64,000 nucleotides of DNA from Echinarachnius parma (Eukaryota; Echinodermata; Echinoidea; Clypeasteroida; Echinarachniidae): NCBI GenBank assembly GCA_037951105.1, contig JBAMJV010002081.1, positions 97,571 through 161,570 of the forward strand, read 5' to 3'. Every line of letters begins with the position of its first letter. Position 1 is the stretch's first letter. A model generated the notes under the pieces. The model was not told the DNA's origin and did no database searches. It saw nothing but the letters and a program-made list of their open reading frames with translations. Shown in pieces: positions 1-64,000 of this stretch. A program made the translations under genes and the position numbers.

Positions 1-640
1 TTGAATTTTACGAGACGTTGATGCCGTCCTGGATGTACTCCCCTTTGGGGTCTCTCGACAGTGAATTGTTAGTGTCTTGGACGATGAAGATCACTAATGA
101 TGCTTTGTTCTGCCCACAGAAATAGCATTACATCAATGATCCATTGTTCTTAGAGTCCTCTCAATTGATAGGCAGACCTAGGAGTTAGAAATCATGTGAT
201 GTTTCATGTGATTTTCGGACATCCTTATAAAATGGATTGCTAAGACCATTCGTGTGACATGTGGTGAAGTCATTGACCAACCAATATGTTCCCAAGATAC
301 TAGAGGCGTTTCTGCATTTTGGTCGCTGATCATGCAATCGTTGACATCCAAACAGCTGCCAACTGGTTCTCACCAGTCCTCACGCGTCTATCAGCTATTG
401 GACACCTCATTTGTACGAGAGAAGTATATATGACACTTTCGCTGAAGGTAAAGCTTTAGCTGAATGTGGATACACTCTCGGCTCTTGGCCCAGTACATAT
501 TTACGGTCGGTTCCAAATTTCCGGAGGGATCTGACTTCACTCAGTCCACCTTCAGCATGTTCAGGCAATTCACATGTCTGATGTATTTCAAGGCATGGCA
601 AAAGTCTGCCATGCTCTGCTAAAGCAGATGATTGGAGATC
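1..640. other. No supported gene at the left edge
   Basis: I see no exon I can support here. A 108-codon minus-strand reading frame at 407-733 has no motif I recognise and no convincing splice sites. It may be a decayed transposon fragment. Nothing else stands out. Confidence 0.4.
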
Positions 641-1560
641 GGTTAAATCAAAGATGGCCACCAAGGTGGCTACCAAATCCCGAATTGGGGGTTTTATAAT
701 TCTGACATCATGTTTCAATGCTATATCTATCAATAACTCTCATACAAAAAATGTGATCATTGGACTTGAATGCATGGTACTTATTTAGAAAGATAATTTA
801 TGTACATATACATATTTTCATTAAAATCCAAGATGGCTGCCAAGATGGCAGGCATACAAATAACTTAAATTATCATTTGTAATCATCCCTATAGTTGCCA
901 AATTATCAAAAGCATGTTCATTTGTTTTGTATTTTCCGTTTATTTCATTTAATCCCAAAAGATGTATAAAAATATGTTTTTTTTTCACCAAAATCCAAGA
1001 TGGCAGCCGAATTGTGCATTCAAATTAATTGAATTATTATAATTATACTTTAACTAATCCCTCGTTGCCATTTCACCCACATACAAAGTGTTAATTTGTC
1101 TTTGTATGACCCTAATTAAAACATAAGCAATTTACACGTATTTCAATGAAATCCAACATGGTGGCCAAGAGTGGCACAAAAAGGCGGCCAATACCTCCTG
1201 TTTGAATTTATATGATTGAATTATGAACTAGAACATATTGATCAAATAGTCCATGATGCATTATATGAACAATCATTTCTATTAGTCTTTTTATTAGATA
1301 TATTCCAAGAGATATATTAGAAAATCGTATTTTTTTGTAAAAATTCAAGATGGCCACCACGATCGTCGCTAAATTACGTATTCAAATTGGTTTAAATATT
1401 GTAATTTTATTTAAAAATAATCCCTCGTTGCCAACTATCCCTAAATACATGTTCAATGTTCTTGTTATGGCCCGTTATTCAACATTTGAGTTAGTTACAC
1501 TTTTTTCCATTGAACTCCAACATGGTGTCAAAGATGGCCGCCAAACACACCCATGGGACA
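640..1560. repeat. Iterated AAATCCAAGATGGC repeat
   Basis: A diverged tandem-type repeat. The segment AAATCCAAGATGGC, or close variants such as ATCCAACATGGTGG, recurs near 831, 998, 1154, 1348 and 1519, about 155-195 bp apart, with an extra AAGATGGCCACC near 650. Sequence between the motifs is AT-rich and poorly conserved. The motif resembles the known YY1 site (AAGATGGCGGC), which is inference only. Similar motifs appear in the foldback at 35,211-36,702 and near 28,630. Confidence 0.6.
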
Positions 1561-1753
1561 CGATTTGGTCTTGGTAACATCAACATTCTTTAACTAGACA
1601 CATTCAGGTTTACAAAAGTGTAAGTTAAAAAAATATATCTTTTGGGTGCATGGGAACCCCCCATTCCGACTAGACTACATGGTTTAATTGAAATCATAAA
1701 CTTGCCATAGAAAATTACATCAAACAAAATACAAAATAATTATATATATAATA

Positions 1754-1818
1754 TATATGACAACGAAATTCAATAAGATACTCCGTGGGAATTTTTCTTA
1801 TTGAATTTCGTTGTTTTC
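1754..1818. repeat. Short perfect hairpin
   Basis: CAACGAAATTCAATAAGA is followed after about 18 bases by its inverse complement. This is an isolated hairpin, probably a tiny MITE relic. Confidence 0.6.
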
Positions 1819-1850
1819 TATACATTTCAACTCCGAGCAGAACTTTTACT

Positions 1851-2387
1851 TATAAACTGGGTTCCAAAAGAAACTTATCACGTTTTCAGAGCGACGCACA
1901 TTGAAAACCAAAGCATAAAAATGAATCATATTTGGGCATAGATTAGCTGTCATACTCCTTAGCAAGCTCATCTAAAAAAAAATATGATTGCTTTAGTCTA
2001 CAAAGCATAAAATAAGGTGATATCGCAAGAGATAATTTTTCAAAAATCACAGAAACTGCTCGCCTTCCAGGCACAGAGCTCGGTGCGGACAATAGCCAGT
2101 CTAGTGGTTACATAACCCGCTTTGAAGTTGAATGAATAGCTATTGAAGGTTCTGAATAGACCGCCTTTCGTGGAGGTTCGCAGCGAGCAGTTTCTGTGAA
2201 AATGACCTGTAATGATTCCATCGCATTTTTCTCATTTTTTGTAAAAGCAAACTTTTATTTTTTAGGATATGCTTCATAAGGAGAATGATAGCTTATATGT
2301 GTCTAAATATGTTTCAATTTGATGCTATGGATTTTAGTGAGCGTCGCTCTGAAAAAGTGATAAGTTTCTTTTGGAACCTAGTTTATA
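1851..2387. mobile_element. Foldback MITE, about 540 bp
   Basis: The ends are inverted copies of about 45 bp: ATAAACTGGGTTCCAAAAGA at the left, and its complement with a few mismatches ending in GTTTATA at the right. Both continue into the GAGCGACGC block. The arms pair over most of the element. A second inverted pair (TCACAGAAACTGCTCGC at about 2047 and its complement at about 2183) marks the loop or a nested element. No coding capacity is visible. Confidence 0.75.
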
Positions 2388-2389
2388 TA

Positions 2390-3205
2390 ATATATATAAT
2401 GTATATTGTAATCCATTACAAATTATAAACAATATAAATTATCATACAAATCACAAACATACAATAAATGTATTGAAATGTTTGATAAATTAAACTGAAA
2501 AGTACACACCCTTTGAGGGGAAACCACAATACAAACCAGCACAAACAACACTACCAATATACGTGATCATTTTACCAAGAAAGAATACAAGAACTTAATA
2601 GGAAAACTATATGACTGATTAAAGTGGCGTTAAATTCAACCAAAAGTGCAAAACCACTTGGAGCTTTTACACTTATTTTATCTTATTTTATCGTGTTGCT
2701 TGGCTTATTGGTACAGAATAATAAAATGGGTTTCTAGTTTTCAAATGTCTCCCTAACTATGGAGGTATTTCAGATTGAATTTTAAAGCGTCTATAAACTC
2801 TTTCGACCGCAATCAGTCAAGGGTATCTGAATTCGGATACTTTATTCGAATTCGGATACTTTATATCCGAATTTGGATACTTCACGCAAACGTATTTCAC
2901 TAGGTAACTAAGCATTCTTTTTCTATGAAAATCTCACATATAATTCTCATAAATCATTCTCAAGAATCTTACAAAGAAATTTGTGTAGAATTTAAGTCTC
3001 AAATATTACTTTGGGGGGAAAAATATAATTATTTGCTCATTTTAAGAACTTGTAGTAAATATAACTTGATTACTTACAGAGATTTCTCATTTTCTTGAAA
3101 CTGTATTGATAAACATAATGCGCAATCATACGGGTTGGTACGATCAGTCTCTTTTCGCGATAACAATGGTAAAAAGAGAAAAGTTCCCAAACATTAACAG
3201 AGGTG
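2390..3205. other. Unannotated AT-rich stretch
   Basis: No exon or element with clear ends. The only structure seen is a short cluster of inverted GAATTCGGATACTTTAT-like words near 2,830-2,885. Confidence 0.4.
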
Positions 3206-4249
3206 CTATAGGGCAATTCCACGGTAACGGAAGGACATTCAGACACAATTTTGGAACTTCAATCAAATAATTCCAGGATCCTGCTTTTGATTTTTTTTTC
3301 TAAATGGCATGTCTTTGATCCTTGTTGGGACACCTTTGATTTCCACTATTTCTAAAATTTTGACCGCATTATGTAAATTAGATATGGACACTAATGAGGC
3401 CGGTAACGGAAGGACGCCAAAATGGACATGGATTTTCAAGTTTTTTAGTTATGACCCAATCTCTGTGAAGTTACGAGGTTTATCATGTTAAGTTGGCTAC
3501 AAGTCAATTTCCTTATGTTCACAGAGTATAACACCACCTTTTAAGAAACATTATCTACATTGGTATATTTATTATGAGAAATTAATTACTCCAGTGTTCG
3601 GTAACGGAAGGACGGTAACGGAAGGACCTCTGAAAAGTCTATTGGAATTGTACAATAAAATTAATTTTGAAATTTAAAGACCATTTATGAGAAGGAAACA
3701 TCTCTTTTGTGGTCTAAAATGAGTTTGTATCATAGATAGCATATGGACATCACAAGCATTTACATTTCTATTTTTTTCTTACTATATTTCATGCTCCAAT
3801 GGCTCTTATTCATGGTCAATCCATGGTAACGGAAGGACACTCAGACACAAATTGTCAACTTTAAGAAAGACATTTTTAAATACTTGTGTTGTCAGAACAG
3901 TCTATTTTGATAACAATACTTCCAAAACATACAGTTTTAAGGTCCCATAATTTTTTTAATTTTGTTTATCTCCGCACATTATTGAATATGCATACAAATG
4001 AGGTCGGTAACGGAAGGACACCAAAATGGACAAGGTTTTGTTATCAAATCAGTTTTAACTAAAACTCTGTGATAGTAAATAATACAAAACATTTTAAGGG
4101 TACACATTTCATTCTCTGAAGGGTTAAGAAGAAATTACTTGTTCTTTGATTAAAATTTGTCCGCAGATATTTGAGTTATTTCACACAAAGCGGACCAATG
4201 TTCGGTAACGGAAGGACATAATGGACTATAATGTATGATATGACACAGT

Positions 4250-4273
4250 AGGGTCATTCCATGTCAAATCACC
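4250..4273 (+). mobile_element. End-like sequence AGGGTCATTCCATGTCAAATCA
   Basis: A sequence resembling the end of element A (AGGG-ATTCCA) but followed by a different word (TGTCAAATCACC). It lies inside element A where the regular iteron spacing is interrupted (4204 to 5176). I infer it marks a nested element of a related family. Its other end was not located. Confidence 0.4.
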
Positions 4274-4930
4274 TTTAAAAAAATAGAAAATTTTCATCGC
4301 AGCCCCCTTTAAATTTGCTAATATTTGGTATGTATGATATTTCAACCTTTAAAAGCGCAAATATTTAAGTTTTAGCCCAATCCGCCCAATGGTTTTGGCG
4401 CTATGGTCGATTCTTATGGGGGAGTTTTGTAAGAAATGGGCGTGGGCACCATTTTTTAAATGGCCATTGTCCATTAACCGTTGAGTCAATTTATTTTGTA
4501 AAGGTGTCATTGGACTGGGGATGTTATGTGCAATCCATTTATGCCATTTGTGTTCATGCATGAGCGAGTTTGGATACGATAACCTTTGACCTTAGATTTT
4601 GACCTTCCGTTTTACCTCGTGGATCAAATAATTTTGAGAATTTGTTTTGCTTAAATCTTGGCTTGATATAATTTCTACAACATATGAAAGAATTGGAGAT
4701 ATATTATTTCTTGCTTTTTCTACAGCCTTGTTTTAAGTTTGCTAATTTCATGTAAAATGTAATTATTTTAGACCTACACCCATGTCCAAGAATTCTATAG
4801 GGGTGTATTGTATTTAAAAAAAGACCTATTCAAAGTCATGATCAGAGCCTATTCACACCCTGGCTCACCACAGTTAAATAGACCTACTAATCCCCATAAA
4901 ATAGAAATCCAGACAAATGGCATCATGGTA

Positions 4931-5030
4931 CAAGGGCCCTGTTGCAGAAAGAGATAAAATCAATTGTGAGCCAGATCAAATGTTCTAAATGCACAAATCT
5001 GATTGGTTGAAACACAGAAAATTACTAGTC
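4931..5030. repeat. GGGCCCTGTTGCAGAAAGAG repeat copy
   Basis: Begins AGGGCCCTGTTGCAGAAAG and contains a CAAATCTGATTGGTTGAAA segment. A second copy in a different arrangement lies at 16,660-16,798. Interspersed repeat, class unknown. Confidence 0.5.
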
Positions 5031-5711
5031 TGACCACGCTATGCCACTGATAGCTGGCCATTGCAGGTATTGTCTCATTATTTTGGGTTTTCATATATGA
5101 GAGACCAATTTTTTTACATAAATTTTGTCATAATATGTATTATGAGGTACCTTGTCCATCTGTTACCATGTGTATGGTAACGGAAGGACATTTTCTTTTG
5201 TTATTTATTAATTAACGAAGAAACAATGAGTAATACAATTGTTAGCAATGGGAAGGCCTACTTGAACTTGCTTTGCACTGAAGATCGGTCTGCACTCTAA
5301 CAATTATGTGAGCCACAAAATTAAAAATATTGATTTTTCGGTAACGGAAGGACATTTTTATAGGCTGAAAATAAGAAGTCATTGAAGCATAACAAATCAA
5401 ATAAATCATACAAATTTACTATTTTACGAAATGGTCATATCTCAGGAGTCAGAATAATGGTTTTTAGGCTTAACTGGGGAAATATTAAACAAACACAGGA
5501 TCAAAACACTTTTTCACAAAAATGTAAAATTTGTGGGGTTCAATTTATTCAAGTTATTATAAAAAACAACTAAAATTATGTAAAACTAAAATTTTCTCAT
5601 TGAATTCCAAAAATATAGAATTTAAGCTTTGATTTGATACCAAATTTGTATCATAAAAATGCTTGCAAAATTTTTGGTCAAATGTCCACTTTGGCGTGGA
5701 ATTGCCCTATA

Positions 5712-6490
5712 TAAGCTTTAAAGGAATAGTTCAGTTTTGATTTAGAGGGCGCTTCGAGAAATGATTTTTTGTTCCCATTTTCTAAAACAAATTTATTTCA
5801 TAATCGATTACGATTTATAGATCGATATGAAACTTGTGCAAATATGAGAAAACTAGATAATAAATAACATACAAACTTAATTCGATTCCAGTCATTATAT
5901 ATGCAGCGATTCAGCTGACAATTTTAATATTTGTATTTAATTGTAACTGGTAAAACTTTTTGTCCGGGATACCACGAGATCGAAGTCAGAAAGAGAAGTT
6001 TACTTCGATTTCTACCGACTCGCTTTAACAACGTACGGTCTCCCTAAATACAGTACACCGTATTACCGCTAAAATATCAGATATGGTACGTATTCAAGTA
6101 CCGGCGGAGCTCGAGGGTCATAGTTGATGGTTCTCCTCACGGGCTTCGCGAGTTACATAATACCTATTCAACTGGGGGGGATGGATGAATAGATCCCCCC
6201 ACTTGAATGGGTATCAATGTCATGTCTACGCCCGTGGTTCTCCTCGTTTGTAATTCGGGGAACTACGCTTTTCCAGATATGGTACCATTTAAACCCATTA
6301 TTGATTTTTGCAAAACTGTCCTATCATGGTCATCATCAATTAATTTGGTGCTGATTCAATAATTCAATTCAGTTAAAGATGTGAGACTGTTTCTAGTAAT
6401 GTGTGTGTGTATTTTGTTACAGAAAGCTTCCAATATGTTGGAGAAAAGAAAAGAAAGAAGAAGGCAGTGGTAGGGGTTGGGGGAAGGGGG
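5712..6490. repeat. Interspersed repeat pieces
   Basis: Starts with an AAAGGAATAGTTCAGTTTTGA / GAGGGCGCTTCGAGAAATGA segment shared with copies near 25,385, 29,090, 36,770 and 44,755-45,800. At 5,980-6,010 a TTTACTTCGATTTCTACCGAC block matches the segmental duplication (7,790 and 10,440). At 6,172-6,215 there is a G7/C6 hairpin. No gene seen. Confidence 0.45.
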
Positions 6491-7916
6491 GGGGGTAGAG
6501 ATATGGCACGGTATGGTTGTCCATCTTGCTGGGGTGTCGATCCTATAAATCCTCCACTTTTCGCACCCTCACCCCACTGAAAATATGCAGGATAAACTGC
6601 AACATTGTGTACTACACATTTCACTCACTCAAACAGCCTTAGATATGTTACAGCGTGCATTTTAATGATGCTTTATATTACAATGATTTGTCTACTCTAA
6701 GTGAGAGCGCGCAACATGACAAAAACTGTTCAACACAAAAACACAACACGATTCACATCTACAATCCGCAGACACCTGCAAAGAACGATCCATCAAACAT
6801 AAATAGAAAAAGTAAAACAAATAGGACATGGTGATTAGCAGCGTGGTGAACATTTGTCATAAGATTTCATGTGATTTTTAACAATAAGTTAAATTCATTC
6901 GCATTATTATCAATTAGTTTCCTCCGCTTTTACTCCAAGCGATTCCCATTTTATAAAATAAATTTAAAATCATAATCGATTCAGACACATAGGCCTTGAT
7001 CGATATGCTTGTGTATACGCGGAAATTTAATAAATAAAATAATATAAACTATATCCTAAAATGTTTTATCAATATGGTATGATTGTACATTTGAAATAAT
7101 AAATTGACGCTGATCCGTGGTCGGGCCCCTGTCCCCTGATGACACAGGGCGGTGCCGGACATAAATAATCGTAATTGATTTTGCAAACGCATTTCTATAT
7201 AAGAGTTTACAAAAAAATCAACCAACCATATAACGACTTGGCTGTATCTAGACGGTTACGAATAGTTACATAATTCAGCAGCATTGATGCAGTAATTTCT
7301 GTTAAACTCCAACAAGTAACATTTATAAACAAAAATACAGACAAATACTTTTTGCATAGTTTTTGCATAAACAACATATTACTGAAGCTTATTAAGCACG
7401 TAACGTTAACAAAACTATACATTTCAATTATAATCGATTAAGAATCAACGATCGATAGAGCATTGCTATAAAAGTGAAAACTGATATTAAACAATGTTCT
7501 ATAAACTATACAATTGTTACATTTGAATTCACTGCAACAAACTCGACACATTATTACGAGACAATTAAGGTTGTGAGTGATAACTATATCACCTGGGATG
7601 ATAGTATTTCGAATATGAATATAAGTGTAAGTTATTTATATTAACTGTATTTATGCATCTTGCATTATATCGTATATTCATCACATTGTTCAATACTATA
7701 AATTGGAGAATGTTCTTGCAATTTATGCATACCTTACTTTTTACCAGGAGTAGAATGATAACAGGCTAGTTAGGAAGAAGAAGTTTACTTCGATTTCCAA
7801 CGACTCGCTCCGTATCCAAACTCCTAAGAATATAACCAAAGACAGCAAGCTTGCCCGCTACGGCGTGGCATGCATGGTGGCTAATCTAGCATCTTCACGA
7901 CTTTACTATCTTGATA

Positions 7917-8703
7917 AAGCCCGGCGCAGACAGAGCCGACTCGACCCGATCCGACTGGTTTTAATCAGGCTAGAGTTGGGCCCGGTCGGTCGGAGCAGAT
8001 TTATCGTGTTGAATCGGCCCCAACTGGCATCCGACTGTCTCTCGACTGGCAAAATCTGTGTCGCGAGGCACTAACAACTGAGCCGATCGGTCCGGATCGG
8101 AATAACAAGCAGTCGAGTCGGCTCTGCCCAGGTAGCAAACAAACGTTGGTCCATCGTTGGACCAACGTTGTCCAATTTTTTTGGCAACGTTGGTCCAACG
8201 TTGTCCAATTTTTTTGGCAACGTTGGTCCAACGTTGTCCGGCAACGTTGGACCAACGTTGCTTGTGTACGCCCAACCAACGCTGCTCCAACGTTGGCGAA
8301 AACAAAATACCAACCTTGGATCAACGTTGGTCCAATAAGTCTGTCCAACGTCCAACGAGTTGGCAAATTTCCAACGTTGGACCAACGTTGGCATCCAACC
8401 TGATTCTAACAATTAGATTGTGATATTTGTATGCGGATGTCCAACATTGATCCAACGTTGATCCAACATTGGACCAACGTTGGTATCCAACCAGATTTCA
8501 ACTTCCAAGGAGTTGCGAGAATCCAACGTTAATCCAACGTTGGACCAATGTTGGTATCCAACCAGATTTCTACTTCCTAGCAGTTGCGAAAATCCAACGT
8601 TAATCCAACGTTGGACCAACGTTAGTTTCCAACTTCCAACGAGTTTCGAGATTCCAACGTTGGTCCAACGTTGGCTTGCTACCTGGGTGTCTGCGCCGGG
8701 CAT
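7917..8703. mobile_element. TA-flanked MITE with GCCCGGCGCAGACA ends
   Basis: Flanked by TA on both sides (7915-7916 and 8704-8705). Its left end AAGCCCGGCGCAGACAGAGC matches the perfect MITE at 10,059-10,198. Its right inverted repeat is broken by the nested element at 8,127-8,687. TA target duplication suggests a Tc1/mariner-like nonautonomous element. No transposase. Confidence 0.7.
8127..8687. repeat. Nested CCAACGTTGG array
   Basis: Ends are inverted CCCAGGTAGCAA / TTGCTACCTGGG. The interior is dozens of overlapping copies of the self-complementary decamer CCAACGTTGG and variants (ATCCAACGTTG, TTGGACCAACG). It sits inside the right inverted repeat of the surrounding MITE, so it inserted later. 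Long reading frames on both strands are products of the repeat. Confidence 0.75.
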
Positions 8704-10058
8704 TATGTACTTGCAACAGCTCAAACTAAACTAGAACAAAACTATTTGATTAGAGACTGCAGGAAAAAATCAGTCGCTTCTTTCTGCTCATCGCCAGGAG
8801 TGCGCTCTTATAGAATGTTGTGATACCCCTGTCACATATAGCTACGCTCTCGCGCCGCTCCTAATCCCCATAATCCCCATTCATAAATTTGGCAGTGGGA
8901 GGCGAAGCATTGTCCGAACGATGATTAAATGACGAATGAATGGGAGGATTATCGCACATAGGTGAAAGGATATCCTCTCATGCATGGACATACAATGGCT
9001 CCCTAAACAAAAGAGCAGAACGCCAAAGACTCACGACCGCTTTCGACATGTCCAAAATGTCTTTTGCCGACCTAGTCTTTTGTTCAGCGAGCTATTGTCT
9101 GTGCATTCATGGAAGGATATCTATTGACACATGTGAGATAATCTTCCCATTCAGATCCTCATTGGACAAAAGATATTTTGCAGATACATTCCAGTGATTG
9201 TGATCAGCTATTGTCTAGATCGTGGTTAGAGCGTGGCTCTAGTCTGACGGCACACTTACTTTGTGACTGTTAGTTACTGCGTATGGTAATTTATTTCAGT
9301 CATAATATTAAAGGACCCCTCCAGAACGAGGTGGACTTGTCTGTCTATGCATTAACAGATCGATAAACCGTTTCAGGGCCTTTATTTTAATTTACTTTAC
9401 TCTATACTGTCGGCCTTTTAGGCATTAAAGGGTACCACCACCCAAATCTAATATTGTTATTATAGAAAGGTAACATCTTTAGTATTCCATTCCATCAACA
9501 GGTTCACAAAAATAGGTTTTCAGAAAAAATATATAATTGGAAAACGCATCACCATTCTAAAGCATGCGTTCATGCGGTCTGAATTGAGTAGACTACTGCG
9601 TGTGCAACAAGCGAATCGCCCGGGATTATATTGCCTACAAACGTACGCGTGAATAGCATTGGTGCACTCGCAAACCAGGAACCAGGAAATAGTAGTGGTT
9701 CCGTAAGTGGTGGAAATTAATTGCTTTGTTTATGAATTACACAATCCTTTGTAAAATGTTGGGTACTATTTGATATCACAAAACGGTACCAAACATATAG
9801 TAATGTGTTTTTATTTGCCCGGTGGTCCCCTTTAACCATGTATCTCTATTTGTTGTGGCGTGAGTCATACCCCCTGTGTATAGTGACCACTTAGTTTTGT
9901 AAAAATAAAATTATATAAACGTAACATTGAAAATATACATTTAATTTATAATCGATTAAGAACCAACGATCGATAGAGCTTTGCTATAAATGTGAAACCA
10001 AAATCATACAATGTCGTGTAAACTACCATTGTTTTCACATGTTAATTCACTGCAATTA

Positions 10059-10198
10059 AAGCCCGGCGCAGACAGAGCCGACTCGACCCGATCCGACTGG
10101 TTTTCAGTAAGGCTAGAGTCTTGAGGCAACGCATACCGAGTTAATCATGCTGAAAACCAGTCGGATCGGGTCGAGTCGGCTCTGTCTGCGCCGGGCTT
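10059..10198. mobile_element. 140-bp MITE with 50-bp perfect inverted repeats
   Basis: Starts AAGCCCGGCGCAGACAGAGC and ends with its complement. The repeats match over about 50 bases through the GGTTTTCAG block. TA is duplicated at 10057-10058 and 10199-10200. The perfect arms suggest recent activity. A diverged relative with the CCCGATCCG-CTGGTTTTCA block lies near 17,825. Confidence 0.85.
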
Positions 10199-10568
10199 TA
10201 CTCGACACATTATTGGAAAACAAGTATGGTTGTAAGTAATAACCATATCACCTATCCCATGGGATATTACTTACTAGAACATGTGGGTAATTGCAAGTTA
10301 TTTTTGAATAACTTTATTTATGCATGGTGCATTATATAACTTATTCATCACGTTGCAATACACGCTAATCCCATCTTCGACACCATTTGTCAATAGTATT
10401 ACTTTTTCCCGGGGTGGAGAGCAGACCAGTTAGGAAGGAGAAGTTAACTTCGAATTCTAATGACTCGCTCTGTATCAACACTCCTATATTATTCGAACCA
10501 AAAACATTACGGCAGGGTGATTAATTTAGAATCTGAACGATTCTACTATCTTGATCTTCATTTTGAAC

Positions 10569-10806
10569 ACTACTAAAAAAAAGTTAAGGACCACTTGATA
10601 TTTTGTGTATACTTTTTGTATGAGATATTTTACTCCTGCATGTCCTCAAACACATTGTAATCATAATGTATCTTGCATCATTTGTTTTATTCCAATGAGA
10701 ACACCATCTAGACAAACAAAAAATGAAAGAACTAGACCTCACTCACTGCTTGGAGAAAACAAATACAAGTTAAGAAAAAAGTGGTCCTTAACTTTTTTTT
10801 AGTAGT
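10569..10806. mobile_element. MITE with ACTACTAAAAAAAAGTTAAG ends
   Basis: About 27 bp of inverted terminal sequence (ACTACTAAAAAAAAG..GGACCACT and its complement) around a 180-bp interior. No coding potential beyond a spurious 65-codon frame. Confidence 0.75.
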
Positions 10807-10919
10807 ATATTTGAAACAGCTCCAACGGATTGGAGACGGCAGGAAAAACTCAGTCGCCTTTTCTGCTCAACGCTAGAAGTGCGCTATGGAATGCTGTACT
10901 TTGTAGTGTCTGTTATGCT

Positions 10920-11119
10920 GGGGTCCGCTCGCTAGTCATATAAGGACCGCTAGTCATAATGACCGCTATTCATAACGTGTAACTTCCTATACCTTATGCC
11001 ATTATGAATAGTGACCCCCTTTTCATTTTATGAATAGCGGTCCTTCACGTATAGGAAGGTACACGTTATGCATAGCGGTCCTTATGACTAGCGGTCCTTA
11101 TGACTAGCGAGGTTACCCC
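10920..11119. mobile_element. 200-bp hAT-like MITE with iterated AGCGGTCCTTATGACT
   Basis: Flanked by the 8-bp direct duplication GTTATGCT (10912-10919 and 11120-11127). Ends are inverted GGGGT...CGCTAGTCAT. The word ATGACTAGCGGTCC, or its complement, recurs several times inside. An 8-bp target site suggests the hAT superfamily. Confidence 0.75.
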
Positions 11120-11647
11120 GTTATGCTAGTGACTGCGTATTGTAATTTGTTTAAGGTGGATGGGTGGATCTATATCATTGTAAAGCTTTTTTTCCCCCAC
11201 TTGACATGCATGACGTCTTACAAGCAGTGTTGAAGGCTTGAAGCTAGTCCGAAAAATCAGCCAATGTTTCGAGGGTTCTTTGAGTCTTTGACGATTTGTT
11301 TTTCTCGCCCGTTCTATAGTATGACGTCATAATCTTAAAGGACCTCCTTTACGAGATGGATTTGTCTGTCTATGTTGAAGCATACCTTTGGCAGTATTTT
11401 TGTGGGCAACCAACTTAAACACACTTTAAATGTTTGTCTTTGTTTGGGGCACTCAATTTTGATACAGGGCCAGCAAAATTGGATACATCTAATTTTTTAC
11501 TTCAACTGAGCCACACCATAATTTCTCTGATCACTTTTGGTGGCCACTATAGGCAGGTTAGCTGCTATAGACATGTGACCGCTAAGACTGGTTTGACTGT
11601 ACACATTTTTTTGCACTAATATTCCTCTATCCGTCTTCATTCTTTAA

Positions 11648-12040
11648 AGGGATCTAGTAACTTTGTTGACATGTGCAAAAAGTGATGAATGGTTGATGCA
11701 ATGTATAAGGTACCTCAATGTATATTGTTGTTATCTCATATGCCCACAGGGTATTGTGTGAAAATTTCAAGTCAAATGGACATTGCATGGCCAAGTAATG
11801 AGCAAAAATGCAAAGTGATAGTCACTAACTCACTGCACTCACTTTGTACACAGTAAGAAAAACTCTACCAGAGTTTTTCTTATCTGAATACTTCGATCGT
11901 ACATATCTTTGTAACGAAAGGGAAATTTGAAAAACCGAAACCTGTCCCATGATTTTATTGGTAATACGAATACAAGGTATGAGGGAACCGCTAGAATTAA
12001 AATTTTATTTTGAGGATTTGGACAATGTTACTCAGTCCCT
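11648..12040. mobile_element. TTAA-flanked MITE, copy 1 of 3
   Basis: Flanked by TTAA on each side, with inverted ends AGGGAYYTAGTAAC. It is in opposite orientation to the copies at 19,747 and 22,732. A central hairpin (AAAAACTCTACCAGAGTTTTT) is conserved in form. TTAA targets with AGGG ends fit Kolobok-like elements, by inference. Confidence 0.8.
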
Positions 12041-12093
12041 TTAATAGCTGTTCCCATTCAAACATCTACTCACACTCACACATAATTCTTTTA

Positions 12094-12267
12094 CAGTAGA
12101 GCCTCATCATAAAGAGAGATGATATAACAAAATCCTCTTATAAGAAAGGTAATTTTGCTGGTCCCACCCTGTACACTCTCTTCTTGTCCCCGATATAACG
12201 AGATACCAGTATAACAAGGTAACATGCATGGTCCCAAAGTCGACCTCATTATAACGAGGTTCCACTG
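12094..12267. mobile_element. pogo/Tigger-like MITE (ATAACGAGGTT)
   Basis: TA target duplications at 12092-12093 and 12268-12269. Ends CAGTAGAGCCTC and GAGGTTCCACTG are inverted. ATAACGAG / ATAACAAG words recur inside. The CAGT..AACCTC end with TA target is typical of pogo-type elements. A relative lies at 38,892-39,058. Confidence 0.65.
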
Positions 12268-13415
12268 TACAGCAAAAATAAGACGTGCGCACACTCAGTG
12301 TTGTAGAGGGTTAGGGTTAACTAACATTTATTTTGTATCAAGTGACAACATAAATGCAGTTCTTTTTCAGTGTTAAGACGGCATTTCATATATAATTTTT
12401 TAGTAAAACCCTACAATTCCTTTAATTAATAGTGCATGAGATAACCAGTTGGGGAGATTCAATTCTGTTGTAAAGTCAGGTCTCACATGTGCATTATTCT
12501 GAAATCACTACGACTGTCCGAGATAAACTATATCATCTGTGAGATACTGCAAATACTTTTTTGTAAATGGACAGATGATCTTGCACAGAGTTGCAATTTG
12601 TGTTTGATAATCGCAAAATTGTTATCTTTTTTTTTGGGTCCAGTGCCCATGTTTGTTTGGAATATTCATGTAATGTATATAACCATGACTGTTGATCATA
12701 ATTACGTACACCCGTTTGTTATAAGGTAAATTTATAATTTGCATAATTATTTGTTGCTGTGAAGCCTGTGTGTAGATAATCGTAACTGCATCCTGAGCAC
12801 CTTGCAAAAGATCTGTAGCACTCTGTGACTGCCTGCAGTATGGTATCGCAGTGATTTTATCATCACATTCGAGACTGGCTTCATAATCATGTTTTCATCA
12901 CAGACTGAAATATCTCAAGCCTATTCCTTAACAGATTAATACACCCTATATTATGTCATTGGAATATAGAAAATTGTACAATGGGCTACTTACATTAACA
13001 CAGGTGAAAGCATATATTATACATTTTATAAAATTGTATAGATTGCAGGTTACCATAATTACTTCTTACAGCCTCAACCCTATATAATGCTAAAGAGTGA
13101 TGTCACAACACTTCGATGCCATGGGTTATGGTCTTAAACATGTCAGGCAAGCTAGCAATTATTGACCGAGCGGTTGTCAAGAAGTCAATCGTCCAGCTCC
13201 AACCCACAACCAAAGGCCCGAATCAAAAGACAAGTTGTTTAGATTTTTAGAACCATTAATATAACAAAGGACAGCGACGTCATCACTTCTTCTGTACTCT
13301 TACTAATTTATGTATTTTGTAGGTGTGTACTGCAATTCTGCTTTGAAAGAGGTAGAGTGATGAAAATGAGCACTAGAATATAGTATCATAAACAAATAGA
13401 AAGTGCCCAGAGAGC
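12268..13415. other. Unannotated stretch
   Basis: AT-rich, with only short frames lacking motifs. No gene, inverted-repeat element or tandem array found. Confidence 0.4.
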
Positions 13416-13419
13416 CAAG

Positions 13420-13700
13420 TAGATGCAGTCAATTGGGTGGGTGTTGGGGGGGGGGGGGGGGGAGGGAGGGGGCAGAGGGCAGATAGGGGGCAGGCAAGAC
13501 AGACAGAGAGGCAGAGGTGTGTGAAAAGGTGAGGGGGTAACCAGAGCCCAGTAGATGCAGTCAATGTGAGGGGGGGGGGGGGGGGGATGGGGTGGAAGGA
13601 GGGCAGATAGAGGGCAGATAGGGGGAAGGCAAGACAGACATAGAGAAGCAGAAGTGTGTGAAATGGGGAGGGGTAATCAAAGTACAGATGCAGTCAATTG
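13420..13700. repeat. G-rich minisatellite
   Basis: Two full units and a partial one of about 120-130 bp, each with AGATGCAGTCAAT, a run of 13 or more Gs, GGGCAGATAGGGGG and CAAGACAGACA..GAG. The G tracts differ in length between units. Confidence 0.7.
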
Positions 13701-14520
13701 ACCAATACACTTAGTATTACAGTGTTATGTTTTTATATATACTAACCTCAAAATTACATTAGAATAAATGAAGATATCCAATTAGTTTGAAATACCCCAT
13801 ACATTACGCCAATTATTTTACAGTATGTGACATTGCTATATATTGCAACTACTTCATACAGACCCTATCATACCATTAGTAGCATTATTATGGTTATGGA
13901 CATGTTACATCTACATATGTTACATATACATCTTATTTAAACAAAATAAAAGTGCATTTTCATCATATCATCTTCACGTTTCACATTATACTCTTGAATG
14001 CTTGATCTTTTTTTAGATGTTCACAAAGCCAAGAAGTTTTAGAATTGAAAATTAAAAATTCTCATGATTGCTGTTTATTATTTTTGTTGCGGTTAATCTT
14101 CAGGATACTCAATAAACTAGAAATGGCTGGAACATTTACACGAGCTGAAAGTGACATTAACAAAATTTGTATATGTTACCATTCTCGCCAAAGGAATCAT
14201 GGTCTTTAAATGGGATGATATACAACCAACCAATAAAACATTCAAATATTACATTTTGTAACGAGCTATAAAAATGATGAGTTAAGTTGATATTGATTCA
14301 AACAAGCACTATATAATCAAAATTTAGTATCATTATGATAACTGTATACATGCAACAAATCAAATGCATTTACAATAACCATTTCAACAAGGATTAAGAT
14401 AATATATGTTAATTAATTAATCACAATTGTTCACACCCTTTAATGGAAATAATGAAACACAGAAAGCACTATTCAAACATTATCAAAATATTAATACTAC
14501 CAAGAATGATATATAACATA
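13700..14520. other. Unannotated AT-rich stretch
   Basis: Very AT-rich, with no exon, tandem array or clear inverted-repeat element found. Confidence 0.4.
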
Positions 14521-14521
14521 A

Positions 14522-14771
14522 TTGTATAGCGCCACAGACCCCCACAATTACCCCGTGCAATTTCTCAACTCCCTGGGGAGCATACCAACCATGGGCAACC
14601 TTATTTTTCACCAGACAATGAACCAATTTAATTTATACACCTGGGTGGAGAGCAGCAATGTGGATGAAATGCCTTGCTGAAGGGCAAAAGACGCCGGTTG
14701 TAGTGGGGACTTGAACCCGCAACCCTTGCTTTGAAAGACAAGAGCCCAATCCACTAGACCACAACACTCCC
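14522..14771 (-). mobile_element. tRNA-derived SINE
   Basis: Read on the minus strand, a tRNA-like head starts at 14771 with GGGAGTGTTGTGGTCTAGTGG (A box) and continues to GGGTTCAAGTCC (B box, 14708-14718). A non-tRNA body follows with CTCTCCACCCAGGTGTATAA and further conserved-looking sequence to about 14522. Fold and length do not fit a working tRNA gene. This type of SINE body is familiar from marine deuterostomes, as I recall it. Confidence 0.7.
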
Positions 14772-14811
14772 ACATAATTACAATAATATAAGTACATGTA
14801 CTTGCGCGCTA

Positions 14812-15114
14812 AGGGGCCTTGCAAAGTTATTCCAAACATCCGAATAAGATTTGGATAGAGCTCACCCCACCCACCCACCCCCCTATCCAAACTTTTTGTT
14901 TTTTTGGAAATCCATCTCCGACATGGACAGAAAACTCAAATCATATGACTTTTTAAAAGTCATTATATGATTTGAGACGAGTAAAGTGCAGTTTTTTACA
15001 CTAAATCTGGGTGGGGTTTTCCAATTTATTTTTAAAAATCCAAAATGGCACTGGACCCACCCACCCACTTCCAAATCTTATTTTGACGGTTGGAATTTTT
15101 TAAACTTTGCCCCT
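14812..15114. mobile_element. MITE with AGGGGC..GCAAAGTT ends
   Basis: Inverted ends AGGGGCCTTGCAAAGTT and AACTTTGCCCCT, with an inner inverted pair (AATAAGATTTGGA and its complement) and a central hairpin around CAAATCATATGACTTTTAAA. A 28-bp flank containing AAGTACATGTACTTGCGCGC appears on both sides (about 14,785 and 15,129), as if the element inserted in or duplicated that block. Confidence 0.65.
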
Positions 15115-15850
15115 AAATGGAAATGATAATATAAGTACATGTACTTGCGCGCTAAATGGAAATGATGATGGAATATAGAGAGCTATACTAGACAAAGTAT
15201 TATTTAACTCATAGAATCTGCAAACATCCAACAATATTTACATTCAACTTCATATCGCAATAATAGGACATGTATGTGATTACGCATGCTTAAACAACAT
15301 ATACCAGGTTATAAAGTTTACTATATATTTACATGCCCTAATGTCTCAGAGCCACTCATGAGTCATCGAACACATGATCTTTCTTCTTGTGCAAGAATTC
15401 ATCAAATCTTATTCCTTTAGTAAAAAAAAAAAAATATTACACAATATCTGTCAGAAAAATGTAAGAAAAAAAAGACGTTCATCTTGTCCCTGCATGATTT
15501 GAATATAAAAATGTTTTAATATCTTATTCTTTACTTTAAAAAAAAAAACATTAACATTCATTCCAGACCTGCTCGATGTGAATTCAGAAATTATCTAAAT
15601 CTAGAGTAAATGACTTTCAAATATATATAAATCTTCATTCTTTATAACTGTACACTTGCGTAAGTTTCTTTACAAAACTTGTGATTTTTATCATTCTTTT
15701 TTTTTCCAGCTGTATTTTACATCACATGCATTTCTTCCTTACAATTTATACAATATTTTTGTTTTAATTTCTTGTATCCAGATTCGGCAGAACTTGCATT
15801 TGATTTAAAATCTAAAATTAGTTTAATCGTTCATAATTAATTTCAAGCTA

Positions 15851-15856
15851 TTTATT
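15851..15856 (-). promoter_or_regulatory. Candidate polyadenylation signal of the ITM2-like gene
   Basis: AATAAA on the minus strand about 100 bases after the stop codon at 15960-15962. Position and strand fit, but AT-rich DNA offers many chance matches. Confidence 0.4.
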
Positions 15857-15959
15857 TTCAGTTATCTTGTGATGAGACTCTTACATCATTTGCATATTTT
15901 CCATTACAATACTGAAAATTGTGTCTGGTCGCTTACTTTTTGGGTTGTTTTTTTATGAT

Positions 15960-16069
15960 TCATATTTCTCTTATTTCCAAATCGATGTGCACTCTCTTCT
16001 TTCCGTTGAAGAAGATGAAGGATCGCTGGGGAACAAACTGGTTGTCCGCACTCCTCTTCACAATCGAGC
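15960..16069 (-). CDS. ITM2-like exon 6 (C-terminal peptide and stop)
   Basis: Acceptor TTTTACCAG precedes the exon. Phase 1 joins exon 5 to read G-S-I-V-K-R, then a 30-residue tail ending E-I-R-E-I and a TGA stop. The Lys-Arg is the expected proprotein cleavage site. The tail lacks the cysteines of the vertebrate C-terminal peptide. It is the last of three tandem versions in transcript order. Confidence 0.75.
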
Positions 16070-19000
16070 CTGGTAAAAATATCAAAATGAAACAAGAAAA
16101 AGGTTTTTAAAAATGCATGAATAATGCTAAATCTATAACATGTAAGAGGGCTTTAGAGTTTTATTGGTACAAGCCGATGAGACACATTTCTTTCCGCTGA
16201 AGAAGACGGAGGATCACTTGGGGAAAACTGATTGTCCGCACTCCTCTTCACAATCGAGCCTGGTTAATGAAAATTTAAATGAAACAAAGAAATAGGTAAA
16301 AATACATGAATTATGCAATATCTATAACATGTAAGAGGGCTTTAGAGTTTTATGTGTGCAAGCTGATGTGACACATTTCATTCCGCTGAAGAAGACTTGA
16401 CGATCGCTGAGGGACAAACTACCTGTCCACATTTCTCTCCACGATCGAGCCACGTAAAAACATTAAAATGAAACAAGAAATACGTAAAAAATACATGAAT
16501 CCTGTTGCATCAGCAGAATGAAACAGCCAGGCTATCCCTTGAGCCTTTCTTTCTTGCGATGGCAGGTTGCAAACAGTGTGTAAATCTGTGGTTCACAGTC
16601 CACTCTGTGGAGAGCATTCCTTTCATGACAATGGACCCTCATTCAAGTAAAAAGATAAGGGACCCGTTGCAGAGAGATACAAATTGTAAGTCAGTGCACA
16701 TTTCAACCAATCAGATTTGCCCATTTAGAACACATGATCTGACTTAGAATTAATTGTAACTTACAATCAATTGTATCTCTTTCTGCAATGGGGCCATTGA
16801 CACAAACACACACATAAAACACAAATTAAAGGGACTACAATGTCTAGATGGCCTAATTTTCACAATTCGGCTCTCTATATGTGATTTTTCCCGAAGAAAA
16901 AGAATTTGGCAGTCATTTCTCATGAAATCAATCAATTTTGGGGTAATTGGTAAATATCTAATTGTCCTGGGAATGCCCCTTTTAAATCGCCAAAATGTGA
17001 CGTCATCTAAAGAACGGACTAATGAACTAAAGTCTGTAGATGACGCGTCATGACGTAAGCCAATGTATTGTCAATCACACGTCGATCACGCCGCCGATTC
17101 CGGACCCTAAATGTGGGTGGGGCGTAAACTGGCTGCTAAGTGAGATTTGGCATCAGAAAACTAGTCTTAAATCACTACTGTTTTTATTTTCATGGATTTT
17201 TTTTCGGCAGACCTATGTTTCAAGTCATCAACTATGGAATAAGTGTCAAAGTACGTTGTATTCTTTAGGTCCTTTAAGTTCAAAGAGTTACCTCGGCTGG
17301 TTTCCACGACCTCGGAAGCCTGGAGCCAGAAGGTGGAACGCTGGAAGCAGTGGTCCCTGACAGAGGTGGCCATGAGGGTCACATCTATAGCCGGACCTTG
17401 AACCTCCATCCTTGCATACACAGTGTCCAGTTGGGTCAGGTGGTCACCATTCTGAGGGTTGGGAAAAGCAAACAAACAGATTAATAATAGAAACAGCCAA
17501 TTGAGTCATGATTAAAACATGCATTAAGCAGTGGTCCCTGACAGAGGTGGTCATGAGAGGTCACATCTACAGCAGGCCCTTGCACCTCCATCCTTGCATA
17601 CACAGTGTCTAGCTGGGTCAGGTTGTCACCATTCTGAGGGTTGGGGGGGAAACAGAGCAATAAATAATTAATACAAACAAATCAAACAGTGATTAAACCA
17701 TGCATAAATCAGTGGTCCCTGACGGAGGTGGCAATGAGGGTCACATCTACAGCAGGCCCTTGAATCACTATCCTTGCATACACAGTGTCTAGCTGAGACA
17801 AGTGGTCTCCATTCTGAAGGTTGGGACCAACTCAACCCGATCCGGCTGGTTTTCAAGCAGATCGGGTCAGTGTGCGCTGCCTCACAACTCGGATTTTGCC
17901 CGTCGGAAGTCAGTTAGGTCCGATCCAACGTGTTAACTTGGCCTACATGTAGATATGATATGGCAACTTTTCCAACTACCTTAAACCGGGGTGACTTTGG
18001 CCCCTTTTTTAGACAAATGTATTTTTATCAAGCCTAACTTTTTAGAACAAATTTCTTAGTGTTTCAAAAATATTCTCATAGGGTAATGTACAGAATTAGA
18101 AATTAGTGAGACTTGATGAAGATACATCCTTCTCAAAAAGTGGCCAAAGTCACCCCGGCGGTCAAAGTCACCCCGGTTTACGGTACACTGCTTTTTACCT
18201 TGTAGCCTTTCATGAACTCCAGCACATTGCGAGGGCTCTCGAACAGGGAGTTGTTGTGCTTGAGCAGGAAGCAGTTTTCATCCACGTTGTCACGGAATGC
18301 AGTCAGTTGCTGAACGAGAAAGGAGAGAAATAAGACGAGTAACACATTAAATTCACTAAAAGAAAAATGTACATTTTAATTGGATAACACTAATCAAGCC
18401 AGGTTATTTTGGCTATGCTATAGGCTATAGCTGAGGGATGGGGGGCTGATTCCTGTGACTTTGTAATGGCATACCGGATCATAGCAAATGTAGTCTATAA
18501 AGATCTGTTTTTCTTCCTCCCCCCCCCCCCCTCCCCTCCCCCTGTATTCATTGCTTAAAAATTGTACTGCCATATTAACATTAAACAATCATACTAAATA
18601 CAGCAAAATCATACTACTTGGCAGCTCTTTTTTGTTAAATTTATACATTTTTTATTCAGCATTTCTATAAAAAAAAAGGTGACTTACGATCCTGAAGTCA
18701 GACATGACGGTGATGTGGTGCTGGTTGCTAAACTCTGGACAACCAACAGTCAACGATAGATTCTTTCGATTGTTTTCAATACATTTTTTATTCAGCATAA
18801 TTTATAAAAACAAAGGTGACTTACGATCCTGAAGTCAGACATGACGGTGATGTGGTGCTGGTTGCTGAACTCTGGGACATCGATCATCTCAATATCCTGC
18901 TCCTCCTCAACAGTGATGGTCTCTGGGTAGGTCTGGTTGGAGTCGGCCTCCGGTCCGTACATCACCTGACAGAACATGGCTGGCTGGCTGCGGAACTCCT

Positions 19001-22000
19001 GATAATAGAGAATACAAAAACAAATCAATGTAAATCGAATACATTATCGTCTTAAGAGTAAATTCCTAGTTCTCTTCATCAACATCAATCATCTAATTAT
19101 CCTGCTCCTCCTCAACTGTGATGGTCTCTGGGTAGGTCTGGTTGGAGGTAGCCTCCGGTCTGTACATCACCTGACAGAACATGGCTGGCTGGCTGCGGAA
19201 CTCCTGATAATAGAGAATACAAAAACAAATCAATGTAAATCGAATACATTATCGTCTTAAGAGTAAATTCCTAGTTCTCTTCATCTTCCATAGTGATAGC
19301 TGATAGTGATAATAGTCTCTGGGTAGGTCTGGTTGGAGGTAGCCTCCGGTCCGTACATCACCTGACAGAACAGGGCTGGCTGGCTGCGGAACTCCCGATA
19401 ATAGAGAATACAAAAACAAATAAATCAATGTAAATCAAATTCATAATCATCTGAAGAGTAAATTCCAAGTCCTCTTCATCTTCCACAGTGATAGCTCATA
19501 GTGATAGTCTCTGGGTAGGTCTGGTTGGAAAAAATCCTTGGTCCGCACATCACCTGACAGAACAGGGCCGGCTGGCTGCGGAACTCCTGATTACAGATCT
19601 GAATTCTGAAGGAATGAAAACAGTCAAACAAAACTGTGGAACTAGAGACAACTTTCTTCTAAAATGATATTGTTTGAACTTTGAAGAGTACATTCGCAGT
19701 TCCCTTCATTCTCCATAGTGAGTCTCTGGTTGTAACAATTGTTTAAAGGGACTTAGTAACATTGTCCAAATCCTCAAAATAAAATGTTAATTCTAGCGGT
19801 TCCCTCATACCTTGTTGTATTCGTATTAACAATAAAATCTTGGGACCGGTTTTGTTTTTTCAAATTTCCCTTTCGTTACAAAGATATGTACGATCAAAGT
19901 ATTCAGATAAGAAAAACTCCCCCGGAGTTTTGAAACCGTGTACAAAGTGAGTGCAGTGAGTTAGTGAATATCACTTTGCATTTTCGCTCATTTCTTGGCC
20001 ATGCAATGTCCATTTGACTTGAAATGTTCACACAATACCCTGTGGACATATGAGATGACAACAATATACATTGCATCAACCCTTCATCTCTTTTTGCACA
20101 TGTCAACAAAGTTACTAGATCCTTTTAAGTTCATACAGTATGACAAGCAGTACTGATAACAAGCCTCCACACTAACCATTTTCCTTACTGGCCCATTTGG
20201 GCAAGTAAAATAACAACTTTAATAATTTTAATTGCCTGAACAAATATCTAATTGCCTGCTACTTCTAGATGAGATTTAAACCTAAAAAATAACATTATTC
20301 TCTTATAGTTGACCAATAAACAACTAAGCCATTTATGACATTTTTTTTGCCCGACACCAATTTTTACTTACCCCGGGCAAAAGGGCAAGTGCTAGTGCCG
20401 AGCCCCGAGTATGTGCAAGTTTAATTCATAATGCTCTGAATTAACATCAGTGTCATGGTTGAATGGCAGTTTCATAGGAAAACTGTCATAAAAGTTACAG
20501 TATGTTAATTTGTGATAACTTGCTGACCTTGTAAACATTGTAGGTTTGATTGTTTAGTCAAAACAGACTAATTATGACTTCACACAGGTCTTCTATGAAA
20601 ATACTTTCAGGATGTAAATGTTGGGGCAATATGGGGTCTATTTCCTGTACAATTATGTGAAAATCATAACATTGTGTGCTTAAACACTTTAAATGCTTGA
20701 CTGCTCATCCCTAAAAATACATTGCTGTACACTCGGCACAATACAGGAAGTAGGTATAATTTTTGGTTAATTTCATGCTGCTATTGTTTTAGCATAGTAT
20801 CTATTGCACTTTCCAAGTCACAACTTGTTGAACATGATAAATACATTTGTGGAGCACCACTTCAATAGTTATAAATAATAGATCTGTATCTTTCACATTC
20901 ACTAACCAACTGCACCTACATAACAAGCATAGTAAGTACATGTAGCATACATGTATTATGCCATATTATATTCCACATACTAAGAATCTTGCTCTACGAT
21001 TGGTCAAAAGTTAATCACGTGATGAAATATAGATTCGCCCATCATTGATGGGAGAAGAAAAGTTCGGTACACTGTGTAGATATTTTGGGTGAAAGTGCGT
21101 TGCACTCACTAGATAGTCGGTAAAAGTGCGTTGCACTGTGTAGATATTCAATTGTTCGCGCGCAAGTATATACGCGTGCGCGCGTTAGTGCGCAGAAAGG
21201 TAGCGCGCTGATGCGCAACATTTTCGCGCAGCTACGCTTAATAGACAATGGTATAAGCGTAATCTTGTTCATGTGCAGGATTGACGAAATTAAAATAAAA
21301 TTGCTCAATATTCCAAACTGTTTAGCCCTTTGTGTTAGTTATAGGTTGTTTGTGATCAAAATAATTGATGTGGAATATAAAGCAAATAATCACCTTTTGG
21401 TTTCAGGCGATGGCAAACTATCACTTCCTCGGCGATCTGAATGTATACGCTATCTTTCCTCAGCTTCGCTTCGGAAAGATAGCTACATCCAGATCGCCTC
21501 GGAAGTGATAGTTTGTCCAATCACCTTCACCAACGGTAATTATTTGCTTACTATATAGACATGGAAATATAGCATAGTATGTTATTTATAACATTATAGT
21601 TCTTTCACTTCAGATTGAACATGTAGTCATTCTAAAAACTGAAAATGTAATTCTACTCGAGAACAGACCAGTATATGGAAAATTATGAATGTTTCAAAAA
21701 GGGGAAGTGGGATAAGTTTCTATTGATGCGCTGTAAGAAAGGAAAGTAATTCAAGGAAGTTGAGCATAGTAATTAAATCACACTAACAATACCCAAGTTG
21801 TTAATAAATACCTTCGCTTTTGATGACAATACACGGGGGAAAAGTACGATTTGTCCCCATAGCATTTAAAATCGCCCTCGTGAGCCAATACACAGAGGCG
21901 AAAAAAACGTTTTTCAACAAAATCGCCCTCGCTGTTGTATATCACATTTTTTAGTTAGTCCCATGCATGCAAAATGTTCTTTTTATTAGAATGAGAATGC

Positions 22001-25000
22001 TTGTCTTCAGTATAGGGTAAGATCTTTATAATCAGTCATTACAATGTCTGAGAAAAATAAATATAAAACAAAATGAAAACAAAATTTAAACAAGACAAAA
22101 AAGCCCCTGTGAGCCCCAAAATAGCCCTCGTGATTATTTACATGGGGGCAATTTTTCTTTCTAAATAAAAATAAATAGCCCTTGTGAAATAAAAAGTATT
22201 TTTGGGGTTTGCATAATATAGTGAGTTAGTGACCACCTACATGTAAAATAAAATAAAAGTGGTCACTGTAGATACATGTAGGTGACAGATGGGCAGGTTC
22301 AGAACATGGTTTTCTCTGTAGTGATCTTTCTTGTGACCACTACAGGCAGGTTGGCTGAGTACTACATGTACAGACAGTTTGCTGCTAAGACAGGGTTGCA
22401 CTGTACTCAAAGCAAAAAGGGTTGTTGCTATGCAAAACGTTTTTTACAAATTTATAGGAAATTGTATGTAGACTTCAATTTCCTTTATTGTCAGAGATTA
22501 CAACTTGGCAGTAACTGAGAGATACAATAAGCAAATAATTGGTGTACAGTTTGTGTAACTTTCAAAATGTAAAGACCCAGAGGGAAAGTTAATAATAGCT
22601 CAAACTCTCTATTCTAGGGTATCCCATTAAACCTGATTCTGAGCATGATGGTTAGGATCCATGCACTTGATGGAAACTTTCCACATGGGTGACTTTGAAA
22701 CATTCAAACTTAGAGCGAGAGTCCATATTAAAGGGACTTAGTAACATTGTCCAAATCCTCAAAATAAAATTTTTAATTCTAGCGGTTCCATCATACATTG
22801 AACATTGTATTCGTATTAACAATAAAATCATGGGACCGGTTTCGGTTTTTCAAATTTCCCTTTCGTTACAAAGATATGTACGATTGAAGTATTCAGATAA
22901 GAAAAACTCCCCCGGAGTTTTTCTTACTGTGTACAAAGTGAGTGCAGTGAGTCAGTGAATATCACTTTGCATTTTCGCTCATTACTTGGCCATGCAATGT
23001 CTATTTGACTTGAAATTTTCACACAATACCCTGTGGACATATGAGATAACAACATTGCATCAACCCTTCATCACTTTTTGCACATGTCAACAAAGTTACT
23101 AGATCCCTTTAAAAGTGTTCAGGATTAAAAGTTTGTGGAACTCGAAATCTAAGGTGTTTCACTGAGGATCATGCAACTTTACATTTATTCAATTCAACAG
23201 TTAAACATCTTTAATTGGTCAAAATCTGAACACAATTGTAAGTAACTTAGTTAACCCATTCACTACGAGATTCTGAAATCCCCATAGACTTTGTACATGG
23301 CCCACGTGGTTCCCTACTTCCCGTACTAGTAAGCGATGGGTTAAGTGTACTTTGGTTGACTTTGAAACATTCCTTGGAACTAAACAAAGAGACTTTGAAT
23401 CAACTTACGGTTCTGGTTGCCATGTAGAGCAGCCCAATGAGTAGAAAGCTGAGCGCAACGGTGACGGTGCAGACAGCAGTCAGGGCCCAGGTGCTGCACG
23501 GCCGGTTCCGTCTCACCCCCTGGATACGAACAGCGCCATCTTGGGCCTCGCAATCACAGCGACAGTCACAGTTTGCATCCCTGCAGTCACTGTTGGTGCA
23601 CTCACTACATCTCTAGAAAAAAGTAATTAAGGAAGGTAGAATTTAGAAAGCTGACAGATTTTATTTTTTTTAAAGTACGGTAATTCTTATGTAGGATAAT
23701 GTAACTTGAAAACTTGTAAATTTAAGCTGTCAAAATAATCTGTTTTACATAAAGCAGGGACATTTGTTTATCATTTTTTTTTGTGGGAGCTACTTTTCAA
23801 GCTTGCCTGCATGAAAATAGCACTCTCAAATTTGTTTTGCAATTAACTCTCGACCTTGCAATTTAACAGCCTGGGCACTTTCAGGCACCCTTTTTAGCAT
23901 TTTGGGGGTTAAAAGGCTCCCTTGGATTTTTTCACTGCCCCAATTCATATGAAAGCGAAACTATGACTTAGTTCAGAAGAACGTTTGCGTGAGAAATGTA
24001 ACATTCGGACAAATTGGTATAAATCATACTGTTCTGAGTCTTACATACATGCATTACATTCCGACTATATTTGCTTTTAAAAGGTAAACATAGAATAAAT
24101 GGCAAATTATTTTACAAACTTCTTACCTAAACTTTTAGTGATAAGGCATTGTACTTCTATTTTAGAAATTATACATAGTCGATTGGGTGAATATTTGGCA
24201 ATAGGCAAAAAAGTTAGAATTAAGAGCACCTTTTTTGCACCTGCTTTTAGATTGTACGAAAGATTTTGTAGCATGCATTTGCCGATGTACAATAAATACT
24301 GTATGCATGCAAGTGTGTAATGAATGCTAGCGAGCACACTCACACATGCAAGTACATTGTAATATTGTGTACTTGCATGTACATCGAGTCGGCAATTGCA
24401 CACTGCAAAACCTTTGGACTATCACACAGCACGTGCCAAAATATATAAATTTGGACTTTTTGGCCCATTGCCATAGAGTACCGAAGCTGTGACATCATAA
24501 AAATCTATTTTTAGAATTTCTCAATTTGAACTTCATTTTCCGAAAGAGCATACAAAATAATGTCCAATTGTTGAAAACCAATCGAAAATTGTAAGTATTG
24601 GCTGAGATATGCCCAATCAGTGTTATAGACTATAACTTATAGTGCTCTGGACCTGGTTCATAAAGTTACGAACCAGAGCACTATAACACTGATTTCCTAT
24701 AATAATTGACAACAAATTCATTCGGATGGGCATACTGTACTGTATGTATCTCAGCCAATACATACTGTAACATTATTCAATTGATTGTCAACATTTGGAC
24801 ATTATTTTTTATGCTCCTTCGGAAAATGAAGTTCAAATTTGGAAATTCTAAAAATAGTGTTTGATGACGTAACACTTCACCACTTAGTATTGTCACTGGA
24901 TCCCAATTGGCTACAGGATATTGACTTTAGATACAAGTACAATTCATTGTAGTTCAGAAGAAAATTTGTAGAGACATTTCTAGATTGAACATTACCATTT

Positions 25001-27953
25001 GGACATTTTTGTTAACATGATATACTAAACGTTCTGATGCAAAACTATGCATTTTCATCAGACTGTTTTTTGCCGACAGAAAACATGAAATAAATCAGAC
25101 CAGAATGTATTTCTTACCCAAATTTTTTACACGATTCAGAATATGGCTGGGATCAATATCTTTATAATACCATTACAGAGGTCAGACTCAGAGTCAATTG
25201 AGAAATTGAGAAATATTAAATAGAGACACTTCCAATGCTGGACACTTCTTACCTTGTAAACCAGGATCATCAACAACTATTTAAAAACATCTTTTGTACA
25301 TTTTGAAAAACTAAAAAAGTATTAGAAAATAAGCATTTAATTTTTTTTTAAAGCTTCAAATAAATGTGGGATCCAACATAATAATTATTTTGATCGCATA
25401 TATTTATCGATAATTCAGCTGTTTCTGAACCAATTTTGATAGAATAAAGTTGATTCTGTCATTAAAATTGTATGCTCTTTCAAATCTCACGCTCAGTTTT
25501 GTTTTCATTACCTCACAAAAAATATTTCTTGAAGCGCCCTCTATACCAAAACTCATCTATGGTTGAGAGACCCCCACATCGGCACCCTAAAACATTTCCG
25601 ACAGTTTTAGACTTAAAAATCGTACAAATTTCATAAAACTTTACTCACACATTGAGAAAATGGTGCAGATTCCGATGCGATGATCAGATTTGCGATTTAT
25701 AATTTATATTTTGAGATATCGACTTCGAACGCGCGCGTTGTTTTTTGGCTTCACGAGTTCGAAGTGTTTTTATTACCGGCACCCCCTCAACTCTCATTGA
25801 CAACGCACGCAACTCAAAATTTCTTGTGCGATGTTGCCTTGTTGGTATTATTTTACAAATTTCACAAAAATATTCGTAGCGGACGATAAACGCATTATTT
25901 CTCCTCGAAATGTCGACCAGTGCAGTTTCTAAGGGTAGCGCGCATCATCACATGCGCGATTTTTCACAACACGCGCAAAAACAAATATTACGCGGGGTGC
26001 CGATAATAAAAACAGTGCCGATGTGTAGTACACCTACCATACCTGGTATGTTAATTTTTATTTGCATGCAAAAATAAATACAGCTGACAGACACTGACAT
26101 TCAACATTTCAAGACAAACAAAGACTCGGCGCCAATATTTAATAATATATTATACTGTTGTTATATGGCGGTGGAGGTTATAGCACGGAATATTACATCC
26201 CGAGGGATTTAAAATGCTATTGTGGGAAGAGTAAATAAGTCCCGAGACGAAGTCCAGGGACTTATTTTCTTCACAAAATAGCATTTGAAATCCCGAGGGT
26301 AGGAATATTCCGTGATTTTCCCTGACAACAAATTGAACAACTGTTTTATCATCTGACTGTCAAACACAGGGGTGTAATATTGCCATGGTATATCCAAAAA
26401 TATTAATTATTATAACACCGCAGCGGCATGTACTGTATTTACTAAGTCATGTGATAATAATTAATATGAACCAGCTCATCACTCATGTTCGACAGAAATA
26501 TACCGTCTCTACATTGGGTTTACTCTTATATCGAATTTTTTACCCTACCGACCGACCACATCTACACTGTACAATGGTTCTGGGAGAACCATTTACCTTA
26601 CACTAGTGCTAATCGCGGTCGAAGTAACTTTTACGTTTTTTCTCTCTCACATACCTTCTCTTTCTCACTTCTTTTGCACTCCATCAATACATGAATGTAT
26701 TGTGCCACTTTTTTATTATTTGTTATTATATAAATGCGAATACAATACGTTCTGCTATACTCACCAAATCTGCATTTTCAGCGGTAAAATGTTGTGGGTC
26801 CGGCTTCCTTCGGGAATTGGCAGGAAATGGCCGCGTACACACGCCACCTATGGCTGGCTATGGCATAACATATCGCGCGGTACGGTAGCTCTATATCGAT
26901 ATCATGTAAACATGAAAGTTCGTTTACTAGTCTTTTACAAAGCGTACTTGAATGTATGTTGGTAGCAGAGCGTGATGACAGGCTTCACATAATTACGGCG
27001 TTAATAGTCAACGTCTTGATGGAAGATCAACATCCGATCTCGAATGGTCAACACTCGAAGAGACCAGCGTCACGTAACTAACATCGCCAGGCAATGCATT
27101 GTCTCGCATGTACGTAATTGTGGCGTAGAGAGCGCACTCTGACTCGGACCAGAAAAATACTGAGTCGCCATTATAACACAGGAAGCATGCTAGAAAGAGG
27201 CTTGATACGTTGATGTATCTTCGAAAATGGGCTTATTTCTACCTTTTTGCCAATATTTTCCCAAATTAAAGTGCCATCAGGAGTAAAATGGTGAGTTAAT
27301 GCATTCAACATGTTTCTTAGAGTATGAATGTGAAGCATAATTTTCATGCTTTGGTTGTGTTAAGTTAACATAATTTTCGGAAGATGTAGTGCATGGTTCC
27401 CTTACGTTCATACCACGTAAGTGAATGGCAATGAGTGTATGTGTGCGACCGACCAGCTTGCAGAATATGAGTGACAGGATGACAGGGGTGTCGATCTGTC
27501 CGGGAAACACAATACATTGTGGGGCCGGGGGCGAGCTATTGTTCACAAACAATGCTCGCACTCGCCCCCCCCCCCCCCCCCCCCCCCCAATGCATTGTGT
27601 TTTTCGAACAGATCGACACCCCTGGAATATGAAGACTGATTTTCGGTCTACAGACTACAGTTCATGCAACCGCGAATTCAACCAACGACCGCAGAAATCA
27701 GCTGATGAGCTGCCTGAGCGCCGCGGCGCTCACACATGTAAACAACACACGCAATCGCATCGCGGTCACTCTTTCCGATTTACGGAAATCATGCGACAAA
27801 ATAAAATCGTATAAAAATTGGTGATTTGAATCATACCTGCGCCTGTGGCTGGAGGGGTTGTGTCTGAGAAACTTGTGTAGAATTTGTGTTCGAATCTGCT
27901 TTGGATTTCGGGGAATAAATTCTCCCTTCCGTGACGGGCTTGTAGATCGTCAT
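15960..27953 (-). CDS. ITM2/BRI-family BRICHOS type II membrane protein, six exons
   Basis: Exons (minus strand): 27953-27837, 23612-23409, 18998-18825, 18309-18199, 17451-17292 and 16069-15960. All have AG/GT borders and joining phases, giving 291 codons; vertebrate ITM2 proteins are about 265. A short cytosolic tail with a MTIYKP start precedes a Cys-rich stretch, a membrane segment (residues about 80-103) and a linker ending in an acidic EEEQDIEMIDVPEF stretch that mirrors ITM2B. Then comes a BRICHOS domain with its paired cysteines at about 178 and 237. Sequons lie at N128 and N184. A Lys-Arg pair at about 260-261 sits where ITM2B is cut by furin to release a C-terminal peptide. In the known family the protein matures in the secretory pathway. 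Exons 3, 5 and 6 have decaying tandem copies beside them. I cannot assign it to ITM2A, B or C. Confidence 0.85.
16153..16259 (-). pseudogene. Shadow copy B of ITM2-like exon 6
   Basis: Offset 190 bp from exon 6. The acceptor (TTAACCAG) and the GSIVKRSADNQF start are intact. A small deletion then shifts the frame, giving a different tail that stops at 16153-16155. It could be spliced as an alternative last exon, with a different peptide after Lys-Arg. A decaying duplicate is more likely. Confidence 0.65.
16350..16450 (-). pseudogene. Shadow copy C of ITM2-like exon 6
   Basis: Offset 191 bp from copy B. The acceptor has become ..ACGTG (no AG) and the frame hits a stop after about ten codons, so it is dead as an exon. 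It shares the flanking ATAACATGTAAGAGGGCTTT block with the other copies. Confidence 0.65.
16660..16798. repeat. GCAGAGAGATACAAATTGTA inverted repeat
   Basis: GGGACCCGTTGCAGAGAGAT at the left and ATCTCTTTCTGCAATGGGGCC at the right are inverted. The inner CAACCAATCAGATTTGCCC matches the repeat at 4,931-5,030. It lies within the last intron of the ITM2-like gene. Confidence 0.55.
17292..17451 (-). CDS. ITM2-like exon 5 (BRICHOS, second cysteine)
   Basis: Acceptor AACCCTCAG, donor GAG|GTAACT. Encodes NGDHLTQLDTVYARM through RDHCFQRSTF to VVETSRG. It carries the second conserved BRICHOS cysteine. Ends in phase 1. Confidence 0.85.
17520..17640 (-). pseudogene. Shadow copy B of ITM2-like exon 5
   Basis: Offset about 181 bp. 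Acceptor CAACCCTCAG is intact. It reads NGDNLTQLDTVYARMEVQGP before a one-base insertion breaks the frame. The exon's 3' end and donor are missing. Confidence 0.7.
17703..17830 (-). pseudogene. Shadow copy C of ITM2-like exon 5
   Basis: Offset about 180 bp beyond copy B. Acceptor AACCTTCAG is intact. It keeps the frame to T-S-V-R-D-H and then reads a TGA in place of the BRICHOS cysteine. No donor. Confidence 0.7.
17978..18186. mobile_element. MITE with iterated GGGGTGACTTTGG
   Basis: Inverted TTAAACCGGGGTGACTTTGG at the left and CAAAGTCACCCCGGTTTA at the right, with another AAAGTCACCCCGGCGG just inside. It lies immediately beyond the donor of ITM2-like exon 4, in intron 4. Another element built on a repeated word. 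Confidence 0.65.
18199..18309 (-). CDS. ITM2-like exon 4 (BRICHOS, first cysteine)
   Basis: Acceptor CGTTCAG, donor AAG|GTAAAA, phase 0 at both ends. Encodes QLTAFRDNVDENCFLLKHN and on to SPRNVLEFMKGYK. This aligns with the ITM2B segment LTAYLDLNLDKC..PPRNLLELL as I remember it, and is the strongest evidence for family membership. Confidence 0.88.
18678..18741 (-). pseudogene. Shadow copy of the 3' end of ITM2-like exon 3
   Basis: Repeats the last about 55 bases of exon 3 and its donor, offset 137 bp, nearly unchanged. It has no acceptor of its own. Confidence 0.7.
18825..18998 (-). CDS. ITM2-like exon 3 (linker into BRICHOS)
   Basis: Acceptor ATTATCAG, donor ATC|GTAAGT, phase 0. Encodes EFRSQPAMFCQVMYGPE, a N-Q-T sequon, EEEQDIEMIDVPEFS and HHITVMSDFRI. 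The acidic stretch plus VPEF is an ITM2 hallmark. Confidence 0.85.
19080..19590 (-). pseudogene. Three shadow copies of the 5' part of ITM2-like exon 3
   Basis: The acceptor and first about 80-120 bases of exon 3 recur with offsets of about 205, 191 and 192 bp (copies near 19,080-19,203, 19,318-19,394 and 19,500-19,586), together with intron sequence containing AATACATTATCGTCTTAAGAG. Each copy keeps EFRSQPA.FCQV. Downstream they differ. The nearest reads Q-D-N-stop, and the farthest has an altered GPRIF segment and then a stop. None has a donor, so they look like decaying duplicates. Confidence 0.75.
19747..20124. mobile_element. TTAA-flanked MITE, copy 2 of 3
   Basis: TTAA on both sides, inverted ends AGGGACTTAGTAAC / GTTACTAGATCCTT. 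Nearly collinear with 22,732-23,108. Lies in intron 2 of the ITM2-like gene. Confidence 0.8.
20170..20405. repeat. Inverted GGGCAAGTAAAA-type repeat
   Basis: Contains TTTGGGCAAGTAAAATAAC and, inverted, ATTTTTACTTACCCCGGGCAA, with TGCCTG words between. Probably another short element; ends not precise. Confidence 0.35.
21414..21516. repeat. Hairpin, about 100 bp
   Basis: CAAACTATCACTTCC..CGGCGATCTG is followed by its complement, with an inner pair GCTATCTTTCC / GGAAAGATAGC. A compact foldback in intron 2 of the ITM2-like gene. Confidence 0.7.
22732..23108. mobile_element. TTAA-flanked MITE, copy 3 of 3
   Basis: TTAA at 22728-22731 and 23109-23112. Ends AGGGACTTAGTAAC / GTTACTAGATCCCT. Central hairpin AAAAACTCCCCCGGAGTTTTT. 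Confidence 0.82.
23409..23612 (-). CDS. ITM2-like exon 2 (Cys-rich juxtamembrane region and membrane segment)
   Basis: Acceptor TTTTCTAG, donor ACC|GTAAGT, phase 0. Encodes a stretch with eight cysteines in about 21 residues (RCSECTNSDCRDANCDCRC), a basic RRNRPC, and then a hydrophobic run TWALTAVCTVTVALS..LLIGLLYM. The Cys-rich part is not in the vertebrate ITM2 proteins as I recall them and may be palmitoylated or metal-binding, which is inference. Confidence 0.82.
24480..24885. mobile_element. Foldback element, about 400 bp
   Basis: Long inverted arms centred near 24,668. TTTTTAGAATTTCTCAATTT..GAACTTCATTTTCCG at the left pairs with CGGAAAATGAAGTTCAAATT at the right. The centre is a TATAGTGCTCTGG..CCAGAGCACTATA hairpin. 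No coding content. Confidence 0.7.
25385..25560. repeat. Interspersed 'AGGGCGCTTCAAGAAAT' family copy
   Basis: Shares ATTTATCGATAATTCAGCTGTTTC, TGAACCAATTTTGAT..AATAAAGTT, ATGCTCTTTCAAAT and AGCGCCCTCTATACCAAAAC with copies near 29,090-29,270, 36,770-37,200 and 44,755-45,800. Confidence 0.6.
26184..26313. mobile_element. 130-bp foldback MITE
   Basis: CACGGAATATT...CCCGAGGGATTT..AAATGCTATT pairs with its complement ending in AATATTCCGTG. The loop contains AAGTCCCGAGACGAAGTCC. In intron 1 of the ITM2-like gene. Confidence 0.75.
27484..27624. mobile_element. MITE with CAGGGGTGTCGATCTGT ends
   Basis: Perfect 17-bp inverted ends, then AAACACAAT-type inner repeats and a C tract of about 26 bases. 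About 210 bp downstream of ITM2-like exon 1. Confidence 0.75.
27837..27953 (-). CDS. ITM2-like exon 1 (cytosolic N-terminus)
   Basis: ATG at 27953, donor CAG|GTATGA, phase 0. Encodes MTIYKPVTEGRIYSPKSKAD and a Gln/Ser/Thr-rich stretch, 39 residues. No in-frame upstream ATG that continues openly was preferred. The short polar tail fits a type II membrane protein. The transcription start is presumed to lie just upstream (about 27,960-28,100) but no TATA box stands out. Confidence 0.75.
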
Positions 27954-27999
27954 TTTGGTGCGTGTACAGAGTTACCGAATCTGGCACTATCGATTATAC

Positions 28000-29080
28000 A
28001 AAATGGTGCGGATTGATTAACTGAAGATTTCGATCATTTTTTTGTGACTCGACTCGACTGCATGTACTGCTATTATTTGGAAGCGGAGCGTATGCGGTAT
28101 GGTACGGTGGCCTGGATGGGGCAGGGGTGGTATCGATGGCAAGTCCTTCCCCACCCACTGACCTCTCTGGTAAAACCATCCCCCATGTTTGAAATTGATG
28201 AATATATATATTGTTTTTGAATTTGGCATGCATAATTGCATTATTTGGAGCCCAACAGATTGCACCTGACACCTCATTTTCGAGCATCTGAGGGGTCTAG
28301 GCTCGGCTTGCACACATACCCTGGTATGTCACCGAGCTGAGAAGTCTGCACGATGTACTGTGCCGGACTGACCAGATGATGCACTGTTAGGTCGGATTTG
28401 AGCGATGGACAGGCAGCATGAAGTAGGAACTCCATAAAAATGATTGAAATTTTTTTTTTTAATAATAATAATAACTAGACATGAAATTCGTCATAGACGA
28501 ATTAGGTGATCCGTACCCATTTGAAAATTTATCTTTTGAACCTTTCCACAACAAGTTTAAACCAATTTTATTTGGAGGAAATCTTAATGAGGAAAAATTA
28601 TTCAGAGGTCTATCTCTAAGGATTTGCAATCCAAGATGGCGTCCAAAAAAGCAGTTGTTTTGTCTTGTTATTGTGAAGATCATATTAATTATCTTAAATA
28701 AGGGTCTTATTGAAGTACACAATATTATGTGGGACACATGTGCAGAGTTTATCTAGGTTCGAACTCCATATTGATTGCAAGGCATGTACCCTTCATGCCC
28801 TGAGCATCTTATTACATGTAGCTGGAAATTATAAAGGTCTATACAAATGGTTGATTTAGTATTTAAAAAAATTAGATGTATTTTTGTTTCCACTATCACG
28901 CAATTTTTATATCAATCCAAAATTAACATGTATTGAATTAATACTGTAAACTCTATTTTGATGGTAATTCATTAACCAGATCTTGAGCTATAACAATTAT
29001 GAGCTATATATTGGGATATACATATATAATGAATCTTGTGACCTTGACCTTTAACTGTATGATCCAAACCTGGGGCCCCA
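28000..29080. other. Unannotated stretch upstream of the ITM2-like gene
   Basis: A pair of overlapping frames at 28,459-28,756 has no recognisable motif. One includes the AATCCAAGATGGCG word of the left-hand repeat. No gene supported. Confidence 0.35.
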
Positions 29081-29089
29081 GGTTCATTA

Positions 29090-29270
29090 CAAATTGTTAT
29101 ATTTATGGATATTTCAGTCGTTTCTGAACCGATTTTGATCAAATAAAGTTTATTCTGTCACTAAAATATTATGCTCTTTCAAATTTGACACTCAGTTTTT
29201 TATTATCTCAGAAAAATTATTATATGTAGCGCCCTCTCTACCAAAACTCAACTATCTCTTTAACAATAGA
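29090..29270. repeat. Interspersed 'AGGGCGCTTCAAGAAAT' family copy
   Basis: Same family as 25,385-25,560: GATATTTCAGTCGTTTC, TGAACCGATTTTGATC and TAGCGCCCTCTCTACCAAAA in order. Followed at 29,420-29,454 by a (CA)n microsatellite. Confidence 0.6.
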
Positions 29271-29420
29271 CAAAATTGAAGTTAGCATTGGCACATTCTT
29301 TTTTTAGGATGAAATTGAATCTTAATAGTGTGAAAATGGATGGGAATTGAGCACTCCAGTATAGAGAATTAACAGGTTTGAGGAATAAGCACAGCTCTCC
29401 TCTCACCATTTCCCCTCTAT

Positions 29421-29456
<36 letters not shown>

Positions 29457-29639
29457 ACTCTCACATGTACATGTATATGTCTATACCAGGTCTATACAAA
29501 TTTAAGGGAGGGTATGGGATGGTTATTACCCCCCTCCCATTTGGAGCCCGTTCGAAATTTGTGTTTAAAACATCACTCTAATTAGAAGCGTGGTTATTAT
29601 TAGTATTCTTATGTATTTTTTATAAAGATGTAATGTTAG

Positions 29640-32100
29640 AAATAGCAGGGAATTATTGTACAGGCCATTGCCTCCCCCCCCCCCCCCCCCACACCCCCAC
29701 CCAAAAAAGGGAGGGGGGTATATTACCCATCCCACCCCCTCCCCCGATCTATACGCCCGTGAACTCTACCAGTCCAAACTGGAGCTAATCTATGACCATG
29801 TATCATCTTACAAGATGATCTTTTACAAGTGTCTTTATTCACGTCCGTAGGACACTATAATACAACACATAAATAATACACTTTCCAAATTGAAAGGGTT
29901 AAGGTTTCAGATACAAGTCTGCTTTTTGTCACACTGGCTCTACTGAAACTACCTTTTCACATTGGTGATATATTCCTAATATTTTTCTACAAATATATTA
30001 ACTGTATATTTCATTACTTTCATTACAACTAAAATTCATATAGCATTTTCCATCACGAAAGCATTAATTTAGTCAGTATGCATGTCTAAAACAACAAAAC
30101 AATGTATTATCGAGACAAGTATTAATCCCCACTTCGTGATATTCTGAAGCATAATAGATAATCCAATAATTATCACCACCATCATTAACACGTGTAACAT
30201 AGAATCAGGAATAATCACCTTTAATGCACAGCATACTCGATCCCACCTTTGTGATATTCTGAAACATAATAGATCATCCAATAATCATCACCATCATTAA
30301 CACGGTCGTGTAACACAGAATGTTCCGTCATGATATGTTAGTCAACACACACCTCTCTTAAATTGTTTACTCCATGGTATGAAACACACAAGCATGATAT
30401 GAATGGAGAAAGGAATATTGTGCTATACGTTGGTGTTTAAACATACAGTGAGAATCACAATTCCTTCCCCATGCATTATTTCATTTCTAATAGGGATAAT
30501 ACGCACAAATGCTAGGGGTGAGAGACTATTTTGACCGTTACTGGAAGGAGGGGCGTTTCATAAAATTGCATGATGTAGTATGAGGGTGAAGACCCTAACA
30601 TTGGGGAGGGTGTTCTGGTCTCATTAATTGGCAACGCATTATATGCATAAATTTGATGTGCGCTGTATTGAGAATCAATTACTGTTTTCAAACATCTAAT
30701 TAAAAACGCCATAAGTTATGAAACAAAAGATATATAACGGCTTACTGGGAATATCTTGAATTATTTGTATGCTACATTGCAATAGAGGGAAAACAAATGT
30801 TTCCATTATTTGAGCAACATAATAGGAACACATTATTTTTCCTCCAGATCTCCGCTACAGCATATCAAAATTGTAGACGTATTCGACCAGAATCGAAGGA
30901 GATAGACACACAACTGCACCTTCAAAACATAACACAAAATTTAGGAAATCAATCAAAATTTAATTTTCGCTTTTCATGGCAAATTGATGACGTCACGATG
31001 TCCGATTGGCGATTTTTGAATATCGCACCATATCTACAACTCATACTCTGTCACGAATACACAACAACCAAAATACTGAACATGGATTTTCAAATTTATG
31101 ATCAATTGAACAGGGCATGTTTTTACCACATTTTCACATATTTTACATATGGCAGCACGCGCGGATTTCATGTGTAGCACGCGCGCATCGGCACATTTCC
31201 GGTCGGAAAGAGATAGTAATTGTTCAGGATCGTCCCAGCTACAAGATATCATAACTTGGGACAGATTCAAGCAGAATTGACCGAGATATCGGAATCCAAA
31301 CACGATATATACATAATCGCAAATGATAAAATCGTTGAAAACTGCTAATGTTAACTTCTCATGGTCATATGATTACATAATGAGGTTTGGTTGGCGATAC
31401 GGATGCATGACGTTGTATCTACAACTCATTCGTCTGCAAGGAAAAATATTTTTAACAAAATCGCCCGTGGATTTTAAAAATTATTATCAATTAAAAAAGG
31501 GCATATTTTGTACATATTTTGTGCATAGCAGCACTCGCGGATTTTAAAGTTTTACGCCCTCCTGTTCGAGCGTTTTTGGTCGAGGAGATCTGGAAACTGT
31601 TTTAATTTATCATAGAAAGTATTAGGAACAGTTTCCAAAAAAAAAAACGCCATTTTTTTGTTCCGTGCGCGCTACGCGTGAAAAAGCGCGCGCGCAAACG
31701 CGCACGCGCGCAAAATTTTGAAATGCTCGGAATGACCTGAAACGTATGGAAAATTGGTTCGCCGGTTGATTTGAGAATTTTTCAAGGATTTTTACCCTTT
31801 GACGCGCGCGTACGCGTCCGTCGTTGTCCGTACGACCTTGGGTGCGACATTTTTATATAGCCCTTGAACTTAGCTTGCCATGTACAGAATTTGGTGAAAA
31901 TATACCATTACGTAAGAAAGGTATGGGCTGTTGAAATATTTCACAAAATGGCGTCTCCATGACGTCACAGAGTAGTACCGTCATAATCATTACCCAGGTG
32001 CACAATGTCGGACCAAGGTCTATTATGTTCACCAGGTTTCATTATCATATCCCCAGCCAAATTTTACAGACACGAGACACAAAAAACGTACAAAGAAAAA
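29640..32100. other. Intergenic DNA without a supported gene
   Basis: Holds a C tract near 29,677, a duplicated TTGTGATATTCTGAAACATAA segment (30,135 and 30,250), and a degenerate repeat pair with ATCTACAACTCAT (31,031 and 31,418). A stretch rich in GCGCGC words runs 31,670-31,830. No coding evidence. Confidence 0.4.
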
Positions 32101-32110
32101 GAATAAAAAG

Positions 32111-32749
32111 AATTGTGTTTCCACAATTGCGGTATATTTCGAGATCGTAATGACCGCGGGAAATAAAGACGGATCGTGATAGCGTTATCAAAATGATGTC
32201 GAATGAAATCGGAATGACCGCGGGAAATGACGACGGATCGTGGTAGCGTTATCAAATGATGTCGCATGATAATTTGATATGTTATGAACAAGATCTTATC
32301 GAGATCGAGCCTTGTAACATGACACGAGTTATATACACAAAGCCAGAGATGATCGTGAAGTATTGTGCGATTGTGGAAACACCCCGCTGAGTAATAACAA
32401 TACGTGATACGCTATACGTATCACCTAATAATTGTGTTTCCACAATTGCGGTATATTTCGAGATCGTAATGACCGCGGGAAATAAAGACGGATCGTGATA
32501 GCGTTATCAAAATGATGTCGAATGAAATCGGAATGACCGCGGGAAATGACGACGGATCGTGGTAGCGTTATCAAATGATGTCGCATGATAATTTGATATG
32601 TTATGAACAAGATCTTATCGAGATCGAGCCTTGTAACATGACACGAGTTATATACACAAAGCCAGAGATGATCGTGAAGTATTGTGCGATTGTGGAAACA
32701 CCCCGCTGAGTAATAACAATACGTGATACGCTATACGTATCACCTAATT
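32111..32749. repeat. Tandem duplication of a MITE, 319-bp period
   Basis: Two copies (about 32,111-32,429 and 32,430-32,749) that I cannot tell apart by eye. Each contains an element bounded by GTGTTTCCACAATTGCG and CGATTGTGGAAACAC, internally a diverged 64-bp duplication (ATGACCGCGGGAAAT..ACGGATCGTG), and a spacer with GTGATACGCTATACGTATCAC. The identity implies a very recent duplication or an assembly artefact. Confidence 0.85.
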
Positions 32750-32829
32750 AAGTATTATGGCGTAAATATTCATTTTGAATGAACGCCAAAATAATAAAAT
32801 AACAACAACAACCATCCCCCATTATGATT

Positions 32830-33018
32830 CAGTGGCGTAGCTACGGCCGGGGGGGGGGGGGGGGGGGGGGGGGCACTTGCACCCCAATAATTTACCCCCA
32901 AACTGATACAATATTAATGATAGGGAAACCTACGTGTAAAAATAAAGAAAAAAATTAGGTGTACAGTACCCTCATGGCCGTGACGTCCGCGTGCCCCGCT
33001 CCCCACGCTACACCACTG
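32830..33018. mobile_element. CAGTGGCGTAGC MITE with G tract, copy 1
   Basis: Begins CAGTGGCGTAGCTACGGCC followed by about 23 Gs and ends CCACGCTACACCACTG. Same family as 34,353-34,560. A further C tract follows at 33,147-33,170. Confidence 0.7.
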
Positions 33019-33854
33019 ATCTTGGACACAAATTATATTGTTTTCATCGTATTCATGCATGAAAATGTAATCATGAGAAATGATTTGAAACCAAAACCAT
33101 ATATTGCGGGGTGACGCATGCCTAAATAAATTAATCGGGATATACTCCCCCCCCCCCCCCCCCCCCCCCCAACAACCCACCAACTGAACCCAACCTCTGG
33201 TTATTCCGCCACTATAGCCATACAACAATCAGTCTCTGTCTGTTCTGGCTGGGGTTACTGATACCGAGTCGCAATAGGTGGTAGTTATTTCATTCTTTAT
33301 TCATTATATAATATACATAATAAGTAACATCCCTTTTCTCTCACTTGCATGCTTGCTTTCTCTTTGTCCACCGTATCTCCATCTCTATACTGGTGGCTAA
33401 ATGTCTTTCTCTATCATCAGGCATGCACTCTTTATGCTCTTTCCATTTCTTGCTCGTTTTCCCTTTCTATCATTCTATTTCTCTGTCTTTCTTCACCCCG
33501 CTTCCTTTTTATCTATCTTTCTCTATTCCGCTAAATTATCATCCCCGGTTCTTTTCCTCCAGCCTGGCCTCGCAATCTTTTTAATTGACCACTCCATCTC
33601 CACGGTTTCATCGCTGTTGTCAATTCGAGGACTTGTATAATTGAACGTTATTATATTATTGCTGCATAATTCAATGCTTCTTCGTCATTTTGAATGTTTA
33701 TGATGATTGTAGATTGTAAATTGTGCATCATTTATTTGTGTATAATATAATGTTTACGATTTATAATTATCATTATCGTACCATGATCATTGTTGGTCTC
33801 CGGACCTTTGTATCATGTTTTTTTTGTTATCATACTGGAAATCAATAAATACAT

Positions 33855-33885
<31 letters not shown>

Positions 33886-34350
33886 GTGACAATCATAATA
33901 GTATTGTTCCTTACCATTTTACACGGTCTGGGTCTTATCATAAATAGTCGATGGAGCGGTAATACTAATGTCCAATGCCTTTATTACCGCGAAACATGTA
34001 TATAGCAATGCATGTTTTCTTTGTATAACTCATACATGCATCATATATTTTCCTTATATCCATATAAATATGAGCCACATTAATTGATAGAATCATTTCA
34101 TCAATTTATTCTCTATTTCAATGAGGTTAAGATAATTTAGTTATATTTGAACGTTGACAGATACTTTTTAAACCATCTTCTTATACAATTATCATTATGT
34201 TCCGTAATGCTGCATCTTCTGGAGCCAGTGTGTGAGGGTTCACATGCCACGTACTTTACTTTTGTGAACCCTGGCCCACATACTTCTCATCACTATTTTC
34301 CTTTTGTGTATTTTCTTTTTGTAACCTGTATTTTTGTATCATGTGCATAT
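33019..34350. other. Unannotated stretch
   Basis: CT-rich sequence at 33,320-33,560 opens all forward frames without any motif. A (TAAA)n run lies near 33,850-33,882. No gene supported. Confidence 0.4.
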
Positions 34351-34352
34351 AT

Positions 34353-34560
34353 CAGTGGCGTAGCTACGGGGGGGGGGGGGGGAGGGGGGCACGGGGGGCC
34401 TGTGCCCCCCCCCCCCCCCCCCCATAATTTTGAAAAAAACCCCGATAGAAAACATAAGGGGCCATTTTTTGAAAAAAACAAAGAAATACATAAGGTGTGC
34501 CCCCCAATAATTTGCGTGCCCCCCCCCCGCCCCAATCAGTCCGACCACGCTACGCCACTG
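34353..34560. mobile_element. CAGTGGCGTAGC MITE with G and C tracts, copy 2
   Basis: Ends CAGTGGCGTAGCTACG and GCTACGCCACTG are inverted. The inside carries G13 and C18-type tracts. Related truncated ends occur near 42,550-42,640 and, as GATGGCGTAGCC, at 44,457-44,600. Confidence 0.78.
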
Positions 34561-35210
34561 GCATGTTAATAATTGTGTTGTATTTTACCATGGATAGTAC
34601 TATCCATGATTTTACATTGTATTATGCTTTTTGGTCGAATAAATAATAATAATAATAATGTCTAGGGTGTCTTTCTGGTTCACAGAAAACACAGTCGACC
34701 AAAGGGTTGGAAACACAGATGATCATGTTTGAATGAATAGAATACAAGTAGCAGTTTGAAGGCAGATTTATAAAGAAAACACAATACGCCCCTTGACAAC
34801 TTGCAGGGGTGAAGAAAACCCACCAACCGTAACATCGAACCCATCATCCGAGTTGGGCTAGAAACTTTAGTATATAACTCTATGGTAATACATTGTAGGT
34901 ACTTATCCCGCCCTACTTTCCACGGTCTACCGACTTAAAATCACGCGTCGCGCGCGCGCTGCAGCAGCTCTAGACAGAAAAATCAATCTCGTTCTGGAGG
35001 GTCTTTTGATATTATGATGTCATACTAAAAAAAATCGTCAAAGAACCCTCGAAACATTGGCTGATTTTTCGGACTATACAAGCAGCTCCAGTCAACAGCT
35101 ACTTCCGTAACTTCCGATCAATTTTACAAGTCTGAAGTTTACGACTATAATTCTAAAATCGTGTAGTCAACAAACCGTGGTGCGTGTCCTAGTCCAGTAG
35201 TCATCACTAG

Positions 35211-36702
35211 AAATGTTCATAAGTCCAATGTTTTTCTTACTATTCATGTTCTAAATGGTTTATAGAGAAAATTCAGCTTTGTTGCCACCTCGGCAACATT
35301 GAGCAATTTTTGTTATAAGCATTATAAAGATAATGAGCTAATTTGCATATTTCTGAAATAAGGTCAGAGCTAGTCATTTGCTATCTAGGAATAGTGCAAA
35401 CATATTGAAAACTATTATTTAAAGGTGTTTTGGGGTAAGGAATTCATTTCCGGTGCCCATTTGCATTTGCCATATGGGCAACACCCTGAAATCCAAGATG
35501 GCTGCCCCTAATTTGCATATTTATGAATATTATTGGTTTTTGGTAGTTTAATCCATTCATGAGCAAAAAGTACAGGATATTATGTTCCAATCATGTTCTA
35601 CATATCTATTAAAGATATTTCAGCTTTGTTGCCACCTTGGCAACACTCAGCAATGCATATAATTAGCATAATTAGGTTTTTCACCTAATTTGCATATTCC
35701 CAGAAATCAAGTAAAATCGTATATATTGTGAACCCGAAAACTAAAAATTACGAGTAATACCTCTTTTCCAAGGTTTTGGGGGCAACAAAGCCATTTCTGA
35801 TACTTAATTCAACATAAAACCATGGCAACCCACATAAATCCAAGATGGCCACCTTTGGCTTTTGTAAGGAGAGAATGTTATTAGTCTGTTTGATCGCATT
35901 TATTTCATAAATGTATTGTTTTTTACTGTTAAGACCAAACTGAATTGTGAGTACAGTATTCTAGTTGCTTATTCCAATGATTGAACTAAAAAAAAAAGAT
36001 CATCCCGAGCTTTTATAACCAAAAGAAGGAATACATGTATCCTAGCTCGACTAATTTTGGGATCGGCCATCTTGGATTTATATGGGTTGCCATGGAGATA
36101 TGTCGAATTAAGTATCATAAATGGATTTGTTGCCCCCCAAAACCTTGAAAAAGTGGTATTACTCGTAATTTTTAGTTTTCGGGGTCACAATATATACGAT
36201 TTTACTTGATTTATGGGAATATGCAAATTAGGTGAAAAACCTAATTATGCTAATTATATGCATTGCTGATTGTTGCCAAGGTGGCAACAAAGCTGAAATA
36301 TATTTAATACATATGTAGAACATGATTGAAACATAATATCCTGTACTTTTTGTTTATTAATGGCCCCAGCCACCAAAAACCAATCATATTCATAAATATG
36401 CAAATTAGGGGCAGCCATATTGGATTTCAGGGTGTTGCCCATATGGCACAAGCAAATAAGCATTGGAAATGGATTCCTTACCCCAAAACACCTTTAAATA
36501 ATAGTTTTCATTATGTTTGCACTATTTCTAGATAGCAAATGACCTCTGACCTTATTTCAGAAATATGCAAATTAGCTCATTATCTTTCTAATGCTTATAA
36601 AAAAAATTGCTCAATGTTGCCGACGTGGCAACAAAGCTGAATTTTCTCTATAAACCATTTAGAACATGAATAGCAAAAAAAAACATTGGACTTATGAGTG
36701 TC
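35211..36702. mobile_element. 1.5-kb foldback element
   Basis: Left arm from CTAGAAATGTTCATAAGTCC pairs with the right arm ending CATTGGACTTATGAGTG, with arms of about 700 bp around a centre near 35,970. The arms carry the repeated word GTTGCCACCTTGGCAAC, itself a hairpin, and AAGATGGCCACC / AAGATGGCTGCC. Arms differ by scattered substitutions. No transposase. Confidence 0.8.
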
Positions 36703-36769
36703 TCCAGGTCTAATACACGACATATAGAACCGTCTACTGGACTATCCCTGGGTTATGTATAACTAATTC

Positions 36770-37200
36770 ACATTGACGGGATTGTTGAATTATGGTATAG
36801 AGGGCGCTTCAAGAAATGTTTTTTTGTTGTTGTTGTGAGGTAATGAAAAACGGAGTGTCCACTTTGAAAGAGCATACAATGTCAGAATAAGCTTTATTTG
36901 TTAAACATCGGTTCAGAAACAGCTGAAATATCAATAAATAGCAGCTGATCGGTTACACTTTTTCAAAAATTCATAAAAAAGAGGTTTATAAATACTACTA
37001 GTAGTTGTTCACATGCACAATTTTTCATTAAAAAATGTATAAATCAATGTATTTTTAGAGAGCACCCTCTTGTGTTTTAATGGCTCATTTTGAATGATAA
37101 CAGGCTTTTTACTTAGTCGCTTGTAATTTTGTATACCTTTTGAGCATGGTAGATTTATAACTATTAGTTTGTAATGTTATGGTGCAGGTTTTGGTTACTA
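36770..37200. repeat. Interspersed 'AGGGCGCTTCAAGAAAT' family copy
   Basis: Starts TATAGAGGGCGCTTCAAGAAATG, continues with AGAGCATACAAT, TTCAGAAACAGCTGAAATAT and ends with TGGTGCAGGTTTTGGTTACT. The longest copy besides that at 44,755-45,800. Confidence 0.6.
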
Positions 37201-37365
37201 AAATTCAGTTTGACCAAAAGTATCTCTTCAATAAATAATTTTACATGATTTTGGCCAATTCATGCTGTCCATTTTTGTTTTCCACGACGTATGGTATGAT
37301 TATGGGGGCACCGGTGGGGGGATGTGCCCCCCTTAATTGTAGCTACGCTCCTGACACACATACAT

Positions 37366-37515
37366 GTACACACAATCACACACACACACACACACACACA
37401 CATGTACACACGCACACACACACACACACACACACATGTTCACGCACACACACACACACGTTCACGCACACACACACACACACACATGTTCACACACACA
37501 CACACACACACACAC
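37366..37515. repeat. (CA)n microsatellite
   Basis: About 150 bp of CA repeats interrupted by CATGTTCACG and CATGTACACG words. Reading frames on the plus strand are His-Thr artefacts. Confidence 0.9.
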
Positions 37516-38891
37516 ATTCAGGGGCACATGTTTCTAATAATAATGGTTGAAATAAACCATTTCAACTTGTCATAGATGTTACATACACAATACTATCAGA
37601 TAGCAATGTACATGTACACACTGAAGAATTTACATTTTCAAAGTTATGAGAAATGAATGGGTAAAAGTTCAAAAGAGTTGGAATTGGTGCTTAATTGTAA
37701 TTAATAAGAAAATAATTTAATTCATTCAGAACATTGTTAACATGAGATATCAAAATGAAATGTACATATTCTTTATAAATATATATTTGGGACCAGTATG
37801 GTCCCGAAAATACTCTGGCTTGGAAATACATGTTGTGGCAAAATCGGTCAGTCCTGAACGGGTTAACCAAGCATGGTGCATATAGTAGAGGATGAAGTGA
37901 GGACTTATTTCTTGTAGGGGCTTGCTGCCTCTAAGGGAGGGAACAGGATGCTCAGGACCCAGGGGCCCGATTACGGACCAGCGACATTTACCATGGTTAT
38001 TAGCATCATTGGCTCTAACTCATCGATGTCAATAATGCTAGAATAATAAACAAATCAACAGAACGTAGCAGAGCACACATACTGCCCTTACTCATTCAAC
38101 CGTAAACGATTAAACAAGCATATCTAGAGATCAGTGGAACTAGGGCTGGTCCTGGGTCATGATCGTGCTCGTCCACTGTTTACCTTCAATTACTCCTTTT
38201 GTTGTGTATTGTTTTATCAACTGCTTCAACCCACAAACGCCCAAAATCACAGGCAAATTGTTGAGAATCATCACTATCTTCTAACAAAAGAATATGATAT
38301 ATCACTTCTATTCTGTACTTTTAAAGGGACAGTCCGCCTTTTACAAATCATCTGAAAAGTTTCCAGTATCTAGATGGGGATAAATATGACACCCATAGAT
38401 TCTATGAAGGAAAAACTACGAAGAAAAAAATAGCAAAGATATCCTCTCTTCAATGTACTACATTTCGGCCACTTGATATGTTTAGCCGATTCATTGTCAG
38501 AATACAACTGTCATGAACTTAAATCACGAGAAACCTGTGTATAGATACAATTTTTATGTGCATGCTACAAAATAACAATCTCAAATGAAAAAAAGAAGGA
38601 ATAGATCTTAAGTTTGAAAAATATTTCAGTACTTGATTGATTCTTCGGTCATTAAGTAGCTAACGTGAACGAATTTACAGACGGGCGAAGGATCATAAAT
38701 GGGACAATAAAAGACGTTGCACGTTTTATTATTTGGAGGTTTATAACCATTTATAACTCCACGAAAAGGAGGTTTCAACTTTCAAGCCCTAATTTTTTCA
38801 GGCAAGCTGGTAAATGACATTTTCTTTCATGTAAGACAATAACCTCGCAACTTTTAAAATTTGGTTTGTTGGCTGAAGTCACAATGAGGTA

Positions 38892-39058
38892 CAGTGGAAC
38901 CTCTTTAAAAATGAGCTCTGTTATAACAAGGTACCTGACATGACAAAGTTAATATACAGCTCCAGGTTCTATGTATTAAATATATTTAAGCCCTGATACA
39001 AGATATCTGATAAAACAATGTAAATTCAATGAATACTCATTATAAAGAGGTTTCACTG
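38892..39058. mobile_element. pogo/Tigger-like MITE, second copy
   Basis: TA-flanked, ends CAGTGGAACCTCTTT and AAAGAGGTTTCACTG, with ATAACAAGG and ATTATAAAGAGG words inside. Related to 12,094-12,267. Confidence 0.65.
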
Positions 39059-39574
39059 TTCTTCAAAAAAACTTTGTTCAAGATGTGATCCTGTTGCTTC
39101 CATCACCTTAAAGAGGACCACCATGCAAAGAAGAACACAGCCTTATATATGTGTTTTAGTACTGTTATTTTACCATTAAATAGATGTCCAACACTTTGTA
39201 AAGGGTTGAGTAATTCATAAATAATGCAATTAATCACTAAAACTTGTGGAACCTGACATGGCCTTTGGTTCTGTAAGCGCCAAATGTCTGCAAGTGCTTA
39301 AATTTGATATATGTGCACTTTTGGAGACAATAGAACATGTATGTCCTACTTAGACTTAGGCAATGGACTTGTCTTCTTTTAGGATCCATTTCAGAGTTTG
39401 ATAGACACGGGTGGGTAGCACTCATGAGTGACCCTTTGAGTAATTTTATCCCTCTGACATCTTCACTGTATTCCTGAGGCATGACTTTCTGATCAAGTCT
39501 TTTCAGATGCCAATGCATGGCTTGCCCTTATTCAAAGCCCTCGATTCCTATGGCTACCCAACAATTTCATTCGG

Positions 39575-39660
39575 CCACCAGACACTCATTGTATTTGCCA
39601 CTGCAACACACAAGTCTATGGTGGGAGTCTATCTGACCGGCTTTCTCTATCCATGTGACG
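39575..39660 (-). pseudogene. Possible third, highly degenerate shadow of WDR83 exon 5
   Basis: GACCGGCTTTCTCTA and TCGGCCACCAGAC resemble blocks of the shadow copy at 39,690-39,850. Too diverged to be certain. Confidence 0.3.
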
Positions 39661-39689
39661 ACATGATGATTTGAGCAATGTTTGTCATA

Positions 39690-39850
39690 AAATCAAGTGG
39701 TGTCACTGTCCTGACTGGAGTCCTGCGGCCCCCAGACTTTGAATAGCCCCTCAGATGCTGAGAGGAGACAGGCCTCGGTAGGATGGAAGGCGAGAGATGG
39801 CACTGCATCCTGACCAGCTTTCTCTACCATTTTTGCATTCATTTGATCCA
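39690..39850 (-). pseudogene. Shadow copy of WDR83 exon 5
   Basis: Offset 189 bp downstream of the true last exon. The body still reads as protein (EKAG..VPSLAFHPTEACLLSAS..VWGPQD..) with a stop at the homologous place. The 5' part carries a net frameshift relative to exon 5, and the nearest acceptor-like CTTCAG does not join exon 4 in frame. Probably a decaying tandem duplicate, but the preserved frame is notable. Confidence 0.7.
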
Positions 39851-39881
39851 CATTTCTGAAGATGCAATGTTTCCCATAGAA

Positions 39882-40037
39882 TCAAGTGGCATCGTCATCA
39901 TCCTCACTGTAGTCCTGTGGCCGCCAGACTTTGACTAGCCCCTCGGATGCAGAGAGGAGACAGGCCTCAGTAGGATGGAAGGAGAGAGATGGCACTACAT
40001 GTTTCCCGGCCTTCTCGATCGTTGTTGTCATAGATCC
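39882..40037 (-). CDS. WDR83: WDR83 exon 5 (last WD repeat, stop)
   Basis: Acceptor TTTTCCAG, phase 0. Encodes GSMTTTIEKAGKHVVPSLSF through HPTEACLLSAS and VKVWRPQDYSEDDDDAT, then TGA. The acidic tail replaces the human EEAYEAEDG tail. Confidence 0.9.
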   Translation of the reverse strand, partial: GSMTTTIEKAGKHVVPSLSFHPTEACLLSASEGLVKVWRPQDYSEDDDDAT

Positions 40038-43000
40038 CTGGAAAAAAAAAGAAGGAAAGAAAAATAAAGACTTTTGTTAAATATCTTTTCATATCATATT
40101 TCAATGGCTATTTTTATCATATTTGCTCTATTCCAACATGACTGGCCTCAAACACAAGCACATGCTGCTTTCCGGAGGTCTCGAATATGATTTAGAACTA
40201 GATGGATCTTCGATTGCGCGCAATCGAAAATTATGCCTCCGCTATCACGCGATTTTAATATCAAGCCCAAATTAACATGCACTGATTTAATTTTTAAAAA
40301 TATTGTTCATATATTTTGAGTCCTGTGACCTTGACCATATGACCCCAATCTTTGAAGGCTCCCTAAAAAACATTCAGGTACCAAGTTTGATTGAAATCTG
40401 ACATTCAGTTCTGGAAATTTTGCCATTACAAGCCATTTTCGCATACATATTGAGTCCTGTGACCTTAACCTTTGACCTCATGACCCCTCAAATCTAATCA
40501 GATCAGTGGCACCTTGATATGTACACTCATACCAAGTTTGAAATTGATCCGTCAACCGGTTCTTGAGATATCGCAAGAACAAGGCATTTTTGCACATACA
40601 TTTAGTCCTGTGACCTTGACCTTTGACCTCATAAACCCCAAAATCTAATCAGATCATTGCCACCCCAATATCTACACTAATACCAAGTTTGAATTTGATC
40701 CGTCAACCAGTTCTTGAGATATCGCGAGAACAAGGCATTTTTGCATATATATTGAGTCCTGTGACCTTGACCTTTGACCTCATGACCCCTAAAATCTAAT
40801 CAGATCATTGTCACCCCAATATGTACACTCATACCAAGTTTGAAATTGATCCGTCAACTGGTTCTTGAGATATCGCGAGAACGAAAACGGGACGGACGGA
40901 CGGACGGACAACCCGAAAACATAATGCCTCCGGCCACTTCGTTGGCGGAGGCATAAAAAGTACACTAATTGTCTACTTCTGTTTTTGTTTTTTTTGCCAA
41001 ATAAATTGAACAGAACTAGACTGATTGATCGCATAATTTACTATTTTTCAGACCAATCAAGAAAAACAATGTTTAAATTTTGTTGGCATAGCGACATTGC
41101 GATTGATAGAAACTCTGTTTGCAACATCCCCAGTACTTATTTTCTTATCCTACATATTCTTAAAATTAAATAGTACCTCAACCAGATCCCAGAAGCAGAT
41201 GCGACCGTCCTCCGACCCACTCACTACGTGGCTATCAGTCTCATTCATGCAGCAGTCAATGCGGTAGTCTCGGTTTACGTGGCCCCGGTACTCGCCCAGC
41301 AGTTCACCACTGTCCTTGTCTAGCAGCCTGAGGGCGCTGTCTTGCGACGAGACCAGCGTGCACTGGCCATCCTTGGTGAAGCGAACGCAAGTTATGGGCT
41401 CTGGTTATCAGCAAGGGAAATGAAAGAGCAGAGACATTTTAAAATTATATTTAATAAAGTCAGACATACAAATACCCCTTTTTATTCCTCAAGAGCTCCC
41501 CACTGTCCCTGTCCAGCAGTCTGAGGGCGCTATTTTCCAACAAGACAAGGTTGCACTGGCCATCCTTGATGAAATAAACTCAAATAAAATGCTCTGTGAT
41601 CAGCAAGAGAAATGTGAATCAGAATGTCATCGACAGGTTTGATCAATGCACATGGTTGATAAAAAGGTAGCTCATGCCACCTCTCATGTTTCAGTTGGAC
41701 TTGTGATTGTGAGGGAGAGGACAAAAAAGAAAAGAAAAGTTATTTAATTTTAAAGTAATGCTCATGCTTTATGCACTCCAGTCTCAGGTACTTTCCCCAG
41801 TGAGAACACTAAGCTGTTCCCTTCTAAAATTTTGAAATACCCAAACAGTAGGCAATGGGTTGAAGTTAACTATTACATTTATAAACAACATTTTACGCTT
41901 TTACCTAACATGTGTAAGAATATATCATAACTTCTCTATTAAATCTAAAAAGTTGGACAAAAAATACTTTGAAATTGACTATTTGAGCAATAAAATGTTT
42001 ACATTTAAAAGGCTTTACGATCACTCACTTGAGATACAGTCTGCGTGCATCTGACCATTACGCAGATCATACCGCCTGACTCTCCCATCAACTGAACCAG
42101 TCAGAATCTCATAGTCAGAGACCTGGATGGAAGTAATAGTGTCTTTGGCCTCCTCCAGTGTTTGAACCGGGTCAAACTTTCTTGACCGGCAGTCCCAGAC
42201 CTTTACAGAGGCATCGATGGAGCCTGGGTTTTTATAGTGTATCATAAAAGAAATAGAAGAATGTAAACTTTGAGTTTGATTTCCACATTTCAACAGCATG
42301 CAATCTAAATAATATTGTTGACATTAAATTAGTATATCATATTGACATTTCTTGTACGCATTTAATGAAACAATTTTATGGGTGATGAATCCTCGCGAGT
42401 TACACAGCGTAAATAGATAGTTTTTTTGCTTTTACATTCATTATGAAACCCAATTGACTTTCTTTACATTGTTTACATTCTTCAAAAAGACCAATCGCTG
42501 TCCAAGACCACTGGTTTAGATGGCCGAGACAAGTAAAAAGTGGACCTTTCTAAATTTAGGGGAGGGGGGGGGGGGGGGGGGGGGGTGCGTATGCACCCAA
42601 TGCACCCCCCCCTCTGGCTACGGGCCTGCCACTGACCCATTTAATTACCTGAGAGAATGACGGTGGAGTCCTCATTGAAGCAGACACAGCTGACACTTCC
42701 TGCGTGGCCCCGGTATTTCCGCATCATCTTCCCACTGGCAACATCCCACAGTACTACGGTCTTATCCCCACTGCATGAGCACAGGTGAGCGTTGTCGATG
42801 GATGCCTGGGCGTCTAAGACCTCATAGCCGTGGCCAGAATAACTCTAAGTTGAAGTAAAAGAAAAAATAAGTAAAACAAGAAGTAAAATAAAAACACTTA
42901 ATGGAATGAAACTTATGAAAGTCAGTTAGGGCCTAGCTTTCAATCACTCCAGAGTTGAATTTATAAAGACATATCAATCGATCAGTATCAAGCATTTAAC

Positions 43001-43440
43001 ATTTTTTTTTGCAGGATTTGTAGATAAAATACAAAAATAAATGTATACAATTAATATTTCTTCATATTCATCACAAATCCTTAACCATGATTAAGCCGTT
43101 CTAGAAAATCTGAAACACTAACATGATTACCTTTTGATCGACAAATCTATCGTTTTTAATTATGGCCTCTTTTACATTCAATTGCATTCTTTTAGTTTTA
43201 CTGTCGACCCTGGCCGACAGTGAAAGAATGAAATTAAGTAAAAGAGGCCATGAAAACGATAGATTTGTTGTTCTAGATTACCTTTAGAAGTAGCCCTCGC
43301 TTTGGGTTCCACAACTTGAGAGATTTGTCACTGCCACATGACAGGCAGTAGTTGCCATCAACGTTGAAGCGCACTGCACGGATGGCCCCCTGCTTGCAGT
43401 CCAGTATCTTCACAAGTTTAGTAGGAAGAGAAGCAGCCAT
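39882..43440 (-). CDS. WDR83: WDR83 (MORG1), WD40-repeat scaffold protein, five coding exons
   Basis: Exons (minus strand): 43440-43282, 42844-42649, 42223-42029, 41400-41177 and 40037-39882. Phases join cleanly to 309 codons plus stop; human WDR83 is 315. Diagnostic stretches match the human protein from memory: LDCKQGAIRAVRFNVDGNYC, CGSDKSLKLWNP, YSGHGYEVLDA, a GSVDGRVRRYDLR repeat and SGSEDGRICFWDLVE. These are successive WD repeats forming one beta-propeller. In known systems WDR83 is a MAPK-pathway scaffold (MORG1) and associates with the spliceosome. The ATG lies five bases after a 5'UTR splice acceptor. Head-to-head with the THAP9-like gene. Exons 4 and 5 each have a tandem shadow copy. 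Confidence 0.93.
40231..40956. mobile_element. GCGGAGGCATAA element with TGACCTTTGACC repeats
   Basis: Inverted ends TTATGCCTCCGC and GCGGAGGCATAA. The interior is about four diverged units of roughly 135 bp, each with GTCCTGTGACCTTGACC, TTTGACCTCATGACCCC, AATCTAATCAGATC and CAAGTTTGAAATTGATCCGT. A (GGAC)n run precedes the right end. It lies in intron 4 of WDR83. This repeat type is common in marine invertebrates, as I recall it. Confidence 0.75.
41177..41400 (-). CDS. WDR83: WDR83 exon 4
   Basis: Acceptor AACCAG, donor GAG|GTACTA. Phase 1 in, phase 0 out. Encodes KPITCVRFTKDGQCTLVSSQ, LRLLDKDSGELLGEYRGH, HVVSGSEDGRICFWDLVE. Two WD repeats with their terminal dipeptides. Confidence 0.92.
41486..41620 (-). 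pseudogene. Shadow copy of WDR83 exon 4
   Basis: Offset 193 bp into intron 3. It repeats the acceptor side and first about 110 bases of the exon with many substitutions (CTGAGGGCGCT, CACTGGCCATCCTTG and TGATCAGCAAG are shared). Frame not maintained, no donor. Confidence 0.7.
42029..42223 (-). CDS. WDR83: WDR83 exon 3
   Basis: Acceptor AACCCAG, donor CAA|GTGAGT, phase 1 at both ends. Encodes SIDASVKVWDCRSRKFDPVQ, then TLEEAKDTITSIQV and GSVDGRVRRYDLRNGQ. Confidence 0.92.
42550..42640. mobile_element. Truncated CAGTGGC-family element with G tract
   Basis: A run of more than 25 Gs, then a C/G hairpin and CTACGGGCCTGCCACTG at the right end, directly beside WDR83 exon 2. Only one terminal end is clear. 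Confidence 0.5.
42649..42844 (-). CDS. WDR83: WDR83 exon 2
   Basis: Acceptor CAACTTAG, donor CAG|GTAATT, phase 0 in, 1 out. Encodes SYSGHGYEVLDAQASIDNAH, SGDKTVVLWDVASGKMMRKY and RGHAGSVSCVCFNEDSTVIL, two WD repeats with GH and WD dipeptides. Confidence 0.93.
43130..43275. repeat. Foldback in WDR83 intron 1
   Basis: ATCGACAAATCTATCGTTTT and the inverted AAACGATAGATTTGTTGTTC pair, with inner AATGGCCTCTTTTAC-type arms and a CTGTCGACCCTGGCCGACAG hairpin at the centre. Confidence 0.65.
43282..43440 (-). CDS. WDR83: WDR83 exon 1 (first coding exon)
   Basis: ATG at 43440. Donor AAG|GTAATC, phase 0. Encodes MAASLPTKLVKILDCKQGAI, RAVRFNVDGNYCLSCGSDKS and LKLWNPKRGLLLK. Confidence 0.93.
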
Positions 43441-43952
43441 GTTCCCTGAAATTTAAGATTGAGTAATTGTGACATTTCTTCAAACATCACTTCATTGACA
43501 TTTTTCATTGACATTGACAATTTGCATATCAATAAGTGATTTTGGATTTGGGATTGACGTCAACAAATACAGAACAACCAATACAAAAACAATACAACAA
43601 ATTCAATAGCAAAATAGTACTAAAGCTAAAAGTAAAACCATGATTCAATGAAAACAAACCTTGCTTGCCTGCGAAGCCAGGCAAAGTCTGACAAACCTTG
43701 CTAATGCTAGCCAAGGTTCAATAATATTTTAAATAAAGAAACCTGAGAAACCTGTGCAGCATAGTTCGCTAATTAGTCAAATGAACATTTTAAAATTTAT
43801 TTCATGAAATTCATCCAAAATTTAAATGTGTCATAATTTATAAACTCATACGCGTTAGCATCTAGAATTGCCGACAGTCATGACAGTAATTCATAATGAT
43901 CTCCAGCACGACATTGCATTTAAAGTACCATAAATATGCTCGACCTACTTAC

Positions 43953-44080
43953 CTTAGTTATAAGCACAACAACTTCACAAGATACAGCCAAGTAGTTCGG
44001 ATCGGTTCTCTCTTGAGTTCCCGGCCGGGAGAGTAGCGGGCTGGATGTACGAGTAAAATACGAAATGGCCTAGAGCTAGA
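43953..44080 (-). promoter_or_regulatory. WDR83: WDR83 noncoding first exon and proximal promoter
   Basis: A donor CTAAG|GTAAGT at 43953 pairs with the acceptor TTTCAG|GGAAC at 43445, five bases before the ATG. The 5' end is not defined but must lie downstream of the transposon that begins at 44091. Contains a CCCGGCCGGGA palindrome. Splice-site pairing is inference. Confidence 0.55.
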
Positions 44081-44085
44081 GCGAG

Positions 44086-44090
<5 letters not shown>

Positions 44091-44126
<36 letters not shown>

Positions 44127-46381
44127 CCTACTAAAACACGCGAAGCACTACGAAGCACTAAGAAGCACTACGAAGCACTGCGAATCACTACGAAGCACAG
44201 CGAAGATTATGTTTAAGGTCAATGAGAATCACCGCGAAGAAAATCATGTATTGTAGGTATAGGAAACTAACTTCTTGGCGCGCACCTAGAGGGAGATCGT
44301 TCTTGATCGATTGTCGGATCAAGTTGGGAGGTTACAGAGAGAAAACATAATTCCAGATTGGCGTTGCCATGGGATAGAAGGAGGGAGTGGGGGGGGGGGG
44401 GGGGGGGGGGGGTTTGGGCTTGGCTTAATAAAGATACACCACAATTATATTTTCTGATGGCGTAGCCGGGGGGGGGGGGGGGGTGGGGCCTGCTTAATAA
44501 AGATACACCCCAATTATATTTTTAGATGGCGTAGCCAGGGGGGGGGGGGGTGTTTAATAATGATACAACACAATTATATTTTCAGATGGCGTAGCCGGGG
44601 GGGTGGTGCTTAATACAGACAAAAACTATAACGTAGGGGGAGGGGGCTTGCGCTTAAAGGCAGAGTTGAGTATTGGTATTTCCCAAAGTGCCCCCCCGAT
44701 ATTTTTTGTGAGATAATGAAAAACTGACTGTCAAATTCGAAAGAACTTACAATTGATGACAGAATTAAAGGGATAGTTGAGTTCTGGTAGAGAGAGAGTA
44801 TACAGTTTTAGTAAAACTGAATTTTAGTAACCAAAACCTGCACCATTACATTACAAACTAATAGATATAACTCCACCATGCCTAAAAGGAATTTAAAAAT
44901 TACAAACGACTAAGTTAATGCCTGTTATGATTTTTAAAAAGAGCTGTTTAAACTAAAGAGGGCGCTTTAAAAAATGCATTTGTTTAAACCATTTTAAATA
45001 AAATATTGTGCATGTGATGTTTCGTTGAAATAGTGATTAGATAGAGAGATAATCAACAACTATCTAAAAACCTCTTTTGAAAAAATTTGAAAAGAGGAAG
45101 CATTTTAAAACGAATTTAACGGCTGGTTCAAAAATATTGAATACTTTTGATGCCCCACATTTATTACAAATGGATATGTTTATGGATATTTCAGCCGTTT
45201 CTGAACCGATTTTGATCAAATAAAGTTTATTCTGCCATTAAAATGGTATGCTCTTTCAAATTTGACACTCAGTTTTTCATTATCTCACAAAAAAATTATT
45301 TTGTGTAGCGCCCTCTCTACAAAAACTCAAAAAGGCTATCCCTTTAACTTTATTTGATCAAATCGGTTCAGAAATGGCTGAAATATCCATAAATACATTT
45401 GTATTCAAAAGTTCTTCACCGGCAATCACCAGGCGATATTTTGGACTTTGTAGAAAAAAAAATTAAAATGCTCGAAGACTACTTTGAAAAAAATCTGAAT
45501 AGGTTTTTAAAAAGTCCTTAATTATATCTCTATTGAATCATTATTTTAAGTTTTTAACAAACATTAAATGCACAATTTTGTATGAAAAAAAGGCTAAAAT
45601 CAATGATTTTGTTTAAATAGCGCCCTCTTGAGTTGTAACGGCTCTTTTGAATGATAACAGGGGTTTTACTTAGTCGTTTGTAATTGTGTATACTTTTCGA
45701 GCATGGTGAAGTTATAACTATTACTTTGTACCGTAATGGTGCAGGTTTTGGTTACTAAAGTTAAGTTTGACCAATACTCAACTATCCCTTTAATTACCCT
45801 TCCCGTTATGTTTACTTTACGAGAGAAGGAAAAAAAAAAAAGGTCATTGTCTATATGGTACCTGACTACAAGATGGTTTTCCCCGACTCCCGAATGACTT
45901 ATACTGCCCTAAAACAAGTTGACACGAACTTGCCAAAAGATTTGCCCGAATAAGACATAACATTGGTGTTGCATGAATAGGACATGGTTTGTCCGAAGTT
46001 GTGGTTGTTAATTAGCTGCATATGGCCGTTTTTTAAAAACTCCCGGGAGTCTGAATCACCCGAACCCCCCCCCCCCCCCCCCCCCCCCACCTACCCCTGC
46101 CTCCTTCGCCTGTACACCCTCTCCACCTCCTACGCCGATAATTATAATCGACAATTTAGCGTGAAACTATTCCTATCATGATCGATTCGTCAGTCGCTGA
46201 CGAATCGATGATGAACGAATCTCCTCCTAATGGTGCTCCTTTAGCACGGCGCTCTTCGCAGTGTTTCCTTGGTGACTCTGAACAGAATCTTCGCTGTGCT
46301 TCGTAGTGCTTCACAGTGCTCTTCGCAGTGCTTCATAGTCCTTCTTAGTGTTTCGTAGTGCTTCGCGTGTTTTAGTATGAC
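44091..46381. mobile_element. 2.3-kb transposon between WDR83 and the THAP9-like gene
   Basis: Flanked by the 9-bp direct repeat CGAGTTGGG (44082-44090 and 46382-46390). The left end is a 35-base G run then TCCTACTAAAACACGCGAAG. The right end is CTTCGCGTGTTTTAGTATGA, its inverse with one change. Subterminal arms are many copies of GAAGCACTAC words. A 9-bp target site suggests a Mutator-like element. The interior holds a three-unit tandem (44,427-44,600, about 65-70 bp, CAATTATATTTT..GATGGCGTAGCC plus G tracts) and a long copy of the AGGGCGC interspersed family (44,755-45,800). No transposase. A related 469-bp element is at 55,414-55,882. Confidence 0.75.
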
Positions 46382-46390
46382 CGAGTTGGG

Positions 46391-46534
46391 GTTATTCTTC
46401 GGGGATTTTGTGTAACGCTGAATTTCGTACACATGGGGAAGGGCGCCCCTAGTATAGTACAGTACGTGTTGAGAGTACGTAAACTTCTTGCATGTTGTTT
46501 TCGCGCGTAGCCTTTGAAAACACAATAGGGAACA
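46391..46534 (+). promoter_or_regulatory. Presumed promoter and 5'UTR of the THAP9-like gene
   Basis: The only unique sequence between the transposon and the ATG. Before insertion it would have been contiguous with the WDR83 5' region, about 280 bp from the WDR83 first donor to this ATG. No TATA box is clear. ATG context is AACAATGG. Confidence 0.5.
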
Positions 46535-46638
46535 ATGGCGAGCAGGTCGAAAGTGTGGTGTTCGGCTGTAAATTGCTCGAACAGCGCTAAAAAAACACCG
46601 GATCTGCACTTCTTTCGATTTCCCAAAGACGAACATAG
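46535..46638 (+). CDS. THAP9-like exon 1 (N-terminal half of THAP finger)
   Basis: MASRSKVWCSAVNCSNSAKK, then TPDLHFFRFPKDEH and a split Arg codon, donor AG|GTAATT. Both N-terminal zinc ligands (C9 and C14) and the HFFRFPKD block are typical of THAP domains. Confidence 0.85.
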
Positions 46639-49600
46639 GTAATTTACACTTAATGCTTTGACTTGTGTGTGTGTGTGTTTTATGAAAGTTAATTTAAAGT
46701 TGATTTGAAATTCAATGTTGATCCGAGACCGATACTTTACCCATGCCCGCAAACCACACAGGTACATTACAGTAGCATTGTGTGGAGATCAACCTCTTCC
46801 GCCTGCTGCACTATCCAAAACATAAACAATTTTTGTCGGCCGATTTCTCCCTAAATTTACCAGCAAATGCAAACAAACTTTCGTTTATGTGATCCCTAAG
46901 TCATATACTTTGATAATAATTACCGACTTTGTTGTTATGAAGATTGCAAAATGTAGAAAAAGAGGGTTATTTCCCGTCTGTTTTCATTACTGATGCATCC
47001 TAACACACAACGTTCAACTGATGAACGGTACAGTGTATGAATAGGCAGTATAGTAATCTCCCGTGTATTACCATAATTGCATGTAAATGGTCCACCTGAG
47101 TGGAACATATACTTTGTAGATGTGAAACCACACAGGTCCATTAGCATACCGTTATAGAACGCTAGATTTGACGACATGTTGAAGTAAAACTGAAAACGTT
47201 TTGTTCTGATTTTTAGGTTTAAACGTTTGGTTCATGCATTTTGTTTTAACATTAATAAAGTTAAACTACTATGCTTACCAAATATGCTGTTTGTATTGTC
47301 CTTTGAAATCCGAATCGTAACATTTGAGCTCCTTTTCTCTGGAAAAAATGAGTAGTTGCTGCACACCTAGCCTTTAACAAGGCTTCGTGTCTCAAGCAAG
47401 CAATGGCTGCGCTGCATGCAAGATCAGGAACGACTGAACGCCTGATGGAGGCTATCTGGCAAAATGATGAATTCACGTGCGATCCCCTCGCCTTTACGCT
47501 TCTACTGGCTCATGAATATGCATAAGCTTGATTTAATGAATCATGCATAGTTTTGTGATATATCTACTGCATTGAGCACACGTCTTTCTGTACAGTCAAA
47601 CGTCTCTTTGCCTCTCCCATTTAAATATGAACTACGTGTACGTCGGCATACTCGTCCAGTACATAGCATTGTATACACAAACACATCCCTGTGTAGGCTG
47701 TGTGTGTGTGTGTGTGTTTCTGTGTGTGACCTCGGGACGTGTGCGTGTATATGTGTGTGTGTTGCTTTGCATCTGACCTTTGTATTAGGGAGTTTTCGAT
47801 CGCTGATACGAGGACCGTTGACCTATCGTCCCAGTGAAGTACCACATTGAGTTGACTAGGCACGTTGTCTGTTGCTATTTACCTTTTCGATTTCATACGA
47901 CGACGCACGTTCAAGTCTCGGGATAGTTACGCCATGCATTGCTCGTGCGAAGTTTGCAGAGAATAGAAGATTAGTTTTGTAAACAAAAGGGTTTTAATAT
48001 CCAATACAGTCAAACCTGTGTATAGTGACCACCAGATTGAAAGAAGAAAAATGGCCGCTCTTAACAGGTGACCTTTATAGACAGGTTCTATACAATCTTA
48101 TTAAGACAAACCTCTGTATAGTGACCACTCAATTGAAACAATACAATTGACACTTGATTGCAAGTGACCTTTATAGACAGGTGCCAACATACAGTCAAAC
48201 CTGTGTATAATGACCACCAAAGGGATATGAATAATTGGCCGCTATAAACTGGTGTCCATTGCAGACAGTTCCAAAATACCGTTTACAGTCAAACCTGTGT
48301 GTAAAGACCACCAAATGAAAACAAGAAAATTGGCCGCTATTATCAGGTGACCTTTATAGACAGGTTCCGAAATATTGTTTACAGTCAAACCTGTGTATGA
48401 CCACCAATGGAAAACAAGAAAATTGGCCACTATGATCAGGTGACCTTTAAATACATGTTCCGAAAAGTCGTTTACAGTCAAACCTGTGTAGAAAGACCAC
48501 CAAATGAAAGGAAGAAAATTGGCCGCTATTATCAGGTGACCTTTGTAGACAGGTTCCGAAATACCGTTTACAGTAAAACCTGTGTATAATGACCACCAGA
48601 TTGAATGAAAAAAAATTGCCGCTCTAAACAGGTGACCTTTATAGACAGGTTCTATAAAATCGTATTAAGACAAACCTCTGTATAGTGACCACTCAATGGA
48701 AACAATACAATTTACACTAAATTGCAAGTGACCTTTATAGACAGGTGCCAACATATTGTTTACAGTCAAACCTGTGTATAACGACCACCAAAGGAAAACA
48801 AGAACATTGGCCGCAATAAACAGGTGCCCTTATAGACCTGTTCCATAAAATTATATACAGTAAACGTTGTATGGTGACCACCCAAGTGCAACAAGACATG
48901 TGGTCGCTATAAACAGGTGAGCTTTATAGACAAATTTCATAACACAGTGTACTGTCAAACCTGTGTATAGTGACCAGCCAAATGAAACATTGGAAGTGGG
49001 CGCTATAATCAGGTAACTTATTATTGACAGACTCCATAGAATTAAAATGAGATAGTAAAACCTGTGTATTATGACCACCCAATGCAGACAAGAAGAGTGG
49101 ACGCTATAAACAGGTAACCTTTATAGACAAGTTCATTTAAATCATATAGTTCAGTTAACCTGTTTACAGAGACCACAGCAGAGAAACAAGAAATATACAG
49201 CTATATATGACGTTGTTTTTAGTAGCCAAATAGTGCTTGTCGTCACAGATCTAGACCGACGGCAAAACAGGGGTGTACACGTATTAGATATCTGGTACGA
49301 ACGACGGGCACGTAGATGCGCATGCGCACTGCTTCAAAAAATGACGTCACTGTACCAGTCCACTAGTGAACGTACAAATCGAAAAGTCCGTATTGCTTCA
49401 GCGTGCAGCGTCGGTTCACTGTGGTATAGTTTGTGTCTTGCGTTGGGGAATGATGCATAATGCATGAGTACGTGATAACCCAGCTTCCTGATTGGGCGCA
49501 ACTCATAGGTAGAGGAATTCAATACTTAACAAAAGAGTTCATCGGAGAGCAATCCATTTGCGAAAAGACTGTCTCGCCAAGAGAGTGTGCATTGTAGTCG

Positions 49601-49817
49601 CGCTGTCCAGTCGTTCCTTGCATTCAACTCGGTTCAGACGAGACAGGCTTGTCAAAAGACTACTGCACACCCTGAATCGTGGTAAGCATGTACACAAAGT
49701 ATGAACTAGTGCTGTAACCGATCATCGGATCGGCATGCCGATCACGATCCGATCATACATGATCGGACCGTTTTTGCCGATTTCCGATTATGCAGAAAAA
49801 ATCGGAAGATCGGGTCG

Positions 49818-49873
<56 letters not shown>

Positions 49874-52800
49874 TTTTTTTTTTCTTTGGAAAATGATCCC
49901 AAAAAACATATTTTGGGAATATAAATGAATACCAAAGCAACATAATTTATATCCATATGAATAAGCCCAAGGTAATCTTGTATGGGTATGCTTTCATTTA
50001 AAACTGATTACCTCTCCTTTTACAAAATTACTCGCACCGATTCTGAGCTTATATCTCATGTGATTCTGAAAGGTTACGCCAAATTAATCACATGGGACTA
50101 AGCTCAGAATCGACGTGAGTAATTTTGTAAAAGAAGAGGTAATCAGTTTGAAATGAAAGCATACCCGTACAAGATTACCTTGGGCTTATTAATATGGATA
50201 TATGTTGCTTTGGTATTCATTTATATTCCCAAAATATGTTTTTGGGGGATTTTTTTTTTTTTTTTTTTAGCCGATAATTTTTTTTTTTTTAGCCAATAAT
50301 TTTTTTTTTTTAGCCGATCATCCGATCCCGATCATCGATCCGATTTTGAAGATCGATAAAATTTTGCCGATCCGATCAAACGATCCGATCATCAAGGTCA
50401 GTTACAGCACTAGTATGAACCCTGATGAATTGAAGGGCCTATTTGCTCAAAATACAAATTTGCTAAATAGTCTCAGTTTAGGACTAGGAATGGTTTACAT
50501 TCGGATTTTATTAATTTGAGTCTGATCATCATCGTTCATATTTGTATCATTTCAAGTTTTGATGAATTTGATCACACTGTCTTGACTTAATGAAATCGGA
50601 AGGTAAACTGTTCAAATTCTTAAATAAAAGGGGACTCTTTGGGTAAATGTGTATTTTGAGTAAATACGCCCTTCATATATTGATTATTACGTCCGAAGCG
50701 CGCGTGTTATATTTGGTCGCCCCTTAAAAATGAGCGTCAATACAAATTTAGGTGACCTAAAGCTCACTTTTGGGGGCCCTGGATCAGTTGTTAGGTCCGT
50801 TTTCAGGTTCCCCTCTACTTACTGAAATGTCAAGTGTATGGGCTGGCTTGACAGTGGTAGATGCCATTACAATTATTGCCTTTGAGTTTGATATGACCTG
50901 ACCTGGCTTGGTGTCAACCCCAAACCTCCCATTCTTATGTGATGGTGCTCTGTCACTCCACCCTGTGATCCTTATGGTCACATACCACTGCTTTATTCAT
51001 GGTACTATCTTTGCTTAATTGGCTGTTTCTGTCGACCCTATGCCTACAGGAACCCTGTGGACTCTAGTATTAGGAAGCAGGTTAATCGCTTGTTGATCTA
51101 CCTTCCCATACCAACAGATGTTTATAGAGAAGAATGGGGTGACGGTGACAATAGAGGATGAGCATAATAGAACAGAACTTGAACTAAATACCAATGTCAA
51201 AATAACCACCTTACACTAATACAAACATATTTTCCTCGTGGGAAAACCCGGTAAAATAAAAAAATCAACTTGTAAATTCACTTTCGGAACCCCCGTAAAA
51301 AAACTGAGTCCCGGGCGAACAAAAAATGACGTCATCTTTGTGACGTCACCTGCAGGCAATCGCAGTTTAGCTCGGTCATAGACGTACACGCTGAGTGCAA
51401 TACTCACGTTGACACAGAGATATTATTTCAATATTTGCAAACATTTGTTCAGGTTTATATCATGGACGATATACACTCAGATGTGTAGCTGCATCCTTCT
51501 ACAATTCATTTCTTAGCAATTCTTACGCATTTTCAGTAAAACCTCAATTTACAAGCAAAAACGAGTTTGTTTTACAAGCAAGTCATAGCCTCTGCATGTA
51601 AACAATGCACATTCCTCCGCGTTGCGGTCTGCATGTGATGTCATGAATCGGGTGACACGTGCGCACATTCCCGCTCTGCTATAAATGACTTTTTTTAGGA
51701 GCATGGAACGCCGATGCGTAATAAAGCAAAAAAGTTGCATGAAATTTACCTTTTTTTTCCCAACTTAAGGATTTCTTTGAAAAAAAAGAGTGTGGTATAT
51801 CAATAAAGGCACATATTTAAAGCTATAAACCTGAATCAAAGCCGGGATTACCCCCCTCCTTTAATAGCGATCTAAAATGCGAAATACATGTTTAAAGATA
51901 TATAGCCTATATAGCCGAAATATAGCCTATTTTTCATTTTTAAGAATCTAGTTGCCTTTTATACATACCCGCTGTATACGAATTTCACGTCCGTATGTGA
52001 TGTTATGACGTGTGACACAGTAACAAAAGATGCAATATGCTCAAATTTGGTATCAAACGATGCGCAGGACTTTAGGAAAGTCCTCCATGTAACAACAATC
52101 TGGAATCAGCAGTGCATTGTGGTCTAATTGTGCAAGATGTGTGACTGGGTATTCATGACCCCTAAGGCTAAAACACACTATTTAGTGTATTATAGGTGTG
52201 GTTTTCTTGAAATTCATCCTGTGGACTTCCAGTAGCTAGTTCGCGAGGTTGTCCACCTAGGTTGTGATCCTAGAGGGTCCTAGAAGCCATTTCTGGTGAC
52301 CAACCTTTTACAACAGGCAAAAGCTGCTAAACCCCCTTTGCCCCCTGGGTAATTCTGACTCTGAGTGATACTGATACTTAGTGATAGGCAAAGACAAGTT
52401 GACGCGTTACCCTAATGGCGCACACAATTCGTACACAACTTTCAACATTTTAAAGTTTGTTTCTTTAAAATGTTGCATGGAATTTCCTCTTTCATTTTGA
52501 GATAACAATTTATTCACCATCACTCGACCATTCACTATCACTCAGATACACAACTGCTAAAATAAAGTTCAGTGCGCCACTTTTTGAATAGATCTAAGGT
52601 AGATCTAGACTCACTTAAGTAGTTCTAGATCTACTTCATTACTGTAACAGTGTAGCCTAGTGTTAGGCATTTTATTAAAAGTTGTGATTATACAATCTTA
52701 TGCGTACAGTAGGTGTAAACAAGGGGCTTTTTAAAAATTTTCTTTGAAATTTTATGAGGTCTGTGCAGTTTGCACCAGCTATAATTAAAATTAGTAAAGT

Positions 52801-55800
52801 CTACTCTATTTAGATGAGACAGGTGTGGTCAGAATTCAATTTCATGTCATATATTTTATGTATACTTGCAGGTCCGCTCAATGGGTTCAACATTGTAGAA
52901 GAGATGATTTGCGCAACAAGTCGCCAGATTACCTATACAAGAATTGCAGAATCTGCTCGGACCATTTTGAGCCATCACAGATATTGACTACTGGTAGATT
53001 GGTTTGGAATGCAGTGCCTACACTTTTTGACATTTCTAATCCGCCTAAGTGCCATCTACCAAGCAAACGTGACATCACACCTAGAAAAAGATCTAAACCA
53101 GGTATGTGGTTAATCATATTTATACAGTCAACTCCGCGTAAGTCGAGTCGCATATATCGAATAATCGCCTAAGTCGACAATTATAAAAAAGTCCCGATTT
53201 ATTGTCATACACTTGCGTGTGTTATTCCTCTGCATTTAAGTCGATTTTTGTAAGTCGAATTATCGTCTAAGTCGATCAAATTCCTGGTACACTTTCAAAA
53301 CAAAACATGAAATTCGCATCGCATTTATAAGTCGAAGCAATAATTTACTGACACACCTTAGCTCTATTCTTATCTCGCATCTCTCTCTTCCTCTCTCTTG
53401 CTCTCCCTTTCTCCTCTTGATACTTGATTTTGCAGGTACATACGCTTGCACATTAACCCCCTATTACGAAGTCGACGAGTCAAGCCAATGTGTATGTATG
53501 TAGTGCAGTACCAGTGCATGCATGCAGTGTATGTGAAACACACTGTGTGTGGGATTGATGATACGAGTGTGTGGATGATACAATGTATGAGTGTGTGTTG
53601 GTAACTGTACCGTACTGTTCGAGTTGAAAATACATGTGACCAAACCAAGGATCCTTGATGTGACCTACCAGTGACCCAGCTATCACCAGGCCAAGTGTGT
53701 TGGAAAGGGTGGGTTTTTATCAACAGATATAATGTTGAGTTCTGTGTACAGTATGAAAGTTTAGTTGTGTGTGTGTGTTTTTTTTCTTTTCTGGATGCCT
53801 GTATTGCAACGATCAGCCCGCTGTGCTAAGCTGCTATGACTAGCCAGCAGTGCGTGGTAGGGGCCACAACATACATTTACGTAAGTCGAATTTTCTTCGA
53901 CTTACGCGCAAGTCGAATATCGCCCAAGTCGAAGTGTTTCACACGGTCCCATCAAGTTCAACTTACGCGAAGTTGACTGTAGTTTCACTTTCGATTGACA
54001 ATGTTTATCATAAAATGCATGTATAGATTCCAAGGGCGTCAACAGCTACTAAAAAGTGGGGGGGACATTGCGAGGGAGCGAAGCGACTGAGGCGGGGAGG
54101 GTGTGGGAGGGGGGTGTCCCCCCTCCCACAGTAGGGAGATTTTTCATTATTGGACCTGAAATTGTGCAATCTGGTGCATACCCAAGACCTAATTTTTGAT
54201 TGATACACAATTGTTTATACATGTATGTCATAAATTGACTTATTGACCTCCTTCACCACATGATCGACCGATCTGAAATTTTTAACGAAAAAACAAATAC
54301 AAAATTTCCATTCAATCATCGCATGTTAATTGTCACTGTCGACGTCATTCTCCTCGTCAACCTCAATGTGAAAGGCAAGAGTTAAGAATATAAACAATGT
54401 CCCACGCCTCGTCATGGGCGTAGCTGCATATTTTTCCAAGGGGGCTGGCGTCTTTTGCCCGAATTTCGGGTGGGGGCGTGATCATGCGAGGGAGCGGAGC
54501 GACCAAACCCGAGGGCGCGATGCGCGCGAGGGGGGAGGATATCCCGCGAGGGGGAAGTTTTTGTAATTTCATTCAAAATAATGCAATCTTGTGCATACTT
54601 TGGAAGGGCAGTAACGGTTCCACCACCATTGTTGTGAGATGTATCGTGCAGACATTCGAGATTAGAGATTGATTCTAATGAGTCAGCCATAGTTATAGCT
54701 ACATAGTTATAGCTATAGTTAAAGCTACTAGCTGTACCCGCGGAAATCCGCGGGTTTTTGTGAGAGAGAGGCGATGATGACATAACGATACTTTAAATCT
54801 TTACTATTCCCAGAGTCATAATTTAAATAGTATAAGACAAAATAAACACGGGCGACTCAATCCCGTCCCACAACCCGTCGTTGGACGGGGCCCCGACGCA
54901 TTAGGGTCCCGTCAAACGATATCTGGCCAATGTGATAGACATATGCACACTATCACGGTGGTGTGGTAGCTCATTTTTCAATCTAGTTGGGTGAACAATT
55001 ATAAACACATATTTGGGTAGATTCAAGCATAACCGTATTTAATTTGCAGAGGTACTGCACTATGGGATCATTTTTTACAATAGTCTTTTAAAACCGATTT
55101 GACAGAATCTGTCTTTCATTTCGTGTTTCTGTCCGTAATTCTAGCATTCATTTCTGTAAATGTGTATGTGTATACTATTGGAAGTGATTTTAGTGACTTG
55201 TACATTCCACAAAAAATTAAGAGAACAGTCGTTTACTTTATTAAATATGTTTTATAACTCTTTAAAACGTCACGAAAAGCAGCAGGCTGAATTGTCGTAT
55301 GGACGCTGTGCAGATATTGGGCCCCCTACGTCGGCGGTGAAATCTAAGTGCTGTTTGGTGCTTCGGCTAGAATGCCTACGCGCATTCTGTGACACTGGCT
55401 TGTAGCTTTATGGCGGTCCTACTAATCACCGCGAACACCGTGAATCACTACGAAGCACTACGAAATCACTACTAAGCACTACGAAGAGCAAAAAGATAGC
55501 ATTTGGAGCGCATGTAGAAGTAGATGAGCAAAAATGCAAAGTGATGTTCACCAACTCCTTGCACTTGTACACTGTTTCGACGATCAATTGGATAATTCAA
55601 CATCTGAACACTTCAATAGTAAATATCATTTTAACGAAAGGGAAAGTCTGGCAGCTACCATAGTCTACCTCTACGTGCGCGCATTAAACGTAGTTTTTAG
55701 TACAGGGCGCTCTTCGCAGTGCAATCTTCGTCTTCGTAGTGCCTCGTAGTACTGCGAAGACATGCTCTTCGCGGTGCTTCGTAAGGGTATCGTAGTGCTT

Positions 55801-58800
55801 CGTAGTGTGCTTAGCAGTGCTTCGCAGTGCTTCGCAGTGCTTCGCAGTGCCTAGTACTGATCCTTGGCGATTAGTAGGACCCGCTTTATGGTATATAAAA
55901 ACCAATTTAAAAGTGGTTAAGAATCATTTTAAAACTTGGTTTATACAAAGAAAACAATATTTCTGGACATCTGATACGCATGAAATCCAACAAATATAAG
56001 CAAGTATTTTAAATAAATGTATTAAACATCACGTCGAATACAATGCAGAATTCATACACGAAATATAGGATTATGGGACCGAACGGCGCTTGGAATTGGT
56101 GCATCATTCCCGGCCCGACGCCGACGGAGGCGGTCTACAGACTCTAATACACTCGTGAGACTTGGTGTACACGGTACATGTGACTGGGTATACATGTAGG
56201 CAGAATCGGGACAGAAACACTCCCGTCAATCAGTCATTTCCTTCCTTATTCCAAAAAAAAAAATTATACTGTTGTACTCACCAGATGTGATTGATTTTCT
56301 CACCTAACTTTGCAGATCGTTCAGGATTCCCCGGTCAAAATATCGCGTCATGTTGGCCCTAGATATCCCAGTTTTTAAAATGGGAATGTTCGCACATCCG
56401 TCTATTGTACTGTACACGTCCATCCCGTATCACTTTACATACACAACATACGATCTTGTTTTGGTCGGAAGCCAACAATTTGCAAGCAAATTACGATAGT
56501 CTTAATTCAGGCGCACACAGCGGCACACGTGTTATTTCCGATTTGACAGGCATACGATAATGTGTGTAAGTAATTTACAACGTATCGATTCCAGGCTGAA
56601 CAAAGACTACATAATGAAAGGTCATTTCAGCAACACACTTTTCACGGTACTGTCCGTCGCAAGCATGTGCGATGATCAGCGCTCGACGCGACTGCATGGC
56701 AAATGAACGTGGAATATTGGCCGATTCATAACTGACCACTGGTCAAACTGACCCCGACCTGACCCAGACCACAAACCTCTATGGGTCATCACCAATCACT
56801 ACCCAAAGTTTGATGTTGGTGCCTCAATGCACTACGAAATGCATAGATGGACAGACAGACATACAGACAGACAGACAGACATACATACGTGATCGGCTAC
56901 TTTAGTATAGTAGATATAATCATATAGATACATTATGTAATACATATGAAAAAGTGGGGGTGATAAACGACACTATATCCCCCCCACTTTCAAAAGTGGG
57001 GGGGACATGTCCCCCCCCCCCCCCCCCCCCCCCCCCCCGTCCCCCGCCTGTTGACGCCCATGATAGATTCCAGTTTCACAAATGAATCCAGTGGATAAGG
57101 CCATGAAAAATAAATTGTTGGATTGGCGTAACCCGCCCGACCCTAAAAATACCGGCGCTATTGCACGCCGACCCTAGAGGTTTTTTCTGAATTTTATTTA
57201 AAAAAAATAAAAATAAAAAAAATAAAAAATAAAAAATTGCAATAGAATTTGGAATTTCGATGTGTTATGTGTGTGTTTTTGTGTATTTGTGCTGAAAAAA
57301 AAAAAAATCCCGACTGACCTACCCTAATTTTTGGTTGCCCGTTACGCCAATCAATTTTTGTTGGCCTAAGCCTTAATGACTATTATACTTTAGTTAGGAC
57401 AGGTCCCTGGGAATAGGCCCAGCATTAAGCCTTGATAATTATGACTCTCCCGCAATAGGGGGTGTGATCTAAATGCACCCTGCATACAGTATGGGGGCTC
57501 TCGCAATAGGGTTAGATTTTTTAAAAACCTGCAACTCGCATTAATTTAGGGGGCCTATTGAAAATGTGGTGAATGCACATGCGCATACGTGACTTGAGTG
57601 ACCACTCCCCCCTCCCCCCGGAATATACCAAGCTCAGCAATTTCTTTTTCTTACCCTAAGAAAATATTTATCTAAATGTGTGCAACATAGGATTTTCTCT
57701 GTTTCTATTTTCACTCATACATAGCATTCTCATACTTTTTCTGTTTGACTTGAAATCTTCACATATTGTTTATGACAGCATGGCAATGTTAAATAGGATT
57801 TTTTTTGTTTTATTTGTCTAATTTATATTTCATTTCTTCAAAACAATCCTACAAGTAATAATTGACAAAAATAGGTTGACCCTATTTATCCTTTCCTGAA
57901 ATGGCATTTCATTTCCCTTGTGCAATTTTCTTTAACAATTCAATTGCAGCTTCATCAAGAGGACTATTTGAACAAGTGGATCACACTTATGCAAGTGCTC
58001 CATTAAACAGCCAACCAGAGGAATCATGCAGCGGCAGCAGTGATGACCCAGTTGAAATGCAAGACACACTTCCAGACTCCCATTCAAACAAGTCCACCCC
58101 CTGCCCAGGTAAGTAATCATTTATTTTCATCACCTGGGCCCAAATGCATAAAACTTGGCGTTAATTGATATTTGCAGATTGTGTAAATTAATATATTGAG
58201 CCATTAAAATAAATTCATGTAAAATTTTATGCAATTGGGCACTGATCAACATAAAATAATAAAGGAATTACTTCACATTTACATAATTATTAAGCCTGAG
58301 TCATGTCGGATATATTGATGATGCTCATCAGCTGGATCATACGAAGATCCATCAGACAACTCCCCTGGAGTATCGGACTAACTTTGTGTGCACATCCGCC
58401 AATAATATCGTTCAAATGACTAGCAATTTTGCGCTTCCTGTTCAATTTCTGACTGTCAAACGAAGTAACGAACCAAGAATTTCTCGAAAATAACCACTCT
58501 TTAAAAGTAAATGATATCAATTGCCCCGTTTTTACTTGAATTCCGCTACATTAAGTGATAATCTTAATTTCTTTTTTAACATTTTTTTTTTTTTTTTTTT
58601 TTCGGGACACCGTTACCGATATAACGAAACCGGGTCCCGATTGAAATGGTCGGTAACCGGTGTGATCGACCGAACCGACTCAGCCTTAATAATTATATAA
58701 TACAAATGATAAAAGAATTAACAGTCAAACCAACATATTTTCAAGGAATATTCTGGTGATTCTGAAATTATTTTTTGTGTACTCAGAAAACATAGGAAAA

Positions 58801-61488
58801 AGAAACGTAATCATTGATTTAATTTCACTTCTTTTTTATCCTGTCAATTTACATTTTCACCCATGTTATGAATTATTATAAATAACAATCAATCAGTCCT
58901 TGAAATTCATGACACCTTGACCTTGTAACTGTTGCTTCTGTCAATGTGATGACAGTCTGTAAAGGTTCTGCTTCATTGATTAGCTGTTCATACTACTGTA
59001 TGTACGAATCGCGGCTCTACGCTTACCCATTTTTCCATTGACATGCGTGCTTACATGCGACGTCAAGTAAACAAATGATGGCATTATCTTAATAAGAAAA
59101 GAATGTACACCACAAGTCGCAATTATGCAAGGAAAAAAAAAGATAGTGCTTTATGAGAGAAAAAAAAACGTAATTATAATTTATCAACGACGAAAAAAAT
59201 AGTACTTGAAATATAGATGTCCTACGGTTCCCCCCCCCCCCTTCCCCCGTCACTTTTAAATATCATAAATCTCACAACGTGAATGCACAAATACCTTTTA
59301 TTTTCTTCTATTGTTCTCTTTTTTTTTTCAGAAGCAGTTCCAGATCCAAGCAAGACAAAGGGCAAAAAAAGTTCAAAGCGAGTCAAGATTCACCGTCTCC
59401 AAGCCAAAATAAAGACATTACAGGGATCACTCGAGAAATCTTCCAAGTCCAAATCAATCAAGGATATTATTTCGAATGCTTCCAAATATCTAGATAAGAC
59501 AGCACTAGATTTTTTCGCCAACCAGCTACGAATGGGGAAGCGACGTCTGAAGGGAAGGCGGTATACAGAACAGGATAAACTTATGGCAATTGACTTACAC
59601 TACCAGAGTCCCAGTGGGTACAGATTTTACCAAAAGATTTTTGCTCTACCGAATGAGCGGTCCCTCAGGAGGTGGTCTAAAGAGCAAGTAAGAGTTCAAC
59701 CTGGCTTTAATCAAACCACATTTGACATGTTGGCCCAAAAAGCAAAAAACAATGAGTGCAAGGGACAAGATCTGTGTACTCACTATTGATGAGATGAGTC
59801 TGAAAGCTGGACTTTACTATGACCTGCACAAGGACATCATTGAAGGTATGGAGGACTTCGGTTCTCTAGGGCGATCCAAAAATATTGCCACTCAAGCCCT
59901 TGTTTTCATGGTGAGAGGGATAGCCAGTAAATGGAAGCAACCAGTAGGCTATTTATTATCTAATTCAGCTACACCTGGTAGTACACAGAAGGTGCTCCTA
60001 CTTGAATGTGTAAAGAAACTAGAAGAGGCAGGTTTTACAGTAAAGATTGCTCTTTGTGATCAAGGATCAAACAATCAGAAGATGTTCTCTGAGTTGGGTG
60101 TAAACCCAAACAAGCCATATTTTGAGTGGAAGACAAATGATGGCAATATTCAGAAAATATATTGTATGTTCGACCCCCCTCATCTCTTGAAAAATGTTCG
60201 CAACAATTTGAAGAGACACATATTTGTTGTAGATGGTCACGAAATTAAGTGGGATTATATTGTAGAATTTTATAACCATGATTCCAAGTTACCCCTCAGG
60301 ATGGCTCCAAAGTTGACATCAAAGCACATAGAGCTTCCACCATTTTCATCTATGAGAGTATGTCTTGCTTCCCAAGTCTTGAGTCACAGTGTTGCAGCAG
60401 GTATATTAACATATTCCTCACTTGGCAAATTACCATCAGAAGCAGTTTACACTGCTGAACAAATGGACAAACTTTTTGATTCTTTCAATTCAAGGAGTTC
60501 AGTGAATGACCCCAAAGTTCACAGACGAGCTGTAAAATTGGGCTCAGTGCATGTTAACTTTTGGAAAGATTGTGTAGAATGGATTAAAAAATGGAGAGTT
60601 AAAGAAGGTTCAACAGAAAGAATTGCCTGCTTCAATGGATGGGTGTTGACTATGACTGCAGTTGTTCAACTATTTGATGAGTTAACCAGCGTTGATCATT
60701 TCAAGTTTTTACTAACAAATAGGCTGAACCAAGATTGTTTGGAGAACCTATTCTCTATTATTAGAAATAGGGGAGGGCACAGAGATAATCCTACTGCCAA
60801 CGAGTTCAGAGCAGCTATGAAACAAGTGATGTGTAGCAAGATGATGGCACCTATGGGTGGTCAGAATTGTGAAGCCGATAGCGATGGTTTTCTTGAATTG
60901 GCAACACGCAATCTGATCACACAGTCAAATCCTGAATGCTCAGATGATAGCACAGAACAAAATGAGGAGGAATTTAACAATCTTTGTAGTGATCTAAAAG
61001 ACATTGAAGATCAATCTCAAAAGAATGTGATCGTGTATGTCTCTGGATACATTGCAAAAAAGACACTTGAAAAGCACAACAATTGTGTAACTTGTAAGCA
61101 AGCCCTTCAGAACGATGCCATATTTATGGAAGATCCATCCCAATTGATGTTGCATTCCAAAGCATATTGTGTGGATCACTCAGACTTTGGCGGTTTGACT
61201 GTACCTAGTGACAATTTCATTTGTTTCATAGGAGTGTGTGAGCAAGTTTTTGTGAGATATTTTAACCATTATTTTCACATCAAGGCAGTGGGGAAGAGGA
61301 TATCAGAGATGATTCAACATACAACAGACACCAGAAATCTTCATCTGGGGCTCTGTAGTATGGAAATGGAGCGTGATCTCATTTCCTTTTTTGTGAGGTT
61401 TCGGTTACATGCAGCTGTGAATTTTTATAACAAGAGTTTGCTGGACACGAAAAAAATGTCAGAAAGGTCAAACAAAAAAGAGAAATAG
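46535..61488 (+). CDS. THAP9-like (P-element-family) transposase gene, four exons, one frame break
   Basis: Exons: 46535-46638, 52872-53101, 57950-58108 and 59332-61488, canonical borders, phases 2, 1, 1. The product would be about 882 residues (human THAP9 about 903). It has a THAP zinc finger (C9, C14, C63, H66; AVPTLF at 82-87), a coiled coil (HRLQAKIKTLQ), a helix-turn-helix region (RRYTEQDKLMAIDLHYQ) and an RNase H-like core. Candidate catalytic acids are D in TIDEM (59788), D in CDQGSNN (60058) and E in CLENLFSIIRNRGG (60742), with FDPPHLLKN between. The D-to-E spacing is 228 residues, like P element and THAP9. The frame shifts by one within an A6 run (59744-59749). That is a sequencing error, an allele or a disabling mutation. 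Long, repeat-filled introns with intact splice sites suggest a resident host gene rather than a mobile copy. Confidence 0.85.
47695..47765. repeat. (GT)n microsatellite
   Basis: Interrupted GT repeats in intron 1 of the THAP9-like gene. Confidence 0.8.
48006..49190. repeat. Tandem array, about 13 units of about 95 bp
   Basis: Each unit starts near ACAGTCAAACCTGTGTATAG, continues TGACCACC...GGCCGCTAT..ACAGGTGACCTTTATAGACAGG. Units near 48,006, 48,103, 48,193, 48,287, 48,380, 48,474, 48,568, 48,665, 48,762, 48,857, 48,952, 49,050 and 49,155. The CAGTCAAACCT start is that of a pogo-like MITE, so the array is probably an amplified element. Diverged single pieces occur near 11,541-11,600 and 22,240-22,400. 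Confidence 0.85.
49707..50412. mobile_element. 706-bp hAT-like foldback element
   Basis: 8-bp target duplication GTATGAAC (49699-49706 and 50413-50420). Inverted ends TAGTGCTGTAAC. Subterminal clusters of GATCCGATCAT / GATCGGATCGGC words at both ends. The middle (about 49,868-50,258) is one long hairpin. An A tract of about 50 bases sits at 49,820-49,870. No ORF. Confidence 0.85.
50421..52870. other. Rest of THAP9-like intron 1
   Basis: No further exon found. Sequence is mostly unique-looking and AT-rich, with no clear inverted-repeat element. The exon 2 acceptor is ACTTGCAG at 52864-52871. Confidence 0.4.
52872..53101 (+). CDS. THAP9-like exon 2 (C-terminal half of THAP finger)
   Basis: Completes the Arg codon and encodes SAQWVQHCRRDDL, YLYKNCRICSDHFEPSQ, VWNAVPTLFDI and a basic tail PRKRSKP. 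Contains the C-x2-H zinc ligands and the AVPTLF box. Donor CAG|GTATGT, phase 1. Confidence 0.88.
53125..53979. mobile_element. 855-bp TA-flanked element with iterated AAGTCGA
   Basis: TA at 53123-53124 and 53980-53981. Ends CAGTCAACTCCGCGTAAG and CTTACGCGAAGTTGACTG inverted. TAAGTCGAAT-type words recur near both ends. The form matches pogo-like MITEs. It starts 23 bases after the exon 2 donor, which is left intact. Confidence 0.78.
54031..57062. mobile_element. 3.0-kb hAT-like element with nested insertions
   Basis: 8-bp target duplication ATAGATTC (54023-54030 and 57063-57070). Inverted 15-bp ends CAAGGGCGTCAACAG / CTGTTGACGCCCATG with one mismatch. The interior holds a G-rich ATGGGCGTAGC segment (about 54,413-54,560), a repeat starting CTAGCTGTACCCGCGG at 54,727 and probably ending in the ACAGACAGACAGACA run and TTTAGTATAGTAGAT near 56,920, and the 469-bp element below. 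No transposase recognised. Confidence 0.75.
55414..55882. mobile_element. 469-bp element related to the 44,091 transposon
   Basis: 9-bp target duplication GCTTTATGG (55405-55413 and 55883-55891). Ends CGGTCCTACTAATC / GATTAGTAGGACCC inverted. Arms contain CACTACGAAGCAC words, as in 44,091-46,381. Nested in the hAT-like element. Confidence 0.8.
57071..57949. other. End of THAP9-like intron 2
   Basis: Contains a pair of inverted GGATTGGCGTAACCCGCCCGAC / ACGCCAATCAATTTT words (57,120 and 57,350) around an A-rich core, probably another small element. Otherwise nothing. Confidence 0.4.
57950..58108 (+). CDS. THAP9-like exon 3 (linker)
   Basis: Acceptor CAATTGCAG, donor CAG|GTAAGT, phase 1 at both ends. 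Encodes a Ser/Pro/acid-rich linker (SSRGLFEQVDHTYASAP, EESCSGSSDDPVEMQDTLP). No domain. Supported by frame continuity and splice sites rather than homology. Confidence 0.72.
59332..61488 (+). CDS. THAP9-like exon 4 (coiled coil, HTH, catalytic core)
   Basis: Acceptor is a long T tract then CAG. The first frame runs through EAVPDPSKTKGKK to FDMLAQKAKNN, the homologous continuation lies one base over from about 59,750 and runs to TAG at 61486-61488. The second frame alone (588 codons from an ATG at 59722) holds all three catalytic acids and a C-terminal VSGYIAKKTLEKHNNCVTC region. Confidence 0.88.
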
Positions 61489-61539
61489 GAAATTGATCAA
61501 AATTTCTCACATTTAAGTACTTTGGTCTTAGCACCAGGT

Positions 61540-61675
61540 TTGGAAAGAAGGATGAAATTATGGCATTTGCCTTACACTACCAGAGTCAGAATGTGTATTG
61601 TATAGTATATTGTAATTGTTTGACCCCCTCATCTCTTGAAAAATGTTTGCAACAATCCAAAGAGACGCATATATT
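61540..61675 (+). pseudogene. Internally deleted copy of THAP9-like exon 4
   Basis: About 60 bases after the stop, AAATTATGGCATTTGCC and TTACACTACCAGAGTC match 59,578-59,610. The sequence then jumps to GTTTGACCCCCTCATCTCTTG..AAATGTTTGCAACAA, matching 60,165-60,225, so about 550 bases are missing. Resembles the internally deleted derivatives common in P-element families. No splice site or long ORF. Confidence 0.75.
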
Positions 61676-61785
61676 GCATCCTGTTAACGTTACCATTTAT
61701 TTTATTTCATTTATTTCAACCATTATCAAACAATACAAATATACATTGAAAAATCATAATATGAATACATATAACATTGTGAGAA

Positions 61786-61791
61786 ATTAAA
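61786..61791 (+). promoter_or_regulatory. Weak candidate polyadenylation signal
   Basis: ATTAAA about 300 bases beyond the THAP9-like stop codon. No AATAAA is seen nearer. Low information. Confidence 0.2.
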
Positions 61792-61845
61792 TTGTGGTTT
61801 GGATCCTCGAAAAGCAATATATGCTTATAATTGGGGACCATGTAC

Positions 61846-63158
61846 GGTCACGCTGTTACTTTTCACGCTGTCACGCTGTTACTTTTTGGGTAACAGCGTG
61901 ACGCAACCTACTTTTTTTTATAAATATCTCAAGAATCGTTGGATGGATTCTGTTCAAACTTTGTACAAGACATGTATTCAGAGGTATGGATTATCTGATA
62001 CATTTTGGGGCCATGAGGTCAAAGGTCAAATGTCACAGCTAATTAATATGCAAAGAATATATTATTCTCAAGATATTTCAAGAATCCTTAAAGGATGACA
62101 TGATAATTAATACTGGTATGCGTTCAGTGAAGTAGATGACCTGATTATAGAATTTGGTCATGGGGTCAAAGGTCAACAGGTCAAATTATTGTAGTTTATT
62201 TTTTATCTCACAAAAAAATGCCAGAATTAATGTTAGAAAGAGTACTGTAGATAAAAGAAAATTCTATGAAAATGTTTGGAACACAGGTCAAAGGTCACTC
62301 GGATAATTACCAATTCAAACACAAAAACTTACTGACATTGAAATCATGTTACATGAAACAAATCACTTGTAGATATGCACTGTGCCACATAAAATTAAAC
62401 ATTTGTATGCTAATTTGAGAAATAAGGTCAAAGGTCAGATGTCAAAGGTCTAATATTTCATTGTTGCAATTAAGTTTGTATTTTGGGTTTGCTATTTGAT
62501 GGTTCCTCAAACTAAATTCTGAAAAAGATAAGAATTTCAGTTTTGTCCAAAAACATTTTTGATCAATAGAGGGCGCTAGGCTGCAAATTTGTGTCATGCG
62601 AACCATCATTTCAGAGCATCTGGGTTATATTACCCATTCATCTAGTTCTGTAAAGATTCTGGATGACTACAATCAAAATTATCTAATCTTATTCATCTCA
62701 TCAATATCTCCCATATATATAACATGTACAATTCAGAGGTCACGCTGTTACCGTCACGCTGTTACCGTGCACAGATACGTTTATGATATCATATTTACTA
62801 TGAACATTGGATTTTTTCTACATTTTTATTTGGATGTTCTAGCTTGATGTCTAGTACAAACAATCAATGTGACAAAATTGCAAAATGTTCCTGTAGTTCA
62901 CAGAGTTTGCTTAGTTTCTTACCATGTAAGAAACCCATGTCTTTTTGCCGTCACGCTGTTACCGCAGATATTGATATTCATAATTCATAATTTAGTGGGA
63001 ATTTTGATTTTCTTTCCTATTGTAAATAATTAGTAGGATAGTGGTAACAGATGCATATCAAAATTTGGTTCTGGACATTTTTATTTTGTGAGTTATTTAG
63101 ACTTTCATCGTGAGAAACACCCTCCTACCGTCACGCGGTTACCTTGGAATTGCCCTTA
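61846..63158. mobile_element. Iteron-bearing DNA element 'B'
   Basis: Right end TTGGAATTGCCCTTA is the complement of the AGGGCAATTCCA end of element A. The 14-mer GGTAACAGCGTGAC (or complement) occurs near 61,846, 61,870, 61,890, 62,738, 62,752 and 62,949, with a GGTAACCGCGTGAC variant at 63,129. From the right end the spacing is about 180, then 197, then a 14-bp tandem pair, the same as element A from its left end. The left boundary is uncertain. GGTCAAAGGTCA words recur at about 62,018, 62,165, 62,285 and 62,427. Confidence 0.65.
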
Positions 63159-63285
63159 GGGTATCAAATTACCGATAATCATACTTGCTTAGGGTGTATT
63201 TTTTGCACCACGCAAATACTCGTTTAGGGTGCTTTTGGCAAGTCCTTGGTCACGCATGATACCCCCCTTTCTATGAGGACAGACC

Positions 63286-63286
<1 letters not shown>

Positions 63287-63343
<57 letters not shown>
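63287..63343. repeat. 57-base C homopolymer
   Basis: Uninterrupted Cs followed by GGG. The longest of more than a dozen G/C tracts in the window. Confidence 0.9.
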
Positions 63344-63345
<2 letters not shown>

Positions 63346-63439
63346 GTAATAATACTTTTGTTGAAAATGAAAATAAATGAACTGAACTGAAAGGTGTAAT
63401 TAAAATTCAGATCAAACTGAGATCTCATTGCATCGTTTA

Positions 63440-63600
63440 TTTTGTTGGTGTGTGTGTATATATTTGTGTTTGTGTGTGTGTTTGTATACATTTGTGTATG
63501 TATATGTGATAGTATGTGTATGTGTTTGTATGTTTGTAGGCCTACATAGTACATGTATATATGTTGATGTGTTTGTGTGTGTATGTGTCTACAATAACAT
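63440..63600. repeat. Degenerate (GT)n repeat
   Basis: TGTGTGTGT and TGTATGTGTTTG words over about 160 bp. Reading frames here are artefacts. Confidence 0.8.
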
Positions 63601-63604
63601 GACC

Positions 63605-64000
63605 AGCTTTCTGGCAGCTTTCCCACATGGAGATTTTAAATTCAGAACTAGAAATGCTGCCAGCACACTAACTATTACAAAAAAATACCAAAAACAAAAC
63701 AACAGATTTCTAGGGGACCCCCCCCCCCCCTACAGCTGCCGTGCAGCCATACCCTTGCTTCCACCCAAATTCTAGCTGTAAGAGTGTAGGTCTACCCTAT
63801 TTTTGGAGGCATCGCATTTCCGATGTGACAGTTAACAAAATGCTTGTGTTTCAGATGTGACACTCGTTAACAACAATTCTTCATATAAAGAGAAAAGAGG
63901 TATTTAAATAAATGTTACTATTTTGATTTCAAACCATGACACAGGTAACTGCAACAATCCTGATGACGAGTTCGTTTTTAACAGCAAGCAAAGAAACTTG
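63605..64000. other. Unannotated right edge
   Basis: No exon supported. A C10 tract at 63,719 and an ATTTCCGATGTGACAGTTAAC / CAGATGTGACACTCGTTAAC pair are the only repeats seen. Confidence 0.35.

Follow-up and report, generated by a model that had tools for sequence, protein, structure and literature searches.

Differing iteron cores in a transposon family of Echinarachnius parma and their possible origin in a shift of binding specificity

A 64,000-nucleotide stretch of the genome of the echinoid Echinarachnius parma (contig JBAMJV010002081.1, positions 97,571 to 161,570; hereafter, the window) contains two elements whose 14-bp iterons stand at matching places and carry different 5-base cores. 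How could the core have changed at every site of an element? The original prediction offered two answers: a DNA-binding protein whose specificity had switched, or gene conversion between the iterons.

Two iteron elements in the window

The iteron, NNNAAC-N5-GAC, occupies near-fixed places in related elements throughout the window's own 1.2 Gb assembly: 13, 193, 390, and 404 from one element end, and about -557 (inverted), -538, and -372 from the other. GGTAACN5GAC occurs 15 times in the window vs 0.29 expected (0 of 100 shuffles reach 15), while the doubled iteron, GGTAACN5GAC x2, is found 1096 times in the whole assembly vs 0 for the reversed pattern. Flanks of different lineages are only 44-56% identical, yet the iteron architecture is near-fixed. 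The elements are bounded by GGGCAATTCC and have a 4-bp target duplication in all 24 copies checked (23 of 23 genome copies and element A of the window). No relatives were detected in viral contigs, either by the doubled pattern or by protein.

Element A and its sites are as follows.

3211..5707, + strand: element A, a complete class A (GGAAG) non-autonomous transposon of 2497 bp, GGGCAATTCC...GGAATTGCCC
3207..3210, no strand: left target duplication, TATA
5708..5711, no strand: right target duplication, TATA
3223..3236, + strand: iteron at position 13, GGTAACGGAAGGAC
3402..3415, + strand: iteron at position 192
3600..3627, + strand: doubled iteron at positions 390 and 404, followed by CTCTGAA
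3825..3838, + strand: iteron at position 615
4006..4019, + strand: iteron at position 796
4204..4217, + strand: iteron at position 994
About 4249..5022, + strand: another repeat nested in A, with end GGGTCATTCCATG
5154..5167, - strand: inverted iteron with the deviating core AGATG, near the inverted-site place of other classes
5176..5189, + strand: iteron at position -531 (about -538 in other classes)
5340..5353, + strand: iteron at position -367 (about -372 in other classes)

The nine predicted GGTAAC-GGAAG-GAC sites were recovered, along with an overlooked tenth, the inverted GGTAAC-AGATG-GAC at 5154, which is kept in class A (in the window and in the four further copies in which its neighbour was located). 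The iterons at 3825, 4006, and 4204 repeat the first trio in diverged form. The exact inverted repeat of the element measures 17 bp, duplication bases included, and there are no long terminal inverted repeats. Among the best 40 of 2545 candidates scored, 45 other genome matches to element A are listed, with identities of 95-98%, and 35 cover almost its whole length. The sequence at 4250, formerly suspected to represent a third specificity class, recurs outside A in contig C3194 (L098:2744-3532, 89%) and is therefore the end of the nested repeat, not a third iteron class.

Element B lies near the far end of the window.

61847..63155, - strand: element B, the part of a class B (AGCGT) element that bears the doublet end
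63130..63143, - strand: iteron at position 13, core CGCGT (same core in the C3194 copy)
62950..62963, - strand: iteron at position 193
62739..62766, - strand: doubled iteron at positions 390 and 404
61889..61902, + strand: iteron of the inverted pair
61870..61882, - strand: iteron of the AGTAACAGCGTGAC type, where homology to the non-autonomous B copies seen ends
61847..61859, - strand: further iteron, absent from the non-autonomous B copies seen whole

B had been taken for a complete element at 61846-63158, which we reject: 61870-63156 is 97% identical to 1.29 kb of L009, a complete copy of 1.8 kb, and the window yielded no second end. Its six AGCGT sites and one CGCGT site hold as counted, with the correction that only four begin with GGTAAC and two with AGTAAC. 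The predicted likeness of A and B is present in full (common end, spacing of about 0/180/377, 14-bp doublet, CTCTGAA after the doublet), except that the end proper is GGGCAATTCC, the base placed before it belonging to the target duplication. The flank identity of A and B lies within shuffled noise.

Core types and the columns in which they differ

Six core types were distinguished: A (GGAAG), B (AGCGT), C (ACCGT with GCCGT), D (GCCGT), E (ACCGG), and F (ACCGT). Among iterons of the first 1100 bp that retain the full GGTAAC...GAC framework, the class core is carried by 152 of 153 in class A (23 loci, one place counted twice) and by 27 of 27 in class B (7 loci). In class D the figure is 29 of 32 (5 copies), from a position-wise comparison, also used for the left halves below, that leaves out L071 and L130 (neither orientable) and L072, and in which some position-forced cells are not true iterons (e.g., L099 at 193, whose iteron lies elsewhere). 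Doublets mixed between A and B number 0 among the 100 listed, as do those mixed between B and D among the 100 listed for a second, overlapping pattern. The expected discrete, homogeneous classes are thus nearly realized in A, B, and D, with iterons at matching positions; there are, however, about six types, and C and E contain mixed cores, the very observation named in advance as refuting, so that strictly homogeneous classes are ruled out.

The copies compared are alike within each type (98-99% in A, B, and D, about 97% in E, only 91% in F), and within-type homogeneity alone therefore says little. The high likeness in A, B, D, and E is what a founder effect would give, the types being old subfamilies, each from one founder, and their core differences neutral. 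Neutrality leaves unexplained why, site after site, the differences are confined to one or two of the five columns. Over seven sites, the differences between B (L009) and D (L120) take up all 14 cells of core columns 1-2 and none of the 21 others, and those between E (L124) and F (L126) all 7 cells of column 5 and none of the 28 others. Flank differences at both ends amount to 114/882 for B/D (26/371 left, 88/511 right) and 59/882 for E/F. As Fisher tests of core vs flank give 9e-5 and 0.01, respectively, what stands out is the clustering of differences in columns; the B/D contrast is weakened by the 17% difference of the right-end flanks (Fisher for the right end alone, 0.04). L130 and L124 likewise differ at 6 of 8 column-5 sites vs 3% of their flanks, a comparison chosen after seeing the data. 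A founder effect on its own seems to us very unlikely. L130 stands for one copy only, and one of its ends has decayed. Decay of CpG, which all six type motifs contain, was rejected as the cause of the core switches for C/G and T/G differences; it could be the source of the C/T first base and of the ACTGT or GCCAT variants.

B, D, and E each stand one column from ACCGT, which is common to C and F despite left flanks only 53-54% identical. In copies with about 97% identical flanks, ACCGG makes up 2 of 8 iterons in L130, 7 of 10 in L125, and 10 of 10 in L124. Given this gradation and the mixed C and E copies, the change looks stepwise, and we read the mixed copies as its intermediates. Among 96 E/F doublets, 66 are ACCGT/ACCGG, 23 ACCGG/ACCGG, 7 ACCGT/ACCGT, and none ACCGG/ACCGT; site 193 was tied to the doublet in 67 of the 100 places listed (G with TG in 44, G with GG in 17, T with TT in 6). 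A mixed doublet is the commonest in E, and A retains its AGATG site, so elements can spread without being homogeneous. In the trees, an origin of B and D among C copies (0.39-0.80) and of E inside F (0.68-0.74) has weak support; a longer E/F alignment, with the start of L130 set by hand and L123 aligning poorly beyond the left end, groups two F copies together rather than placing E inside F.

Concerted evolution could produce similar patterns if a changed iteron were copied over others in the same element, by short-tract gene conversion, template slippage in gap repair, or unequal exchange, with the binding protein unchanged. The number of iterons at the doublet does vary (triplets at C78, C175, C3613, and C1459), and the five non-autonomous B copies followed across iteron 61870 (L009, L014, L016, L027, and L029) all cease to match the window there, a sign of recombination. 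Iteron 820 of L124 differs from that of L125 and L130 in first base and core together, as copying would give, although the C/T first-base change is equally explained by CpG decay. Most iterons, however, are isolated 14-mers whose flanks are unrelated, which is short for ordinary gene conversion. The left half at site 13 is also kept across core change (GATAAC in three E and three F copies, GCAAAC in five D copies), so conversion tracts would need to be very short. Because these position-specific left halves survive, a switch in specificity fits somewhat better than gene conversion, which remains its main rival; concerted evolution as the whole explanation appears rather unlikely.

A P-type transposase gene beside element B

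Beside element B lie the remains of a gene with the domain set of the P superfamily: RNase H, a GTP-binding insertion, a P-type HTH, and an incomplete THAP domain lacking about its first 17 profile positions.

52872..53101, + strand: exon encoding the greater part of a THAP DNA-binding domain (PF05485, E 2.4e-10; splice sites read from sequence)
57950..58108, + strand: possible exon between the THAP and HTH exons (splice signals only; no domain match there)
59332..59789, + strand: exon with the P-type HTH domain (PF12017, E 2.9e-09; frame out of step with the next ORF)
59692..61488, + strand: ORF with the P-type transposase RNase H / GTP-binding domains (PF21787, PF21788, PF21789)

The ORF at 59692..61488 matches the Drosophila P transposase 6p5a at E 4.2e-34. 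The gene ends about 360 bp from the innermost iteron of B, and a B iteron end likewise lies downstream in C3194. It is broken, with frames out of step in both copies, and no recognisable 5' end was found in the stretches seen. This P-type gene with its THAP exon is a likely candidate for the source of the iteron elements; their 4-bp duplications (the 23 genome copies and element A) depart from the 7-8 bp of the P superfamily. The same set of THAP, HTH, RNase H, and GTP-binding domains occurs in the Drosophila P element and zebrafish Pdre2/THAP9, which differ in their 8-bp target duplications, other terminal sequences, and, within the cited portion of the source, the lack of such an iteron array (PMC10983969).

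A search of the genome with the P-type protein gave 49 matches, of which 30 were cut out with about 1.5 kb on each side; no transposase for classes A, C, D, E, or F was found among these 30. The 27 cut-out loci other than the B gene contain a doublet in L050 only and one weak match each in L059, L063, and L066. L050, considered as an iteron element with a P-like gene, contains a class D fragment that is truncated and probably intronic, and its proximity to that gene is attributed to chance. A 60-61% relative, C3641/C11709 (frames of 787 and 786 aa without internal stop), was rejected as a transposase of another class, the 9.5 and 9.0 kb fetched being free of iterons. As C3641 and C11709 are 99% alike over 8.75 kb, they are probably one locus or a recent duplication.

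A possible shift in specificity and its parallels

The reading that we find moderately probable from these sequences is that the iterons are transposase-binding sites that followed a shift in specificity, the core types being its outcome under selection via mobilisation. A large family of mostly non-autonomous cut-and-paste transposons would carry 7-10 putative sites per element, with the NNNAAC...GAC framework, spacing, and orientation kept and the 5-base core setting which transposase variant is recognised. If a change in the DNA-binding domain, perhaps THAP, shifted the base preference of the protein, better-matching elements would be mobilised more, and the same substitution could thereby be fixed iteron after iteron. 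Selection for mobilisation may in this way have turned a presumed ancestral ACCGT into AGCGT (B), GCCGT (D), and ACCGG (E), one column each, with GGAAG (A) as a more distant product. A more specific version is possible, and we advance it tentatively: a P-type lineage with 4-bp target duplications would have acquired at least four end codes, three from one ancestral code. Each would have arisen as every site in turn underwent the same base substitution in place, once the transposase DNA-binding domain had changed, and part-recoded intermediates would persist.

The view that no described family behaves in this manner was too strong, since VANDAL transposons of Arabidopsis offer a precedent. In the parts of the sources cited, each VANDAL family has its own short motif in many copies, and the motifs differentiated together with the element-encoded DNA-binding protein VANC (PMC5735166, PMC10398659). 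VANC, though, is an anti-silencing protein, and VANDAL motifs stand in tandem repeats that expand and contract, whereas the sites described here are mostly single, lie at near-fixed distances from either end, and apparently change in place, one base at a time. By analogy with VANDAL/VANC, the iterons might be read by a host factor or a protein of the VANC kind, the switch reflecting escape from or recruitment of that factor; with CpG in all six motifs, methylation could matter. Near-fixed sites at both ends, one of them directly beside the terminal repeat, fit transposase sites instead, which makes such a reader quite unlikely.

Galileo, a P-superfamily transposon of Drosophila, likewise has several sites inside its ends, in its case for a THAP domain, and in the cited parts of the sources (PMC3688188, PMC4168063) subfamily ends of one genome are not all bound by one THAP domain: that of subfamily G bound K ends weakly and N ends not (PMC3688188). 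It differs in its long inverted repeats and 7-8-bp target duplications, and these parts describe no series of core types at conserved positions. Nothing closer was found among the matches listed in the literature on coevolution of subterminal repeats and transposase, and of 56 papers containing GGGCAATTCC or AGGGTCATTCCA, the 10 listed include no title on transposons.

How a protein can evolve jointly with its numerous binding sites and stay functional all the while is not settled. In this family, many copies allow site-by-site alignment, and apparent start, intermediate, and end states coexist in one genome, which makes the sequence of site changes readable and binding preference testable. 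Should the P-type gene prove to be the source, a superfamily described with 7-8-bp target duplications gains a lineage with duplications of 4 bp. The specificity shift would in addition illustrate how transposon families sharing a genome come to be mutually independent.

Iterons in the window and their genomic abundance

Fifteen GGTAACN5GAC sites are present in the window, where 0.29 would be expected. They belong to a 14-bp iteron (NNNAAC-N5-GAC), whose middle five bases are called the core, and two elements contain them:
3211..5707, plus strand: element A, a complete class A (GGAAG core) element
61847..63155, minus strand: element B, part of a class B (AGCGT core) element

Element A has the GGAAG core at nine sites and AGATG at one inverted site, the latter also seen in four other class A copies in which the neighbouring site was located. 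Element B carries GTAAC-AGCGT-GAC six times, with A instead of G as the first base in two of the six, and CGCGT once. The iteron spacing and common end of A and B were found as the original prediction had described them. Window 4249-5022 is occupied by another repeat nested in class A elements, which is also found outside A (L098:2744-3532, 89%); its end GGGTCATTCCATG resembles the family end GGGCAATTCCACG. Tandem GGTCAAAGGTCA-like repeats, similar to nuclear-receptor DR1 sites, lie inside class B elements (window 62013-62461), at window 40457-40876, and near P-transposase fragments on contig C5315 (L056, L057). Overlapping ORFs at 7918-8730, with WTNV-like units on both strands, belong to a repeat that is probably a minisatellite.

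In the 1.2-Gb assembly (14,790 contigs; the window is C2080:97571-161570), there are 3464 occurrences of the end AGGGCAATTCCA, compared with 35 of its reversed pattern, and 1096 of the doublet of adjoining iterons, GGTAACN5GACGGTAACN5GAC, compared with 0. Among 100 doublets listed of the 1096, 75 are GGAAG/GGAAG, 24 AGCGT/AGCGT, and one ACCGT/GCCGT, and none joins GGAAG to AGCGT; exact AGCGT doublets number 322. Element A is one of many young copies: 45 other matches are listed at 95-98% identity, 35 of them nearly full length, from a list of the best 40 of 2545 candidates scored, in which older copies are therefore unrepresented. In 30 loci obtained with an open-core query (L020 and L021 being one place counted twice), intact-framework iterons have GGAAG in 152 of 153 cases in class A (23 loci) and AGCGT in 27 of 27 in class B (7 loci).

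A 4-bp target duplication lies immediately outside GGGCAATTCC in 23 of 23 copies and in the window's A, the sample comprising 11 class A copies and 13 not of class A (from B, D, and F, plus one unclassified, on C122). Ends of eight of the 13 non-A copies and three more were chosen by AGGGCAATTCCA, favouring TNNA duplications and leaving their length unaffected. Target duplications of the P superfamily are 7 or 8 bp long (PMC10983969, PMC4168063). A further branch (L117/L118, C122:16405-17961) has GGGCAATTCC ends and the 4-bp duplication, but the next bases differ (ATAAATATGTC).

Core types at fixed positions

Additional core types occur on the same architecture. When G was ruled out at core position 2, eight matches were obtained at seven places, with RCCGT or near cores (class C, ACCGT with GCCGT), one of which was already in the open-core doublet search. 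The same exclusion in a GACCTCTGAA-anchored search gave 714 matches against 45 in the control; among 100 listed of these, TGTAAC-GCCGT (class D) and CGTAAC-ACCGG (class E) predominate, TGTAAC-ACCGT (class F and a D variant) also occurs, and a few are not iterons. Doublets fitting GTAACRSCGTGAC twice number 781, and 100 listed comprise 60 GCCGT/GCCGT, 33 AGCGT/AGCGT (overlapping those of the GGTAACN5GAC doublet search), four GCCGT/ACCGT, two ACCGT/ACCGT, and one AGCGT/GGCGT, with no AGCGT joined to GCCGT. The motif of each of the six iteron types holds at least one CpG, and CpG decay would fit several deviating sites (ACTGT, GCCAT, and TGTAAC for CGTAAC).

In complete copies (one A, two B, four D, two E, and two F), iterons are found at 13, 193, 390, and 404, counted from the doublet end. 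At the opposite end they lie near -557 (inverted), -538, and -372. These positions hold to about 11 bp, and A, E, and F have additional sites. Class C has identical left-end positions, and its copy L073 adds an inverted pair and one more site.

With iteron and end columns taken out, the compared B, C, and D copies share 90-93% identity in their left-end flanks; the figure is 91-93% for E against F, 91% for two F copies, and 44-56% across the lineages A, BCD, and EF. At the right end, the flanks of B and D share 82-83% identity. The A-B alignment (49%) falls inside the shuffled range (mean 45%, maximum 54%). A-F reaches exactly the top of that range, and B-F lies above it. Because the flank identity of A is not above shuffled, homology of class A rests on the common ends, on where the sites lie, and on a few brief stretches of conservation, e.g., near the right end.

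Core change and its possible mechanism

In the B/D and E/F pairs compared, core differences fall in particular columns. Between B (L009) and D (L120), columns 1 and 2 differ in 14/14 cells and the remaining cells in 0/21; between E (L124) and F (L126), column 5 differs in 7/7 and the rest in 0/28. Flanks of both ends differ at 114/882 (B/D) and 59/882 (E/F) positions (Fisher test of core against flank, 9e-5 and 0.01; B/D right end alone, 0.04). What makes the contrast strong is how the differences cluster in columns rather than how many there are. B and D each differ from F in 7/35 core cells, all in one column, while left flanks differ by 46%; the rest of the core is thus better kept than the flanks. 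ACCGT, common to C and F, is taken as the probable ancestral core. The left-flank tree, in which B is grouped with support of 0.96 and C copies are scattered, is compatible with this ancestry, but support is weak both for B and D among C (0.39-0.80) and for E inside F (0.68-0.74). A 1.1-kb tree instead groups the F copies L126 and L129 together.

The original prediction also expected discrete core classes with homogeneous iterons and named mixed copies as evidence against them. Near-homogeneity was borne out for the A and B copies seen, while mixed E and C copies contradict strict classes. All 96 E/F-form doublets divide into 66 ACCGT/ACCGG, 23 ACCGG/ACCGG, seven ACCGT/ACCGT, and no ACCGG/ACCGT, so class E is not homogeneous. 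Position 193 has 77 G and 23 T among 100 listed of 119 matches; 67 of the 100 could be tied to a doublet (44 G with TG, 17 G with GG, 6 T with TT) and the other 33 could not be linked. The loci L130, L125, and L124, about 97% identical in flanks over 966-974 columns, have ACCGG in 2/8, 7/10 (the others two ACCGT and one decayed), and 10/10 iterons, respectively. L130 and L124 differ in 6/8 column-5 cells and in 3% of the flanks (Fisher 4e-8, post hoc, on a single copy with a decayed end). In class C, GCCGT occupies 404 in most copies and lies beside the inverted site, with ACCGT or decayed forms elsewhere. We read mixed-core copies as probable steps of core change.

The iterons keep an almost unchanged position and framework at either end of the element, and one of them directly adjoins the terminal repeat, as is typical of transposase-binding sites in P, hAT, and CACTA elements. 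Copying of whole iterons between sites could account for iteron 820 of L124, but it is disfavoured as a source of core change by position-specific left halves that persist across the core difference: at site 13, GATAAC is found in three E and three F copies, and GCAAAC in five D copies. Given these left halves and the transposase-site-like architecture, the preferred explanation is that point substitutions recurred and were selected by an altered binding preference. We infer a shift in the preference of a protein, upon which selected substitutions would recur at iteron after iteron.

The P-type gene and known systems

Beside B are ORFs that encode P-type HTH, RNase H, and GTP-binding domains; 6 kb upstream of them, an exon encodes the greater part of a THAP domain. 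The HTH frame does not line up with the RNase H frame either here or on C3194, the sole other close copy (97%) among the genome P-type matches. As C3194 shares the flank past B's end, the two loci are alleles or a duplication. C3194 lacks about 2.2 kb at the place matching window 54728-56913, perhaps a mobile insertion, and has about 0.8 kb extra at 58881/58882.

In five non-autonomous B copies the match ends at 61870, within an iteron cluster that runs on for one more iteron in the window, the pattern that loss of internal sequence from a longer element would leave. The 5' end of the B gene element was not found in the window or the fetched C3194 stretch. Of 49 P-type genome matches, 30 were examined as cut-out loci, three being the B gene; near the other 27, the only doublet is L050, a truncated class D piece, and L059, L063, and L066 each have a single weak iteron match. 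In our judgement, the gene beside B is rather likely to be linked to the iteron elements. Another P-type gene (L069 and L070; C3641 and C11709), 60-61% identical to B's, has a THAP-like exon upstream, a frame of 786-787 aa without internal stop, and no iterons nearby; it is possibly a retained host gene.

In VANDAL elements, motif and VANC protein differentiated jointly, by tandem-repeat turnover (PMC5735166, PMC10398659). The ends of Galileo subfamilies contain THAP sites, and cross-binding between subfamilies is incomplete (PMC3688188). No account of iterons that keep their positions while their cores form several types was found in the literature searched, mostly outside subscription journals and with no repeat database. 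The general kind is familiar from VANDAL/VANC and Galileo, and the series of core types at fixed iteron positions would be the new feature.
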